A stretch of 64,000 nucleotides of DNA from Closterium sp. NIES-65 (taxonomy: Eukaryota > Streptophyta > Zygnematophyceae > Desmidiales > Closteriaceae), in the NCBI GenBank assembly GCA_948144175.1, contig CANXME010002275.1, positions 3,905,001 to 3,969,000 on the forward strand. Reading direction: 5' to 3'. The position numbers were made by a program, and so were the translations under genes. This document shows positions 1 through 64,000 of the stretch, one piece after another. Every line of letters begins with the position of its first letter. The stretch's first letter is position 1. The notes beneath the pieces were generated by a model. That model did no database searches, was not told where the DNA came from, and saw only the letters and a list, made by a program, of their open reading frames with translations.

Positions 1-14
1 TCTGTGACCTGCAG

Positions 15-129
15 GTTCCAGCTGATGCCGCTGTCTCGCGGGTCGGCCATGGTGGGTCTCATGTCCATCCTTGGCCTCTCCATGGCTGCTGACATGCAAA
101 CCACTACGCATGTTCCTCGAGACCTCCTC
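15..129 (+). CDS. Host gene, internal exon A (partial gene)
   Basis: An open stretch is bounded by a 3' splice site (CTGCAG, ending at 14) and a GTGAGT donor at 130. It encodes a hydrophobic, small-residue-rich segment including PLSRGSAMVGLMSILGLSMA, then HVPRDLL. It ends in phase 0, matching the exon at 359. From memory, the combined sequence recalls the C-terminal domain of TTC13/SRFR1-type tetratricopeptide proteins (a PLxRGxAxVG block followed by VDWEA), but this is weak recall and not a search result. The 5' part of the gene lies off the window edge. An alternative is an unrelated host protein; the splice signals are stronger than the family call. Confidence 0.45.
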
Positions 130-358
130 GTGAGTCGATGCTGCATAGGACTCTGTACCGCCTCTTCCTTCCTCTCCCAGGTCTCATTCCGATTGCTGCT
201 GTTCGAGCAACATGTTTGCATCCATCCATCATTTTCTTCTTGCTTCTAAATGCTGCTGGTGGAGCCTTAATTTTCACCTTTCCACTTCTGCACGTGAATC
301 GGTGGCTGATCAGCATATCCTCCTTCACCCCACTCCACCCCCGACCAAACCACAACAG

Positions 359-577
359 GTGGATTGGGAAGCACTAATAGCCACTAGCTTTGATGATTTC
401 AAGCGTGTTTTGACTCCATGGCTGTTTGAGAGGACACAGCGAGTGCCGTTCCGCCTGCCTAGTGTGCGGGACACGCTCCCCACGACGCGGCATGTGATAG
501 CTGCATTGAGCAATGCTAGTGGGATGAGGGTGAGAGATGCTGATAGCAAGTGGCGTGCATGCATGTCTTGTACATGA
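359..577 (+). CDS. Host gene, probable last exon B
   Basis: The exon starts after ACAACAG (AG at 357-358) in phase 0 and reads VDWEALIATSFDDFKRVL, then PWLFERTQRVPFRLP and LPTTRHVIAALSNASG, ending at TGA 575-577. It joins in frame with the exon at 15-129 across a 229-bp GT-AG intron. A GTGAGA at 530 could instead act as a donor, so the last 15 codons may not be coding. Codon use is balanced, unlike the GC-rich transposon frames that follow. The gene identity is uncertain (see exon A). The D retroelement begins 200 bp downstream. Confidence 0.45.
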   Translation: MDWEALIATSFDDFKRVLTPWLFERTQRVPFRLPSVRDTLPTTRHVIAALSNASGMRVRDADSKWRACMSCT

Positions 578-777
578 AGCAAAGCTGGTGTCAAGTCAAG
601 AGGAAAGAAATGAGAATGGAGGGGCAAAAACCCCGCTCACATGCAACTGTGCTTGCTGTCGGGATATTGACCTGCCACTACGGTAAGCAAGCATGTCTAT
701 ACGACACACTACACTACCCACGGTACAACCCACGCGTCTAACCAACCCACTCCCATACTGCTGCACGCAACCTCACC

Positions 778-1290
778 TGTCAAGATATAGTATATATATC
801 TGTTGTATAACTGCTTGCGGTTAGATCGTACTGTAGTCATTCTGCCTATTGTTGGTGGTGCACACTTGCTATGCTTTCGCTATATCTTGTATCTCATGCT
901 ATAGCGAGCCTCTCTTTTCTTGGCCAAGATTTCTCTCACTACTTCCCTAGCTCACCTTTCTCCTAACCTAAGTCATAGCCTACTAAGGATATTTCAACAT
1001 GGTATCAGAGCAAGGTTCTACCTAGGACCTACTTTGATGGGCTCACCAAATCCGCCATCATACATGTCGGCTTTTTCTCCTGCTAGCGCGGAATTTCTGG
1101 CTGGCGTATTTTCTGCTGTTTTTGCTGAACCCGTCGCGCTGCCCTGCTCGCCGTGCCCTGCCATGCCCCGCGCCTTTGCGCTGCCCTGCACGCCGTGCGC
1201 TGCCCTGCCCCACGCGTTTGCGCTGCCCTGCCCAGCGCGACGCGCGCCCCGCTGCCCCGCGCCACGCGCGCACAGCTACGCATGCACGCA
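778..1290 (+). mobile_element. Family D LTR retroelement, 5' end (LTR, PBS, leader)
   Basis: The LTR is 778-999 (222 bp, TGTCAAGATA...TTTCAACA). It is followed directly by a primer-binding site TGGTATCAGAGCAAGG at 1000-1015, complementary to initiator-Met tRNA. The leader carries CCTAGGACCTAC and a GGGCTCACC box as in families B and C, then about 200 bp of GCGCTGCCCTGC-type repeats at 1130-1270. No gag or pol domain follows and no second LTR is visible, so this is either a non-autonomous relative of B or a truncated element. From about 1290 to 1890 I see only pyrimidine-rich non-coding DNA. Confidence 0.7.
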
Positions 1291-1892
1291 CCAATTGGTT
1301 TCAAAAGTTCGGCTGTAAAAAAACGACAGTTTTCACAACACAAAAAAAACTTACAATGTCGTATTATACGTCAACATTTCAAAATTTCGGCCGTTTTTTC
1401 ACCTTGTCCTGCCCTCCCTCAAGCCTTCCTTCCCTTGTCGGCCTCTCCCTCACACCCTCATCTCTCCCGGTTCACACAGGCACTCCCCTTCCCTCGCGGT
1501 TCACACAGACACTCCCCTTCTCTCTAGCCTCAATCACACACTTACCCTGATCTCTTAGCTCTTAGTTCTGCCCTTGTGTTGGAGAGATTGGAGAGACGAC
1601 TCAAAACACACCCCTCATTTCACAGCTCTCGGTTCTGCCCCTGTGCTCGGGAGGTTGGAGGCAAAACGGGCGCACACAGGAGGCAGCAGTGCAAGCGTGT
1701 TAAGTAGTGGGGAATCGCAGGAGGGCATGGCAGATCCAAGGCAGCCATACGAGTGCCAAGCAGGATTTCACTTTTCTCGATTGTTCATGTCTGCGTTGCT
1801 CTCGTTGCCTTCTCACTCTAACACATGTCTTCTTTCTCCCACCCTCCACCCTTCATCTCTCTCACTCCCTATCCCCGTGCTTGCACATGCAG

Positions 1893-1938
1893 AATAGCCA
1901 AGTCGCCATCATTCATGCGCCTGCCATGCCGCCATGCC
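1893..1938 (+). pseudogene. FCF1 exon fragment, copy 1
   Basis: After a CATGCAG acceptor the bases align closely with the exon at 7382-7468 (both contain GCGCCTGCCATGC). They encode SFMRLPCRHAF in the frame that matches FCF1 SFLRLPCSHAG. Small indels upstream break the frame, and the copy stops after the CRHA codons at the palindrome at 1939. It is a second, truncated copy of the FCF1 exon, now separated from the first by the family A/B insertion at 1958-7320. Confidence 0.65.
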
Positions 1939-1956
1939 TTTTGAGTCGACTCAAAA
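1939..1956. repeat. 18-bp perfect palindrome at the family A target site
   Basis: TTTTGAGTCGACTCAAAA is its own reverse complement. The family A element inserted at its right edge; the target duplication AAAAG is at 1953-1957 and 7321-7325. The same GAGTCGA core recurs at 8459-8560 and 8885-8912. Confidence 0.8.
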
Positions 1957-1957
1957 G

Positions 1958-2463
1958 TGTTGGTGCAACCCTACGGTTTGCACTCGGCTTGTTGTCCGTG
2001 TGCGTGCATGCGTGTGTGCATGGAATGGAATGAGTGTATGAAATAAATATATATTTCATGCTCATAATATTGTGTGCATGATGGGTCATGATGTCGAGTG
2101 TGTGTGTGTCAAGTCTATAGCGAATTATTGCTAGTCGCGTGTAACGCGGTCATTTTGTGTGTTCCGCGCAGTTCCTATTTTGTCGTGCGCGGTTTCTATT
2201 TTGTCGCTTGTCGAACTTCGGCGTGTCGCAGGTGTGTGCAGCATACCCATCAAGAACTCGAGGATGAGTTTGTGATGAAGAACCCGAGCCTTGGTTGCAA
2301 GCTTCAAGAGATTTCGAAGCTCGCCAAAAGGGTACACCTCAAGATAGTGAAGATAGTTACCTTTTATAGTGTAACATTTCAGTTAGTGTATGCCCTTGTG
2401 AAGGGTAGTTTCGAGACCCTTGGTGGTTGGGGACAGTGTGGCACTGTTCCACATCACTGTACC
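1958..2463 (+). mobile_element. Family A LTR, left fragment (A2)
   Basis: This is the first 506 bp of a family A LTR (TGTTGGTGCAACCC...GTACCTCGG), closely similar to the LTRs of A1 at 24,063 and 29,714. It is cut at 2463, where minus-strand B coding sequence starts abruptly. With the right fragment at 6726-7320 it is flanked by the exact target duplication AAAAG. About 285 bp of LTR (2177-2463 and 6727-7017) is present in both fragments, so two LTRs once existed here. Confidence 0.85.
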
Positions 2464-3737
2464 TCGGCAGAACCAGTAGAGACACCAGCACCAGGGTCCT
2501 CCGCACCAGCAGCAGCTCCAACGCCCGACTCCACAGCACCAGCAGCAGCACCAGCTCCAGGGTCCTCAGCACCAGCAGCAGCTCCAACGCCCGGGTCCTC
2601 AGTACCAGCAGCAGCTCCAACGCCCGGGTCCTCAGCACCAGCAGCAGCACTAGCGGCCGGGTCCGCAGCACCAGCCGTAGCTCCAACGCCCGGGTCTGCA
2701 GCACCAGAAACAGCTCCAACCTCTGGGGCCGCAGCACCAACAGAACCAGTAGAGTCTCCAGCACCAGTAGCACCAGCAGCAGCAGCGGGGTCCGCGACAC
2801 CAGGCGCGCCACTCCGAAGAGTGCAGCGCCGCTCGTACCACTCACGGATCCGCTCACGGGAGGGGAGCTCCCGGCTAGGAGGAGAAGCACTAGCACCTGT
2901 CCCAGTAGTACGCCTGGCTCCAGAGGTACCTCTCCTGAGGCTGCAGTACTGGAAGTACCACTCACGCAGCTGCTCCGAGGAGAGGGCTCCGCCAGGTGTA
3001 GGACCCTCAGGCTCAGGACCTCCAGACTCAGAACCCCCAGACTCCGGACTCTGCGGCTCAGCACCCCCAGGCTCAGTACTCCCAGGCTCAGCACCCCCAG
3101 GCTCCGCACCCCAAGGTTCAGCACCCCCAGGCTCCGCACCCCCAGGCCCCGCACCCCTAGGCTCCGCACCCCCAGGCTCCGCACCCCCAGGCTCAGCACC
3201 CCCAGGCTCCGCACCCCCAGGCTCAGCACCCCCAGGCTCCGCACCCACAGCAGGACGAGAGTCGTCAGCTACCTCAACAGGCTCAACCGGGTCTACCTCA
3301 GACACACCTGAGGGAGCGGCACTCTGAGGGGGGAGGGGGTCTACGACAGCAGCACCTAGCGTGAGGAAGAGAGGCGGGGGGGGGAGCGGGGCAGTGCGGT
3401 AGGGGAAGAGGCGGTAGTAGGGGACGGACTCGTCAAAAGTGACGTCCTTAGAGGGCAAGACTCGGCGCGAGGTGGCGTGGTAAAACTGCCAACCAGGCGC
3501 GTCCGGGACAAAGCTGAGGAAGACGCAGGGAACAGCACGGGAGGAGAACTTGTCCGCAGACGTATCGCGGACAAAAGCTCGAGATCCCCAGACCCGGAAA
3601 CGCGACGCATCGCCAACCTCCCCCGTCCACAGCAGTGTGGGCGAGGTCTCCGGCAAGGAGACACCGGGGCCAGAGGTTGAGTTGATGCGCAGCGTACCGG
3701 ACCGCAAACGGCCACAGAAAGTGGGAGGCAGCCGCAT
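2464..3737 (-). pseudogene. B-m1 integrase C-terminus and repeat-rich linker
   Basis: The minus-strand frame begins in the integrase C-terminal region (VGDASRFRVWGSRAFVRDTS, then FLSFVPDAPGWQFYH, the cap domain seen in all B copies). It runs into a 15-bp repeat encoding GAEPG units (3240 to 3030), then two copies of an REWY module (QLREWYFQYCSLRRG and RIREWYERRCTLRSG), then Ala/Gly-rich repeats of 30-36 bp to the truncation at 2464. The linker lies between integrase and RT in family B. It has no recognised function. Confidence 0.75.
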
Positions 3738-4939
3738 GGATCAAGGAGGTACGGGCAACCTCCATGACCAGGCCAATGCGGCGCTCTGTAATCCCATTCT
3801 GCTGTGGAGAGGCCGGAAGCGTGAACGACTGCTCAATGCCGTGCTCAGCACAGTAGGCTGCCAAGAGGTCGGAGGAGAACTCCCCACCTCTGTCAAAGTG
3901 CAAGCGCAGGACAGGAAAGTCCGAGTGGAAACGCTCGCTGAGCTGGAGACGGGCTCTGCGGATCAAAGGGATCAAGACATCAGGAACCTCACCCTTGGTG
4001 TGCAAGGGGAAGACCGTGGTGTAGCGCGAGTAGTCGTCAACAACTATCAGGAAGTACCTCTCCTGACCCTGACAACGGACGCGGGCCCCACACGTCCATG
4101 TGGAGCGTCTGCAAGGGAGCAGTCGTCGGGAGAAACGAGGAGGAATGAGGAGCAGCGCGCTGCCGCCCCTCAACGCAGGGAAGACAGGGAGGAGCAGGCG
4201 AGGGTGGGAGGGGAGGGAGGACTCTGGGAAGACCGGAGACAAGGTACCGGGAGTGCATGGCACGAAGGCGCTGCACAGACGGGTGGCCAAGTCGGTGGTG
4301 CCAGAGGACAGTCTCGTGCGCCAGAGAGCGACACGAGCAGGGGGCAGACAGCTGACCTGACGCGGACGCAGACGCAGACGCAGCGACCTGAGGGGACTCA
4401 GTGGTCAGTGTGTACAGGTCCGACCCCGGCTGCCGAGTGAAGGTAGCCAAGTGGCGGCCCGTACGAGCACACGTGTAGTGTGTCACGCGTTCGTAGGCAG
4501 GGGTGAACTGGTGAACACCCCCGTCCTGGAGTGCACTACCTGCCACCAAGTTAGTAGAGAACAAGGGGAGGTGGAGACCTGACAGTGTGCCCGACGGGAC
4601 CGCAGGACAGGGAAGGACAGTGGAGGAGGTCGCAATGACTGGACCCCCAAAGGGGTCAGCGAGGGAGACAGCAACTGGCCGAGCAAGCGGCTCAAGGGCA
4701 GTGCGGTCACGAAAGAAGCAGCGAGAAGCACCTGAGTCCAGTGTGAAGGTGTGCAGTGCTGCCGTCGACTCAGTACCAGGGGGGGCAGACGCACAAGCAC
4801 CTAGCGCAGCTGCCTCACCAGCACCTGGGGTAGCAGACACGCGAGTACCTGGAGCGGCAGACGCACTAGTCCTAATGCTCGGGTCGGGCAGCACACACAG
4901 GTACTCCGCACCCTCTCCACTAGTAGACATCACATACAT
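3738..4939 (-). pseudogene. B-m1 protease and integrase core
   Basis: Read leftward from 4939: a short gag C-terminal segment, then the aspartic protease motif FTLDSGASRCFF, the GAG-pre-integrase zinc region (LLWHH-like VLWHHRLGHPS... CLPC), and the integrase catalytic region with VVDDYSRYTTVFPL and HFDRGGEFSS, followed by SPQQNGITERR. A frameshift separates the protease frame (ending near 4037) from the integrase frame. The catalytic Asp of the protease and the DDE landmarks are present, so the damage is mainly by frame disruption and loss of RT. Confidence 0.8.
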
Positions 4940-5143
4940 AGCAGTGAGAATAGCATCAAAGTCTAGAGCATAGATATCAATCCCCTTCTTCAGGAGATCA
5001 ACCCAGCGGGGCAGCTCAGTGGCCTGAGGGAAGTGAACACGCCAAGCGTCATTGAGACGAGCGAAGCAGGGCTGTGTGGCGTGCAGTCCCCCACAGGGCT
5101 GACCAGTGCGGTCACCAGTGCGAATGACGTACGTGCAGCTAGC

Positions 5144-5176
<33 letters not shown>

Positions 5177-5317
5177 CCGTGCTGAGAGTTCCTCAGCTGC
5201 AAGGAGTTCCTTCTCGAGGAGGGCAATGGTGAGCTCAGTGGGGCAGCGAGCTAAGAAGTGGTCCTTGACTGAACGCAGAGTGTCAGGGAGGCGGGTGACT
5301 AGGTGGTAGAGAGTGAG

Positions 5318-5794
5318 CTAGAGTGGGGGTGGGTTCTTGGCAAGGAACTCATCAGGCATGGCGGCGCGGAAGCGAGCCTCACTAGTGCGGAGGTGCGTAA
5401 TGAGGTCAGCGACTGTGTGCAAAGAGGCTAAGTCGGGGAACAAGTAGGGAAGAGAGAGACGGCCTAGTGCGGCAGAGGCCGGTGAGGAGTAGCGGGCAAC
5501 GACAGCAGTGTACAGTGCCTGTGCAGTCTTGTGCTGCCCAAAGTGCTCGCGCTCATCTATCGGCAGGGAGTTGCGAATAGCGAAGCGAGCGTGGGCGTCA
5601 CGAGTCTGCCACTGTGAGCGGGCAGTGCTGTCAGCAGTAGCAGCAGGAGCAGGAGCATGGCCTAGGGCGTGATCGTACAGTGAGATGTCGTCCTTGGCAG
5701 TGAGCTGTAGGAAGAGGTGTAGGTCATCTAGCCAGGTTTCGAACTTCACTGGGCGGCCCTCAGCATCGAAAGCTAGCACAGGAGGGCTAGCCAT
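5318..5794 (-). pseudogene. B-m1 gag N-terminal domain
   Basis: A 158-codon frame starts at ATG 5794 (MASPPVLAFDAEGRPVKFET) and ends at AKNPPPL. It is a diverged version of the family B capsid domain (compare 34,700, 45,978, 55,304 and 62,806): same start, the RSQW..RDAxARxAxRxxLP block, LYxAVVARYSSP and LITHLRTSxxRxRAAxP. It stops at the Pro-codon tract where other B copies carry long C runs. The gag C-terminal part, with an expanded Gly run from a poly-C tract at 5143-5175, lies further left in another frame. Confidence 0.8.
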
Positions 5795-6029
5795 AGCAGT
5801 AGTAGGAGTAATAGGAGTAGGGGCACTCCAAAAACAGTAGGCAGTGCGACTCAGGTAGGGCGGCTCGGTCCAGTACGGGCGGCACGGCTCGGTTCAGGTA
5901 GGGCGGTGCGGCTCGGGAAGGGCGGCGCGGCTCGGTTTGGGCTGGGCGGCTCGGTTCGGGCGGCTCGGTTCGGGCTGGGCGGCTCGGTTCGGGCTGCTCG
6001 GGTCGGGCGGCTCGTTCTGGGGGGGGCCG

Positions 6030-6480
6030 TTCGGGGCCTCTAGGGGCGAGCGCGGGACCGATCGGGGCCTCTAGGGGCGAGCGCGGGGCCGTAAGGGGCC
6101 GCTAAGGGCGAGCGCGGGGCCGATCGAGGCCTCTAGGGGCGAGCGCGGGGCCGTAAGGGGCCGCTAAGGGCGAGCGCGGGGCCGTTCGGGGCCTCTAGGG
6201 GCGAGCGCGGGGCTATAAGGGGCCGCTAAGGGCGAGCGCGGGGCTGTTCGGGGTCTCTAGGGGCGAGCGGGGGGCCGTAAGGGGCCGCTAAGGGCGAGCG
6301 CGGGGCCGACGCGGGCCTCTAGGGAGGTGAGCGCGGGGCCGACGGGGCCATTAGGGGCGATCGCGGGGCCGATAGGGCCGCTAAGGGGCGAGCGCGGGGC
6401 CGTAAGGGGCGAGCGCGTGGGCCGACGGGGCCTTAAGGGGCGGCGCGCGAGTCGCTAAGGGGCGGGTCGCGGGTCGCAAG
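6030..6480 (-). repeat. GC-rich tandem leader array of B-m1
   Basis: Alternating units of the type GGGGCCTCTAGGGGCGAGCGC and GGGGCCGTAAGG/GGGCCGCTAAGG, about 25-30 bp each, repeat between the PBS and gag. Every B element has such an array, but the unit differs from copy to copy. Confidence 0.75.
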
Positions 6481-6593
6481 GCCTTAGGGGGCCATGAAAA
6501 ACGAGGCGCCCTAGGGCGCAGTTAGGTAGGTAGGTAGGTAGGTGGTGGTGGGCCCTAAAAAAACGGTCCTAGCGAAGGACCTGCTCTATACCA

Positions 6594-6725
6594 TGTTGAA
6601 ATGAACGAACAGGAATGATTGAACTAACAGTGAAATCAGTACAAGTATCTAACCCTAGAATTGTGTACCCCCTATAGGCTAACCCACTGTAGCCTAAACA
6701 AGCACAACATATATAATGTTTGACA
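6594..6725 (-). repeat. B-m1 5' LTR (132 bp)
   Basis: On the minus strand it starts TGTCAAACATTATA and ends TTTCAACA, immediately followed by the PBS TGGTATAGAGCAGG. It shares the ACAGTGGGTTAGCC/GGGGTACA/AGGGTTAG.TACTTGTA blocks with all other B LTRs. Confidence 0.85.
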
Positions 6726-7320
6726 CTATTTTGTCGTGCGCGGTTTCTATTTTGTCGCTTGTCGAACGTTCGGCGTGTCGCAGGTGTGTGCAGCATACCC
6801 ATCAAGAACTCGAGGATGAGTTTGTGATGAAGAACCCGAGCCTTGGTTGCAAGCTTCAAGAGATTTCGAAGCTCGCCAAAAGGGTACACCTCAAGATAGT
6901 GAAGATAGTTACATTACTTTGTGTAGTGTAACATTTCAGTTGGTGTAGGCCCTTGTGAAGGGTAGTTTCGAGACCCTTGGTGGTTCGGGAAAGTGTGGCA
7001 CTGTTCCACATCACTGTACCTCGGCTCTTGGGGTTTCTAGGAGCTGGGAGTCATTCCCAACTCGTAACCCTTGTTAACTCTTCCTAAGTTGTGTTCTAAG
7101 ACTATGTTGCTGCCATAGTGCCGTTCGTTCAAACCGACGCTGTGTCGTCAATTCTTGATGAAAAGTGTAGGCAACGTTAAGGCGCTCCAGATCCAAGTTG
7201 AATGAAGTCGTTTAGAGTTGTGAGCAGATCGCTATGAACGTTTAAAGCCGCTGTTACGAAATCCGACCGTGTAGCCTATCTTTCGTTTTAGGCACATTGA
7301 AGCCTACTATGACTATAACA
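6726..7320 (+). mobile_element. Family A LTR, right fragment (A2)
   Basis: It begins inside the LTR at CTATTTTGTCGTGCGCGG and runs to the LTR end ACTATAACA at 7320. It is followed by AAAAG, the exact duplicate of 1953-1957. Together with 1958-2463 it marks one ancestral A insertion. Confidence 0.85.
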
Positions 7321-7381
7321 AAAAGTCTCCTCACCAGCCCCCGCTCTACCCCCTCTCTCTCCGTGTACAACTCACGTGCAG

Positions 7382-8457
7382 GATAGCCAAATGCCGTCGT
7401 TCCTGCGCCTGCCATGCAGCCATGCAGGCACATTTGCCGACGACTGCCAGGTGCAGCGAGTCACTCAGGTGGGTATGTGTTCATTCAATCACTGCCTTCC
7501 ACAGTCAAGCCTTCCACAGTCAAGCCTTCCACGGTTGCACTTTGTTTGGCACCACTCCACATCCGTGTCTTTTGTGTGCCGACTGCCCATGTGCCTCTGC
7601 CCCCTTGGCCCTGCCCCCACCCCGTGCCTCTTTCCTCTACCCCCTTTCCTCTGCCCCCTTTCCCATCTACAACCTTGCCTGAGCCCCCTTTCTCATACCC
7701 CCTTGCCGCTGCCCCCTTTCCTCTAGCGCCTTGCCTCTGCTCCCTTTCCCCTACCCCATCGCCTCTGCCCCTTTTCTCATACCCCATCGCCTCTGCCCCC
7801 TTTCTCATACCCCATCGCCTCTGCCCCCGTGTCCGTCTGTGGCAGCACAATTGCTACATAGTGGCCATGTGCAATCGTGACCTCAAGCGCCGCATCCGCA
7901 AGGTGAGAGCTCGTGCAGTCAGACAGGCACACACCTTCACGCACACTTTGATACATGTGTACACGCGCTGACATGCGCGCACACGTGCTAGCACACGCGC
8001 TGACACATATCCACACGCGCTGACACGTGCGCACACGCGCGGACATACGCGCACACGCGCCAACACACGCGCATGCACGCAAGCTGACACGCACGCACGC
8101 ATGCATGCATGCTCTCACGTGCTCATGCTCTCTCTCACTCACCCACTCTCATACGCACGCGTCCAGCATCGAAGAGGGGGACTTGATATATGTGATAGAG
8201 CCATATGCTCCTTGCCATCCTAGCACCACACGATGTGATGCCTTTCCCTCATGTATGCATGTGAACTCTTGTCGTTCACGGATCTCAATCATCTCGGAAA
8301 TGTTACTGTTGAGGCGGTTGAAATTAGGCCACTCTCCATCTTCCCAGACCTCTCACTCGTGTTGTGGTGGGTGGCCATCTCCCCCATTCGCCCCGATCTC
8401 TCTTTACAGGTGCCAGGTGTGCCCGTCATGTTCATTACGCAGCGTAGACATGAGCAT
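7382..8457 (+). pseudogene. FCF1: FCF1-like rRNA-processing PIN-domain protein, three exons
   Basis: FCF1/UTP24 is the conserved PIN-domain endonuclease of the small-subunit processome that acts in 18S rRNA maturation in the nucleolus. Three phase-0 exons are visible. 7382-7468 (AG at 7380-7381, donor GTGGGT) encodes LPCSHAGTFADDCQVQRVTQ. 7846-7902 (donor GTGAGA) encodes HNCYIVAMCNRDLKRRIRK. 8410 to about 8457 encodes VPGVPVMFITQRRHEHL. These match the family blocks LPCTHKGTYADDC, CYIVATxDRDLKRRIRK and GVPIMYITQ. The third exon runs into a GAGTCGA-rich block at 8459, and no N-terminal exons lie between 7321 and 7381. This is therefore the 3' portion of a broken gene; a functional copy presumably exists elsewhere. 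Confidence 0.8.
7960..8112. repeat. ACACGCGC-type microsatellite in FCF1 intron 2
   Basis: Degenerate repeats of CACACGCGCTGACACG units, followed by GCATGCATGC, occupy the intron between the second and third FCF1 exons. Alternating purine-pyrimidine runs of this kind can adopt Z-DNA. Confidence 0.75.
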
Positions 8458-8458
8458 T

Positions 8459-8915
8459 TGAGTCGAGTTTTGCTCGATTTGTTTTTTTGGGCTCATTTAG
8501 GGCGAGTTTTGAGGGTGATTTTCCATGAAATGTTCGATCGAGTCGAGTCGAGTAAAACTTGCCGAGTAAAAAAAAGTCGTCAGAGACTCTCGAGTTCCAA
8601 CACCCCCCAAACATAGAACTTGGCCCTAGAGCATTCTCACCTTCTAATTTGATGCTTAGGGGTTGTTTTTTGAACATGCATTAGTTTTTTAAAAAGAATA
8701 ACACCTCTTGTTAAACCAGTATAGAAAGTATTGACAAGGCAGTTTCACAGTTAGTTTCTGAACTTAGACATGGCACGCCTTAAATTGAATGTGAATAGAG
8801 CAGGTCACAGCCAAGGGGGTCACGCCGGCGTGACTTTGTTTCTTAAACGTCATGTGGGGGAGTGGCGATTTGGGGTTGTTGGAATTCGAGTCGACTTTTA
8901 CTCGACTTGGTAGAG
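8459..8915. repeat. MITE-like block with GAGTCGAGT inverted ends
   Basis: Several GAGTCGAGT motifs lie at 8459-8560. The segment near 8545-8606 (GAGTCGAGTAAAA... CTCGAGTTCCAACACCCC) has an imperfect reverse complement at 8868-8915 (GGGGTTGTTGGAATTCGAGTCGACTTTTACTCGAC). The interior of about 260 bp is AT-rich with no coding frame. I see no clear target duplication, so this is a candidate miniature inverted-repeat element only. Confidence 0.45.
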
Positions 8916-8931
8916 TTTTTCTGTTGAGAGA

Positions 8932-9161
8932 CTAATAGTAGGCGGGCTTGGGAGCCATAGCTTAGGAACTTAGTAGTTTTAGTTCAAGGGTTCAAGAGAG
9001 TGTCGAGAAAGTTGCAAAGGAGAAAGGATGGTTTCACTATAGGCTCAAGGGTACAAATATGAAAGAAGTGAAGCAAGGTGCACCACCTAACAAGCAAGAT
9101 AACTACACTAAGTCTACATTGCAGGCAGTTATAAAATGATGTATACAATAACATTCTGACA
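8932..9161 (-). repeat. Minus-strand C/D-type 3' LTR (230 bp)
   Basis: On the minus strand it begins TGTCAGAATG and ends TCTCAACA. A polypurine tract TAGGGGGTG (9170 to 9162) lies immediately before its start, which marks it as a 3' LTR. It shares the GGTGGTGCACCTTG block with the C LTRs (19,463 and 21,620) and D (778). The element would extend to the right, but no second LTR is seen; the adjacent 9269-9559 segment has repeats on the same strand. Confidence 0.65.
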
Positions 9162-9268
9162 CACCCCCTAGCTGCCTGCAGTGAAGAACCATGTGCAGAA
9201 ACACCCCCGGAAGGGGTACACCAAGCAGAGCGCAGCAGATGGAGAGGGCAAGTGAGGAGGAGGAGGGA

Positions 9269-9559
9269 CTATGAGAGAAGAGGAGGTGGTGGGCGGCAGC
9301 TGAAGCTGCTGGCACACTGCTCAACTGGAGCAACTGGCACACGGGCAACTGGAGCAACTGGCACACTGGCAACTGGAGCACTTGGAACACCGGCAATTGG
9401 AGTAACTAACTCCGCGGCTAGACGAGCGGCAGGAGTAACTGACTCACGGGCGACTGGAACAACAGGCTCACGAGCGACTGGAGCGACGAGCTCACGGGCG
9501 ACTGGGGCAACGGTCTCACGGGCGACTGGAGCTGCTGACTTCACGGCGGCCACCTCCAC
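9269..9559 (-). repeat. About 30-bp tandem array encoding APVARE-type repeats
   Basis: The plus strand repeats CGGGCGACTGGAGC/ACTGGAGCAACTGGCACA units. On the minus strand these give an open frame of APVARE.. repeats for 96 codons. Both strands are open because the unit length is a multiple of three, so coding is not supported. It may be internal sequence of the minus-strand C-type element. Confidence 0.55.
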
Positions 9560-9586
9560 TCAACCTCCCTCACCTGTCCCACACCC

Positions 9587-9745
9587 CTTTCACACCCCTT
9601 GCCGCACCCCTTCCCACACTCATCACCCTCACACCCGCCACCCCCATACCTCCCACACTCATCACCCCCACACCCGCCACCCCCATACCTCCCACACTCA
9701 TCACCCCCACACCCGCCACCCCCATACCCACCCCCCCACGGCTGC
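9587..9745. repeat. CCACACCCGCCACCCCCATACC minisatellite
   Basis: About five copies of a unit of about 36 bp, made of CACTCATCACCCCCACACC and CGCCACCCCCATACCTCC. No gene is supported in it. Confidence 0.7.
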
Positions 9746-9770
9746 ACCGGGTCCAGGAGTGGCTGCTCCA

Positions 9771-10395
9771 GTGGCCAGGGGCGGCTGCTGCAGGGGCGGC
9801 CACTTCAGGGGCGGCTGCTGCAGGGGTAGCGGCTACAGGGGCGGCTGCTGCAGTGGCGGCTGCTCCAGGGGCGGCTGCTTCAAGGGCGGCGGCTCCAAGG
9901 GCGGCTGCTGCAGCGGCGGCTGCTCCAGGGGCGGCTGCTGCTGGGGCGGCTGCTCCAGGGGCTGCTGCTGCAGTGGCGGCTGCTGCATGGGTAGCGGCTC
10001 CAGGGGCGGCTGATGCAGCGGCGGCTGCTCCAGGGGCGGCTGCTGCTGGGGCGGCTGCTCCAGGGGCTGCTGCTTCAGGGGCGGCGGCTCCAGGGGCGGT
10101 TGCTGCAGCGGCGGCTGCTCCAGGGGCGGCTGCTGCTGGGGCGGCTGCTCCAGGGGCTGCTGCTGCTGGGGCGGCTGCTCCAGGGGCTGGTGCTGCTGTG
10201 GCGACTGCTGCAGGGGTAGCGGCTCCAGGGGCGGCTGCTGCAGCGGCGGCTGCTACTGGAGCGGCTGCTGCTAGGGCGGCTGCTCCAGGGGCTGCTGCTG
10301 CAGTGGCGGCTGCTGCAGGGGTAGCGGCTCCAAGGGCGGCTGCTGCAGTGGCGGCTGCTCCAAGGGCGGCTGCTTCAGGGGCGGCGGCTCTAGAG
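9771..10395. repeat. GGCGGCTGCTCCAGGG array, left arm of a giant fold-back
   Basis: 15-bp units of GGCGGCTGCTCCAGG/GGCGGCTGCTGCAGG repeat for about 620 bp. The reverse complement of the same unit repeats at 10,757-11,155, so the two arrays can pair across a spacer of about 360 bp of B-type GCGGCCCC leader DNA. The Ala-rich frame across it is an artefact of the period of 15. Confidence 0.75.
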
Positions 10396-10756
10396 CCGCC
10401 CTTCCAGGCCCCTCGCGGCCCCTAGCGGCCCTATCGCCGTCCCTAGCGGCCCCGTTGCAGCCTCCCTACCTACGCGGCCCCGTTGCCGCCCCTATGCGGC
10501 CCAGTAGCCGCCCCTAGCAGCCCCATACCCGCCCCTACACGGCCCCGTCGCCGCCCCTAGCGGCCCCGTAGCCGCTCCCCTCCCTACACGGCCTCGTCGC
10601 CGCCCCTACGTGGCCTCGTAGCCGCCCCAACGCGGCCACGTTGCCGCCCCTAGCGGCCACGTCGCCGCTCCCCTCCCTACGCCGCCCCGTCGCTGCCCCT
10701 AGCGGCCCCGTTGCCGCCCCTACCCAACCCCGTCGGCCCCCCTAGCGGGCAGCCGA

Positions 10757-11155
10757 GCCGCCGAGCTGACAAGCAGAAGCAGCCGCCACTGGAGCAACCG
10801 CCACTGCAGTAGCCGCCCCTGGAGCAGCTGCCACTGCAGCTGCCGCCCCTGGAGCAACCGCCACTGCTGCAGCCGTCCCTGGAGCAGCCGCCACCGCAAC
10901 AGCCGCCCCTATAGCAGCCGCCACTATAGCAGCCGCCCCTGGAGCAGCCGCCACTGCACAGCCGCCCCTGGAGCAGCTGCCACTGCAGCTGCCGCCCCTG
11001 GAGCAACCGCCACTGCTGCAGCCATCCCTGGAGCAGCCGCCACTGCAACAGCCGCCCCTATAGCAGCCGCCACTAAAGCAGCCGCCCCTGGAGCAGCCGC
11101 CACTGCACAGCCGCCCCTGGAGCAGCCGCCCATGGAGCAGCCGCCCCTGGAGCAG
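10757..11155. repeat. CTGGAGCAGCCGCC array, right arm of the fold-back
   Basis: Units of CCGCCCCTGGAGCAGCCGCCACTGCA repeat for about 400 bp, the inverted counterpart of 9771-10,395. Higher-order repeats are visible: two blocks of about 130 bp starting near 10,800 and 10,940 are nearly identical. Confidence 0.7.
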
Positions 11156-11335
11156 CCCCCACAGCAGCAGGAGCCACGGAGCTCTTGCTCTACAGTGGTA
11201 GTGGCATCGCCGTTGCTGCCGTTGTCCGCCTGCCCTTCTAGCCACTGGTGAGCATTGCCCTGCCCATACTGCTGTTACTGCTGCTCTTTCTACTGCTGCT
11301 CTTTCTACTGCTAATTCTGCTCCTGGCGTGGCCAG

Positions 11336-11860
11336 ATGCAGCTCCAGCGTCGCCCGTATGAGTCCCTCACCCCCCAACAGCTTCGTGAATGGTACGCTAG
11401 TTGGGGTTGTCGGGGTGGCCGTAGTGGGAGTCGTCCTAGAGTGAGTAGTTCCGCAGCTGCTTGTAGAGGCAAGATGCTGCTCCAGCCTCCCCCGCGTGAG
11501 TCCCTCACCCCCCAACAGCTTCGTGAGTGGTACACTAGTTGGGGTTGTCGGGGTGGCAGTAGTGGGAGTCGTCCTAGAGTGGGTAGTTCGGGAGTTTCTC
11601 GCAGTGGCCAGGTGCAGCAGCAGCGTTCTCCGGGCGAGACTCTTTCACCCCAGCAACTTCGTAAGTGGTACGCTCAGAGTGGAGGGTCTCTGAGTAGTGC
11701 TCGCTGCCCGTACGTTATTAGCACGGGTGTCCGGACTGGTCAAACTTGCGGGACGCGTAGTCAGACAGAGTCCCGCTGCTTCACGCGTCTGAGCGACGCT
11801 TGGTGTACAGAGTTTGGCGACGACGCTGAGCTCCCTGACTGGGTGGAGCTCCTTAGGTAG
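11336..11860 (+). pseudogene. B-0 gag C-terminal region with three REWY modules
   Basis: The frame encodes three consecutive modules: SLTPQQLREWYASWGCRGG, SLTPQQLREWYTSWGCRGG and TLSPQQLRKWYAQSGGSL. Then comes the conserved Cys/His segment (CPYVISTGVRTGQTCGT... RCFTRLSDAWCTEFGDDAEL) found before the protease in B-1, B-2, B-3 and B-4. The frame ends at TAG 11858-11860, where B-1 has CAG (18,228-18,230), and continues in frame beyond it. B-1 has two modules and the other copies have one, so the module has been tandemly amplified here. Confidence 0.7.
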
Positions 11861-11905
11861 AGGGTAGATATCTTTGCTCTTGACTATAATGCTATTCTCA
11901 CTGCA

Positions 11906-13042
11906 ATGTATGCATTGTCTACTAGTGCCAAGGGAGTCTGTCATCTGTGTGTGCCGCATGACCCTAGTATCCAGCCCGCTGCTCTAGGTGCGGGTGAGGC
12001 TGCTGCTCTAGGTGCTAGTGCGTCTGCTGCCCCAGGTGCTGGTGAGTTTGCCCTCTTAGGCACTACGTCGGCTCAGGCCTTAAACACCTTCACCCTTGAC
12101 TCGGGTGCTTCCCGCTCCTTCTTTCGAGACCACACCACGCTTACGCCGCTTAGTCGGCCGGTTGTGGTCTCCCTGGCGGACCCCTCTGGGGGTCCTGTCC
12201 TTGCTAGCTTCTCCACTGTCTTACCATGCCCAGCAGCCCCCTCTAGCACCCTGACAGGTCTCTACCTCCCCTCGTTCTCTACAAACTTGGTGAGTGGAGC
12301 TGATCTACAGGATAGGGGGGTTGACCAGCTCAAACCTGCGAGTCAGCGGGTGACCCACTGCACGTGTGCTCGGACAGGCCGACACTTAGCCACGTTCACC
12401 GGTCTCCCGGGGTCAAGCCTGTACACACTTACTACTCAGTCTCCTCCGACTGCTGAGTCTGGTCAGGTAGCTGCATCGAGTCAGGTGTTTGCTGCAGCGT
12501 CCAGGTCTGGTCCGAAGTCTGCTCCCTGCTCGTGTCGTCTGCTGTCCCACCAGACTCTCCTTTGGCACCACCGCCTTGGTCACCCCTCCTTGCCTCGTCT
12601 CCGAGGCATGGCCTCCTGTGTCCTTGTCTCTCGTCTTCCCCGGCCTCTCCCTCCCCTACCTATGTGGCCTGGCCCTACCTGCGTCCCCTACGTCAAAGGG
12701 CGACAGCGCGCTGCCCCTCACTCCTCCAAGTTTCCTCCGATAGAAGCTCCGTTGCGGACTCTTCACATGGACGTGTGGGGCCCAGCCCACGTCGGTGGAC
12801 AGGGGCAAGAGCGTTACGTCCTGTTGGTGGTTGACGACTACTTGCGTTACAACACAGTCTTCCCCTTGCGCAGCAAGGGTGACGTCACTAAGGTGTTGAT
12901 CGACTGGATCCGCGCAGCTCGTCTCCTACTCAGAGTGAGTTTTGGCTCGGACTTTCCTGTTCTGCGTCTGCACTCGGACAGAGGCGGGGAGTTTTCCTCT
13001 GCCCGTCTCGGAGCCTTCTGTCGTGCACAGGGCATCACTTAG
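11906..13042 (+). pseudogene. B-0 protease and integrase
   Basis: In one frame: the pre-protease Ala/Gly repeats (ALGAGEAAALGASAS), aspartic protease TFTLDSGASRSFFRD, then SFSTNLVSGADLQDRGVDQ, the HHCC region (LLWHHRLGHPS and CVPYVKGRQRAAPHSS, where the first Cys of the usual CVPC has a Tyr neighbour), and the integrase core with HMDVWGPAHV, VVDDYLRYNTVFPL and HSDRGGEFSS. It stops at TAG 13040-13042; the equivalent codon in B-2 is CAG (36,619-36,621). The catalytic Asp residues are present; the third acidic residue lies beyond the stop in SPQQNGIAKHR, where the usual Glu is Lys. Confidence 0.8.
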
Positions 13043-13062
13043 ACCTTCACGCTTCCGGACTC

Positions 13063-14704
13063 TCCACAGCAAAATGGGATTGCTAAGCACCGCATTGGCA
13101 TGGTCATGGACGTCGCTAGTACGTCCATGATCCATGCGGCTGCCCCCCATTTTCTGTGGCCGTTTGCGGTTTAGTACGCGGCGCATCAGCTCAACTTTCA
13201 GGCCCAGATCTCCTTGCCTGAGACCTCCCCCACCTTCAGGTGGACCGGGAAGGTTTGCGATGCGTCTGCGTTTCGGGTCTGGGGATCTTAGGCGTTTGTC
13301 CGCGACTTGTCTGCGGACAAGCTGTCCCCCAATGCTATTCCCTGCGTTTTCCTTGGCTTCCCCCCTGACGCGCCTGGGTGGCAGTTTTACCACCCCACCT
13401 CGCGCCGCGTTCTGCCCTCCGAGGATGTCACCTTTGACGAGTCGGTGCCTTACTACCATCTCTTCCCCTACCATACTGCGCCCCTCTCCCCGCCGCCGCT
13501 CTTCCTTGCGCCAGGTCCTCCCCCAATAGACCCCCTCCCCCCTTAGGGTCCTGCCCCGTCAAGTGTGTCCCATGTAGACGCAGTCGAGCCTGTCGAGGTA
13601 GTTGTTTACTCTGGTGCTGCTAGAGGTGCTGAGCTTGCGGGTGCCGGGTCTGGGGGTGCTGGGTATTGGGGTGCTGAGACTGGGGGTGCTACTGGGGCTA
13701 TAGGAGTTGGTCTCGCTAAGGCTGCTGGCGGTGCTAGTGTTTCTACTGGCGCTGGTGCGTCTAGGGGTGCTGTTGAGACTTCTGGAGCTAACGGTCCTAC
13801 TGGAGTTGGTGCTGCTGGAGATGGAGCTGCTGGGGGTGTTGGCGCTGGCGATGCTGCTGGCGCTAGTGCTTGTGAGGGTGCTAGAGTTGGCGCTGTTGGA
13901 GCTGGAGGTGCTGCTGGCGCTGGTGCTGCCGTTGGGGGTACTGGTGCTGTCCCTGCTGGTTTTGGAGACGCTGCGTGGCCGCGGCCGTAATTTGTTCAGC
14001 TCCTCGAGTAGGTTCTTGGTCTCCCGCCCTCTATTGGTCCTGCTCCTTCCTTAGAGTGTCCACAGCCTGTCCAGTTGCTGTCACAGTTACACTCCGCCTC
14101 CCCTCTACCTGCTCCTTCTCCCTACACTGGTCCTAGTGGAGGTCTTGCTGAGCGTCTTGAGCCTGCGTCTCGTCCTGCGTTGCGTGTTCGTGCTGCTCGC
14201 ACTAGTGGTCGTACTGCGCGTCCGCGTCCTCCTGCGGTCCCCGGCACACACCAGATCGCGCTGCGTCCTTCTACTGCTCCTCTGTGTCTCCCTTTGCCAT
14301 CTCCTCCACAGTCCTCCCTTCCTACTCTTGCAGACCCGGGGTCGGACTCTCTTCGTGCTGCCAGTCGTACTGTCATGCGTCTCGTGGCTACTATTGTCAC
14401 TGGCCCTTCCTTTGAGTCCACTGCTGCGTCTGCCCTAGTTGCTGAGCCTGTCGACTTCGTCGCTCGCTGTCGTCTAGACTACGCTGCTAGTCTCGTTGCT
14501 GAGTTTGAGTCTGTCTGTCCTCCGTCCGTCGGGGGTGAGTGTGCTCTTGGCACAAACGTCATTGAGGACAACCAGAAGGAGCTCCTTTGCTTTGCTGCTA
14601 CTTTGCCCCATCTCGTGTCCACGCTGATTGCCCCTAAGGGAGACCCGAATGCACCAAACATCCCGACTCCTCGACCGTACGCTAAGGTGATTGAGGGTCC
14701 CTAA
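13063..14704 (+). pseudogene. B-0 integrase C-terminus and linker
   Basis: After the stop, integrase continues (QQNGIAKHRIGM, then KLSPNAIPCVFLGFPPDAPG and TSRRVLPSEDVTFDESVPYY). It is interrupted by CAG-to-TAG stops at 13,172-13,174 and near 13,544. From 13,600 to 13,960 a 15-bp repeat (GGTGCTGGGTCTGGG-like) encodes GAG/GAEPG-type units, followed by Ser/Pro/Arg-rich linker and the pre-RT block SFESTAASALVAEPVDF, ending at 14,704 in TAIEGPY-equivalent sequence with a stop. Confidence 0.65.
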
Positions 14705-14712
14705 TCCTCTCA

Positions 14713-16240
14713 GTGGCTGTCGACCATGGACGCAATGATGGCTTCTTGGAAGTCCACAAGCACCTACGTGGAGGAGGTTCCCCCACCTGGGGCGAACATC
14801 GTCAGTGGCATGTGGATTTTCAGGGTGAAACGGCCGCCGGGTTCTCCGCCTGTCTTCAAGGCGCGTTACGTGGCTCGAGGCTTCAGTCAGTGGTAGGGAG
14901 TTGACTACTTTCAGACCTTCTCTCCCACCCTAAAGATAACCACTCTTTGGGTGCTGCTGCACATAGCCGCTCAGCGCGACTACGAGCTTCACTCTCTTGA
15001 CTTCAACACGGCTTTCTTGCAGGGCAGTCTGCATGAGGAGATGTGGCTGCGCCACCCACCTGGCTTCACTGGGTCGTTTCCTCCCGGTACCCAGTGGAGC
15101 CTCCGGCGGCCAGTCTATGGTCTCCGCCAGGCGCCCCGTGAGTGGCACGACACACTGAGGACTACACTTGCAGCTCTTGGGTTTGCTCCTTCTACTGCTG
15201 ACCCATCGCTGTTTCTACGCACCGACACCTCTTTTCCGTTATTCTACATCCTCGTGTACGTCGACGACTTGGTCTTTGCTACAGCTGACACTTCTGGATT
15301 CGCCCACGTGAAGTCCGAGCTGCAGAAGAGACACACGTGCACAGACCTGGGTGAACTGCGCAGCTACCTTGGCTTGCAAATCACCCGGGACAGAGCACAG
15401 CGCACCATTACCCTGACTCAGTCACACATGGTGCAGCAGGTCCTTCAGCGCTTTGGCTTCACGTACTCCTCGCCTCAGGCCACTCCTCTGTCCACTCGCC
15501 ACTCGCTCTCAGCTCTGCCTTCGGATGAGTCTGTAGAGCCGAGTGGCCCGTACCCAGAGCTTGTTGGCTGCCTCGTGTACCTGATGACTTGCACATGACC
15601 AGACCTTGCACACCCTCTTAGTATATTGGCACGCTATGTTGCTCCTGGGAGACACCGACCAGAGCACATGGCTACAGCGAAGAGGGTGTTGCACTACTTG
15701 TGCAGTACGTTGGGCATGGGGCTAGTGCTTGGAGGGCGACGCCGAGTGGTCCTCACAGGTCACACAGACGCTTCTTGGGCTGACGACTAGGCTACACAGC
15801 GGTCATCACAGGGCTACACCTTCAGCCTTGGTTCCGGCTCTGTTTCGTGGCGGTCTACCCGCTCGTCTTCTGTTCTCGGCTCGAGCTGTGAGGCCGAGAT
15901 CTACGCCGGGGCCATGGCTGCACAGGAGTCACGCTGGCTCACCTACTTGCTGACTGACCTAGGAGAGCTGCCTCGTTCTCCTCCAGTTCTGTACGTAGAC
16001 AACAAGGCCATGCTGGCCCTGTGTCGGGAGCACAGACTGTAGCACAGAACGAAGCACATTGCTCTTTGCTACTTTCTTGCTCGTGAGCTGCAGCAGCGTG
16101 GTCAGCTGCGCCTTGCTTACGTGGCCTCTGAGGCCAACACTGCTGATATCTTTACCAAGGCACTTCCGCCTTGTGATCATCAGCGCTTCCGTACGATGCT
16201 AGGTCTTGTGCCTACTTGGCCTCACTTGCTCACTTCTTGA
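14713..16240 (+). pseudogene. B-0 reverse transcriptase and RNase H
   Basis: The RT starts around the SASMAS..STWKS-like block near 14,720. From 14,951 it is open and has DYELHSLDFNTAFLQGSLHE, RRPVYGLRQAPREWHDTL and the intact catalytic box YVDDLVFATAD. RNase H follows, with stops near 15,598, 15,788 and 16,040, and ends ADIFTKALPPCDHQRF... HLLTS at TGA 16,238-16,240. Stops at 14,895 (GGTAGGGAG for a Gln codon) and 15,788 are at CAG positions in other copies. Confidence 0.8.
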
Positions 16241-16437
16241 CCTTGCTTGTACTGTGATCTTTCTATACCTGCACTTGCTTGTTTACCTTTTTATATGATC
16301 TTGCGTGTGAACTTGCCTTCTGGCCTTGCTCTTGTGTTCGGACTGTGTGGTGACGTTGTGATCCACCCTGAGCTTGCTTTGCTTTGCTTGATTGGTCTTG
16401 TGACCTCTTGTTCTCCCCCACTTTGCCTATGGGGGTG

Positions 16438-16562
16438 TGTCAAACTCATATTATATAGCTTGTGTAGGCTATAGTGGGGTAGACACTATGGGGTACAATT
16501 TCCTAGGGTTTCCTACTTGTACCCAACTTTGTGCTAGTTCATTCATTCCTCATTTCTTAACA
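16438..16562 (+). repeat. B-0 3' LTR (125 bp)
   Basis: TGTCAAACTCATATTA...CATTTCTTAACA, preceded by the polypurine tract CTATGGGGGTG. The right flank is GCTTC; no matching left flank was found. The next 132 bp (16,563-16,694) hold no recognisable feature. Confidence 0.85.
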
Positions 16563-16694
16563 GCTTCCGCGAATACATCACTATCTGAGGCTTTAGTCTT
16601 GAAAATGATCCTAAGGGCCTTTTTCAGCCCAACATACTAGCGCTTCATCGGCGTTCCATGCATGTTTGTTTTTTACAACAAGTAATGTAGTAAA

Positions 16695-16871
16695 TGTTGG
16701 AGTATGAAGGGAATTACACTTGAGCGTTTTTGTAGGTGCAGCAATATCGCACCCGCTACTATCGAACCAACGCTAGCAGCAGTATCGGATCAGCCCATAC
16801 CAAGGGCAGGAAGGTCAACGGTCGATTAGTCAACTGTCGCAATTGTTGACCATATGGACCGACGATTGACT
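16695..16871 (+). mobile_element. Family E 5' LTR, left part
   Basis: TGTTGGAGTATGAAGGG starts a more AT-rich segment that is interrupted at 16,871 by B-1 (target duplication TGACT at 16,867-16,871 and 32,129-32,133). Joining it to 32,134-32,410, which ends TTCTAACA next to a PBS, gives an LTR of about 455 bp. The exact left boundary is inferred from the TGTT start only. Confidence 0.6.
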
Positions 16872-17001
16872 TGTCAAACTACGTGTTGCTTGTTGTGTAG
16901 GCTGTAGTGGGGTAGCCCATGTGGGGTACAACCCAAATTAGGGTTAGCTTATTGTACCCATCCTGCTTCTAGTGGATCCATTCCTCGTTCTATATTTCAC
17001 A
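16872..17001 (+). repeat. B-1 5' LTR (130 bp)
   Basis: TGTCAAACTACGTG...TATATTTCACA, followed by a mutated PBS. It is nearly identical in its first 60 bases to the LTR at 32,000. Confidence 0.9.
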
Positions 17002-17079
17002 TCGTATTAGAGTAGGTTCCCTAGTATGAACGTTTTTTTCCCTAGTATGATCGTGTTTTTTTTCCTCCCCTGCTCGAAG

Positions 17080-17590
17080 CGCGCCTCGAGCCTACCTCCC
17101 CTACGCCGTTGCGCGCCCTGCTCTACTGCCGCCCGTAGCGGCCCTGCCCTACCGGCCCGTCGCGGCCCTGCCCTAACGGCCCGTCGCGGCCCTGACCTAG
17201 CCGCTCTTCGCGGCCCTGCCCTGCCGCCACCCGTCGCGGCCCTGACCTAGCCGCTCTTCGCGGCCCTGCCCTGCCGCCACCCGTCGCGGCCGTGCCCTGC
17301 TACCGCCCCGTCGCGGCCCTGCTCTACCTAACCCCTCGTCAAGGCCCTGCCTTGCACCCGCTCCTGGTAAGCGCATCGCCCCTGCCCTGCCCATTGCGTC
17401 ACCCTAGGGCACACGCACCGCCCCTGCCCTGCCCGTCGCATCGCCCTAGGGCCCGCGCGCCGCCTCTGCCCTGCCCGTCGCGTCGCCCTAAGGCCCGCGC
17501 GTCACCCCTGCCCTGCCCGCGCGTCACCCTAGGGCCACCGCGCCGCCTTGCCCTGCCCATCGCGTCGCCCTAGTGCACGGGCGCCGCCCT
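17080..17590 (+). repeat. GC-rich leader array of B-1
   Basis: Repeats of CGTCGCGGCCCTGCCCTACCGGCC-like units and later CGCGTCGCCCTAGGGCCCGCG-like units. They have the same position as the leaders of other B copies but a different unit. Confidence 0.7.
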
Positions 17591-17837
17591 GTGCAAGCCG
17601 CCTGCGCGCAGACCTTTGCAGCCCATGCGCCACCCGTCTGCAGCCTACGAGCCTCCCCTGCAGCCCGCAAACCGCCCTTGCAGCCAGCGCGCCTTCCTCT
17701 TGCAGCCAGCGCCCTGCCCCTGCAGCCCGCGAGCCGCACGTGCAGCCCTAGGTGCTGCTGCCCTAGGATCTACTACAGCTACTACTGCTACTACTACTGC
17801 TACTGCTGCTATTGCTGCTACTACTACTACTGACGGT

Positions 17838-19462
17838 GGCCAGATGCAGCTCCACCGATGTCCGCATGAGACCGTCACGCCCCAGCAGCTTTGTGAGTGG
17901 TACGCTAGTTGGGGTTGTGGCTGCGTCCGTCGTGGCACTCGCCCTGGAGATGGTCATTCGGGAGCTTCTAGCAGCGGCCAGATGCAGCTCCAGCGGCGTT
18001 CGCGCAAGACCCTTACGCCTCAGCAGCTTCGTGAGTTGTACGCCCAGAGTAGAGGGTCTCTGAGTACCGTTCGCTGCCCCTACCTCATTCGCACAGGTGA
18101 TCGGGCTGGTAAGACTTGCGGGACAGTTGGTCACACACAGTCCTGCTGCTTCGCCAGTCTGAGCGACGCCTGGCATACCGAGTTTGGCGACGAGGCTGAG
18201 CTCCCCACCTGGCTGGAGCTGCTTAGGCAGCGGGTATATATCTTTGCTCTTGACTATGATGCTATCCTCACTGCCAAATATGCATTGCCTACTAGTGCTG
18301 AGGGTGCTTGTTATCTGTGTGTACCGCCTAGCCCAGGTATAGAGTCTGCTGCTCAAGGTGCTAGTGCGTCTCCTGCTCTAGGTGATGGTGAGGCAGTTGC
18401 TCTAGGTGCTGGTGAGTCTACTGCTCCGGGTGCTGGTGAGTCGGCTCTCTTGTACTGCGCCTGCTGAGGCCTTCCACACCTTCACTCTTTACTCAGGTGC
18501 TTCCCGCTCCTTCTTTCGCGATTGCACCACACTCACGCTGCTCAGTTGGCCGGTTGCAGTCTCCCTGGCAGACCTCTCTGGGCCCCAGTCCTTGCGCACT
18601 CTTCCACGGTCCTGCCGTGTCCGGCCGTCCCGTCTAGCTCACTATCAGGTCTTCACCTCCCCTTGTTCTCTACAAACTTGGTGAGTGGAGCTGACCTCCA
18701 GGACCAGTGGATTGACCAGTTCACACCTGGAGGTCAGCGTGTGACCCACTGTACGTGCTCCCGGACCGGCCGGCACCTTGCCACGTTTACCCGTGTGCCT
18801 GGCTCGTGTCTGTACACACTTACTACTGTGTCCCCTCAGGTAGCTGCATCTGTGTCTGCGTCAGGTCCGCTAGCGGCTCCCTACTCGTATCGCGCTCTGT
18901 CGCACCAGAGTGTCCTTTTGCACCACCGTCTTGGTCACCCCTCAATGCAGCGCCTGCGTGGCATGCACCGACGTGTCCTGGTCTCTGGTCTTCCAAGGGT
19001 TCTCCCTCCTCTCCCACCCTCCCCTGCCCCTCCCTGCCTTCCTTGTGTCAGGGGGCGGTAGTGCGCTGCTCCTCACTCCTCGTTCCCCCCGACAACTGCT
19101 CCCCTGCAGACCCTGCACATGAACGTGTGGGGCCGAGCCCACGTTTGTGGACTTCCTGCTGGTTGTTGACGACTACTCGCGTTACACCACGGTCTTCCCC
19201 TTGCGCACCAAAGGTGAGGTCCTTGATGTTTTGATCCTTTGAATGCACGCTGCCCGTCTCCAGCTCCGCGAGCGGTTCGGGACGGATTGTCCCGTCGTGC
19301 GTCTGCACTGTGACATATGTGGGGAGTTTTCCTGCGACCTTCTGCAGAGCTTTTGTCGTGGGGAGGGCATTCGCCAGACAATCACGCTTCCGGCCTCTCT
19401 GCAGCAGAATGGGGTTGCTGAGCGCCGCATTGGCTTGGTCATGGAGGTCGCTCATACCTCAA
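17838..19462 (+). pseudogene. B-1 gag C-terminus, protease, integrase N-terminal half
   Basis: Two REWY modules are present (TVTPQQLCEWYASWGCG and TLTPQQLRELYAQSRG), then the CPYLIRTGDRAGKTCG segment and protease. In the protease box the catalytic Asp codon is TAC, giving FTLYSGASRSFF, so the enzyme would be inactive even without the frameshift near 18,467. The pre-integrase region (LLHHRLGHPS, CLPCVRGR, stop at 19,061) and the integrase core (VVDDYSRYTTVFPL, HCDICGEFS instead of HSDRGGEFS) follow in shifted frames. The C element interrupts at 19,462. As in B-0, no conserved gag head is present between leader and modules. Confidence 0.75.
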
Positions 19463-19703
19463 TGTTAAAGTTATATTTAATATCTATCCTGCTTGCTGTA
19501 GTTATTGTAGTGTAGTTCTTTCATTCCTTGTTTGGTGGTGCACCTTCTTTGTTTCTTTGCTATATGTTCTTGCAAACCTATACTGAAGCTAATCATTCTC
19601 GATATTCTCCTTGGCACAACTCTCTCTACTCCCGCTTGGCCTAGGCTACTAAGCCTAGGCCTTCTAGTTAAACCCGTTCGCTAGTTAAGACGCTATCGTG
19701 ACA
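19463..19703 (+). repeat. Family C 5' LTR (241 bp)
   Basis: It contains GTTTGGTGGTGCACC and a hairpin GGCCTAGGCT-ACTA-AGCCTAGGCC at 19,638-19,661. The latter also occurs in the 3' LTR and in a relic at 40,017. Confidence 0.9.
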
Positions 19704-20356
19704 TGGTATTGAGCTATCAAGGTCCTAGACCTACGCTAATGGGCCCACCATTCCCGCCCGTTGCTGTCCGTAGACCCGCCCGTTGCATCCTGCACATGGC
19801 GAGCGCCTTGCTGGCCCGTCGCGCCACGCTTGCCTCGTCGTACCCTCGCTGGCGAAAATGCAACATTCGGGTTGCGAAGGTTGCCACGAACTGCATGCTG
19901 GCCGTTGTGGCCTTGCATCGTCGCCACCGGCAGCGCCAGCCGTGACATTTGCGCCAATCAGCGCGAATCGCGACAAAATCACCAGCAGCCCTAGCCGCTC
20001 CTTCGCCCGCCGTCGCTCTGCCTGTCGCAATCCCCCCGCCCCCTGCCCGTCACCCCCCCCCCCCCCCTAGTCGCGACTGTTCGCGTGTGCAGCGGCGGTC
20101 GCTGTGGGGGGGAGAGGGAGGAGGGGACGGGAGTGGCCGCGGAACTCTGCGGGGGGGAGAGGGAAATGGGGACGGGAGTGGCGGCGGAACACCTCCATTG
20201 ACCACCAGCGCACCTGCAGTCCTTGCCGCTGTCCCCGTCGCCTCCCCTTTCCCCGTCGTGGCCCCTTCACGTCACCCCCTATCGCGGCTATTCTCGTGTG
20301 CAGCTACAGTGGCAGGGGGGGATGAGAGGGACGGGGGAAGGGCTTGGCGGGACCGT

Positions 20357-20705
20357 CAGCAGCACCACCGCCAGCAGAGAGACCCCGCCAGCAACACCAC
20401 CGCCAGCAGCACCACCACCAGCAGAGAGACCCCGCCAGCAGCACCACCGCTGGCAGAGAGACCCCGCCAACAGCTACACCGCCAGCAGAGAGACCCTGCT
20501 GGCAGCAACACTGCCGGCAGACACCCCGCCAGCAGCACCACCGCCAGCAGAGAGACCCCGCCAGCAACACCACTGCCAGTAGAGAGACCCCGCCAGCAGC
20601 TACACCGCCAGCAGAAAGACCCCGCCGGCAGAGACCCCGCCAGCAGCGACACCGCCGGCAGAGACCCCGCCAGCAGCGCCACCGCCAGCAGAGACCCCCG
20701 CAAGT
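20357..20705. repeat. GAGAGACCCCGCCAGCAGC array in element C
   Basis: About 14 units of 18-33 bp built from CAGAGAGACCCCGCCAGCA and CACCACCGCCAG blocks. Several frames are open on both strands because of base composition; none looks like a protein domain. Confidence 0.7.
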
Positions 20706-20842
20706 GTCGCCGTGAGATGAAGCAGAACTGCCGCCTCTTCTTCCTCTCGCTCCCTCCCACTTCTACCGTAAGGGGGGAGGGGGGGGGACTGAGGGGGTGG
20801 TAGTAAGGATTCTGCAAGGACTGCCGTGGGTGGGGCAGGGGT

Positions 20843-21216
20843 TGTCAGTAGATCTGCACTGTGGATGCCCGATTGATCCTGGAGAGGGTTACAGGTGCGT
20901 TTGCCTGGGGGGTTATGGGCGCACTGACCCGCTACTGAAACAAGCCCTTTTATCCCAATGGTCTAGTGGTTGGGATTCTGACATGGTATCAGAGCGGTCT
21001 TGAGTTCGATTCTCGGTGTAGCAGATGTAGGCCGCTGCCACTGTGCTTAGTCCTGGACCTCCCAGTGTGGGGGGGTGTCAGTAGATCTGCACTGTGGATG
21101 CCCGATTAATCCTGGAGAGGGTTACAAGCGCGTTCGCCTGGGGGGTTATGGGCGCACTGACCCGCTACTGAAACAAGCCCTTTTATCCCAATGGTCTAGT
21201 GGTTGGGATTTTGACA
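20843..21216 (+). mobile_element. 374-bp TRIM with tRNA-like LTR/PBS junction
   Basis: Two 141-bp LTRs (20,843-20,983 and 21,076-21,216) start TGTCAGTAGATCTGC and end CTGACA/TTGACA, with 5 differences by eye. They flank a 92-bp interior containing the PBS TGGTATCAGAGC (20,984-20,995) and a G-rich polypurine tract just before 21,076. The target duplication GGGGT is exact (20,838-20,842 and 21,217-21,221). It has no coding capacity. Spanning the LTR end, PBS and first internal bases is a tRNA-like sequence with A and B boxes (separate entry). It is nested in C, which is nested in B-1, which is nested in E. Confidence 0.93.
20952..21016 (+). promoter_or_regulatory. tRNA-like Pol III A box / B box unit in the TRIM
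   Basis: The A box TGGTCTAGTGG (20,959-20,969) fits TRGYNNARNGG. The B box GAGTTCGATTC (21,002-21,012) fits GWTCRANNC, at normal tRNA spacing. A D arm (GTCT/GGAT, 961-964 with 973-976), a perfect 5-bp anticodon-like stem TCTGA/TCAGA with a 7-base loop (20,977-20,993) and a T arm (TTGAG/CTCGG, loop TTCGATT, 21,000-21,016) can form. The acceptor stem does not pair and the loop lacks T33, so it is a promoter-like relic, not a working tRNA. The left half is LTR and the right half is PBS plus interior, so the 3' LTR alone has only the A box. Confidence 0.7.
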
Positions 21217-21619
21217 GGGGTGTGGAGGAAGAAAGGGGGGAAGGGGTTGCGGTCCCAGGGGGCGGCTGTTATGGGGGGTGAAGTTAAGGGGGGGTGGTTG
21301 AGTGGGTGTGGGGATTTGGGGGTTATTAAGAGGGGTTTCGCCGCGCTTGGCTCCCCACGACCTCCACTCCTCGTCACTCTCTCACCTCCCTCCTTTGTAA
21401 AAGGGGGTTACTACGAGGGTTTCGCCATGGGTGGCTCCCCCTCAACTCCTCGCCTCATCCCTCTCTCACCTCCTAGTTCGTACTTCTCTCCTTTCCTCTC
21501 CTCTCTCTCTCTCTCGCCTCCTCCTCCTCACTTCCTCTAACGTCTTCTACTGCGCCAGGTGTACCCCTTCAGGGGGTGTTGACTGCACCAGTTATTACAG
21601 CAAGCAGGCTAAGGGGGTG

Positions 21620-21856
21620 TGTTAAAGTTATATTTAATATCTATCGCGCTTGCTGTAGTTATTGTAGTGTAGTTCTTTCATTCCTTGTTTGGTGGTGCAC
21701 TTTGTTTCTTTGCTATATGTTCTTGCAAACCTATACTCAAGCTAATCATTCTCAATATTCTCCTTGGCACAACCCTCTTGACTCCCGCCTGGCCTAGGCT
21801 ACTAAGCCTAGGCCTACTAGTTAAACCCGTTCGCTAGTTAAGACGCTATCGTGACA
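21620..21856 (+). repeat. Family C 3' LTR (237 bp)
   Basis: A near copy of 19,463-19,703 with a short deletion next to GGTGGTGCAC. It is preceded by the polypurine tract AAGGGGGTG. Confidence 0.9.
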
Positions 21857-24062
21857 CTCCATGGTCCATGCGGCTGCCCCCCACATTCTGTGGCACTTTA
21901 AAGTCCGCTATGCTGCGCATCAGCTCAACCTCTAGTCGCATGTCTCCTTGCCGGAGACCTCGCCCACACTGCGGTGGACGAGGAAGGTTGGCGATGCATC
22001 AATGTTCCGGGTCAAGGGTTCTCGTGCCTTTGTCCGCGATACCACTGCGGACAAGCTCTCCGCCCGTACTATTCCCTGCTTCTTCCTTGGCTTTGTCCCA
22101 GACGCGCCTAGCTGGCAGTTTTACCACCCCACCTAGTGCCATGTCATGCCCTCTCAGAATGTCACGTTTGACAAGTCGGTTCCCTTTTACCGTCTCTTCC
22201 CCTACCGCACTGCCTCTCTCCCCCCCGCCGCCGCTCTTCCTTGCACCAGGTTCTCCTCCGGTAGACCCCCTCCCCCCTTAGGGTCCTGCTCCCTCAGGTG
22301 TGTCCCAGGTAGACCCAGTCGAGCCTGTCAAGGTAGCTGTCGACTTTGGTGCTGCTAGAGGTGGTGCGTCTGGGGGTGCTGAGCCTACGCGTGCGGGGCC
22401 TGGGGGTGCTGAGCCTGAACTTGCGGAGCCTGGAGGTGCTGAGCTTGGGGGTGCTGAGTCTGAGGGTGCGGAGCCTGGGGATGCTGAGCCTGCGGGTGCG
22501 GAGCTTGGGGGTGCTGAGTCAGAGAGTGCAAAGCCTAGGGGTGCTGAGCCTGCGGGTGCGGAGCCTGGAGGTGCTGAGCCTGGGGGTGCTGAGCCCGAGT
22601 GAGCTGAGCGTGGAGGCCCTTCGGGTGTCTTGTCGCGGCCGGAGTCTCTCTCTCCACTGCAGCTGTGCGAGTGGTTTGCTTGGTGCTGGAGCCTCTAGCG
22701 TGGTACTACTAGAGCTGGAGCTACTGGAGGTGCTAGAGCCACTAGTTCCTGAGGTGCTCGTACTGGGGGTACTGGAGCTACTGGGGTGCTGGTTCTGCTA
22801 GAGCGGGAGCTGATGGAGGTACCGCTGGAGCTGGAGCTGGAGGCGCTGGAGCTGGTCCTACTGGTGGTGCTGCTGGTGCTGCAGCTGGTGGTGTTGCAAG
22901 AGTTGGAGCTGGAGGCGCTGGAGCTATTTTTGCTGGTGGTGTTACTGGTGCTGGAGCTAGTGGTGCTTCAAGAGATGGAGCTAGACACCTTGGAGCTGGG
23001 GGTGCTGAAGCTGTCTCTGCTGGTTCTAGTGGTGCTTCACGGCCGCGGGCGTACTTCGTTCCACTCCTTCAGCAGGTTCTTGGTCTCCCGCCTTCTACTG
23101 GTCCTACTCCTCCCTTACAGTGTCCACCGCCAAACAAGTCGTAGTCGCAGTTACAGCCAGCCTCCCCACTGCCTAGTCCTTCTCCTTACACTGGGCCGAT
23201 CAGAGGCCTTGCTAAGCGTCGTGAGCCTGCGTCTCGTCTTGCGTTGCCTGTTTGCGCTGCTCGCACTACTCGTCGTGTTCCACGTCTGTGTCCTCCTCCT
23301 ATCCCCGGCACGCACTAGATGGTATTTCGTCCTTCCTCTATTCCACTGCGCGTCCCTCTGCCGTCTTCTCCTATGTCCTCCCTTGCTGACGGTCCAGACC
23401 CGGAGTCTGACTCCCTTCGTGCAGCTAGTCCTACTGTCACGCGTCTCCTGGCCGTTGTTGTCACTGACCCTTCTTTTGAGTCCACCGCTGCGTCTACCTT
23501 AGTTGCTGAGCTGGACGACTTTGCTGCTCGCTGTCGTCTAGACTACGCTGCTAGCCTTGTTGCTGAGTCTGAGTCTCTCTTTTCTCCGTCCTTCGGGGGT
23601 GAGCGTGCTCTTGGCACAGACGTCCTTAAGGATAGGCAGGAGGAGTTTGAGTGCTTTGCAGCTGCTGTACTTCATCTCGTGTCCATGCTGATTGCACCTA
23701 AGGGTGACCCAGATGCACTAGACATCCCGAAACCGCGCTCTTACGTAGAGGCGATAGAAGGTCTGTACTCCTCTCAGTGGCAGTCAGCCATGGACGCAGA
23801 GATGGCATCCTGGAAGTCCACACGCACTTACGTCGACTAGGTTCCCCCTCCTGGGGCGAACATCGTTAGTGGCATGTGGATTTTCCGGGTGAAGCGGCCG
23901 TCGGGTTCTCCGCCTGTCTTCAAGGCGCATTACGTTGCTCGAGGCTTCACTCAGCGACAGGGAGTTGACTTCTTCCAGACCTTCTCCCTAACCCCAAAGA
24001 TGACAACTCTTTTGGTTCTGCAGCACGTCGCCGCCCGGTGTCACTACGAGCTTCACTCTCTT
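21857..24062 (+). pseudogene. B-1 integrase C-terminus, linker and RT N-terminal half
   Basis: It resumes at the point where C interrupted the integrase (CTCCATGGTCCATGCGGCTG). It contains the cap domain (KVGDASMFRVKGSRAFVRDT, FLGFVPDAPSWQFYHPT), then the 15-bp GAEPG repeat at 22,340-22,600, a Ser/Val/Leu-open GC-rich linker, the block SFESTAASTLVAELDDF at about 23,480, and the RT start (WQSAMDAEMASWKSTRTYVD, MWIFRVKRPSGSPPVFKAHY, QTFSLTPKMTTLLVLQHVAA). Stops near 22,278 (CAG to TAG), 22,603 and 23,838 break it. It ends at CTTCACTCTCTT, where A1 is inserted. Confidence 0.75.
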
Positions 24063-24869
24063 TGTTGGTGCAACCCTCCGGTTTGCACTCGGCTTGTTGT
24101 CCGTGTGCGTGCATGTGTGTGTGTATGGAATGGTATGAGGGCATGGGATAATATATATTTCATGCTTATAATTGTGTGTGAATGTTGAGTCATGATGTCG
24201 AGTGTGTGTGTCGAGTCAATAGCGAGATATCGCTAGACGCGTGTTACGCGGTCGTTTGTGTCTCGCGCGCGGTTTCTATTTTGTCCTGTGTCGAACGTTC
24301 GGCATGTCGCAGGTGTGTGCAGAAGACCCATCAAGAACCCAAGGATGAGTTTGTGATGAAGAGCTCGAGCCTTTGTGTCAGGCCTCGAGTGATTTCGAAG
24401 CTCGCCAAAAGGGTGCACCTCAAGATATTGAAGATAGTTACATTACTTTGTGTAGTGTAACATCTCACTTGGTGTAGGCCCTAGTGAAGGGTAGTTTCGA
24501 GACCCTTTGTGGTTGGGGACAGTGTGGCACTGTTCCACATCACTGTACCTCGGCTCTTGGGGTTTGTAGGAGCTGGGAGTCATTCCCAACTCGTAACTCT
24601 TCCTAACTCTTCCTATCTTGTGTTCTAAGACTATAGTGGCTACCATAGCGCCGTTCGTTCAAACCAGTGCTGTGTCATTAATACTTGGTCAAATTGTGCT
24701 ATCTAAATTGCCTATTGTAGGCGACAATATGACGCTCAAGATTCAAGTTGAATCAAGTCATTTGAAGCAGTGACCAGAACGATATGAACGTTTGAAGCCG
24801 CTGTGCAGAAATCCGACTGTGCACTCTTCTTTCGTTTTAGGCACATTGGAGCCTACTGTGACTATAACA
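24063..24869 (+). repeat. A1 5' LTR (807 bp)
   Basis: TGTTGGTGCAACCC...GACTATAACA. Copies or pieces are at 1958, 6726, 29,714 and, inverted, 52,813. Confidence 0.95.
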
Positions 24870-24903
24870 AGTGGTATCAGAGCCCCTTGGAGCAGTTTCG
24901 ACA

Positions 24904-27183
24904 ATGGCTGGACATGAGGAAAGGGGTGGCAGAGGTGCTGGTGGTAGAGGAGAAGCCCAAGCTCAAGGCCAACCCCGTGACTCAGCCATGGCGCCCGTGC
25001 AACCAAGTGTTGGCCCATCTAGGGATGAGCCTAGAGTGTTTGGCCTTGACAAGTTCAATGGTGACAACTTTGCTGAGTGGTCCTTCAGAATGGAGAACAT
25101 ATTTGACCACTATGACTTGCTGGAGGTGATGGAAGGAACGGAGAAGCGTCCCGAGAACGACCCGGAGAAGAGTCCGTGGGTGCGGAAGAGCGCACAAGGC
25201 TACCTCCTACTTGGGCAAGCGTTGGGGAGTAGCCAAATCCGTCACATCAAGCCTTTCCAGCGTGAACCAGAGAAGGGACCAAAAGCATGGGCTGCTCTCA
25301 AGGGTGTACACGCTCCTGCAAAAGTGGCGGTAGCTGTGGTGTTGGAACGGCAAATGGCGACGTTACGAATTGAAGAGGATGAAGCGGTTGAAGAAGGGGT
25401 GCAGAAATTCTTCGACTTGTTGACGCGGCTTGAGGGAACTGATTTGAACTATAGTGAGCTCCAAAAGAAGACCAAGTTGCTGGCCCTACTCCCTAAATCA
25501 TGGTCCTTGCTCATCATCAACCTCAATCGCGACTTGCCCCGCCTCTCGCTCGAAGACGTGAAGCGAGCTATCCTTCAAGAGGACTTCCGCCGCCGTGAGT
25601 TGGCGAGTGCGGATGGCGCTGGGGCAGCAAGCATCGGCCGTGGATATGGTGGAGGAAGAGAAAGAGGACGAGGGGGAGGAAGGTTTGGTGGCAGCAACTT
25701 CGGCGGAGGCCGCGGGAGTGGCGGTTACGGCAGCGACGACAAGAGCTACGGACGCGGTCGCGGCCAATTCGACGGCGAGTGTCACTATTGCCACAAGAGC
25801 GGACACATGTGGCGTGATTGCTACAAGCTCCCTGATGGTTGGACCCCTGCTCAAGGCCAAGAGGGTAGAGGAGCAAGAGGAGGGAGAGGACGAGGCCGTG
25901 GAGGCCGTGGCGGTCGCGGTGGCGGAACTGCAAACATGAAGAACGAAGACAACGACAAGGACCCGAGCGACGATCGATACCCGGGTCTATTCTACTTTGT
26001 GTCGACGCAAGTTCCGGCTGGTCCAGAGAAGGATGAAGGCTTTGAGGAGCCAGCAGCTGTGGGGAAGGTGACCCTACACCCCCTGGACTATTGGGTGATT
26101 GATAGTGGCGCTACCTATAGCATGACACCTCGCCCAGACTTGCTCACCGAACTCGAGCCGTCACCGGTGAAGCATGTCACATCGGCTTTGGGGCAGCGGG
26201 CAGAGGTGAAAGGCATGGGGAAGGCCATGTTCAAGGGTGCTGATGGGAAGATGGTGGGCCTCAAGAACGTGCTTTGGGTGCCCAGCCTTGCTGCAAACCT
26301 GATTTCCGTGCGGCGGTTGGCAAAGGCCGGCATGGACACTAACTCGAAGGGAGCCAAGACCTACACCGCAAGGCTTGGCGATCGGATTCTTTGGGACCTT
26401 CATGAGGACGGAGATGTCTACAACGAGATGTGGCAGATCCCTGTGGTCCCAATGCCTAAGGAGAGGCAAGTGGCAGCAAGCGTCAGCACTAAAGGTGGAG
26501 CGGTTGGTAGCGGCGATTGCGCGGACGGTCGCGCTAAGGAGAAGGAGTCCAAGAGGTGCAATCTTGGAGGGACCAGCAAGCTTGCTGAGCCTATGGAGAG
26601 AGGTGCAGCAGCCAAGGAGCAGCAAAAGGGTGAGGAGAACCCCGAGGCAGCAGCGGAGGAGGACTACGGAGAGAGTATGTGGGGCGCTATTGCGAGCGCG
26701 ACATTCTCCAATCCAACTTCGGCTACACGGGAGTGTGACTGGCTCACCTTGCATCGGCGCATGGGGCATGTGGCCCTGCCCATCTTGCAGCAGCTAGTGA
26801 AGAATGAGATGGTTGCTGGCATACGTGTAAAGGGGGAGCCCAATGAGGTACTTGGCTGCCCGACGTGCATGCAAGCCAAGTTCACCCGATTCCCGTTCTC
26901 TAGTTCGGAGGCGACGGCTAAGGCACCGCTTGATGAGGTGGTGATGGATGTGGTGGGCCCCGTGAAGCTTGGAGCTCCTGGAGCTGAGTATTTTCTCACC
27001 ATTGTCGACGTCTACACCCGCATGACTTGGGTGTATGTGCTGGCCAAGAAGAGCGACGTGGCTGAAACGTTGAAGACGGATTGGTTCCCGATGGTGGAGC
27101 GGCAACAAGACCGTCTAGTCAAGTCAATCCGCACCGATCAAGGGGGAGAGTTCCTGAGCAAGGAGTTTGGGGTGTGGCTGTAG
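24904..27183 (+). pseudogene. A1 gag, protease and integrase
   Basis: From ATG 24,904 (MAGHEERGGRG) the frame has the gag domain (VFGLDKFNGDNFAEWSFRME... , KTKLLALLPKSW), an Arg/Gly-rich region, the zinc knuckle CHYCHKSGHMWRDC (CX2CX4HX4C), protease YWVIDSGATYSMTP, the HHCC pre-integrase region (LHRRMGHVALPILQQL... CPTCMQAKFTRFPF) and the integrase core (DEVVMDVVGPVKL, IVDVYTRMTWVYVL, IRTDQGGEFLS). It stops at TAG 27,181-27,183, where QKNG would be expected (Gln codon). About 760 codons are open, the most intact gag of the window. Start choice: the first ATG after the PBS, 20 bp downstream. Confidence 0.85.
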
Positions 27184-27221
27184 AAGAATGGTATTCGGCA
27201 CTCCCTCACCATGCCATACCC

Positions 27222-28568
27222 CCTGCAATGAACGGCATCGCCGAGCGAGCGAACCGCACAATCACGGAGGCGGCACGCGGGTTGCTCATTGAAGCCGGGC
27301 TACGCGACTATTTCTGGCCTGATTCGGTGCGGAGCGCGTGTGTGGCCAAGAACAGATCCTTGACTCATGTGGGAGCAGACAAATGGGTGCCCTATGTGGA
27401 TTGGCTAGGAAGGAAGCCGAAGGTGGATATGCTTCGGGTGTTCGGTTGCATGTGCATGGCGCTCGTGCCTAAGCATCTTCGGCACAACAAGTTTGGTGCC
27501 AAGGCGGTGTGGGCCGTGCACTTGGGCATGGCTCAAAACAGCAAGGGATGGCTTCTTTGGGACCCATTCACCAAGAAGTTCTTGGTGAGCAGGGACTGCA
27601 AGTTCATGGAGAACTTCATGTACAAGGATTGGAAGGCGGAGAATGAGGCGAAGATAGGAGTGCGGTTTGGGGAAGTGAAGAGTTCCGGCTTGGAGCATGT
27701 GGAGCTGCCTTTGGAGCTGAGCAGCGGCAGCACAACCACGAGGCAATCCTCCCTTGTGAATGGGGAAGAGGAGGCCAATGATGTAGAGGAAGAAGAGGAG
27801 GAGGTGCAGCAAGTGAGCGAGCGTGCACCGTCACTCCCTTCCCGTACTATGAGTGCTCCACGGATTCGAGCCACACCGCAGCAACACCAAGGCCTTCAAG
27901 TCCCTGCAGCTGAGGAGGAAGGAAGGGGGAAGAGGAGAGTTCAACCCCTTAATAGGCTGACTTATGATACACTGGGAAAGCAGGGCAAGACAGCCCTGGC
28001 CGGAGCGGCAATGATGGTCGGAGACGACGAGGAGAGTGACTGCGAGGAGTGTGCCTTCGCGTTCTTCTCTCCGGTGGAGATGCCGGGAGAACCAGCAACT
28101 CTCAAGGAGGCTTTGGAGAGTAGTGATGCTGAGGAGTGGAAGAAGGCCATGGAGAGTGAGCTGAAGAGCATCGAGGAGAATGACACATTCGAATTGGTGG
28201 AGCTACCGGAGGGGCGTACGGCGATAACGTCCAAGTGGCTCTTCAAAATCAAGTCGGATGCCAACGGCAAGATCGAGCGCTACAAGTCTAGGCTTGTAGC
28301 CAAGGGGTACCAGCAGAAGGAGAAGGTGGACTTTAAGGAGCTGTTTGCCCCTGTGGTGAAGCCGACGACGCTGCGAACCCTATTCGCGGGAGCCGCCATC
28401 AAAGGATGGGTAGTAAAACAAATGGACATCGTAACGGCATTCCTTAACGACATCCTTGAGAAGGAGATTTTTATGGCACAGCCAGAGGGGTTTGATGATG
28501 GTAGTGGCAGAGTGTGGAAGCTGAAGAAGGCCCTTTATGGGCTGAAGCAGGCCCCTAGGCAATGGTAA
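27222..28568 (+). pseudogene. A1 integrase C-terminus and RT N-terminal half
   Basis: After a one-base frame change in the C-run near 27,220, the integrase resumes at AMNGIAERANRTITEAARG (with the catalytic Glu of AER). Then follow the cap region (DMLRVFGCMCMALVPKHLRH), an acidic linker with EEEEEEVQQ, and the RT (ITSKWLFKIKSDANG, YKSRLVAKGYQQKEKVDF, VVKQMDIVTAFLNDIL, GLKQAPRQW). It stops at TAA 28,566-28,568 directly after QW, inside RT. Confidence 0.85.
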
Positions 28569-29672
28569 ATGAAGCTGCGCGAAGTATTGGAGGAGATCGG
28601 CTTCACTCCCTCAACGGCCGATCACTCCTTGTTCATGCTTGGCGAGGGGGAGCAGAGGAGCTTCATGGTGGTTTATGTGGATAACATTCTCATATTCTCA
28701 CCCTCCTCTGACCTTGTGAAGGAGGTGTTGCTGAATCTGCATGAAAATTTCAAGTGCAATTCCCTTGGTGACGTGAACTTCTACCTTGGGCTCCACATCG
28801 AACGAGACGTGGAGAAGCGGAGCATGCGAGTGCACCAACGGAAGTACCTGGAGGCATTGGCCGCCAACTTCGGCCAGAGTGAAGGTCATGTGGCTACTCC
28901 CTTTCCCTCTGGGTTCAAGTGTGTGAAGGGGCCAGAGGAGGAGAGCGTTGGAGAAGAAGAGAGGCGCCGTTTTCACTCGTTGGTGGGCAGCCTCATGTAT
29001 GCGGTGGTAAACACCCGACCGGACGTCGCGTTTGCTACCGGGCAGCTGGCTAGGGTTGTGCAATGCCCTAATGAGGAGCAGGTAGCAGCTGGAATGAGGG
29101 TGGCCAAGTATCTTGGCCAAACACCGACCGTTGGGCTGCAATACTCGGCGGCGGCACAAAGGCGCCAAAAGGGCGCGAATGGTGTTGAGCCCGGGCGTTT
29201 GTTCCTCACCGCCTACTCGGATGCTTCATATGCATCAAAACCAGAGGACATGACAAGTGTGGGAGGCTTCATATAATGTGTTGGCTGAGGCCCATTTGCT
29301 TGGGAGAGCAAGAAGCAGGTTGACCAAGCTTTGAGCTCGGTTGAGTCCGAGTACATGGCACTCTTCCGTGCCGTACGGGAGATTGTGTGGCAGCGGCGTT
29401 TGTTGGCTGAATTGGGGGAGGAGCAGCAAGGACCTACCCCACTCTACTGTGACAGCCAGGGTGCCATTGCTCTTGCTAAGAACCCTGTGTTCCATGGACT
29501 CACAAAGCACATGAGGGTGAAGTGGCATTGGACGAGGAGCATGGTGACCGCGGGTGAAGTTGAGTTGTGGTACGTGAAGACCACGGGGCAGCCAGCTGAC
29601 ATGATGTCTAAGAGGCTGGTGGAGCAGCAGCATTGGAAGTGTTGCAAGCTGGCTGGGATGGCTCTGAACTGA
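28569..29672 (+). pseudogene. A1 RT C-terminal half and RNase H
   Basis: Same frame as the preceding segment: MKLREVLEEIGFTPSTADHS, then the catalytic box reads YVDN (N codon at 28,683-28,685) instead of YVDD, so RT would lack a metal-binding Asp. RNase H is recognisable (TAYSDASYASKPEDMTSVGG, LSSVESEYMALFRAVREI, YCDSQGAIALAKNPVFHGL, KHMRVKWHWTRSMV, TGQPADMMSKRL) but has stops at 29,274 and 29,286. It ends at TGA just after GMALN. Confidence 0.85.
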
Positions 29673-29713
29673 GAGAGCAACATATCCTAAGGCCAACAAT
29701 CCGAGGGGGAGTT

Positions 29714-30522
29714 TGTTGGTGCAACCCTACGGTTTGCACTCGGCTTGTTGTCCGTGTGCGTGCATGTGTGTGTGTATGGAATGGTATGAGGGCATGAGAT
29801 AATATATATTTCATGCTTATAATTGTGTGTGAATGTTGAGTCATGATGTCGAGTGTGTGTGTCGAGTCAATAGCGAGATATCGCTAGACGCGTGTTACGC
29901 GGTCGTTTGTGTCTCGCGCGCGGTTTCTATTTTGTCCTGTGTCGAACGTTCGGCGTGTCGCAGGTGTGTGCAGAAGACCCATCAAGAACCCAAGGATGAG
30001 TTTGTGATGAAGATCCCGAGCCTTTGTGTCAGGCCTCGAGTGATTTCGAAGCTCGCCAAAAGGGTGCACCTCAAGATATTGAATATAGTTACATTACTTT
30101 GTGTAGTGTAACATTTCACTTGGTGTAGGCCCTAGTGAAGGGTAGTTTCGAGACTCTTCGTGGCTGGGGACAGTGTGGCACTGTTCCACATCACTGTACC
30201 TCGGCTCTTGGGGTTTGTAGGAGCTGGGAGTCATTCCCAACTCGTAACTCTTCCTAACTTCTTCCTATCTTGTGTTCTAAGACTATAGTGGCTGCCATAG
30301 TGCCGTTCGTTCAAACCAGCGCTGTGTCGTCAATACTTGGTCAAATCGTGCGATCTAAATTGCCTATTGTAAACGACAATAAGACGCTCAAGATTCAAGT
30401 TGATTCAAGTCATTTGAAGCAGTGACCAGAACGATATGAACGTTTGAAGCCGCTGTGCAGAAATCCGACTATGCACTCTATCTTTCGTTTTATGCACATT
30501 GGAGCCTACTGTAACTATAACA
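29714..30522 (+). repeat. A1 3' LTR (809 bp)
   Basis: Preceded by polypurine GAGGGGGAGTT; ends AACTATAACA followed by the duplication CTCTT. Confidence 0.95.
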
Positions 30523-31740
30523 CTCTTGATTTCAGCACTACTTTCCTTCAGAGTAGCTTGCACGAGGAGATCTGGCTGCGCCGCCCACCTGGCTTCATTA
30601 AGTCGTTTCCTCCTCTTACCCAATAGAGCCTCCGACGGCCAGTCTATGGTCTCCGCCAAGCGCCTCGCGAGTGGCACGAAACACTGAGGATGACTCTTGC
30701 GGCACTTGGCTTTGCTCCCTCTACTAATGACCCGTCGCTGTTTTTACGCGTGGACACTTCTCTGCCGCCGTTCTACATCCTCGTGTACGTCGACGACTCG
30801 TTTTTTGCCACAGCTGACACTGAGGCACTGACTCTGGTGAAGTTGGAGCTGCAGAAGAGACACACGTGCACAGACCTGGGTGAACTGCGCAGCTATCTTG
30901 GCTTGCAGATCATCCGGGACAGAGCACAGAGCACCATTACGTTGGCCCAGTCACACATGGTGCAGCAGGTCCTTCAGCGCTTCAACTACACATACTCCTC
31001 GCGTCAGGCCACTCCTCTGTCTACTCGCCACTCGCTCTTAGCTCTGCCTTCGGATGAGTCCGTAGAGCCGAGTGGCCCATATCCAGAGCTTGTGGGCTGT
31101 CTCATGTACTTGATGACCTGCACTCGACCTGACCTTGCATACCCTCTTAGCATCTTGGCACGCTACGTTGCGCCTGGGAAACACCGACCACAGCACTGGA
31201 AGGCCGCTAAGAGGGTGATGCGCTACTTGTGAAGTACATGGGGCATGGGGCTCGTGCTTGGAGGACAGAGTCAAGTTGTTCTCACTAGTCACGCAGATGC
31301 TTCTTGGGTTGACGACTTGGCCACGGAGCGGTCGTCACAGGGTTACACCTTCAGCCTTGGCTCTGGTTCTGTTTCGTGGCGGTCTACTTGCACGTCTTCT
31401 GTTCTTAGCTCCAGCTATGAGGCTAAGATCTACGCAGAGGCCATAGCTACATCGGAGTTACGCTGGCTCACCTACCTGCTAATTGACTTGGGAGAGCCGC
31501 CTCGTTCTCCTCCAGTTCTGTACGTCGACAACAAGGCCATGGTTGCCTTGTCTTAGGAGCACAGACTGGAGCACATAACGAAGCACATAGCTCTGCGCTA
31601 CTTCCTTGCTTGAAATTTGCAGCAGCGTGGTCAGCTTCGTCTTGCTTACGTGGCCTCACAGGCCAACACTTCTGATATCTTCACCAAGGCATTTCGCCTT
31701 GTGATCATCAGTGTTTCTGTAATATTCTAGGGCTTGTGCC
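30523..31740 (+). pseudogene. B-1 RT C-terminal half and RNase H
   Basis: It resumes after A1 with CTCTTGATTTCAGCAC. It encodes LHEEIWLRRPPGF, then TAG where other copies have TGG (ACCCAATAGAGC), RRPVYGLRQAPREWHETL, and a catalytic box YVDDSFFATAD (both Asp kept). It continues through RNase H (HADASWVDDLATERSSQGYT, SSYEAKIYAEAIA, PPVLYVDNKAMVAL), with stops near 31,230 and 31,556, to ANTSDIFTKAF at about 31,690. After it comes about 250 bp of non-coding DNA with the conserved CATGTGAACTGGCCTTGTGG block, then the polypurine tract and 3' LTR. Confidence 0.8.
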
Positions 31741-31999
31741 TACTTGGCCTCACTTGCTCACTTCTTAACTTTGTTTGTAGTGTAATCTATATACTTGTAC
31801 CTACATGCTTACACTTGCTAGGTTTTGATCGCTATACTGGTTTTTCTCCTTTATTTATATCTCTGCATGTGAACTGGCCTTGTGGCCATTTTCTTGTGCT
31901 CAGAATGGGTGGTGACTTCGTGATCCACCCTGAGCTTGCTTTGCCTTTCTTGATTGGTCTTGTGACCTCGTGTTCTCCCCCACTTTGCCTATGGGGGTG

Positions 32000-32128
32000 T
32001 GTCAAACTATGTGTTGCTTGTTGTGTAGGCTTGTTGTGTAGGCCCATATGGGGTACAACCCAAATTAGGGTTAGCTACTTGTACCCATCCTGCTTCTAGT
32101 TGATCCATTCCTCGTTCGATCTTTCACA
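32000..32128 (+). repeat. B-1 3' LTR (129 bp)
   Basis: TGTCAAACTATGTG...CTTTCACA, preceded by CTATGGGGGTG and followed by the duplication TGACT (32,129-32,133). Confidence 0.9.
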
Positions 32129-33450
32129 TGACTTACCCTCAAGGAATGGCAATAGGCGTTACCGTACGTACCGGTAACAAGAAAGAAATACTATAGTCAT
32201 AGTCACTGTAGAAATGCTTGTAAAGTAGTTAGAATAAGGGAATGCACCCCTCAGAGTACAGCTAGCTAGAACTATTTACTATGTGTGTAATCTTTGGTTT
32301 AATCAAATTGGTTATCTACATTCACTATGATCTGAGTTTCTACAACAAGACTTCTGATACCAAAACTCTTCTGAGGCATTCCTATCCTATCCAAGGTCCT
32401 GATTCTAACATGGTATGAGAGCTAGATTAGATTATAGGAATTGCTAAAGGGGCTTCGAAACAAGCTTCTTCAATAAGGTAATCCTACATCATGAACAACG
32501 GCATCAAGGGGCATCAATATGCCAGGCGCAGACCGCGGAGAGGCTGAAGAAAATCCAGTGCAACCCTCTACCAATGCGGCCTCTACTACAACGACTTTGG
32601 ACAGAGCGCTCCTCGAGCAGTTGATCTCCCGCATCAGCGCACTGGAGAGCCATCACCCGATGAGCATCGACGGCTCCAGCTATGCCCGAAGACCTCCGGA
32701 TCCTCAAGGAGCTGGATCAGAACGATCCTTCACCTTTGATAACCGCGGAGCTCAAGGATCAGCACAAGCACAACAGACGCATTATGAAGCAATGGCGTCA
32801 ATGCAGAGAAAAATTCTCTCGACATCGAGACTCAAGACAATCCAGCCCTTTGATGGGCAAGACTTCTACAGCTGGAGTTTCGAATTCGAACTACTAGCTT
32901 AGGGCGCTCATATCTGGATGGATTACGGCGGATCATGCGCATTCCCAACCAACGGCTCACATCAGGAGAAGACGCAGTATTACAACGAATCTCTCTCGGC
33001 CTTCATTGTCTTGATTCGAAATATGTCGCCCGAAGAACAGTTGAGCATTCGCCCCTTCAAGAACGAGTGGACACGTGCACAACAGTCCTGGGACCACCCG
33101 CGCACCTACCACATGGCAACAGATTTGGTGACACTTAATTGCTTGCTCAACCAGCTGAACAATATCGAGATGTTCACCGGCGAAAAGGCCGGACTCTACA
33201 TCAACCGCTACAAGAACCTGAGAGACTAGTTCAGGAAAAGCGGCGGCAATCTCCCTGACGACATGTTTGTTACAATCATTCTCGCTGGAATGAGCCCGGA
33301 ATGGCGCCAGTGCAAATCGCTCCTTCATACTCAAGGGACCCTCAGTGAAACTGCCCTTTGTTCCACGCTCCTCTCCTAACAAGAAGGAGAAGATTGCCTT
33401 TCACGCACAAGCGCCACCGCATAACAAATGACTCTTCTGCAAGTACTTCA
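32129..33450 (+). mobile_element. Family E copia element: LTR end, PBS and gag
   Basis: 32,134-32,410 is the rest of the E 5' LTR (ends GATTCTAACA), followed by a PBS-like TGGTATGAGAGCTAG at 32,411. Gag starts at ATG 32,519 (MPGADRGEAEENPVQPS). It includes IQPFDGQDFYSWSFEFELLA, AFIVLIRNMSPEEQLSIRPF, NIEMFTGEKAGLYINRYKNL and LAGMSPEWRQCKSLLHTQGT, broken by stops at 32,900 and 33,227 and a frame change near 33,380. The gag ends at CKYF where B-2 inserts (CTTCA at 33,446-33,450). The continuation of the same element is on the minus strand at 60,118-59,342. Confidence 0.8.
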
Positions 33451-33689
33451 TGTTAGAACATTATATCTTATACATTTGTGTAGGCTGTAGTGGGGGTAGC
33501 CCATAAAGGGAACAACCCAATTAGGGTTAGTAATTGTACCCAGCTGTTTCATAGTTCAGTCATTCTCTCGTTCTAATTTTCACATGGTGTAGAGTTGGTT
33601 CCCTCGTGGGAACTGTTTTCCTTGGGCCCACCGATTTATTTTCCTTCCCGGAGCGTGCTAGACCCCTGCCCGAGTCGCGCCCCGTGTCG

Positions 33690-34440
33690 TTCCCCCTCGC
33701 GGCCTCTAGCAACCCCTCTTACGGCCCCTAAGGGCCCCGTCGCGCCGCCCTTTAAGCGGCCCCGTCGCCGCCCCTTACTACGGCCCCGTCGCCGCCCTTA
33801 GGCGGCCCTGTCGCCGCCCTTTAAGCGGCCCTAACGCCGCCCTAACTGCGACCCCATCGCCGCCCTTCAGCGGCCCCGGCGCCGCCTTTCAGCGGCCCCG
33901 TCGCCCCCCCTTCTGCAGCCCCGTCGCCGCCCTTTAAGCGGCCTTGTCGCCGCCCACCCCTTCAGCGGCCCCGTCGCCGCCCTTCCAGCGACCCTGCCGT
34001 CGCCCTTCCGCAGCCCTGTCGCCGCCCTTTCAGCGGCCCCGTCGCCGCCCTTCAGCGGCCCCGTCGCCGCCTTTAACCGGCCCCGTCGCCGCCCTTCCGC
34101 AGCCCTGTCGCCGCCCTTTCAGCGGCCTTGTCGCCGCCCCTACTTGCGGCCCCGTTGCCGCCCTTCAGCGGCCCCGTCGCCGCCCTTCCGCGGCCCCGTC
34201 GCCGCCCTTTCAACGGCCCCGTAGCCGCCCTTTGAGCGGCCCAATTGCCGCCCTTCAGCGGCCCCGTCGCCGCCCTTCAGTGGCCGAGTCGCCGCCCTTC
34301 AGCGGCCCAGTCGCCGCCCTTCAGCGGCCCCCTAGCCGCCCTTAGAGCGGCCCAGTCGCCGCCCTTCAGCGGCCCAATCGCCGCCCTTCAGCGGCCCCGT
34401 CGCCGCCCTTCAGCGGCCCTGTCACCGCCCTTCAGCGGCC
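33690..34440 (+). repeat. Leader array of B-2 (GCGGCCCCGTCGCCGCCCTTCA)
   Basis: About 28 units of 22-27 bp with consensus CGTCGCCGCCCTTCAGCGGC occupy 750 bp. All forward frames are open in places because stops are rare at this composition; I see no protein there. Confidence 0.8.
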
Positions 34441-34699
34441 CCGCCGAGCCGCCTTTGCTGCCGAGCTGCCGAGCCGCTGCGCCTCCAAGCCACCAAGCCA
34501 CTCAGCCGCCGAGCCGCCTGTGTTGCTGTGCCGCCAAACCGCGTTTTGCCGCCGAGCCACCGAGCCGCCAAGCCGCACTGCAGCCAAGGCACCGCCGCCT
34601 GCCGGCCTGCCCGGGTCCGCCTCACTTACCTGGTAAGAGCAGCGCCTCTGCAACTGCACTGCCCTGCCCCACTATACTCACTGCTTGTCTACTGCTCTC

Positions 34700-35602
34700 A
34701 TTGCCACCCCTAGTGTTCTCACCTTTGACGCTGAGTGTCGGGCAGTTGACTTTGAGGTTTGGGTAGATGATCTGCAGCTTTTCCTACAGTGCAATAGGGC
34801 AGACGGTCTCTCCCTGTTTGACCTAACTTTTGGTGCCTCTCCTGCCCCTGCTGCTGATGCTAACGCCACTGTTCACTCACAGTGGGCCACGCGCAATGCT
34901 GCTGCTCGCCTTGCAGTGCGCTGCCACTTACCGACCACTGAGCGTGCACACTTTAGCCAGTACAAGAGTGCTCAGACCTTGTACGACGCCGTAGTTGCAC
35001 GCTACTCTTCCCCTCCCACTGCTGCACTTAGCCGCCTCATGCTACCGTACCTCTTCCCTGACCTTGCTACTTTTCCCACAGTCACTGACCTCATTACGCA
35101 CCTCCGCACTAGTGACACTCGCTACCGTGCTGCGCTTTCAGCTGAGTTCTGCGCCAAGAACCCCCCCCCCCCCATGTACATCACCCTCTACTACATAGTC
35201 ACCCGGCTCCCTGACTCTCTCCGCGTAGTCAAGGACCACTTCCTCTCAGTTTGCCCCACCACTCTCACCGTTGACCTCCTCGAGAAGGCCCTCCTAGTAG
35301 CAGAGAAGAGCATAGGTGCTGTAGGAGCCTCTCGTGGTGACCCGTGCACCCCCGTCTTTGAGGGGTGTTCTCCCTCCCCCCTCTTGCCCTCTGACGCCTC
35401 TACTGCTGCGGCCGACCTCGTTGGTTTCGAGTCGGTCGGCGCTGCGTCTGCCCTGAGCGGGAGATGCCGCACCGGCAAGGGCAAGGGGGGCAAGGGCGCT
35501 GGAGGGGCTGGCGGGGGCGGTGGAGGTGGTGGTGGAGGCAGTGGAGGAAGTGGGGGTGGTGGTGGGAGTGGTGCCGGGGGTGGCGGCGGCGGCAGCACTT
35601 GA
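34700..35602 (+). pseudogene. B-2 gag (start codon ATT)
   Basis: The conserved head IATPSVLTFDAECRAVDFEV begins with ATT where other copies have ATG, so the start is lost. The capsid region follows (FLQCNRADGLSLFDLTFGAS, HSQWATRNAAARLAVRCHLP, LYDAVVARYSSP, LITHLRTSDTRYRAALSAEF), a Pro-codon C run at 35,160, MYITLYYIVTRLPDSLRVVK, GDPCTPVFEGCSPSPLLPS, then a Gly-rich tail of about 50 residues ending at TGA 35,600-35,602. The REWY module and Cys/His segment continue to 36,000 with stops at 35,805, 35,935 and 35,971. Confidence 0.85.
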
Positions 35603-36037
35603 GGCGGCGGAGGCGGCGGTGGTGGCGAAGGGAGCGGAGGCGGCGGAGGTGGCAGAGAAGGCGGAGGTAGAGGAGGCGGCCAAGGCGGCGGCAGCAGTGG
35701 TGGAGCGGGTCGCGACTCTACGTAGAGGAGTGGCTCAGGTGGTGGGCCACGCCAGCAGCAGCGGAGTGGTGTGACCATGTCCCCTCAGCAGCTTCGTGAG
35801 TGGTAGACTGCGCGTCAGCGCAATGGGGGTTTTAGTCCTTGCACTTACCTCCTCCGTACCGGCGACCAGGTTGGTGAGCAGTGCGGGGGCCCGCACTCAA
35901 CCCATCGCTGCTTTGGTCGCTTGACAGACGCGTAGCATCGCCAGTTCCCTGAGGCGTCAGAGATCCCTCGCTAGGGAGATCTGTCTAGGGCAGGGGTTGC
36001 CGTCTTTGATCTAAACTATGATGCTATCCTTGCTGCC

Positions 36038-37853
36038 ATGTATTCTGTGACTACTAGTGTTGAGGGTGACTGTTACGTGTGTGTACCGCCTGACCCGAGC
36101 ATTGAGGCCATTGCTCTAGGTGCTGGTGAGGCTGCTGCTCTAGGTGCTAGAGCATCTGCATCTGCTGCTAGGTGTGTCTCCGAGGCATGGCCTCCCGTGT
36201 GCTTATCTCTGGTCTCCCTCGTTCTCTCCCTCCCCTACCTCCGGGGCCTGGCCCTACCTGCGTCCCCTGCATCGAGGGGCGACAGTGCGCCGCCCCTCAC
36301 TCCTCCGAGTTTCCTCCGACAGAGGCTCCGCTACAGACCCTCCACATGGACGTGTGGGGCCCGGCCCGCGTCCGTGGGCAGGGGCACGAGCGGTACATCC
36401 TGCTGGTGGTTGACGACTACTTGCATTACACCACAGACTTCCCCTTGCGCAGCAAGGGTGGCGTCACTGAGGTGTTGATCGACTAGATCCGCGCAGCTCG
36501 TCTCCAGCTTAGAGAGAGTTTCGGCTCGGACTTTCCTGTTCTTCGTCTGCACTCGAACAGAGGCGGGCAGTTTTCCTCTGCCCATCTGGGAACCTTCTCT
36601 CGTGCACAGGGCATCCGCCAGACCTTCACGCTTCCGACCTCTCCACACCAAAATGGGATTGCTGAGCGCCGCATTGGCATGGTCATGGACGTCGCTCGTA
36701 CGTCCATGATGCATGCGGCTGCCCCCCATTTTCTGTGGCCGTTTGCGGTTCAGTACGCTGCGCATCAGCTCAACCTTCAGCCAAGGGTCTCCTTGCCTGA
36801 GACTTCCCCCGCCTTGCGGTGGACTGGGAAGGTTGGCGATGCGTCTGCATTTCGGGTCTGGGGATCTCGGGCGTTTGTCCGCGACTTGTCTGCGGACAAG
36901 CTGTCCCCCCGTGCTGTTCGCTACGTCTTCCTTGGCTTCCCCCCTGACGCGCCTGGGTGGCAATTTTACCACCCCACCTCACGACGTGTGATGTCCTCCG
37001 AGGACGTCACCTTTGACGAGTCGGTGCCCTACTACCGCCCCTCCCCCCGCCGCCGCTCTTCCTTGCACCAGGTCCTCCCCCGGTAGACCCCCTCTCCCCT
37101 CAGGGTCCTGCCCCGTCAGGTGTGTCCCAGGTAGACGCACTCAAGCCTGTCGAGGTAGCAATTGACTCTAGTGCTGCTAGAGGTGCTGAGCCTGCGGGTG
37201 CCGGGTCTGGGGGTGCTGGGACTGGGGGTGCTGAGTCTGGGGGTGCTGAGCCTGGGGATACTGGGTCTGTGGGTGCGGAGCGTGGAGGTGCGGAGCGTGG
37301 GGATGCTCAGCCTGGGGGAGCTGGGTCTTCTCGTGTGGCCGCCGGCGATGCTTCGTCGAGGCAGGAGCCACTCTCTCCACAAGAGCTGCGCGAGTGGTTT
37401 TCCCGTCGCTTGAGACGTGGTGATGAGACTGGGGGTGCTGCTGGGGCTACTGGAGTTAGTCCTGCTCGAGCTCGTGGCGGTACTAGTGCTGCTGAATCTA
37501 GAGCTGCTGGGGGTGTTGGCGCTAGTGTTTCTACTAGCAATGGTGCGTTTGGGGGTGCTGCTGAGGCTGCTGGTGCTGACGGTCCTACTGGAGTTGGTGT
37601 TACTGGAGCTGGAGCTATTGAGGGTGTTGGCGCTGGCGGTACCGTTGGCGCTGGTGCTTCTGAGGGTGCTGGAGCTGGCGTTGTTGGAGTTGGAGGTGCT
37701 ACTGGCGCTGGTGCTGCCGCTGGGGGTACTGGTGCTGTCCTTGCTGGTTCTGGAGGCGCTGAGCGGCCGAGGCCGTACTTCGTTCCGCTCCTGGAGCAGG
37801 TTCTTGGTCTCCCGCCCTTTCCTAGACCTGCTCCTTCCTTAGAGTGTCCATAG
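36038..37853 (+). pseudogene. B-2 integrase and linker; protease deleted
   Basis: After the Ala/Gly repeats (ALGAGEAAALGARAS) the sequence jumps at about 36,168 straight to the end of the HHCC region (LRGMASRVLISGLPRSLPP), so the whole protease and the His part of HHCC are deleted. The integrase core is present (HMDVWGPARVRGQGHERYIL, VVDDYLHYTTDFPL). A TAG at 36,484-36,486 replaces TGG, and the second Asp region reads HSNRGGQFSS, with both Asp and Glu changed. The cap domain (FLGFPPDAPGWQFYHPTSRR) and the GAEPG-type repeat at 37,180-37,330, then SPQELREWFSRRLRRGDE, follow. Confidence 0.8.
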
Positions 37854-38013
37854 CCTGTCAGGTCTTGCTGAGCATCGTGCGCCTGCGTCTCGTCCTGCGT
37901 CGCCTGTCCGTGCTGCTCGCACTAGTGGTCATACTGCTCGTCCGCGTCCTCCTACGGTCCCCGACACACACCAAATAGCGCTGCGTCCTTCCTCTGCTCC
38001 TCTACTTGTCCCG

Positions 38014-39401
38014 TTGCCATCTCCTCCAGAGTCCTCTCTTCCTACTCTTGGTGACTCGGAGTCTGACTCCCTTCGTGCTGCTTGTCCTTCGGTCACGCGT
38101 CTTCTTGCTACTGTTGTCACCGACCCTTCCTTTGAGTCTTGTGCTGCATGTGCCCTAGTTGCTCAGCTTGTTCACTTTGCTGCTCGCTGTCGTCTAGACT
38201 ACACTGCCAGTCTTGTTGCAGAGTCTGAGTATGTCTGTCCTCCATCCGTGGGGGGTGAGTGTGCTCTTACCACGGACGTCCTTGAGGATAGGCGGGAGGA
38301 GTTCTAGTGCTTTGCTGCTGCTTTGCCCCATCTCGTGTCCACGCTGATTGCCCCTGAGGGAGACCCGGATGCACCAGACATCCCAACTCCTCGATCGTAC
38401 ACTGAGGCGATCAAGGGTCCCTACTCCTCTCAGTGGAAGTCAGACATGGATGGCTTCTTGCAATTGCACAGGCACCTACGTCGATGAGGTTCCCCCACCT
38501 GGGGCGAACATCGTCAGTGACATGTGGATTTTCAAGGTGAAGCGGCCGTCGGGTTCTCCGTCTGTCTTCAAGGCGCGTTACATGGCTCAAGGCTTCAGTC
38601 AGCGGCACAGAGTTGACTACTTTCAGACCTTCTCTCCCACCCCAAAGATAATCACTCTTCGGGTGCTACTGCACATAGCCGCTCAGCGCGACTACGAGCT
38701 TCACTCTCTTGACTTCAGCACAGCTTTCCTGCAGGGCAGCCTGCACGAGGAGATCTAGCTGTGCCGCCCACCTGGCTTCACTGGGTCTTTCCCCTGGTAC
38801 CCAGTGGAGCCTGCGGTAGCCAGTCTACGGTCTCCGCTAGGCACCCCGAGAGTGGCACGACACAGTGAGGACTACACTTGCGGCTCTCGGGTTTGCTACT
38901 TCTATAGCCGACCCGTCACTGTTTCTACGCACCGACACCTCTTTGCCGCTGTTCTACATCCTTGTGTATGATGACGACTTTGTCTTTGCCACAGCTGACA
39001 CTGCTAGACTCGCCCACGGGAAGGCATAGTTGCAGAAGCGACACACGTGCACAGACCTGGGTGAACTGCGCAGCTACCTTGGCTTGTAGATCACCCGGGA
39101 CAGAGCACAGCGCACCATTACCCTGACTAAGTCACACATGGTGCAGCAGGTCCTTCAACGCTTCCGCTTCACGTACTCCTCGCCTCAAGCCACTCCTCTG
39201 TCCACTCGCCACTCGCTCTCAGCTCTACCTTCGAATGAGTCCGTAGAGTCGAGTGGCCCGTACCCAGAGCTTGTTGGCTGCCTCATGTACCTGATGATCT
39301 GCACACGACCTGACCTTGCATACCCTCTTAGCATCTTGGCACGCTATGTTGCTCCTGGGAGACACCGACCAGAGCACATGGCTGCAGCAAAGAGGGTGTT
39401 G
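38014..39401 (+). pseudogene. B-2 pre-RT and RT, RNase H start
   Basis: It contains SFESCAACALVAQLVHFAAR and the RT start (MWIFKVKRPSGSPSVFKARY, QTFSPTPKIITLRVLLHIAA, SLDFSTAFLQGSLHEEI). TAG at 38,756-38,758 replaces TGG. The catalytic box reads YDDDFVFATAD instead of YVDD, and a TAG at 39,087-39,089 replaces CAG. From 39,138 it is open (MVQQVLQRFRFTYSSPQATP... RPDLAYPLSILARYVAPGRH) to the break at 39,401. Confidence 0.8.
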
Positions 39402-39421
39402 TTCTTCGCCACGTTTCCAAG

Positions 39422-39835
39422 TTTCCAGATCTGCCTATTCTTTTCCGCATTCCCATGTACCAGAAAAAGATGGAGCTTGCTATGATTGTGGTGTTTTTCG
39501 TCAACCGGACAACGTTACGAGCGTGTACCCGTCAGAAAGCGTGGTGATGCGGTGCGTCATCGGTGTTTGGGGCGAGAGCAAGGCTGCCGCGCTGGTAGCA
39601 GTCATGACGTACTCCGTGGCGCGGGCAGGCGCTTCAACGCGCAAGCAGAGTGATTGGCGTGCGCGGATCTCGATGAATGGGCGCCGGAATTTTGCTGACA
39701 CTTTTGGGCTCCCTTGCGAGGCGAATCCCCGCCTGAAATTCGACTACAGCGAGCTAGTTTGAGACGAGGAGCGCACACCGACCCAAGTGTACAACTTGGA
39801 GAGCGAGGGTGGTATATCACTGGTCAAGCCTCTTG
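39422..39835 (+). pseudogene. Host gene H3, downstream exon (displaced by inversion)
   Basis: Right after the B-2 break the sequence runs GTTTCCAAG/TTTCCAG, giving possible 3' splice sites at 39,421 and 39,428. It ends at a strong donor G/GTAAGTG at 39,836. One frame reads CYDCGVFRQPDNVTSVYPSE, SVVMRCVIGVWGESKAAALV, SMNGRRNFADTFGLPCEANP, then a TGA and DEERTPTQVYNLESEGGISL. From 39,422 another frame gives FPDLPILFRIPMYQKKMELA. The two frames differ by an indel and the TGA is probably CGA-derived, so the exon looks decayed. I do not recognise the family. Its upstream partner is the minus-strand exon 61,508-61,122. Confidence 0.45.
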
Positions 39836-40737
39836 GTAAGTGTTGTTCGTGAGCATTGGTAACCACAGCTGTTACGCATGGTGCTGTATACGTCTTATGA
39901 TCTTGGCATACCCTTGGTTATGAAAGTACCCACCTTTCCATATAACTTATGACTGCATGTCTGACAACTCACTCGACTTTCCTCCCTTGGCCCGATTTCA
40001 CTCGACATCCTAGTTGGGCCTAGGCTCCTAAGCCTAGGCCCTAGTTAAACTTAACTCATCCTTGTTCTCATTTTAATATCATCTACTTCACTTGTAAGTT
40101 TTCTTGCAATTTCATTTTCTTGAACATTGTTATTTTATTGTAAACAAAATTGTTTGGTGTGTCAACGTTGTTGCTTGATTGTAAGATCTGTCTAAACAGA
40201 ATTTGCTAAAAGGAGATGTCAATGTTTTCGTCGACGGTAAGATTTTTTCATTCTGTTCTGGAGCTTTGTTTTCTAACCTCAATGACTGACGAATGATGTT
40301 TTACAATATACTATATGCCTGTGTTGCGGTTCAATATATTATAATTGGATCAATTCATTTTTGTAATTGTCTTCTAACAACTTTGTCGGTTCAAGGGTAA
40401 TATTGATTACTTCATGTCTGCACAACGTTTATTATGACTCAACTGAAGCCACTACTTAGATGCTGCGGTGTTTTTGTGTTATGCCAAATAATATATTTGA
40501 GCCTTATGGTTTTGGAAGTTGTGATAATTTGTATACATCATGGTGCAAGAATTATGCATTAGCGTTTCTAGTGTTTTCTTGTATAAACATTGTATTAATG
40601 TCCTATTTGAAATACAATGGGGCTTTAAGGCCAAACGCAAGAGAGGCAGTTGCAATGCAAGCAAACCCAGAGACGTCCCGAATCTGTCAGTGGGAGAGTC
40701 CTCAATGCTGCATGAAGAGAGGTCTCGAATGTGTCCC
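39836..40737. other. AT-rich intronic/intergenic DNA
   Basis: It begins with the GTAAGT donor of the preceding exon. AT-rich, with no convincing coding frame. It contains a family C LTR relic with the palindrome GGCCTAGGCT-CCTA-AGCCTAGGCC at 40,017-40,040. Otherwise I see nothing in it. Confidence 0.5.
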
Positions 40738-40829
40738 AAAAGTGTCTCGAAAGACACTTTCGGGTAAATTGGGCGATCCACTTTCAGGACATTTCACTTA
40801 GTTTCGAAAGTGTCTTTCGAGACACTTTT
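40738..40829. repeat. Perfect 25-bp inverted repeat with palindromic arms
   Basis: The arm 40,738-40,762 is the exact reverse complement of 40,805-40,829; the loop is 42 bp. Each arm is itself an imperfect palindrome around AGTGTCTCGAAAGACACT. TGTCCC and GGGACA motifs recur on both sides (40,732, 40,836, 40,864, 40,876). It may be the core of a hairpin MITE. Confidence 0.8.
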
Positions 40830-41032
40830 CAACCTGTCCCGAAAGTATTCGAAAAGAATATTTTGGGACATTTTCGGGACATTCCATTTTGGTGATGTGA
40901 CGGCGGAGCTGCCAGTGGTACCACGGCAGCCAACGTGGCGCTTGAGGATAGGTGCAACGAGGTAGCGGTGTCAATAGTTCAAACGGCGGCTCCAAGGGTG
41001 TTGGGCCGGAAGCAATAGCAGCGGCTGATGAG

Positions 41033-41262
41033 GCAGTGGTTCGACGATGCTCCTGATGAGCCCGTTTTGCCTGCATTCCCTGAAGTCAACCGGACAAGCC
41101 AAATCAACCAAGTCAACGCATTCGACGAATTACATGTTGTCAATGACCTTGACGTACTGAGCACAGTCAACACAGTCAATGCAGTCAACGCCACGACTGT
41201 CGCAACAGCTGTCAGTGACTATTTTGAATCAGCACCTGCTGACGCCTGCCTCGGATTCTGAG
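41033..41262. repeat. Direct repeat L flanking the kinase pseudogene
   Basis: It matches 42,567-42,876: both run from CAGTGGTTC...GCTCCTGA through clusters of GTCAAC hexamers to GACTATTTTGAATCAGCACC and GGATTCT. Spacing is about 1.5 kb. The GTCAA clusters are reverse complements of W-box TTGAC cores, which may be coincidental. Confidence 0.7.
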
Positions 41263-41362
41263 CCTTGGAGGCACGCTGCCTTGGGGTCAGCACCACCGGA
41301 ATGCATGGTGCCTGCAGGAGCATCTGGAAGGCCGCCATGCAGGTAGGGCCGTCCCTGCCATG

Positions 41363-41700
41363 GGGCCCCCCTGCTCTCCCGCCCTGCTCTCCCACCCTGC
41401 TCTCCCACCCTGATCTCCCACCCTGATCTCCCACCCTGCTCTCCCACCCTGATCTCCCACCCTGCTCTCCCACCCTACTCTCCCACCCTGCTCTCCCACC
41501 CTGCTCTCCCCACCCTACTCTCCCCACCCTCATCTCTCACCCTCATCTCCCACCCTAATCTCCCACCCTGCTCTCCCACCCTGCTCTCCCACCCTGCTAT
41601 CCCCACCCTGCTCTCCCCACCCTGATCTCCCACCCTGCTCTCCCACCCTGCTCTCCCACCCTGCTCTCCCCACCCTGATCTCCCACCCTGATTCTCTCTG
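41363..41700. repeat. CTCTCCCACCCTG minisatellite
   Basis: About 23 units of 13-15 bp (CTCTCCCACCCTG, CTCCCACCCTGAT and a CTCTCCCCACC variant). The long minus-strand GWESRVGEQGGR-type frames are produced by the 15-bp period. Confidence 0.85.
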
Positions 41701-41774
41701 CCTCATCCTCACCTTCAGCATCTGTGCTTTCCTTCCCTTTCCGCCCTGCCTCGTGCCTCTTGCCTTTCCAACAG

Positions 41775-42530
41775 GGCAGAGTGCTGCTGACGTGGCAGTT
41801 ACAGAGGAACTCAATGGCCACATTGACATCTTTCGGATAAAGAAGGAAACACAGGGTAAGACACCCTTGTCCGTTCCCTTCTACCCCATTGTGAATGTAT
41901 GAATAATGACTTCTGAAATGATGATCAAGCCTGTGTGCCAGCGTGCATGAGTCTTGCATTATGCAACTAAATCTGATCCTTCATACTTGGCCCACTAATT
42001 CAAGCCTTCGTTGCCATTACTGAATAGCTTCCACTACACTCCCCCATTACCACTGCTCTTCTGTTGATTTCTGTCGACGTTGCTGGCATACTCCCAGCAC
42101 ACCCACCCTTCCTTCGCTTTCTCATCCATTGCGTCTCTCCATCTCCCCCTCCCCCTTTACGACTGCTCCCTTCCCCCTCCCCCCCCCCCCCCCCCAGCAC
42201 GTGCATGTGGTGATGGGGCTCAGCTTTCTTCCCTCTTGCTTCTTCCACCCCACCCCTCTCCCCTCCTCCCCTCTTCCCCCCCCTCCTCCAGCACGTGCAC
42301 GTGGCAATGGAGCTCTGTGAGGGGGGAGACCTGTTTGACCGCGTTGCCTTGCAAAGAAGGCTCTCGGAACCTTCTGCAGCGCGCATCTTCCGATCGCTCA
42401 TGTTGGCCTTGCAGCACTGCCACTCGCACACCATCGTGCACCGCGACGTCAAACCCAAAATCATCCTTCTATCGAATCGCGCTATTAACAAGGATAATGT
42501 TAATGGCTGTGAGGTCAAGCTGACTTGGTG
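41775..42530 (+). pseudogene. CDPK/CaMK-like protein kinase fragment, two exons
   Basis: Exon 41,775-41,855 (acceptor TTCCAACAG, donor G/GTAAGA) encodes SAADVAVTEELNGHIDIFRI, matching kinase subdomain III-IV (xEVAIMxxLNGHPNIVRI). Exon 42,290 onward (acceptor CTCCTCCAG) encodes HVHVAMELCEGGDLFDRVAL, then SEPSAARIFRSLMLALQHCH and SHTIVHRDVKPK, the hinge and the catalytic loop HRDVKP. The conserved Asn of the loop (usually KPEN) is missing and the DFG motif is replaced after VKLTWWHG. The two exon phases do not match, and the acceptor plus first codons occur twice (42,195-42,222 and 42,287-42,316). This is a decayed fragment; the N-lobe and C-lobe ends are absent. Confidence 0.65.
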
Positions 42531-42566
42531 GCACGGCACGGAAATCGTGACACTGGCTGATGCAGC

Positions 42567-42876
42567 AGTGGTTCCAAGTTGCTCCTGAGCAGCTCATTCC
42601 GCCTGCCCGCATTCAACCGAACAAGCCAAGTCAACCAAGTCACCCAGGTCAACCAAGTCAACCGAACAAGCCAAGTCAACTAGGTCAACGCACTCGAAGC
42701 AGTCCATCATGCTGTCAATGACTTTGACGCATCTAGCATAGTCAACACAGTCTACACAGTTGATCGAGTCAACTCAGTCAATTCAGTGAATGTAGCCAGT
42801 GAAGCAGTGACTATCGCAACAGCTGTCGGCGACTATTTTGAATCAGCACCTGCTGACGCCAGCCCCGGATTCTAAG
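42567..42876. repeat. Direct repeat R flanking the kinase pseudogene
   Basis: Second copy of the 41,033 repeat with an expanded GTCAACCAA/GTCAACCGAACAAGCCAA cluster at 42,605-42,790. Confidence 0.7.
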
Positions 42877-42957
42877 CCTCGGAATCAGCTCCGGATTCAG
42901 ATTCCAAGCCTGCACCCTCGGTCAAGCCTCAGAAAACAACCGTGGGCTTGCATTCCC

Positions 42958-43530
42958 AGCAGCAGAAGCAAGGGAGGTGTAAGTGGGGAAGGTGCAAGCA
43001 GGGGAGGTGCAAGTGGGGGAGGTGCAAGCAAGGGAGGTGCAAGTGGGGGAGGTGCAAGCAGGGGAGGTGCAAGTGGGGGAGGTGCAAGCAGGGGAGGTGC
43101 AAGTTGGGGAGGTGCAAGCAGGGGAGGTGCAAGTGGGGGAGGTGCAAGTAGGGGAGGTGCAAGTGGGGGAGGTGCAAGTAGGGGAGGTGCAAGCAAGGGA
43201 GGCGCAAGTGGGGGAGGTGCAAGTGGGGGAGGTGCAAGCAGGGGAGGTGCAAGCAAGGGAGGCGCAAGTGGGGGAGGTGCAAGTGGGGGAGGTGCAAGTG
43301 AGGGAGGTGCGCAACTTGCAAGTGGGGGGGGGGGTGAAAGTGGGACAGGCGAAAGCGGGAGAGGTGAAAAAAACAAGGGAGGCACAAGTGGGGGAAGGTG
43401 CAAGGGGGGATTACAACCAGGGCAGGCAAAATTGGGGGAGGTGAAAGTGGGGGAGGCGAAAGTGGGGGAGGCAAAAGTGGGGGAGGCGAAAGTGGGGGAG
43501 ACGAAAATGGGGGAGGTACGAACGGGGGAG
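42958..43530 (+). repeat. 15-bp GGAGGTGCAAGTGGG minisatellite (long open frame)
   Basis: About 24 units of 15 bp at 42,958-43,310 encode GASGGGASRGG-type repeats in one frame. A related block of 15-bp GGGGAGGCGAAAGTG units at 43,433-43,520 encodes VGEAK repeats. The surrounding frame is open from 42,838 to 43,704 (288 codons), but all three frames and the opposite strand are also open, so a protein is not supported. Confidence 0.75.
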
Positions 43531-44086
43531 CTGATGATGCGGCCAGTGGACTTTCGGTCGCGAGCGTGCTTGAGGGTGTTCCAGACTCCCAGGGGCCATG
43601 TTCAAGAAGTGTACCCTAGACCCAAAACTCTGAAGTGTAAAGGGGGGATTTACTGTTTATTCCGAACAGTACTTTCGAACTCACCCTTATCCTTATCTTC
43701 CTAGATTTCCTAGTGCCACGGGGCACTCTACCTTTCTTGCTTCTACTTTCTAGTCCCACGAAGTACTTTCCGACATTCGACCTTGCATGCTATATCATCC
43801 TTGCTTGTATCCACCAATATCAATCAGTTCTCATTCAACTATTCTTTAATTACTTAGTAACTTCTTCGCCTATTTCGCCAATAGTTCTTTCGCCAAAGTC
43901 TTCCGCCGCGTTTCATCCTCGACTTGTCGACCCCGCTAATTCTTTAGCGGACTTAGGCTGTCGGGCCTAACACTTGGTATCAGAGCCTTCGCGGGGAGCG
44001 ACTTCGAGCGAGCAACCGTCGACGACGAGACTACGACGTCATCGTCCCGCGGTGCCGACTTGCAGACTTGGAGTCGTCGAGCGAAC

Positions 44087-44618
44087 ATGGACGAAACCAT
44101 GCATGCTCTCCCCCACGACATGGGCAACATGCTTGCCTAACTCATGCGCCAACTTCAAGAGTTAACGTTGGAAAATCGTGAGGTACGAGCTGAAGTGCAA
44201 CACCTTCGTGAATTGCTTCTAACCCCCATGGTCATGCCGCACCAACTCTTGCGCCCAACACGTCGACTGGCGCGGAAGCACTGCCGGAACGTCGAAGCGC
44301 GCTCGAGCCGCAGAAACCCGAGTCGTTCAACCCAAGTCAACGCAACGCGAACCCGCGGACGTGGCTCTTTATGCTGAACAACTACTTTGCTGCGAGCGGG
44401 GTGCAAGAGGCGGATGCGCAGCAGCGGATCGAGTACGCTGTTACACTGCTGAGGGGCCCGGCCTTGGAGTGGTGGCACCAACTTACGCAGACTGTTGTTA
44501 GAAGGGCTCAGACGGACGAGCATCAACAGGGCGTGGGGCATGCAGCTGCAACTTTGAGCTTAGGTAGTCTAGCTTTGGGTGTTACCACGGTTCCGGCCAC
44601 ATGGAAAGGATTTGAAGT
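44087..44618 (+). pseudogene. Gypsy G gag, N-terminal part
   Basis: From ATG 44,087 (MDETMHALPHDMGNMLA, then TAA) a coiled-coil-like segment LTLENREVRAEVQHLRELLL follows. After a frameshift comes the gypsy gag core RTWLFMLNNYFAASGVQEAD, RIEYAVTLLRGPALEWWHQL. The last codons TWKGFEV end at the B-3 target (GAAGT, 44,614-44,618). Confidence 0.8.
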
Positions 44619-44749
44619 TCTCAGAACATTATAGCTTATACATTTGTATAGGCTGTAGTGGGGTAGCCTATAAGGGGTACAACCCAATTAGGGTTAGTAC
44701 TTGTACCCAACTGTTTCATAGTTCATTCATCCATTCTCACTTCTCGTCA
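44619..44749 (+). repeat. B-3 5' LTR (131 bp)
   Basis: TCTCAGAACATTATAGC...CTTCTCGTCA. It ends directly at the PBS TGGTATCGAGCAGG and is highly similar to 51,022-51,150. Confidence 0.9.
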
Positions 44750-44859
44750 TGGTATCGAGCAGGTTCCCGAGTGGGAATACTGCCTAGGGCCCACCACGAA
44801 CTTTTTTTTTTCCTTCCCTGCCCGGAGCGCGCTTCGCTCCTAACCCGAGTAGCGCCTCG

Positions 44860-45760
44860 AGCCGCCCTTACGGCCCCTTCGCGCCGCCTTCTACGGCCCC
44901 TCGCCCCGCTCTTACGGCCCCTTATGGCCCCGTCTTGCCCCTTGCGGCCCCAATTAGGCCCCTTACGACCCCGTCGCGACCTCGCCTAGGCCCCTTACGG
45001 CCCCGTCGCGTCCCCGCCTAGGTCCCTCCGCGGCCCCGTCGTGCCCCTTACGGCCTCGCCTAGGCCCCTTACAGCCCCTTCGCGGCCTCGCCTAGGCCCC
45101 TTACGGCCCCTCCGCGGCCCCGCCTAGGCCCCGTATGACCCCTTACGGCCCCCTACGGCCTCGCCTAAGCCCCTTACGGCCCCTCCGCGGCCCCGCCTAG
45201 GCCCCTCCGCGGCCCCGTCTGGCCCATTATGGCCCCCTTTGCGGCCCCGCCTAGGCCCCTCCGCGGCCCCGTCTGGCCCTCTTTATGGCCTCGTCTGGCC
45301 CCTTACGGCCCCTTTGTGGCCCCGCCTACGCCCCTCCGCGGCCCCGTCTGACCCGTACGGCCTCTCCGCCACCCCGCCTAGGCCCCTCCGCGGCCCCGTC
45401 TACCCCTCCCCATTTACGGCCCCCCTGGCCCCTTTACGGCCCCGCTACGGCCCCTTTGCGGCCCCGTCGCCACCTGCGGCCACGTCGCCACCTGCGGCCC
45501 CGTCGCCACCTACGGCCCCGTCGAGACCTGCGGCCCCGCCGCCACCTACGGCCCCGTTGCCACCTGCGGCCCCGTCGCCACCTGCGGCCCCGTCGCCACC
45601 TGCCGCCCCGCCGACACCTGCGGCCCCGCCACCACCTACAGCCTTATCGCCACCAGCGGCCCCGCCGCCACCTGCGACCCCGTTGCCACCTGCGGCCCCG
45701 TCGCCACCTGCGGCCTCGCCGCCACCTGCGGCCCCGCCGCCCAGCGCACGCACCGCCGAG
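44860..45760 (+). repeat. Leader array of B-3
   Basis: The first half has CCTAGGCCCCTTACGGCCCC/CCTCCGCGGCCCCG units. The second half (45,450-45,745) has an 18-bp unit CGTCGCCACCTGCGGCCC. No protein is supported. Confidence 0.75.
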
Positions 45761-45977
45761 CAGCCGAACCGCCGGCCAGTTGAGCCGCCCGACCGCCGAG
45801 CCGCCCAGCAGTAGAGCCGCCCGACCGCTGAGCCGCCCAGCACAGAGCAGCCGAGCCGCCCGACCACCGAGCCGCTGAGAAGCCGAGCCACCCGACCCCC
45901 CCACTTGCGTGGTAAGAGCATAGTCTCTGCCACTGCACTACCCTTCCCCACTGTATCACTGCCTGCCTACTGCTGTT

Positions 45978-47038
45978 ATGGCCTCCCCTTGCGTTCTCAC
46001 CTTTGACGCTGAGGGTCGGGCAGTGGACTTTGAGGTCTGGGTAGATGATCTGCAGCTTTCCCTGCAGTGCGATAGGGCAGACGGCCTTTCCCTATTTGAC
46101 CTCACTTCTAGTGCCTCCCCTGCCCCTGCTGTTGATGCTGATGCCACTATTCGCTCACAGTGGGCCACGCGCGATGCTGCTGCTCGCCTTGCTGTGCGTC
46201 GCCACTTACCGACCACTAAGCGTGCACACTTTAGCCAGTATAAGAGTGCTCAGACCTTGTACGATGCTGTGGTTGCACGCTACTCTTCCCCTGCCACTGC
46301 TGCACTGAGCTGCGTCATGCTACCGTACCTCTTCCCTAACCTTGCTGCCTTTTTCAAAGTCGCTGACCTCATTAAGCACCTCCGCACTAGTGACACTCGC
46401 TACCGCGCTGCGCTTCTTGCTGAGTTCTGCGCCAAGACCCCCCCCCCCCCCCCCCCCCCCCCCCCATGTACATCACCCTCTACTACATAGTCACCCTTCT
46501 CCCTCACTCTCTCCCTGTAGTCAGGGACCACTTCCTCTCGGTTTGCCCCACCACTCTCACCGTTGACCTCCTCGAGAAGGCCCTCCTAGCGATAGAGAAG
46601 AGCATAATCGCTAAAGGAGCCTCTCATGGTGACCCTCGCACCCCCGTCTTTGAGGGGTGTTCTCCCTCCTCCCTCTTGCCCTTTGTTGCCTCTGCTGCTG
46701 AGGCTGACCTCGTTGATTTTGAGTCGGTCGGCGCTGCGTCTGCCCCGAGCGGGAGAAGCCGCACAGGCAAGGGCAAGGAGGGCAAGGGCGCTGGAGGGGC
46801 AGGAGGGGGCGGTGGAGGTGGTAGTGGAGGCAGTGGAGGGAGTGGGGGTGGTGGTGGGAGTGGTGCCGAGGGTGGCGGAAGCAGCAGTGGAGGCGGCGGA
46901 GGCGGTGGAGGTGGCGGAGGGAGCGGAGGCGGCGAAGGTAGTGGAGGAGGAGGAGGTGGAGGAGGCGGCGGAGGCGGCGGCTGCGGTGGTGGAGCGAGTC
47001 GCGACTCTGCGCAGAGAAGTGGCGCTGGTGGTGGTTAG
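45978..47038 (+). pseudogene. B-3 gag
   Basis: ATG 45,978 (MASPCVLTFDAEGRAVDFEV), then the capsid domain to CAKTPPPP. A poly-C tract of about 27 (46,438-46,465) shifts the frame, and the rest (MYITLYYIVTLLPHSLPVVR, SVCPTTLTVDLLEKALLAIE, GDPRTPVFEGCSPSSLLPF, Gly-rich tail) runs from 46,466. It stops at TAG 47,036-47,038, where B-4 has CAG (56,305-56,307). Confidence 0.85.
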
Positions 47039-49760
47039 CGCTGGAGTGGTGTGACCCTATCCCCTCAGCAGCTTCGTGAGTGGTACACTGCACGTTAGCG
47101 CGGTTGGGGTTTTGGTCCCTGCTCTTACGTCCTCCGTACCGGCGACCGCGTTGGTGAGCAGTGCAGAGGCCCGCACTCCACCCTGCGCTGCTTTGGTCGC
47201 CTGGCAGACGTGTGGCGTCGCCAGTTCCCTGAGGCGTCAATACACCCTTGCTGGGGAGATCTGGCTAAGGCCGGGGTTGCTATCTTTGATCTTGACTTTG
47301 ATGCTATCCTTGCTGCCATGTGTGCTGTTGATACTAGTGTTGCTGGTGACTGCTACCTATGTGTACCGCCAGACCCGGGCATTGAGGCCACTGCTCTAGG
47401 TGCGGGTGAGGCTGCTGCTCTAGGTGCTAGTGAGTCTGCTGCCCCAGGTGCCAATGCGTCTGCCGCCCCAGGTGCTGGTGAGTCTGCTCTCTCAGGTACT
47501 ACGTCGGCTCAGGCCTTCCACACCTTCACCCTGGACTCGGGTGCGTCCCGCTCCTTCTTTCGAGACCGCACCACTCTCACGCCGCTTAGTCGGCCGGTTG
47601 CAGTCTCCCTGGCAGACCTCTCTGGAGTCATGACCTTGCTAGCTTCTCCACTGTCCTTCTGTGCCCGGCAGCCCCCTCTGGCACCTTGTCTTGTCTCTAC
47701 CTCCCCTCGCTCTCTACAAACTTGGTGAGTGGAGCGGACCTACAGGATCGAGGGGTTGACCAGTTCACTCCTGCAAGTCAGCGAGTGACCCACTGCACGT
47801 ATGCATGCACATGCCGACACTTGGCCACGTTCACCCGTCGGCCAGGGTCGAGCCTGTACACCCTTACTACTGAGTCTCCTCCTGCTGCTGAGTCTGCCCA
47901 GGTAGCTGCGTTGAGTCAGGTGTTTGCTGCAGCGTCCAGGTCTGGTCCTGAGTCTGCCCCCTGCTCGTGTCATCTGCTGTCCCACCTGACTCTCCTTTGG
48001 CACCACCGCCTTGGTCACCCCTCCTTGCCTTGACAGAGGCGGGGAGTTTTCCTCTGCCCGTCTGGGAGCCTTCTGTCGTGCACAGGGCATCTGCCAGACC
48101 TTCACGCTTTCGGCCTCTCCACAGCAAAATGGGATTGCTGAGCGCCGCATCGGCATGGTCATGGACGTCGCTCATACGTCCATGATGCATGCGGCTGCCC
48201 CCCATTTTCTATGGCCGTTTGCGTTTCAGTACGCCGCGCATCAGCTCAACCTTCAGCCCCGGGTCTCCTTGCCAGAGACCTCCCCCGCCTTGCGGTGGAT
48301 AGGGAAGGTTGGCAATGCGTCTGCGTTTCAGGTCTAAGGATCTCGGGCGTTTGTCCGCGACTTGTGTTCGGACAAGCTGTCCCCCCGTGCTGTTCCCTAC
48401 GTTTTCCTAGGATTCCCCCCTGACGTGCCTGGTTGGCAGTTTTACCACCCCACCTCACGTCGTGTTCTGTCCTCCCAGGACTTCACCTTTGACGAGTCGG
48501 TGCCTTACTACCGTCTCTTCCCCTACCGCACTGCGCCCCCCCCCCCCCCCCTCCCCCCCCCCCTCCGCCGCCGTTCTTCCTTGCGCCAGGTCCTCCCCAG
48601 GTGGACCCCCTCCCCCCTCAGGGTCCTGCCCCGTCAGGTGTGTCCCAGGTAGACGCAGTCGAGCTTGTCGAGGTGGCTGTTTACTCTGGTGCTGCTAGAG
48701 ATGCTAAGCCTGCGGGTCTCGGGTCTGGGGGTGCTGAGTCTAGAGCTGTTGAGTCTGGGGGTGCTAAAACTGGGGGTGCTGAGTGTGGGGATGCTGAGCC
48801 TGGGGGCGTTGAGCTTGGGGGTGCAGAGCCTAGGGGTGCGGAGCCTGGGGGTGCTGGGTCTGCTCGTGTGGCCGCCGGCGGTGCTTCATCGAGGCGGGAG
48901 CCGCTCTCTCCACAGGAGCTGCGCGAGTGGTTTGTCCGCCGTTGGAGACGTGCTGCTGAGTCTGGGGGTGCTGCTGGAGCTACTGGAGGTGGTCCTACTG
49001 TCGTTGCTGTCGGTGCTGGTGCTGCTGGAGAAGGAGCTGCTGGGGGTGTTGGCGCTGGTGTTTCTACTCGTGTTGGTGCGTCTGGGGGTGCTGCTTAGGC
49101 TGCTGTTGCTGACGGTCCTACTGGAGTTGGTGCTGCTGGAGCTCGAGCTGCTGGGGGTGTTGGCGCTGGTGCTTCTGAGGGTGCTGGAGTTGGCACTGCT
49201 GGAGCTGGAGGTGCTGCTGGCGCTGGTGCTGCAGTTGGTGGTACTGGTGCCGTCCTTGCTGGTTCTGGAGGCGTTGAGCGGCCGAGGCCGTACTTCGTTC
49301 CGCTCCTGAAGCAGGTTCTTGGTCTCCCGCCCTCTCCTAGTCCTGCTCCTCCCTTAGAGTGTCCACCGCCTGTCTAGTCGCAGTCAAAGTTACAGCCCGC
49401 CTCCCCTCTACCTGCTCCTTTTCCCTACACTGGTCCTACTGGAGGTCTTGCTGAGCGTCGTGAGCCTGCGTCTCATCCTGCGTCGCCTATTCGTGCTGCT
49501 CGCACTAGTGGTCGTACTGCGCGTCCGCGTCCCCCTGCGGTCCCCATCACACACAAGATGGCACTGCGTCCTTCCACTCCTCCTATGCGTGTCCCGTTGC
49601 CGTCTCCTCCAGAGTCCTCTCTTCCTTCTCTTGCTGACCCGGAATCTGACTCCCTTCGTGGTGCTAGTCCTTTGGTCACGCGCCTTCTTGCTACTGCTGT
49701 CACTGACCCTTCCTTTGAGTCCACTGCTGCGTCTGCTCTAGTTGCTGAGCTTGTTGACTT
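47039..49760 (+). pseudogene. B-3 gag C-terminus, protease, partial integrase, linker
   Basis: The REWY module and Cys/His segment carry a TAG near 47,096 (CAG in B-2). The frame from 47,210 includes ASIHPCWGDLAKAGVAIFDL and the intact protease box FTLDSGASRSFFRDRTTLTP. After a frameshift near 47,630: STNLVSGADLQDRGVDQFTP and LLWHHRLGHPSLP, then the deletion to DRGGEFSSARLGAFCRAQGI, SPQQNGIAERRIGMVMDVAH and the cap domain. The 15-bp GAEPG-type array is at 48,690-48,860, followed by LSPQELREWFVRRWRR and the long Gly/Ala linker. Confidence 0.8.
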
Positions 49761-49796
49761 GGGCTTGCTCCTTCTACAGCCGGCACGTCACTGTTT

Positions 49797-50822
49797 TTGC
49801 GCACCGACACCTCTTCGCCGCCGTTCTACATCCTCGTGTACGTCGACGACTTGGTCTTTGCCACAGCTGACACTGCTGGACTCGCCCACGTGAAGTCCGA
49901 GCTGCAGAAGAGACACACGTGCACAGAACTGGGTGAGCTGCGCAGCTACCTTGGCTTGCAGATCACCCGGGACAGAGCACAGCGCACCATTACCCCGACT
50001 CAGTCACACATGGTGCAGCAGGTCCTTCAACGCTTCCGCTTCACGTACTCCTCGCCTCAGGCCACTCCTCTGTCTACTCGCCACTCGCTCTCAGCTCTGC
50101 CTTCAGATGAGTCTGTAGAGTCGAGTGGCCTGTACCCAGAGCTTGTTGGCTGCCTTGTGTACCTGATGACCTGCACACGACCTGACCTTGCATACCCTCT
50201 TAGCATCTTGGCACGCTATGTTGCTCCTGGGAGACACAGACCAGAGCACATGGCTGCAGCGAAGAGGGTGTTGCGCTACGTGTGCAGTACGTCGGGCATG
50301 GGGCTAGTGCTTGGAGGGCGACGTCGAGTAGTCCTCGTAGGTCATGCTGACGCTTCTTGGGCGGATGACCAAGCTCTGGAGTGGTTGTCACAGGGTTACA
50401 CCTTCAGCCTTGGCTGTGGATCTGTTTCGTGGCGGTCTACCCGCTCGTCTTCTGTTCTTAGCTCCAGCTGTGAGGCTGAGATCTACGCAGGGGCCATGGC
50501 TGCACAGGAGTTGCGCTGCCTCACCTACTTGCTAAGTGACCTAGGAGAGCCGCCTCGTTCTCCTCCAGTTCTGTACGTAGACAACAAGGCCATGCGGGCC
50601 TTGTGTCGGGAGCATAGACTGGAGCACAGAACGAAGCACATTGCTCTTCGCTACTTCCTGGCTGGTGAGCTGCAGCAGCGTGGTCAGCTCCGCCTCACCT
50701 ACGTGGCCTCTGGGACCAACACTGCTGATATCTTCACCAAGGCCCTTCCGCCTTGTGATCGTCAGCGCTTCTGTACTTTGCTAGGTCTTGTGCCTATTTG
50801 GCCTCACTTGCTCACTTCTTGA
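49797..50822 (+). pseudogene. B-3 RT C-terminal half and RNase H (longest intact)
   Basis: An open frame of 341 codons: YILVYVDDLVFATADTAGLA (catalytic box intact), LGELRSYLGLQITRDRAQRT, SHMVQQVLQRFRFTYSSPQA, RPDLAYPLSILARYVAPGRH. RNase H has HADASWADDQALEWLSQGYT, SSSCEAEIYAGAMAAQELRC, PPVLYVDNKAMRALCREHRL, RTKHIALRYFLAGELQQRG and TADIFTKALPP, ending at TGA 50,820-50,822. It is the best reference for this region of family B, though its RT N-terminal half is deleted. Confidence 0.9.
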
Positions 50823-51021
50823 TCTTGTTTGTACTGTACTCTTTCTATACCGTCAATTGCCTGTTTAACTTTATATATATGATCTTGCATGTGAAATGGC
50901 CTTGTGGCCTTACTCTTGTGCTTGGACTGTGTGGTGACTTTGTGATCCACCCTGAGCTTGCTTTGCTTTTCTTGACTGGTCTTGTGACCGCTTGTTCTCC
51001 CCCACTTTGCCTATGGGGATG

Positions 51022-51150
51022 TGTCAGAACATTATAGCTTATACATTTGTGTAGGCTGTAGTGGGGTAGCCTATAATTGGTACAACCCAATCAGGGTTAG
51101 TACTTGTACCCAACTATTTCATAGTTCATTTCCATTCTCACTTCTCGTCA
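51022..51150 (+). repeat. B-3 3' LTR (129 bp)
   Basis: TGTCAGAACATTATAGC...CTTCTCGTCA, preceded by the polypurine tract and followed by CAAGT. Confidence 0.9.
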
Positions 51151-51645
51151 CAAGTGGCGCTGAAAACTAGGTTCGTTTGGTGAATGCCTCCGAAGCTGCT
51201 TAGAAGCGTCTGCGTCATTTCCGACGGATAGGAAACGTCCAGGAGTACACACAATGTTTCTTGAGCATCTGCAATGAAATAGACGACATCACGGAAGTAG
51301 AGATGCGTGATCGCTACCTCGAAGGGTTGAAGCCAGACATAGCGGAGGTTATAGCGATTCGCGGACTGTCCACCTTCGAGTCGGTAGTCGCAGCGGCATA
51401 ACGCGTCGACGTAGTACGAAGCCGATGGGGTCGTGACAATTGCGATAGGGGATACAAACCGATCAACGACGCTCAATCAAGGGACGGACTGTCGGCCATG
51501 GAGATATGTACAGTAAGCAGTGACGGCTCACAGAAAACAGGATTTAGGGGGAACTGTCACTACTGCAAAAAGCCGGGACACATGAAGCGGGACTGCCATC
51601 AGCTTAAGGAGCGGCAGCAAGGAAACGGAAACCGCCAGTAGATAG
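51151..51645 (+). pseudogene. Gypsy G gag, C-terminal part with zinc knuckle
   Basis: It continues the gag after B-3: VNASEAA, TAG, RLRHFRRIGNVQEYTQCFLS, EVEMRDRYLEGLKPDIAEVI, then CHYCKKPGHMKRDC (CX2CX4HX4C). The stops (near 51,200 and 51,401) sit at expected Gln/Glu positions. Confidence 0.8.
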
Positions 51646-51661
51646 CGGGTCGCTAGCTGGT

Positions 51662-52812
51662 GTGGAGGTCCCCGTACCCTCCACGTCTACCAACGTAGAG
51701 GAGACTGCCTCACAGCAGTCATCTATGGAGAACTCGGTAGACACGGTTGATCGTCCTGTCGTGCTTCTAGGGAAGCTTTGCGGAGTATTAATCAAGATTT
51801 CCGTAGATAGCGGAGCCAGCCATTCGTTCGTGTCTTCATCGCTAGTTAGTCGTCTCCATCTTGAAGCAGATTTAGTAGTCAACTTCAAGGATGCTCGCAT
51901 GGTAGATGGGATGCCGCTTCACATCGGACCGATCATCCGCAAGTTGCGCGTAGTGCTAGGACCAATCACAGTTAGGCGTGATTTCAACTCTGCGACGCTG
52001 GACGGATACGATTTTTTCTTCGGGAGATATCGGCTACGCACGATTAGTACTCACTTTGATTGGGCTCAGGGAAGCTGCAACATCAAGGTAGACGGGGACT
52101 TCCGAGAGCTGCCACAGTGGAGCGATGGGACCACATCATCCATAGCTATCACTAATGGTGTTCGTATGCGATAGTTAGTGAAGCGTGCAGCATGGATCTT
52201 TGTGGTTTTCCTTGAGGAGGTGGAAGCTGAGGAGGGGAAAGGAGGGATCGCAGCATTTGGCGATAAGACGACTCTTCCTGCTGATGTGAGTGCACTCTTA
52301 GTGGAGTTTAGAGACGTCTTCCCCGACGAGTTGCCCCCGGGGTTACCTCCCAGCCGAGCAGTCGACCATCAGATAGAGTTAGAGCCGGGGAGCAGGCCAG
52401 TAGCAAAACCGCAGTAGAGGTTGAGTCCAGCAAAGACCGAGGAGATGACGTAGCAGGTTAGGCACTTTCTCGCGCAGGGTTTCATTTAGCCATCTAGATC
52501 GCCTTCGGCAACACCAATCCTTTTCGCACCCAAGAAAGACAAAGGGTTACAGATGTGCATAGATTACCGCGTACTGAATGCCACCACCGTTAAGAATAGG
52601 TTTCCGGTGCCGAGAGTAGAGGATCTCCCACATGCAGTGCAGGGCGTTAGAGTTTTCTCCAAGATCGACCTTCGTTCGGGTTACCACCAGATTCGCGTAG
52701 TTCAAGAGGACCAGCACAAGACGGCGTTTCGTACGAAGCAGGGGTTGTACGAGTTTAGAGTTCTACCATTCGGTTTGACGAACGCCCCAGCGACGTCTCA
52801 GACGCTCATGAA
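51662..52812 (+). pseudogene. Gypsy G protease and RT N-terminal part
   Basis: Retropepsin: KISVDSGASHSFVSSSLVSR, then LDGYDFFFGRYRLRTISTHF. The pre-RT segment is FRDVFPDELPPGLPPSRAVD, HQIELEPGSRPVAKPQ. RT motifs are MCIDYRVLNATTVKNRFPVP, VFSKIDLRSGYHQIRV and FRVLPFGLTNAPATSQTLMN. Stops at 52,172, 52,415 and 52,453 interrupt it. A3 is inserted immediately after the codons for LMN (ATGAA, 52,808-52,812). Confidence 0.85.
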
Positions 52813-54059
52813 TGTTATAGTCACAGTAGGCTCCAATGTGCCTAAAACGAAAGATAGTGTGCACAGTCGGATTTCTGCACAGCGGCTTCAAACGTTCATA
52901 GCGATCTGCTCACAACTCCAAATGACTTTATTCAACTTGGATCTGGAGCGCCTTAACCTCACCTAAAACGGGAAATTTAGATCTCACGCTTTCATTAAGA
53001 ACTGACGACACAGCGCCGGTTTGAAAGAACGGCACTATGGCAGCAACATAGTCTTAGAACACAAGATAGGAAGAGTTAGGAAGAGTTACGAGTTGGGAAT
53101 GACTCCCAGCTCCTACAAACCCCAAGAGCCGAGCTACAGTGATGTCGAATAGTGCCACACTGTCCCCAACCACGAAGGGTCTCGAAACTACCCTTCATTA
53201 GGGCCTACACCAAGTGAAATGTTACACTACACAAAGTAATGTAACTATGTTCAATATCTTGAGGTGCACCCTTTTGGCGAGCTTCGAAATCACTTGAGGC
53301 TTGACACCAAGGCTCGGGCTCTTCATCACAAACTCATCCTTGAGTTCTTGATGGGTCTTCTGCACACACCTGCGACACGCCGAACGTTCAACACAGGACA
53401 AAATAGAAACCGCGCACGACAAAATAAAAACCGCGCGCGAGACACAAACGACCGCGTAACACGCGTCTAGCGATAACTCGCTATTGACTCGACACACACA
53501 CTCGACATCATGACTCAACATTCACACACGATTATAAGCATGAAATATATATCATCCCATGCCCTCATACCATTCCATACACACACCCCTGCACGCACAC
53601 GGACAACAAGCCGAGTGCAAAACGTAGGGTTGCACCAACAAACTCCCCCTCGGATTGTTGGCCTTAAGATATGTTGCTCTCTCAGTTCAGGGCCATCCCA
53701 GCCAGCTTGCAACACTTCCAATGCTGCTGCTCCACCAGCCTCTTAGTCATCATGTCTGCCGGCTGCCCCGTGGTCTTCACGTACCGCAACTCAACTTCAC
53801 CCGCGGTCACCATGCTCCTCGTCCAATGCCACTTCACCCTCATGTGCTTTGTGAGTCCATGGAACACAGGGTTCTTAGCAAGAGCAATGGCACCCTGACT
53901 GTCACAGTAGAGTGGGATAGGTCCTTGCTGCTCCTCCCCCAATTCAGCCAACAAATGCCGCTGCCACACAATCGCTCGTGCCCTCATACCATTCCATACA
54001 GACACACATGCACACACACGGACAACAAGCCGAGTGCAAAACGTAGGGTTGCACCAACA
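52813..54059 (-). mobile_element. A3: minus-strand family A element with a large internal deletion
   Basis: Inserted in gypsy RT with the exact duplication ATGAA (52,808-52,812 and 54,060-54,064). On the minus strand: about 85 bp of 5' LTR start (54,059 to about 53,974), then directly the last part of RNase H (AIVWQRHLLAELGEEQQGPI, YCDSQGAIALAKNPVFHGL), polypurine tract and a full 3' LTR (53,640 to 52,813, 828 bp). Everything between the 5' LTR start and RNase H is gone. The join creates a 111-codon frame fusing LTR-derived codons to RNase H (54,017 to 53,682), which is accidental. Confidence 0.9.
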
Positions 54060-54196
54060 ATGAACACAGTCCTCTCGTAGTTCTTAGGTTCGTTCTTTGT
54101 AGTCTACCTAGACGACATCTTAGTATTTTCTAAGACAAAAGAGGAGCACGTGCAGCACTTGCAGAAGGTCTTTGAGGTCTTGAGGATGGAGCAGTT
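54060..54196 (+). pseudogene. Gypsy G RT, catalytic box segment
   Basis: It continues after A3: MNTVLS, TAG, FFVVYLDDILVFSKTKEEHV and QHLQKVFEVLRMEQF. YLDD is the gypsy RT catalytic box. It ends where the B-4 LTR starts at 54,197. Confidence 0.85.
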
Positions 54197-54469
54197 TGTC
54201 AGAACATTATAGCTTGTGCTGTTGTGTAGGCTATAGTGGGGTATCCCATAGGGGGTACAAACCAATTAGGGTTTCCTATATGTACTCACTTCATTCATAG
54301 TTGATCCATCCTCGTTCATACTTGTAACATGGAATCAGAGCACGTCCCCTCCTAGGGACTGTTCCTAGGGCCCACCGAAGCGCGCCTCGAGTCGCGCTCC
54401 CTTTTTTTTAGCGACCCGCCGTGTCGCCCCTAGCAGCCCGTCGCGCCGCCCTCACGGTCGCGTCAAGCC

Positions 54470-55010
54470 GCCCTATTGTGCGGCCCCGCCACCTACCTTC
54501 GCGACCCCGCCGCCTACCTTCGCGGCCCCGCCGCCTCACTTCGCGGCCCCGCCGCCTTCCTTCGCGGCCCCGCTGCCTACCTTCGCGGCCCCGCCGCCGC
54601 CTACCTTTGCGGCCCCGCCGCCTACCTTTGCGGCACCGCCGCCCCACTTCACGGCCCCGCTGCCTACAGTCGCGGCCCCGCCACCTACCTTCGCGGCCCC
54701 GCCGCCTACCTTCGCGGCCCCGCCACCTACCCTCGCGGCACCGCCGCCACCTACCTTCGCGGCCCCACCACCTACCTTTGCGGCCCCGCCACCCCACTTC
54801 GCGGCCTCGCCGCCTACAGTCGCGGCCCCGCCACCTACCTTCGCGGCCCCGCCGCCTACCTTCGCGGCCCCGCCGCCTACCCTCGCGGCCCCGCTGCCAC
54901 CAACCTTTGCAACCCCGCCGCCCCACTTCGCGGCCCCGCCGCCTACGGTCGCGGCCCCGCCGCCTAACTTCGCGGCCCCGCTGCCCTACCTTACCGGCCC
55001 CGCCGCGCCA
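54470..55010 (+). repeat. Leader array of B-4
   Basis: Units of 21-24 bp, CCGCCGCCTACCTTCGCGGCC, repeat about 24 times. The unit is unlike those of the other B leaders. Confidence 0.8.
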
Positions 55011-55303
55011 CCCTGAACCAGCGCCACCACGCCGCCCTGCACCGGAGCCGCCTAGCAGCATACCCGCCCAGCAGCCGAACCGCTCGGGAGCCGAGCCGCC
55101 CTGCCGCCGAGCCGCTCAGCAGCCGAGCTGCCCGGGAGCCGAGCCGCCCTGCCGCCGAGCCGCCCAGCAGCCGAGCCGCCGAGCTGCCCAGCTGCCGGGC
55201 CGCCCTACTCCCGAGCCGCCCGACCTGCCCTGCCCGGTGAGCACAGCACCACTGTTACTGCGTGCCCTTCCCCTACTGCTTGCACTGCTACACTGTCGCC
55301 GGC

Positions 55304-55594
55304 ATGGCTACCCCTAGTGTCCCCGCTTTTGACGCTGAGGGTCGAGCCATTGACTTTGAGGTCTGGGTCGTCGACCTGCAGCTGTTCTTACAGTGCGATA
55401 GGGCGGACGGTCTTTCTCTCTTTGACCTCACCTCTGGCGCCTCTCCTGCCCCTGCTGCTGATGCTGACCCCACTGTTCGCTCTCAGTGGGCCACCCGCGA
55501 TGCTGCTGCACGTCTTGCTGTGCGCCGCCACCTGCCTACCATTGAGCGCACGCACTTTAGTCAGTACAAGAGTGCTCGGACCACGACGCTGTAG
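55304..55594 (+). pseudogene. B-4 gag N-terminal domain
   Basis: ATG 55,304 starts MATPSVPAFDAEGRAIDFEV, followed by FLQCDRADGLSLFDLTSGAS and RSQWATRDAAARLAVRRHLP. A 4-base deletion (ACC-ACGACG for ACCTTGTACGACG) near 55,583 shifts the frame, which then ends at TAG 55,592-55,594. The rest of gag continues in the next frame. Confidence 0.85.
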
Positions 55595-55626
55595 TTGCGC
55601 GCTACTCTTCCCCTGCCACTGCTGCA

Positions 55627-57996
55627 GTGAGCCGCCTCATGCTACCGTACCTCTTTCCTGACCTTGCTGCCTTTCCCACTGTTGCTGACCTCATTACGCA
55701 CCTCCGCACTAGTGACACTCGCTACCGCGCCGCCCTTCCTACTGAGTTCTGCGCCAAGAACCCACCCCCCATGTACATCACTCTCTATTACATAGTCACA
55801 CGCCTCCCTGACTCCCTTCGCGTAGTCAGGGACCACTTCATCTCAGTCTGTCCCACAACCCTGCTGGCGGCGGAGAAGAGCATCGCCGTTGTAGGAGCCT
55901 CTCGTGGTGACCCTCGCACCCCCATCTTTGAGGGGTGTTCTCCTTCCCCCCTGCTGCCCTTTGTTGCCTCTGCTGCTACTGCTGACCTGCTTGGTCTAGA
56001 GTCGGTCGGCGCGGCGTCTGCCCCTAGCGGGAGACGCCGCCCTGGCAAGGGCAAGGGGGGCAAGGGCGCGGGTGGAGTTGGCGGGGGCGGTGGAGGTGGC
56101 GGTGGAGGCGGCGGAGGGAGTGGGGGTGGCGGTGGGAGTGGTGGCGGGGGCGGTGGTGGTGGTGGCAGCAGCGGCGGAGGAGGCGGTGGCGGCGGCAGCG
56201 GTGGGAGCGGAGGCGGCGGTGGTGGCGGAGGTGGAGGCGGCGGTGGCGGAGGGGGTGGAGCTGGTCGGGGTGGTGCCCCGCAGCGGAGCGGCTCTGGTGG
56301 TGGTCAGCGCCAGCAGCAGCAGCAGCAGCAGTCGCGTTCGCGGGACATCCTCCCGCCCCAGCAGCTCCGTGAGTGGTACACGCAGCGTCAGCGTGGTGGG
56401 GGTTTTGGCGCGTGCACCTACGTTCTTCGTTCCGGCGACCACGCGGGTGAGCAGTGTGGGGGTGCCCACTCCACCCAGCGCTGCTTTGGCCGCCTGACCG
56501 ACGCTTGGCGTCAGCAATTCCCTGAGGCTAGTGAGATTCCCCGCTGGGGAGAGCTGTCTAGGGCTGGCGTAGAGATCTTTGATCTTGACTTTGATGCTAT
56601 CCTTGCTGCCATGTATGCTGTGACTATTAGTGATGAGGGTGACTATTACCGGTGTTTCCTGCCCAACCCGGGCATTGGTACTGCTGCGCTAGGTGCTGGT
56701 GAGGCTGCTGCTCTAGGTGCCAGCGCGTCTGTGCTCTCAGGTACTGATGAGGCTGCGCTCTCAGGTACTGCGTCACCTTCGGCCTCCCTCACCTTCACAC
56801 TTGACTCAGGGGCTTCTCGCTCCTTCTTTCGTGACCGCACCACACTCACGCTGCTTGGTCGGCCGGTTGCAGTCTCCCTGGCTGACCCCTCTGGGGGTCC
56901 AGTCCACTCTCACTTCTCCACTGTCCTCCCGTGTCCGGCTGCCCCCTCGGGCACCCTGTCTGGTCTGTACCTCCCCTCGTTCTCGACAAACTTGGTGAGT
57001 GGTGCTGACCTGCAGGATGCGGGGGTTCACCAGTTTACTCCAGCGAGTCAGCAGGTGACCCACTGCTCGGACGCCCGCACAGGCCGACACCTAGCCACGT
57101 TTTCACGTCGATCGGGGTCGAGCCTCTACACCCTGACCACTGAGTCTCCTCCTGTCCCTGCGTCTGGCCAGGTAGCTGCGTCGGGTCAGGTGTTTGCTGC
57201 TGCGTCCAGGTCTGCTCCTGAGTCTGCCCCCTTCACGTGTCGCCTACTGTCTCACGAGACTCTCCTGTGGCACCACCGTCTTGGCCCCCCCTCCTTGCCT
57301 CGTCTTAGGGACATGGCTTCTCGTGTCCTTGTCTCTGGTCTCCCCCGGTCTCTCCCTCCCCTTCCTTCGGGGCCTGGACCTTCCTGTGTCCCTTGTGTCG
57401 AGGGACGGCTCCGGGCTGCCCCCCACTCCTCACAGTTTCCTCCGACAGAGGCTCCTCTGCAGACGCTTCACATGGACGTGTGGGGCCCGGCCCGCGTCCG
57501 TGGACAGGGTCACGAGCGCTACTTTCTGCTGGTGGTTGACGACTACTCGCGTTACACCACAGTCTTTCCGTTGCCCAGCAAGGGTGATGTCACTGAGGTG
57601 TTGATCGACTGGATCCGCGCAGCTCGTCTCCAGCTCAGGAGGAGCTTCGGCTCGGACTTTCCTGTTCTGCGTCTGCACTCTGACCAAGGCGGAGAGTTTT
57701 CCTCTGGCCTTCTGCGAGCCTACTGTCGTGCACGAGGCATCCGCCAGACCTTTACGCTTCCGGACTCTCCGCAGCAAAATGGGATTGCTGAGCGCCGCAT
57801 TGGCATGGTCATGGACGTCGCTCGTACGTCCATGATGCATGCGGCTGCCCCCCATTTTCTGTGGCCGTTTGCGGTTCGGTACGCGGCGCATCAGATCAAT
57901 CTTCACCCCGGGGTTTCCCGGCCGGGGAAGGTTTGTACCTCCCCAGCTCTGCTGTGGACTGGGAAGGTCGGCGATGCGTTTGCGTTCCGTGTCTGA
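55627..57996 (+). pseudogene. B-4 gag-protease-integrase, 789-codon open frame
   Basis: This is the longest open frame of the window and the best family B reference. Its contents in order: gag (SRLMLPYLFPDLAAFPTVAD, MYITLYYIVTRLPDSLRVVR), a Gly-rich tail of about 90 residues, the REWY module (ILPPQQLREWYTQRQRGGGF), a Cys/His segment (GDHAGEQCGGAHSTQRCFGR), the protease box FTLDSGASRSFFRDRTTL, the HHCC region (LLWHHRLGPPSLPRLRDM... CVPCVEGRLRAAPHSS), and an integrase core with HMDVWGPARVRGQGHERYFL, VVDDYSRYTTVFPL, RLHSDQGGEFSSG and SPQQNGIAERRIGM (acidic triad present). It stops at TGA 57,994-57,996, where TGG is expected, within the cap domain. Confidence 0.9.
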
Positions 57997-58020
57997 GGAT
58001 CTCGGGCGTTTGTCCGCGAC

Positions 58021-59341
58021 TTGTCTGCAGACAAGCTCTCCCCTCGTGCTGCTCCTTGTGTCTTCCTTGGCTTCCCCCCTGACGCTCCAGGGTGGCAGTT
58101 CTACCACCCCTCCTCTCGTCGTGTTCTGTCCTCCCAGGACGTCATGTTTGACGAGTCAGTCCCCTTCTACCGTCTCTTCCTCTACCGCACTCCTTCCCTT
58201 TCCCCGCCGCCACACTTCCTTGTGCCAGGTCCCCCCCTGGTAGACACCCTTCCCCCTCAGGGTCTTGCCCCTTCAAGTGTGTCCCAGGTTGACGGAGTCG
58301 AGCCGGTCGAGGTTGCTAGTGACTCTGGTACTGCTGCGGGTGCTGAGCCTGGGGGTGCTGCCTCTGGGGGTGCTGTGCGCGTGGGTGCTGAGCCTGGGGG
58401 TGCTGAGTCTGGGGGTGCTTCGACTGAGGGTGCTGAGCCTGGGGGTACTGAGCCTGGGGGTACTGCCACTTGGGGTGCTGAGCCTGGGGGTGCTGAGTCT
58501 GGGGGTGCTACGTCAAGAGCTGCTGAGCCTGGGGGTGCTGCGTCTGGAGCTACTCAGCCTCGAGGTGTGGAGCCTGCCGCCGCTGGACCTCCCCTTGTGG
58601 CGTCTGGCGGTGCTGGGCGTGGAGGTTCTCCGGGTGCTCCGTCTCGGAGGGAGCCACTCTCTCCACAGGAGCTGCGTGAGTGGTTTGCTAGCCGCTGGAG
58701 GCGTACTGCTGGAGCTGGAGCTTCTTCGGCCGCTGAGGGTGGTGGTGCCGCCGGTCTCGGAGCTGCTGGGCCTGCGGGTCCTACTGGAGCTGGTGAGCCT
58801 GAGGGTGTTGGTGCTGAGACTGCTACTGTCTGTCCTGGCGGTGGTCTTGCTGCTAGCGCTGCTGGAGGTCCTGCCGCCGGAGGTGCTGTTGGCGCTGGTG
58901 CTGCCGGTGAGGGTGCTGGTGCTGTCCCTGCTGTGTCTAGCGTCCCCGCGTGGCCTCGGTCGTACTTCGTTCCGCTCATGCAGCAGGTTCTTGGTCTCTC
59001 TCCTCCTGTAGAGTGTCCACCGCCTGTCCAGTCCCAGTCACTGTTAGAGCCTGCCTCCCTGCTGCGTGCTCCCTCTCCTTACACTGGTCCTACTGGAGGT
59101 CTAGCTGAGCGTCGTGAGCCTGCGTCTCGTCCCGCGTCGCTTGTTCGTGCTGCTCGTGCTAGTGGTCGCGGTTCGCGTCAGCGTCCTCCTCCTGTCCCTG
59201 GCACGCACCGGATGTCTCTGCGTCTGTCCATTGCCCCTCTGCGTGCCCCTTTGCCTTCTCCTCCTGAGTCCTCTCTTCCTGCGCTTGCCGACCCGGAGTC
59301 GGACTCTCTTCGTGCTGCCAGTCCTACTGTTACGCGTCTTC
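58021..59341 (+). pseudogene. B-4 integrase cap domain and linker
   Basis: In frame after the TGA: SADKLSPRAAPCVFLGFPPD, FYHPSSRRVLSSQDVMFDES, then the 15-bp array GGTGCTGAGCCTGGG at 58,330-58,570 encoding GAEPG units, SRREPLSPQELREWFASRWR, an Ala/Gly-rich segment, RSYFVPLMQQVLGLSPPVEC, SPYTGPTGGLAERREPASRP and LPALADPESDSLRAASPTVT. B homology ends at 59,341; the following codons to 59,424 are E antisense. The open frame runs 467 codons in total. Confidence 0.85.
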
Positions 59342-60118
59342 CCGATGAAGATTGCATCTCATCTTCGGTTGTTTGCAGGCCGACTCCGCACTTCATCAGC
59401 TGGTGGAGGGACAAGAGATTGTAGCGGAGTTCCGGCACGATGAGAACATACCTTATGTGGATGCAGTAGCTGGTGTCGTGTGACTCCAGCTAGACCTGTA
59501 TGTGGCTTCTGGTGTAGATCGTCTGACTGTTGGCAACGGTGATCTCCACTTCGTTGAATAGTTGTTCCCAGTTGAGAATGAAGACGTTTGATGGCACCAT
59601 GTGTTGGCCACAGCAGCTGTCCAGGTACCACGTGCTGACTTCTGTCCCCGCCTTGGCCAGGTTGGCGAGTTTAGGAGTGGTGTGGTGCTCCATGTGGTGC
59701 TCGTTCTCGTAGTCATAATAACACCCTTCTTCATGTGGCGATTCTTGGACCCACTGCGGCATTTCCTAGTCTAACTGCATCCGTCCGATTCTTAGCTCGT
59801 CGTACATTGGATCATTTTCTTCCTCATCTTCAACTGATCCTTCAGGCCGTTCGTGAGGACATTTCCTCCCACTTGCAGAAGAAGCGGTAGTGTCGGCTTG
59901 GATGCACCATGCAAGTCAAAACCTTGCTTTTGCCCTTGTCGTTTGTGTTTGCAGAAACACGCGCCGGAGCTTGAGTCGTGCTGGCGACCGCTAGTGGTGA
60001 CACTATTTGGTTGCACGCCAGAGCTTCTCCTTGCTGGTGAGCAGGGGCACCCTTCTGGTTTTTGTTGTTGCCTTTCAGCTTCCAGCAGTCTTGAATCATA
60101 TGCCCAATCTTCTTGAAG
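59342..60118 (-). pseudogene. Family E gag C-terminus and protease (inverted part)
   Basis: Read from 60,118 leftward: KKIGHMIQDCWKLKGNNKNQ (second half of a zinc knuckle), GEALACNQIVSPLAVASTTQ, then protease STWYLDSCCGQHMVPSNVFI, where the usual DSG is DSC, and EVEITVANSQTIYT, ending with MPELRYNLLSLHQLMKCGVG near 59,400. It starts with CTTCA (60,118 to 60,114), the same five bases that precede B-2 at 33,446-33,450. Joining 33,450 to this strand gives CKYFKKIGHMIQDCW in frame, so this is the missing part of the E element from 32.5 kb. It is cut at 59,342 by the B-4 junction. Confidence 0.85.
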
Positions 60119-60964
60119 TGTGAAGATTAGAACGAGAGAATGATTGAACTATGCAACAGTTGGGTACAAGTACTAACCCTAAATGGGTTGTACCCCTTAT
60201 GGGCTACCCCACTACTGCCTACAGAAATGTATAAGCGATAATGTTCTAACACAACCCCATAGGCAAAGTGGGGGAGAACCAGTGGTCACAAGACCAGTCA
60301 AGCAAAGCAAAGCAAGCTCAGGGTGGATCACAAAGTCACCACACAGTCCGAGCACAAGAGCAAGGCCACAAGGCCAGTTCACATGCAAGATCATATATAT
60401 AAAGGTAAACAAGCAAGTGCAGGTATAGAAAGAGTATAGTACAAACAAGATCAAGAAGTGAGCAAGCGAGGCCAGGTAGGCACAAGACCTAGCATCGTAC
60501 AGAAGCGCTGATGATCACAAGGCGGAAGGGCCTTGGTGAAGATATCAGCAATGTTGGCCTCAGAGGCCACGTAAGCAAGGCGGAGCTGACCACGCTGCTG
60601 CAGCTCACGAGCCAAGAAGTAGCGAAGAGCAATGTGCTTCGTTCTGTGCTCCAGTCTGTGCCCTCGACACAAGGCCAGCATGGCCTTGTTGTCTACGTAC
60701 AGAACTGGAGGAGAACGAGGCGGCTCTCCTAGGTTAGTCAAAAAGTAGGTGAGCCAGCATAGCTCCTGTACAGCCATGGCCCCTGTGTAGATCTCAGCCT
60801 CACAGCTGGAGCTGAGAATAGAAGACGAGCGGGTAGACAGCCAAGGCTGAAGGTGTAACCATGTGACGACCGCTGCACAGTCTGGTCGTCAGCCCAAGAA
60901 GCGTCACCGAGACCTCTGAGGACCACTCGACGTCGCCCTCCAAGCACTAGCCCCATGCCCCATG
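60119..60964 (-). mobile_element. B-2, 3' part (RNase H end, PPT, 3' LTR), inverted
   Basis: On the minus strand it starts at 60,964 (GMGLVLGGRRRVVLRGLGDA), runs through RNase H (SWADDQTVQRSSHGYTFSLG; a short deletion near 60,835; MAVQELCWLTYFLTNLGEPP, PPVLYVDNKAMLALCRGHRL, KHIALRYFLARELQQRG, ADIFTKALPPCDHQRF), stops at 60,451-60,453, then has polypurine CTATGGGGTTG and the LTR 60,251 to 60,119 (133 bp). The LTR begins TGTTAGAAC, the subtype otherwise found only at 33,451. About 16 bp of element are missing between 39,401 and 60,964. Confidence 0.92.
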
Positions 60965-61121
60965 CGAGAAGAACAAGTCGACTAAAACAGAACAAGGCCA
61001 GAAAAGGAGGGGCGTGAGGAAAGGGTGAAGAGGGGATGAACAAACAGCAGTGCCCCTTAGCCATAACCCACACAAACACAACCCACCAATTCCCATTCCA
61101 CACTTTCAATATGGCACTTAC

Positions 61122-61508
61122 GTTCCATGCCTTGCCATAGGCAGGCAACTGGCGCATGAGGATCTGGTCCCTCAACAGGATACCGCTGAGTGACGTGTGC
61201 AGGACTACGTCGCACACGTTACCGTTGTTCTTCATCGTTGGATATTTCCGCTTCCGCGGCACAGCACGGGAAGCACGGTTGGACGTCGGCCGATGCAGCA
61301 TTTCGCATTCGAGTGTGGCGACATCAGCTCGCTGCGACGTTGGTGCTGATCGCGGCGTTCCATTGGTGCTTGGAGACCCCGAGGCAGGACCCACCGCACC
61401 CCTCTCCAGGGAGCAAGACCCGTTGTTAAGTTTCAACAAAAGCGACGAAATCAGCAGTGATTGCTCCTGTGTGGTTCGCTCCAACTCAGCAAGCTGCCCG
61501 TTAGCAAC
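61122..61508 (-). CDS. Host gene H3, upstream exon (387 nt)
   Basis: On the minus strand: acceptor TCTGACCAG, exon from 61,508 (VANGQLAELERTTQEQSLLI...), donor AAC/GTAAGT at 61,121. The exon is 129 codons, phase 0 at both ends, with no stop. The N-terminal part is low-complexity Ser/Pro-rich (GPASGSPSTNGTPRSAPTSQ). The C-terminal part is conserved-looking: RASRAVPRKRKYPTMKNNGN, VCDVVLHTSLSGILLRDQIL, MRQLPAYGKAWN. I do not recognise the family. The downstream exon was moved to 39,422 by the inversion. A B-type LTR begins only 10 bp upstream of the acceptor, so normal splicing of this copy is doubtful. Confidence 0.6.
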
Positions 61509-61518
61509 CTGGTCAGAT

Positions 61519-62272
61519 TGTCAGATTTATATGACATAGCTATTGTAGGCTATAGTGGGGTAGCACATATGGGGTACAGCTTTCTAGGGGTTTGTATTTG
61601 TACCCAACTTTCACTTAGTCATTCATTCCTTGTTCTAGTTTTCTCATAGTATTGAGCAGGTTCCCTCGTGGGAACTGTTCCTAGGGCCCACCAATTCGAA
61701 TTTTTTTTTCCTGCCCGGAGCGCGCTCAGCTCCTGCCCGAGTCACGCTCCCCTCTCTCGACCCTGTCCCGCCGCCTTAGCGGCCCCGTCACGGCGCGCTA
61801 GCAGCCCCGTCACGTCGCACTCGCGGCCCCATCCCGTTGCGCCGCCCTAGCGGTTGTGTCGCACCGCCCTCGCTACCCCGATCCGCCGCCCTAGCGGCCC
61901 CGTCGCCTACTCCTGCGGCCCCGGCGCTGCCCTTCCCGGCCCCGACGCTGCCCTTCCTGACCCAGCCCCACCTCTGCTGGCCCCGTCGCCTACCCTTACG
62001 GCCCCGGCGCCGCCATTCTCGGCCCCGATCAGCCGCCCTCCGGCCCCGTCGCCTACCCCGCGGCCCCCGCGCCGCCCTTTCCCGGCCTCGACGCCACCCT
62101 TCCCAACCCGGCCCAGCCTCTGCTGGCCCCGTCGCCTACCCCGCGGCCCTGGCGCCGCCCTTTTCTGGCCCGACGCCGCCCTTCCCGGCCTGGCCTCGCC
62201 TCTGCTGGCCCCGTCGCCTACCCTTGAAGCCCCGAGCCCCCTTCTCGGCCCCGGCGCTGCCCTTCTCAACGG
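61519..62272 (+). mobile_element. B-5: plus-strand B element, LTR and leader only
   Basis: LTR 61,519-61,646 (128 bp, TGTCAGATTTATATGACA...TTTTCTCA), degenerate PBS TAGTATTGAGCAGG, the CCTAGGGCCCACC leader box, then a GC-rich array (GCGGCCCCGTCGCCTACCC units, 61,890-62,265). It is cut at about 62,272 and joined tail to tail with B-6. Confidence 0.85.
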
Positions 62273-63938
62273 GTGACTGACTACGTGGAGAGAGTCACGG
62301 AGCCGGGTGACTATGTAGTAGAGGGTGATGTACATGTGGGGGGGGTTCTTGGCGCAGAACTCCGCAGGAAGCGCAGCGCGGTAGCGAGTGTCACTAGTGG
62401 GAAGGTGCGTAATGAGGTCAGGGACTATGGGAAAGGCCGCAAGGTCAGAGAAGAGGTACGGTAGCATGAGGCGACTCAGTGCGGCAGTGGCAGGGGAAGA
62501 GTAGCGTGCAACTACAGCGTCGTACAAGGTCTTAGCACTCTTGTACTGGCTAAAGTGTGCACGCTCAATGGTCGGTAAGTGGCGGCGCACAGCAAGGCGA
62601 GCAGCAGCATCTCGCGTGGCCCACTGTGAGCAAACAGTGGCGTCAGCATCAGCAGCAGGGGCAGGAGAGGCACCAGAAGTGAGGTCAAACAGGTAGAGAC
62701 TGTCTGCCGTATCGCACTGTAGGAAAAGCTGCAGATCATCTACCCAGACCTCAGAGTCAACTGCCCAACCCTCAGCGTCAAAGGTGAGAACACTAGGGGT
62801 GGCCATGAGAACACTAGCAGTAGACAGGCAGTGAGTACAGTGGGGCAGGGCAGTGCAGTGGTAGAGGCGCCGCTCTTACCAGGCAAGTGAGGCGATCCTG
62901 GGCAGGCCGGCAGGCGGCGCCGCCTCGGCTGCAGTGCGGCTCGGCGGCTCGGTGGCAAAGGCGGCTCCGCAGCTCGGCAGCATAGGCAGCTCGGCGGCTC
63001 AGCGGCTCGGTCGCTCGGCGGCGCAGCGGCTCGGCAGGTCGGCGGCTTGGCGGCTCGGCAGCGAAGGCGGCTCGGCGGGGCCGTGAAAGGCGGCTTCGCT
63101 GCTACTAAGGAGCGGCAACGGGGCTGCTGAAGGGTGGCGATGGGGCCGCTGAAGGGCGGGGACGGGGCCGCTGAAAGGGCGGCGACGGGGCCGCGGAAGG
63201 GCGGCAACGGGGTCGTTGAAAGGGCGGCGATGGGGCCACGGAAGGGTGGCGACGGGGCGGTTGAAAGAGCGGCGATGGGGCCGTGGAAGGGGGGGGGGGG
63301 GGGGGCGGCGACGGGGCCGCTGAAAGGGCGGCGACGGGGCCACGGAAGGGCGGCTACGGGGCCGCTGAAGGGCAGCAACGGGGCCGCAGTAAGGGGCGGC
63401 AACGGGGCCGCGGAAAGGGGTGGCGACGGGGCCGCTCAAGGGCGGCGGAGGGGCCGTAGTAAGGGGTGGCGACGGGGCCGCTGAAAGGGCGGCGACAGGG
63501 CCGCTAAGAGGGCGGCAACGGGGCCGTTGAAAAGGTCTGCAGGTGGGGACGGGGCCGCGAGTGGTCGCTAAGGGGCCGCGAGGGGCCACGAGGGGCCGCT
63601 AGGGCGGTGCGACAGGGCCACAAGGGCGGCGCGACGGGGCCGTGAGGACGGCGCGACAGGGCCACTAGGGGTTGTGAGAGGGGCCGCTAGAGGCCACTAT
63701 GGGGAACGACACGAGGCGCGACTCGGGCAGGGGCCAAGCGCGCTACGGGCAGGAAAAAAGTTCGGTGGGCCCTAGGAACAGTTCCCACGAGGGAACCAGC
63801 ACTATACCATGTGAAGTTTAGAACGAGAATGAATTCATTGAGCAGGATGAGGAGTACAAGTAGTAAACCCTAAAGTGTTGTACCCCATATGAACTGCCCC
63901 ACTAAAGTCTATACAGACTATAGCATATATGCCTGACA
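62273..63938 (-). mobile_element. B-6: minus-strand B element, LTR, leader and partial gag
   Basis: Read from 63,938 leftward: LTR to 63,810 (129 bp, TGTCAGGCATATATGC...AACTTCACA), PBS TGGTATAGTGCTGG, GGGCCCACC box, leader array 63,560-63,060 (GCCGCTGAAAGGGCGGCGACGG units), then gag. It is cut at about 62,273 in gag and joined to B-5. The outer flanks (CAGAT on the left, CTAGC on the right) do not match, so the pair is not one simple insertion. Confidence 0.85.
62275..62806 (-). pseudogene. B-6 gag N-terminal domain
   Basis: ATG at 62,806 (MATPSVLTFDAEGWAVDSEV), FLQCDTADSLYLFDLTSGAS, CSQWATRDAAARLAVRRHLP, LYDAVVARYSSPATAALSRL, LITHLPTSDTRYRAALPAEF, NPPHMYITLYYIVTRLRDSL. The domain is open to the truncation; the frame then continues into antisense B-5 leader and is meaningless beyond 62,275. 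Confidence 0.85.
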
Positions 63939-64000
63939 CTAGCAACGCGGCGAAAATACAACGAAGATGAAACGATTAGATTACCAGATCGAGTGCAAAA
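63939..64000. other. Right flank, unassigned
   Basis: 62 bp of AT-rich single-copy-looking DNA after the B-6 LTR. It may be intron or upstream exon of host gene H3 (minus strand), but there is too little to tell. Confidence 0.3.

Follow-up and report, generated by a model that had tools for sequence, protein, structure and literature searches.

Examination of a 64-kb stretch of the Closterium sp. NIES-65 genome (hereafter, the window) revealed a 21.6-kb block, 39,402-60,964, that is very probably a real inversion, being reversed relative to the LTR retrotransposon B-2, the retrotransposon E and a host gene. As judged from the sequence, the reversed segment cuts B-2, E and the host gene each in two, leaving ends that are compatible with each other. 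Both reciprocal junctions, 39,401/39,402 and 60,964/60,965, are present in the one sequence, and reversal of this single block restores the collinearity of B-2 (compared piecewise), of E together with the CTTCA duplication, and of the host gene. An inversion that followed the insertion of B-2, involving two breaks and the loss of 16-20 bp, would account for the B-2 halves, the LTR pair, CTTCA, the E flanks and the host-gene pieces alike. Such a sequence of events had been put forward in an earlier note on this DNA and is supported here, in that B-2, its LTRs, CTTCA, E and the host-gene relatives all agree. The features involved are listed below.

Coordinates, strands and bases of assignment of features at and around the inverted block
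Feature	Position	Strand	Basis or remark
Inverted block	39,402-60,964 (21,563 bp)		junctions from B-2 sibling copies and host-gene relatives
E element (putatively copia-type), gag portion to the left of B-2	32,585-33,450	+	Retrotran_gag_2-like
CTTCA, B-2 target duplication, 5' copy	33,446-33,450	+	read directly
B-2 5' LTR	33,451-33,584	+	91.0% identity with the LTR at 60,251-60,119
B-2 5' part	33,451-39,401	+	LTR to within pol 3' region; sibling alignments all stop at 39,401
Host intron 3' part	39,402-39,463	+	62 bp, acceptor TACCAG; acceptor from P0122, P0123, P0125
Host next exon	39,464-39,835	+	frameshift and TGA, donor GTAAGT at 39,836; matches relatives
B-3	44,619-51,149	+	within inverted block; sibling that helped place the B-2 break
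B-4	54,197-59,341	+	within inverted block; lacks RT to 3' LTR
E element, gag end to protease region, right of B-2	59,342-60,118	-	Pol_BBD-like
CTTCA, B-2 target duplication, 3' copy	60,114-60,118	-	read directly
B-2 3' LTR	60,119-60,251	-	mutual best of 11 LTRs with B-2 5' LTR
B-2 3' part	60,119-60,964	-	rest of pol 3' region and 3' LTR; sibling alignments
Host intron 5' part	60,965-61,121	-	157 bp up to break; end reads STCSS-R-M as in P0121
Host exon ending KAWN	61,122-61,517	-	donor GTAAGT; P0121 residues 159-290, 91.7% identity

The break in B-2 was placed by all three copies in the window that cover it, namely, B-1, B-3 and B-5, with separate 300-bp pieces giving the same limits. In a self-comparison of the window, the 5' part of B-2 matched B-1 at 87.5% (1,588 bp), B-3 at 92.4% (516 bp) and B-5 at 83.5% (701 bp); the corresponding values for the 3' part were 87.0, 89.1 and 77.7%. 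The final 300 bp before 39,401 align up to positions 15,691 (B-1), 50,273 (B-3) and 31,220 (B-5), and the minus-strand half picks up at positions 15,712, 50,294 and 31,237, respectively, such that B-2 lacks 20 bp relative to B-1 and B-3 and 16 bp relative to B-5. The three siblings thus confirm that B-2 stops at 39,401 and continues on the minus strand from 60,964. The loss of about 16 bp claimed earlier holds as a small loss, though not as a firm 16 bp, the range being 16-20 bp. The two values differ according to how CATG at the right break is assigned: B-5 suggests that it belongs to B-2, the alternative being that it is host sequence. Neither B-1 nor B-3 aligns with these four bases, the nearest to that break. 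With B-2 being more similar to B-1 and B-3 than to B-5, a loss of 20 bp would be somewhat more likely.

The two LTRs assigned to B-2 were next compared with the others in the window. Both start with TGTTAGAAC, a start that differs in the other nine of the 11 LTRs considered, in agreement with the earlier description of a B-2 subtype unlike the remaining B LTRs. The next-best partner of either is the 5' LTR of B-3 (84.7 and 85.5%), and the B-2 pair has a support of 0.871 in the LTR tree. Given the identities seen in the LTR pairs of B-5 (89.9%) and B-3 (95.3%), the value for B-2, corresponding to 9% divergence, is normal for a true pair here.

Family B belongs to the Ty1/copia type on the basis of an integrase preceding RVT_2, as seen in sibling copies, with rve scoring 46.2 bits within 55,561-57,996 and RVT_2 scoring 44.3 bits within 49,758-50,822. 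An LTR pair with a 5-bp target duplication was found in B-2, B-5 (TGACT/TGACT) and, with four of five positions matching, B-3 (GAAGT/CAAGT). Element C likewise carries a 5-bp duplication (CTCTT/CTCTT), and in element D four of five positions match. In the case of B-2, CTTCA lies beside both LTRs and, when counted once, joins the E flanks in one continuous frame, CKYFKKIGHMIQDCW, confirming the in-frame union of the two E halves described in the earlier note. The matches of E to Retrotran_gag_2 (32,903-33,226; E 0.0016, 18.4 bits) and Pol_BBD (59,493-59,765 and 59,334-59,489; 21.7 and 21.9 bits) fall below the Pfam cut-off of 27. E is decayed, since the second Cys of its expected zinc knuckle is already Phe. 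As read from these flanks, B-2 had inserted into E, creating the CTTCA duplication, and this insertion preceded the inversion.

The inverted block itself is crammed with dead retrotransposons. Besides the piece of the host gene, it contains a fragment of a protein kinase (42,283-42,465; Pkinase, 51.9 bits) and the Ty3/gypsy-type element G (RVT_1 at 52,490-52,966, 65.1 bits), into which B-3, a piece of C and B-4 are inserted. The best relatives of the C element pol are from Closterium sp. Naga37s-1 (96% identity) and NIES-64 (95%); no relative of this pol was found in viral contigs, and a comparison of C with plasmids gave no match. Together with the host-gene relatives described below, these proteins place the window in Closterium or a very close relative.

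Evidence independent of the retrotransposons came from the host gene. When the exon at 61,508-61,122 together with the sequence following 39,402 served as query, 15 relatives, all from Closterium, were obtained. In a translated search, 11 of these were split in two when mapped to the window: one piece falls beyond 60,965, on the minus strand (within 61,517-61,101), and the next falls inside 39,402, on the plus strand (within 39,383-39,885). This bears out both the earlier claim that host DNA fits at the two breaks and the assignment of an exon with donor GTAAGT at 61,508-61,122. The pieces lie no more than five residues apart in eight of the 11 (P0121, P0122, P0123, P0125, P0127, P0128, P0129 and P0133) and 16 residues apart in P0131, and overlap in P0132; in P0124 they involve adjoining residues, but the region surrounding the break is missing from the protein as annotated. 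Low-complexity matches elsewhere aside, P0126, P0130 and P0134 match the 39-kb side only and P0135 the 61-kb side only. P0123 and P0125 gave further weak matches, with E values of 2e-4 and 6e-4, in the region 58.3-58.9 kb; these were taken as chance. P0121, P0122, P0123 and P0125 each unite sequence of the two sides within a single annotated protein and so present the uninverted order, at the level of protein and for the host gene. The exon alone as query had yielded none of 21 candidates at E 0.01 or better, a result explained by a length limit, the relatives found later being 238-608 aa long. No Pfam family was matched in a scan of P0121 and P0127.

Because KAWN is immediately followed, across the splice, by KKMEL in P0122, P0123 and P0125 (KAWN|KKMEL), the host break lies within an intron whose acceptor, TACCAG, ends at 39,463. 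The intron is thus about 219-226 bp long, and the figure of about 180 bp given previously, with an end at TTTCCAAG or TTTCCAG, has to be replaced. The exon that follows matches P0126 (83%, 115 aa), P0124 (94%, 87 aa) and P0123 (59%, 131 aa). One other arrangement, with the acceptor TTTTAG at 60,987-60,982 and an exon in the frame that is open from 39,403, was considered and rejected. That acceptor would be followed by a stretch that is protein only in P0121 and that P0122, P0123 and P0125 splice out, and the open frame differs from the matching frame between 39,410 and about 39,496. The copy of the gene in the window is a pseudogene, its frame being shifted near 39,497 and interrupted by a TGA at 39,760.

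At the break, P0121, itself from NIES-65, has 28 extra residues, STCSSRMLICHVSKFPDLPILFRIPTYQ, apparently a translated intron, which allowed the junctions to be read against an unbroken relative. The order there is STCSSRM-LIC-HVSKFPDLPILFRIPTYQ. The right side of the window reads STCSSRM through CATG at the junction, and the left side, at 39,410-39,463 (starting 8 bp after the junction), reads HVSKFPDLPILFRIPMYQ, as compared to HVSKFPDLPILFRIPTYQ in P0121. When the TTG at 39,399-39,401 is counted as common to B-2 and host, STCSSRM is separated from HVSKFPDLPILFRIPMYQ in the window by 11 nt, as compared to the 9 nt that precede HVSKFPDLPILFRIPTYQ in P0121. On the same count, the intron stretch measures 86 nt once restored, as compared to 84 nt in P0121, which indicates that the host site probably lost little or nothing.

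The bases shared at the joins are TTG (3 bp) on the left and G to CATG (1-4 bp) on the right. By chance, at least 3 bp would be shared in about 5%, at least 4 bp in 1.6% and at least 1 bp in about 44% of joins, such that microhomology is only suggestive. Comparison of 2-kb stretches around the two breaks, in both orientations, revealed no common match longer than 10 bp. TTGTTCTTC is present at each of the two junctions, the copies being oriented to one another as expected, and when 24-bp stretches were paired at random, 11 of 5,000 pairs had a common word of at least 9 bp; the presence of TTGTTCTTC at both places is incompletely explained and may be a short host-intron repeat or copied filler.

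The mechanism that we infer to be best is end joining following two breaks. Double-strand breaks in the pol 3' region of B-2 and in the intron of the Closterium gene would have been rejoined crosswise in this way, with B-2 losing 16-20 bp and the host site little or nothing. End joining is favored because the junctions share few bp and no inverted repeat longer than 10 bp; indeed, the longest match of 10 bp, the 16-20 bp lost and the 3 and 1-4 bp shared are all as such repair predicts. Recombination between inverted repeats, copies of B and C in inverted orientation being common in the window, has next to no likelihood, given that inverted repeats do not occur at both breaks, which lie inside B-2 and a host intron, share no sequence longer than 10 bp and involved a loss of bases. 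That the same inversion arose from a staggered host break, with filled-in ends duplicating TTGTTCTTC at both junctions, is highly improbable; the orientation and rarity of this shared word fit, but the restored stretch up to HVSK would then be up to about 14 nt shorter than that of P0121 and the R-M reading at the right junction would be left unexplained.

Whether the block was simply misoriented by the assembler, the living genome keeping the ancestral order, was also considered, as the region is dense in related repeats. This appears very unlikely. The usual route to such an error is by way of long inverted repeats, yet nothing longer than 10 bp is common to the breaks, both joins lie in sequence specific to that place, and a plain flip would not remove 16-20 bp of B-2. 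The window contains no N. The junctions are likely to be real in the living genome. Nearly untenable is the proposal that the 3' half of B-2 came from a different broken B copy brought there by other events, even though B copies without a 3' end exist in the window (B-4 and the heads B-6 and B-7). The LTR at 60,251 shares 91.0% identity with the B-2 LTR, as opposed to 70.5% for B-4, 69.5% for B-6 and 58.9% for B-7 (60.6% for B-0, also without a 3' end); CTTCA and the reading frame of E fit B-2, the pol alignments leave just 16-20 bp, and the host gene independently demands the same two breaks. Finally, with three broken junctions within about 3 kb (59,341, 60,965 and about 62,272), the inversion could belong to a many-break event to which the junctions 59,341/59,342 and about 62,272/62,277 would also be due. 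This is unlikely, since each of the other two is explicable by plain deletion between elements of opposite orientation and nothing dates the junctions together.

Small chromosomal inversions produced by two breaks and end joining are known in plants, flies and mammals. The inversion described here resembles these in that its two junctions are reciprocal, few bases were lost at one break, the microhomology extends over a few bp and long inverted repeats are lacking, and it does not differ from them in kind; what sets it apart is that its history is readable within one sequence, the breaks having affected a gene as well as an LTR element and the target of that element. Inversions generated through ectopic recombination between transposable elements, such as Galileo in Drosophila (PMC2775673), also have a transposable element at a breakpoint. 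In the present inversion, however, only one breakpoint lies in an element, the other being in a host intron, and the two share no repeat; B-2 was a bystander in the inversion. In the Closterium peracerosum-strigosum-littorale complex, repeats make up 47.7-64.4% of the genome in two strains and large between-strain differences are reported (PMC10407611), such that the same genus offers repeat-rich genomes and structural variation among strains. The subject of that report is copy number, with inversion being mentioned once, for Drosophila, in the sections drawn upon. A literature search combining Closterium with copia and LTR retrotransposon matched only a report on a diatom, and one on small inversions, using five combined terms, returned no match.

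The kind of rearrangement considered here is ordinary and its type of mechanism is not new. The evidence is, however, unusually clean, and this is a rare case of an inversion that can be proven from one raw sequence, as the transposon, its target and the gene were all cut and are still matchable. Base-level inversion junctions are now given for a streptophyte alga, and one gene copy is shown to have been lost via rearrangement. Were the inversion one join of a local many-break event with the junctions at 59,341 and about 62,272, which is decidedly unlikely, this stretch of desmid DNA would represent a small and readable scar left by the shattering of a chromosome.

The host-gene copy divided by the inversion was also cut by an insertion, since the LTR of B-6, a copy of copia-type retrotransposon family B, starts (61519-61530) 2 bp past the end of the host-gene match at 61,517. 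Residues 1-158 of this gene are absent from the window, nor were its later exons found downstream in the window at 39836-43600, where a protein-kinase fragment stands in their place. The 5' end of B-6 (plus strand, from 61,519) is fused tail to tail with the gag region of another family B copy, B-7.

Coordinates of two retrotransposon features in the window
Feature	Position	Strand	Context
Copia-type element C	24061-30522		Inserted in B-5
B-7	From about 63,938	Minus	Gag region joined to B-6 at 62272-62277

Element C presents an LTR identity of 96.8% and a 5-bp duplication of the CTTCT type (CTCTT/CTCTT). Elsewhere, two minisatellites (9,776-10,390 and 10,777-11,182; region 9776-11182) are inverted copies of each other, separated by a stretch resembling the family B leader, and at 49757-49758 some 710-720 bp of the pol that B-2 and B-1 carry is missing from B-3.

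A second broken junction was seen at 59341-59342, where B-4 (plus strand), ending in mid-pol, abuts the decayed copia-type element E (minus strand). Plain deletion alone is enough to explain this junction.
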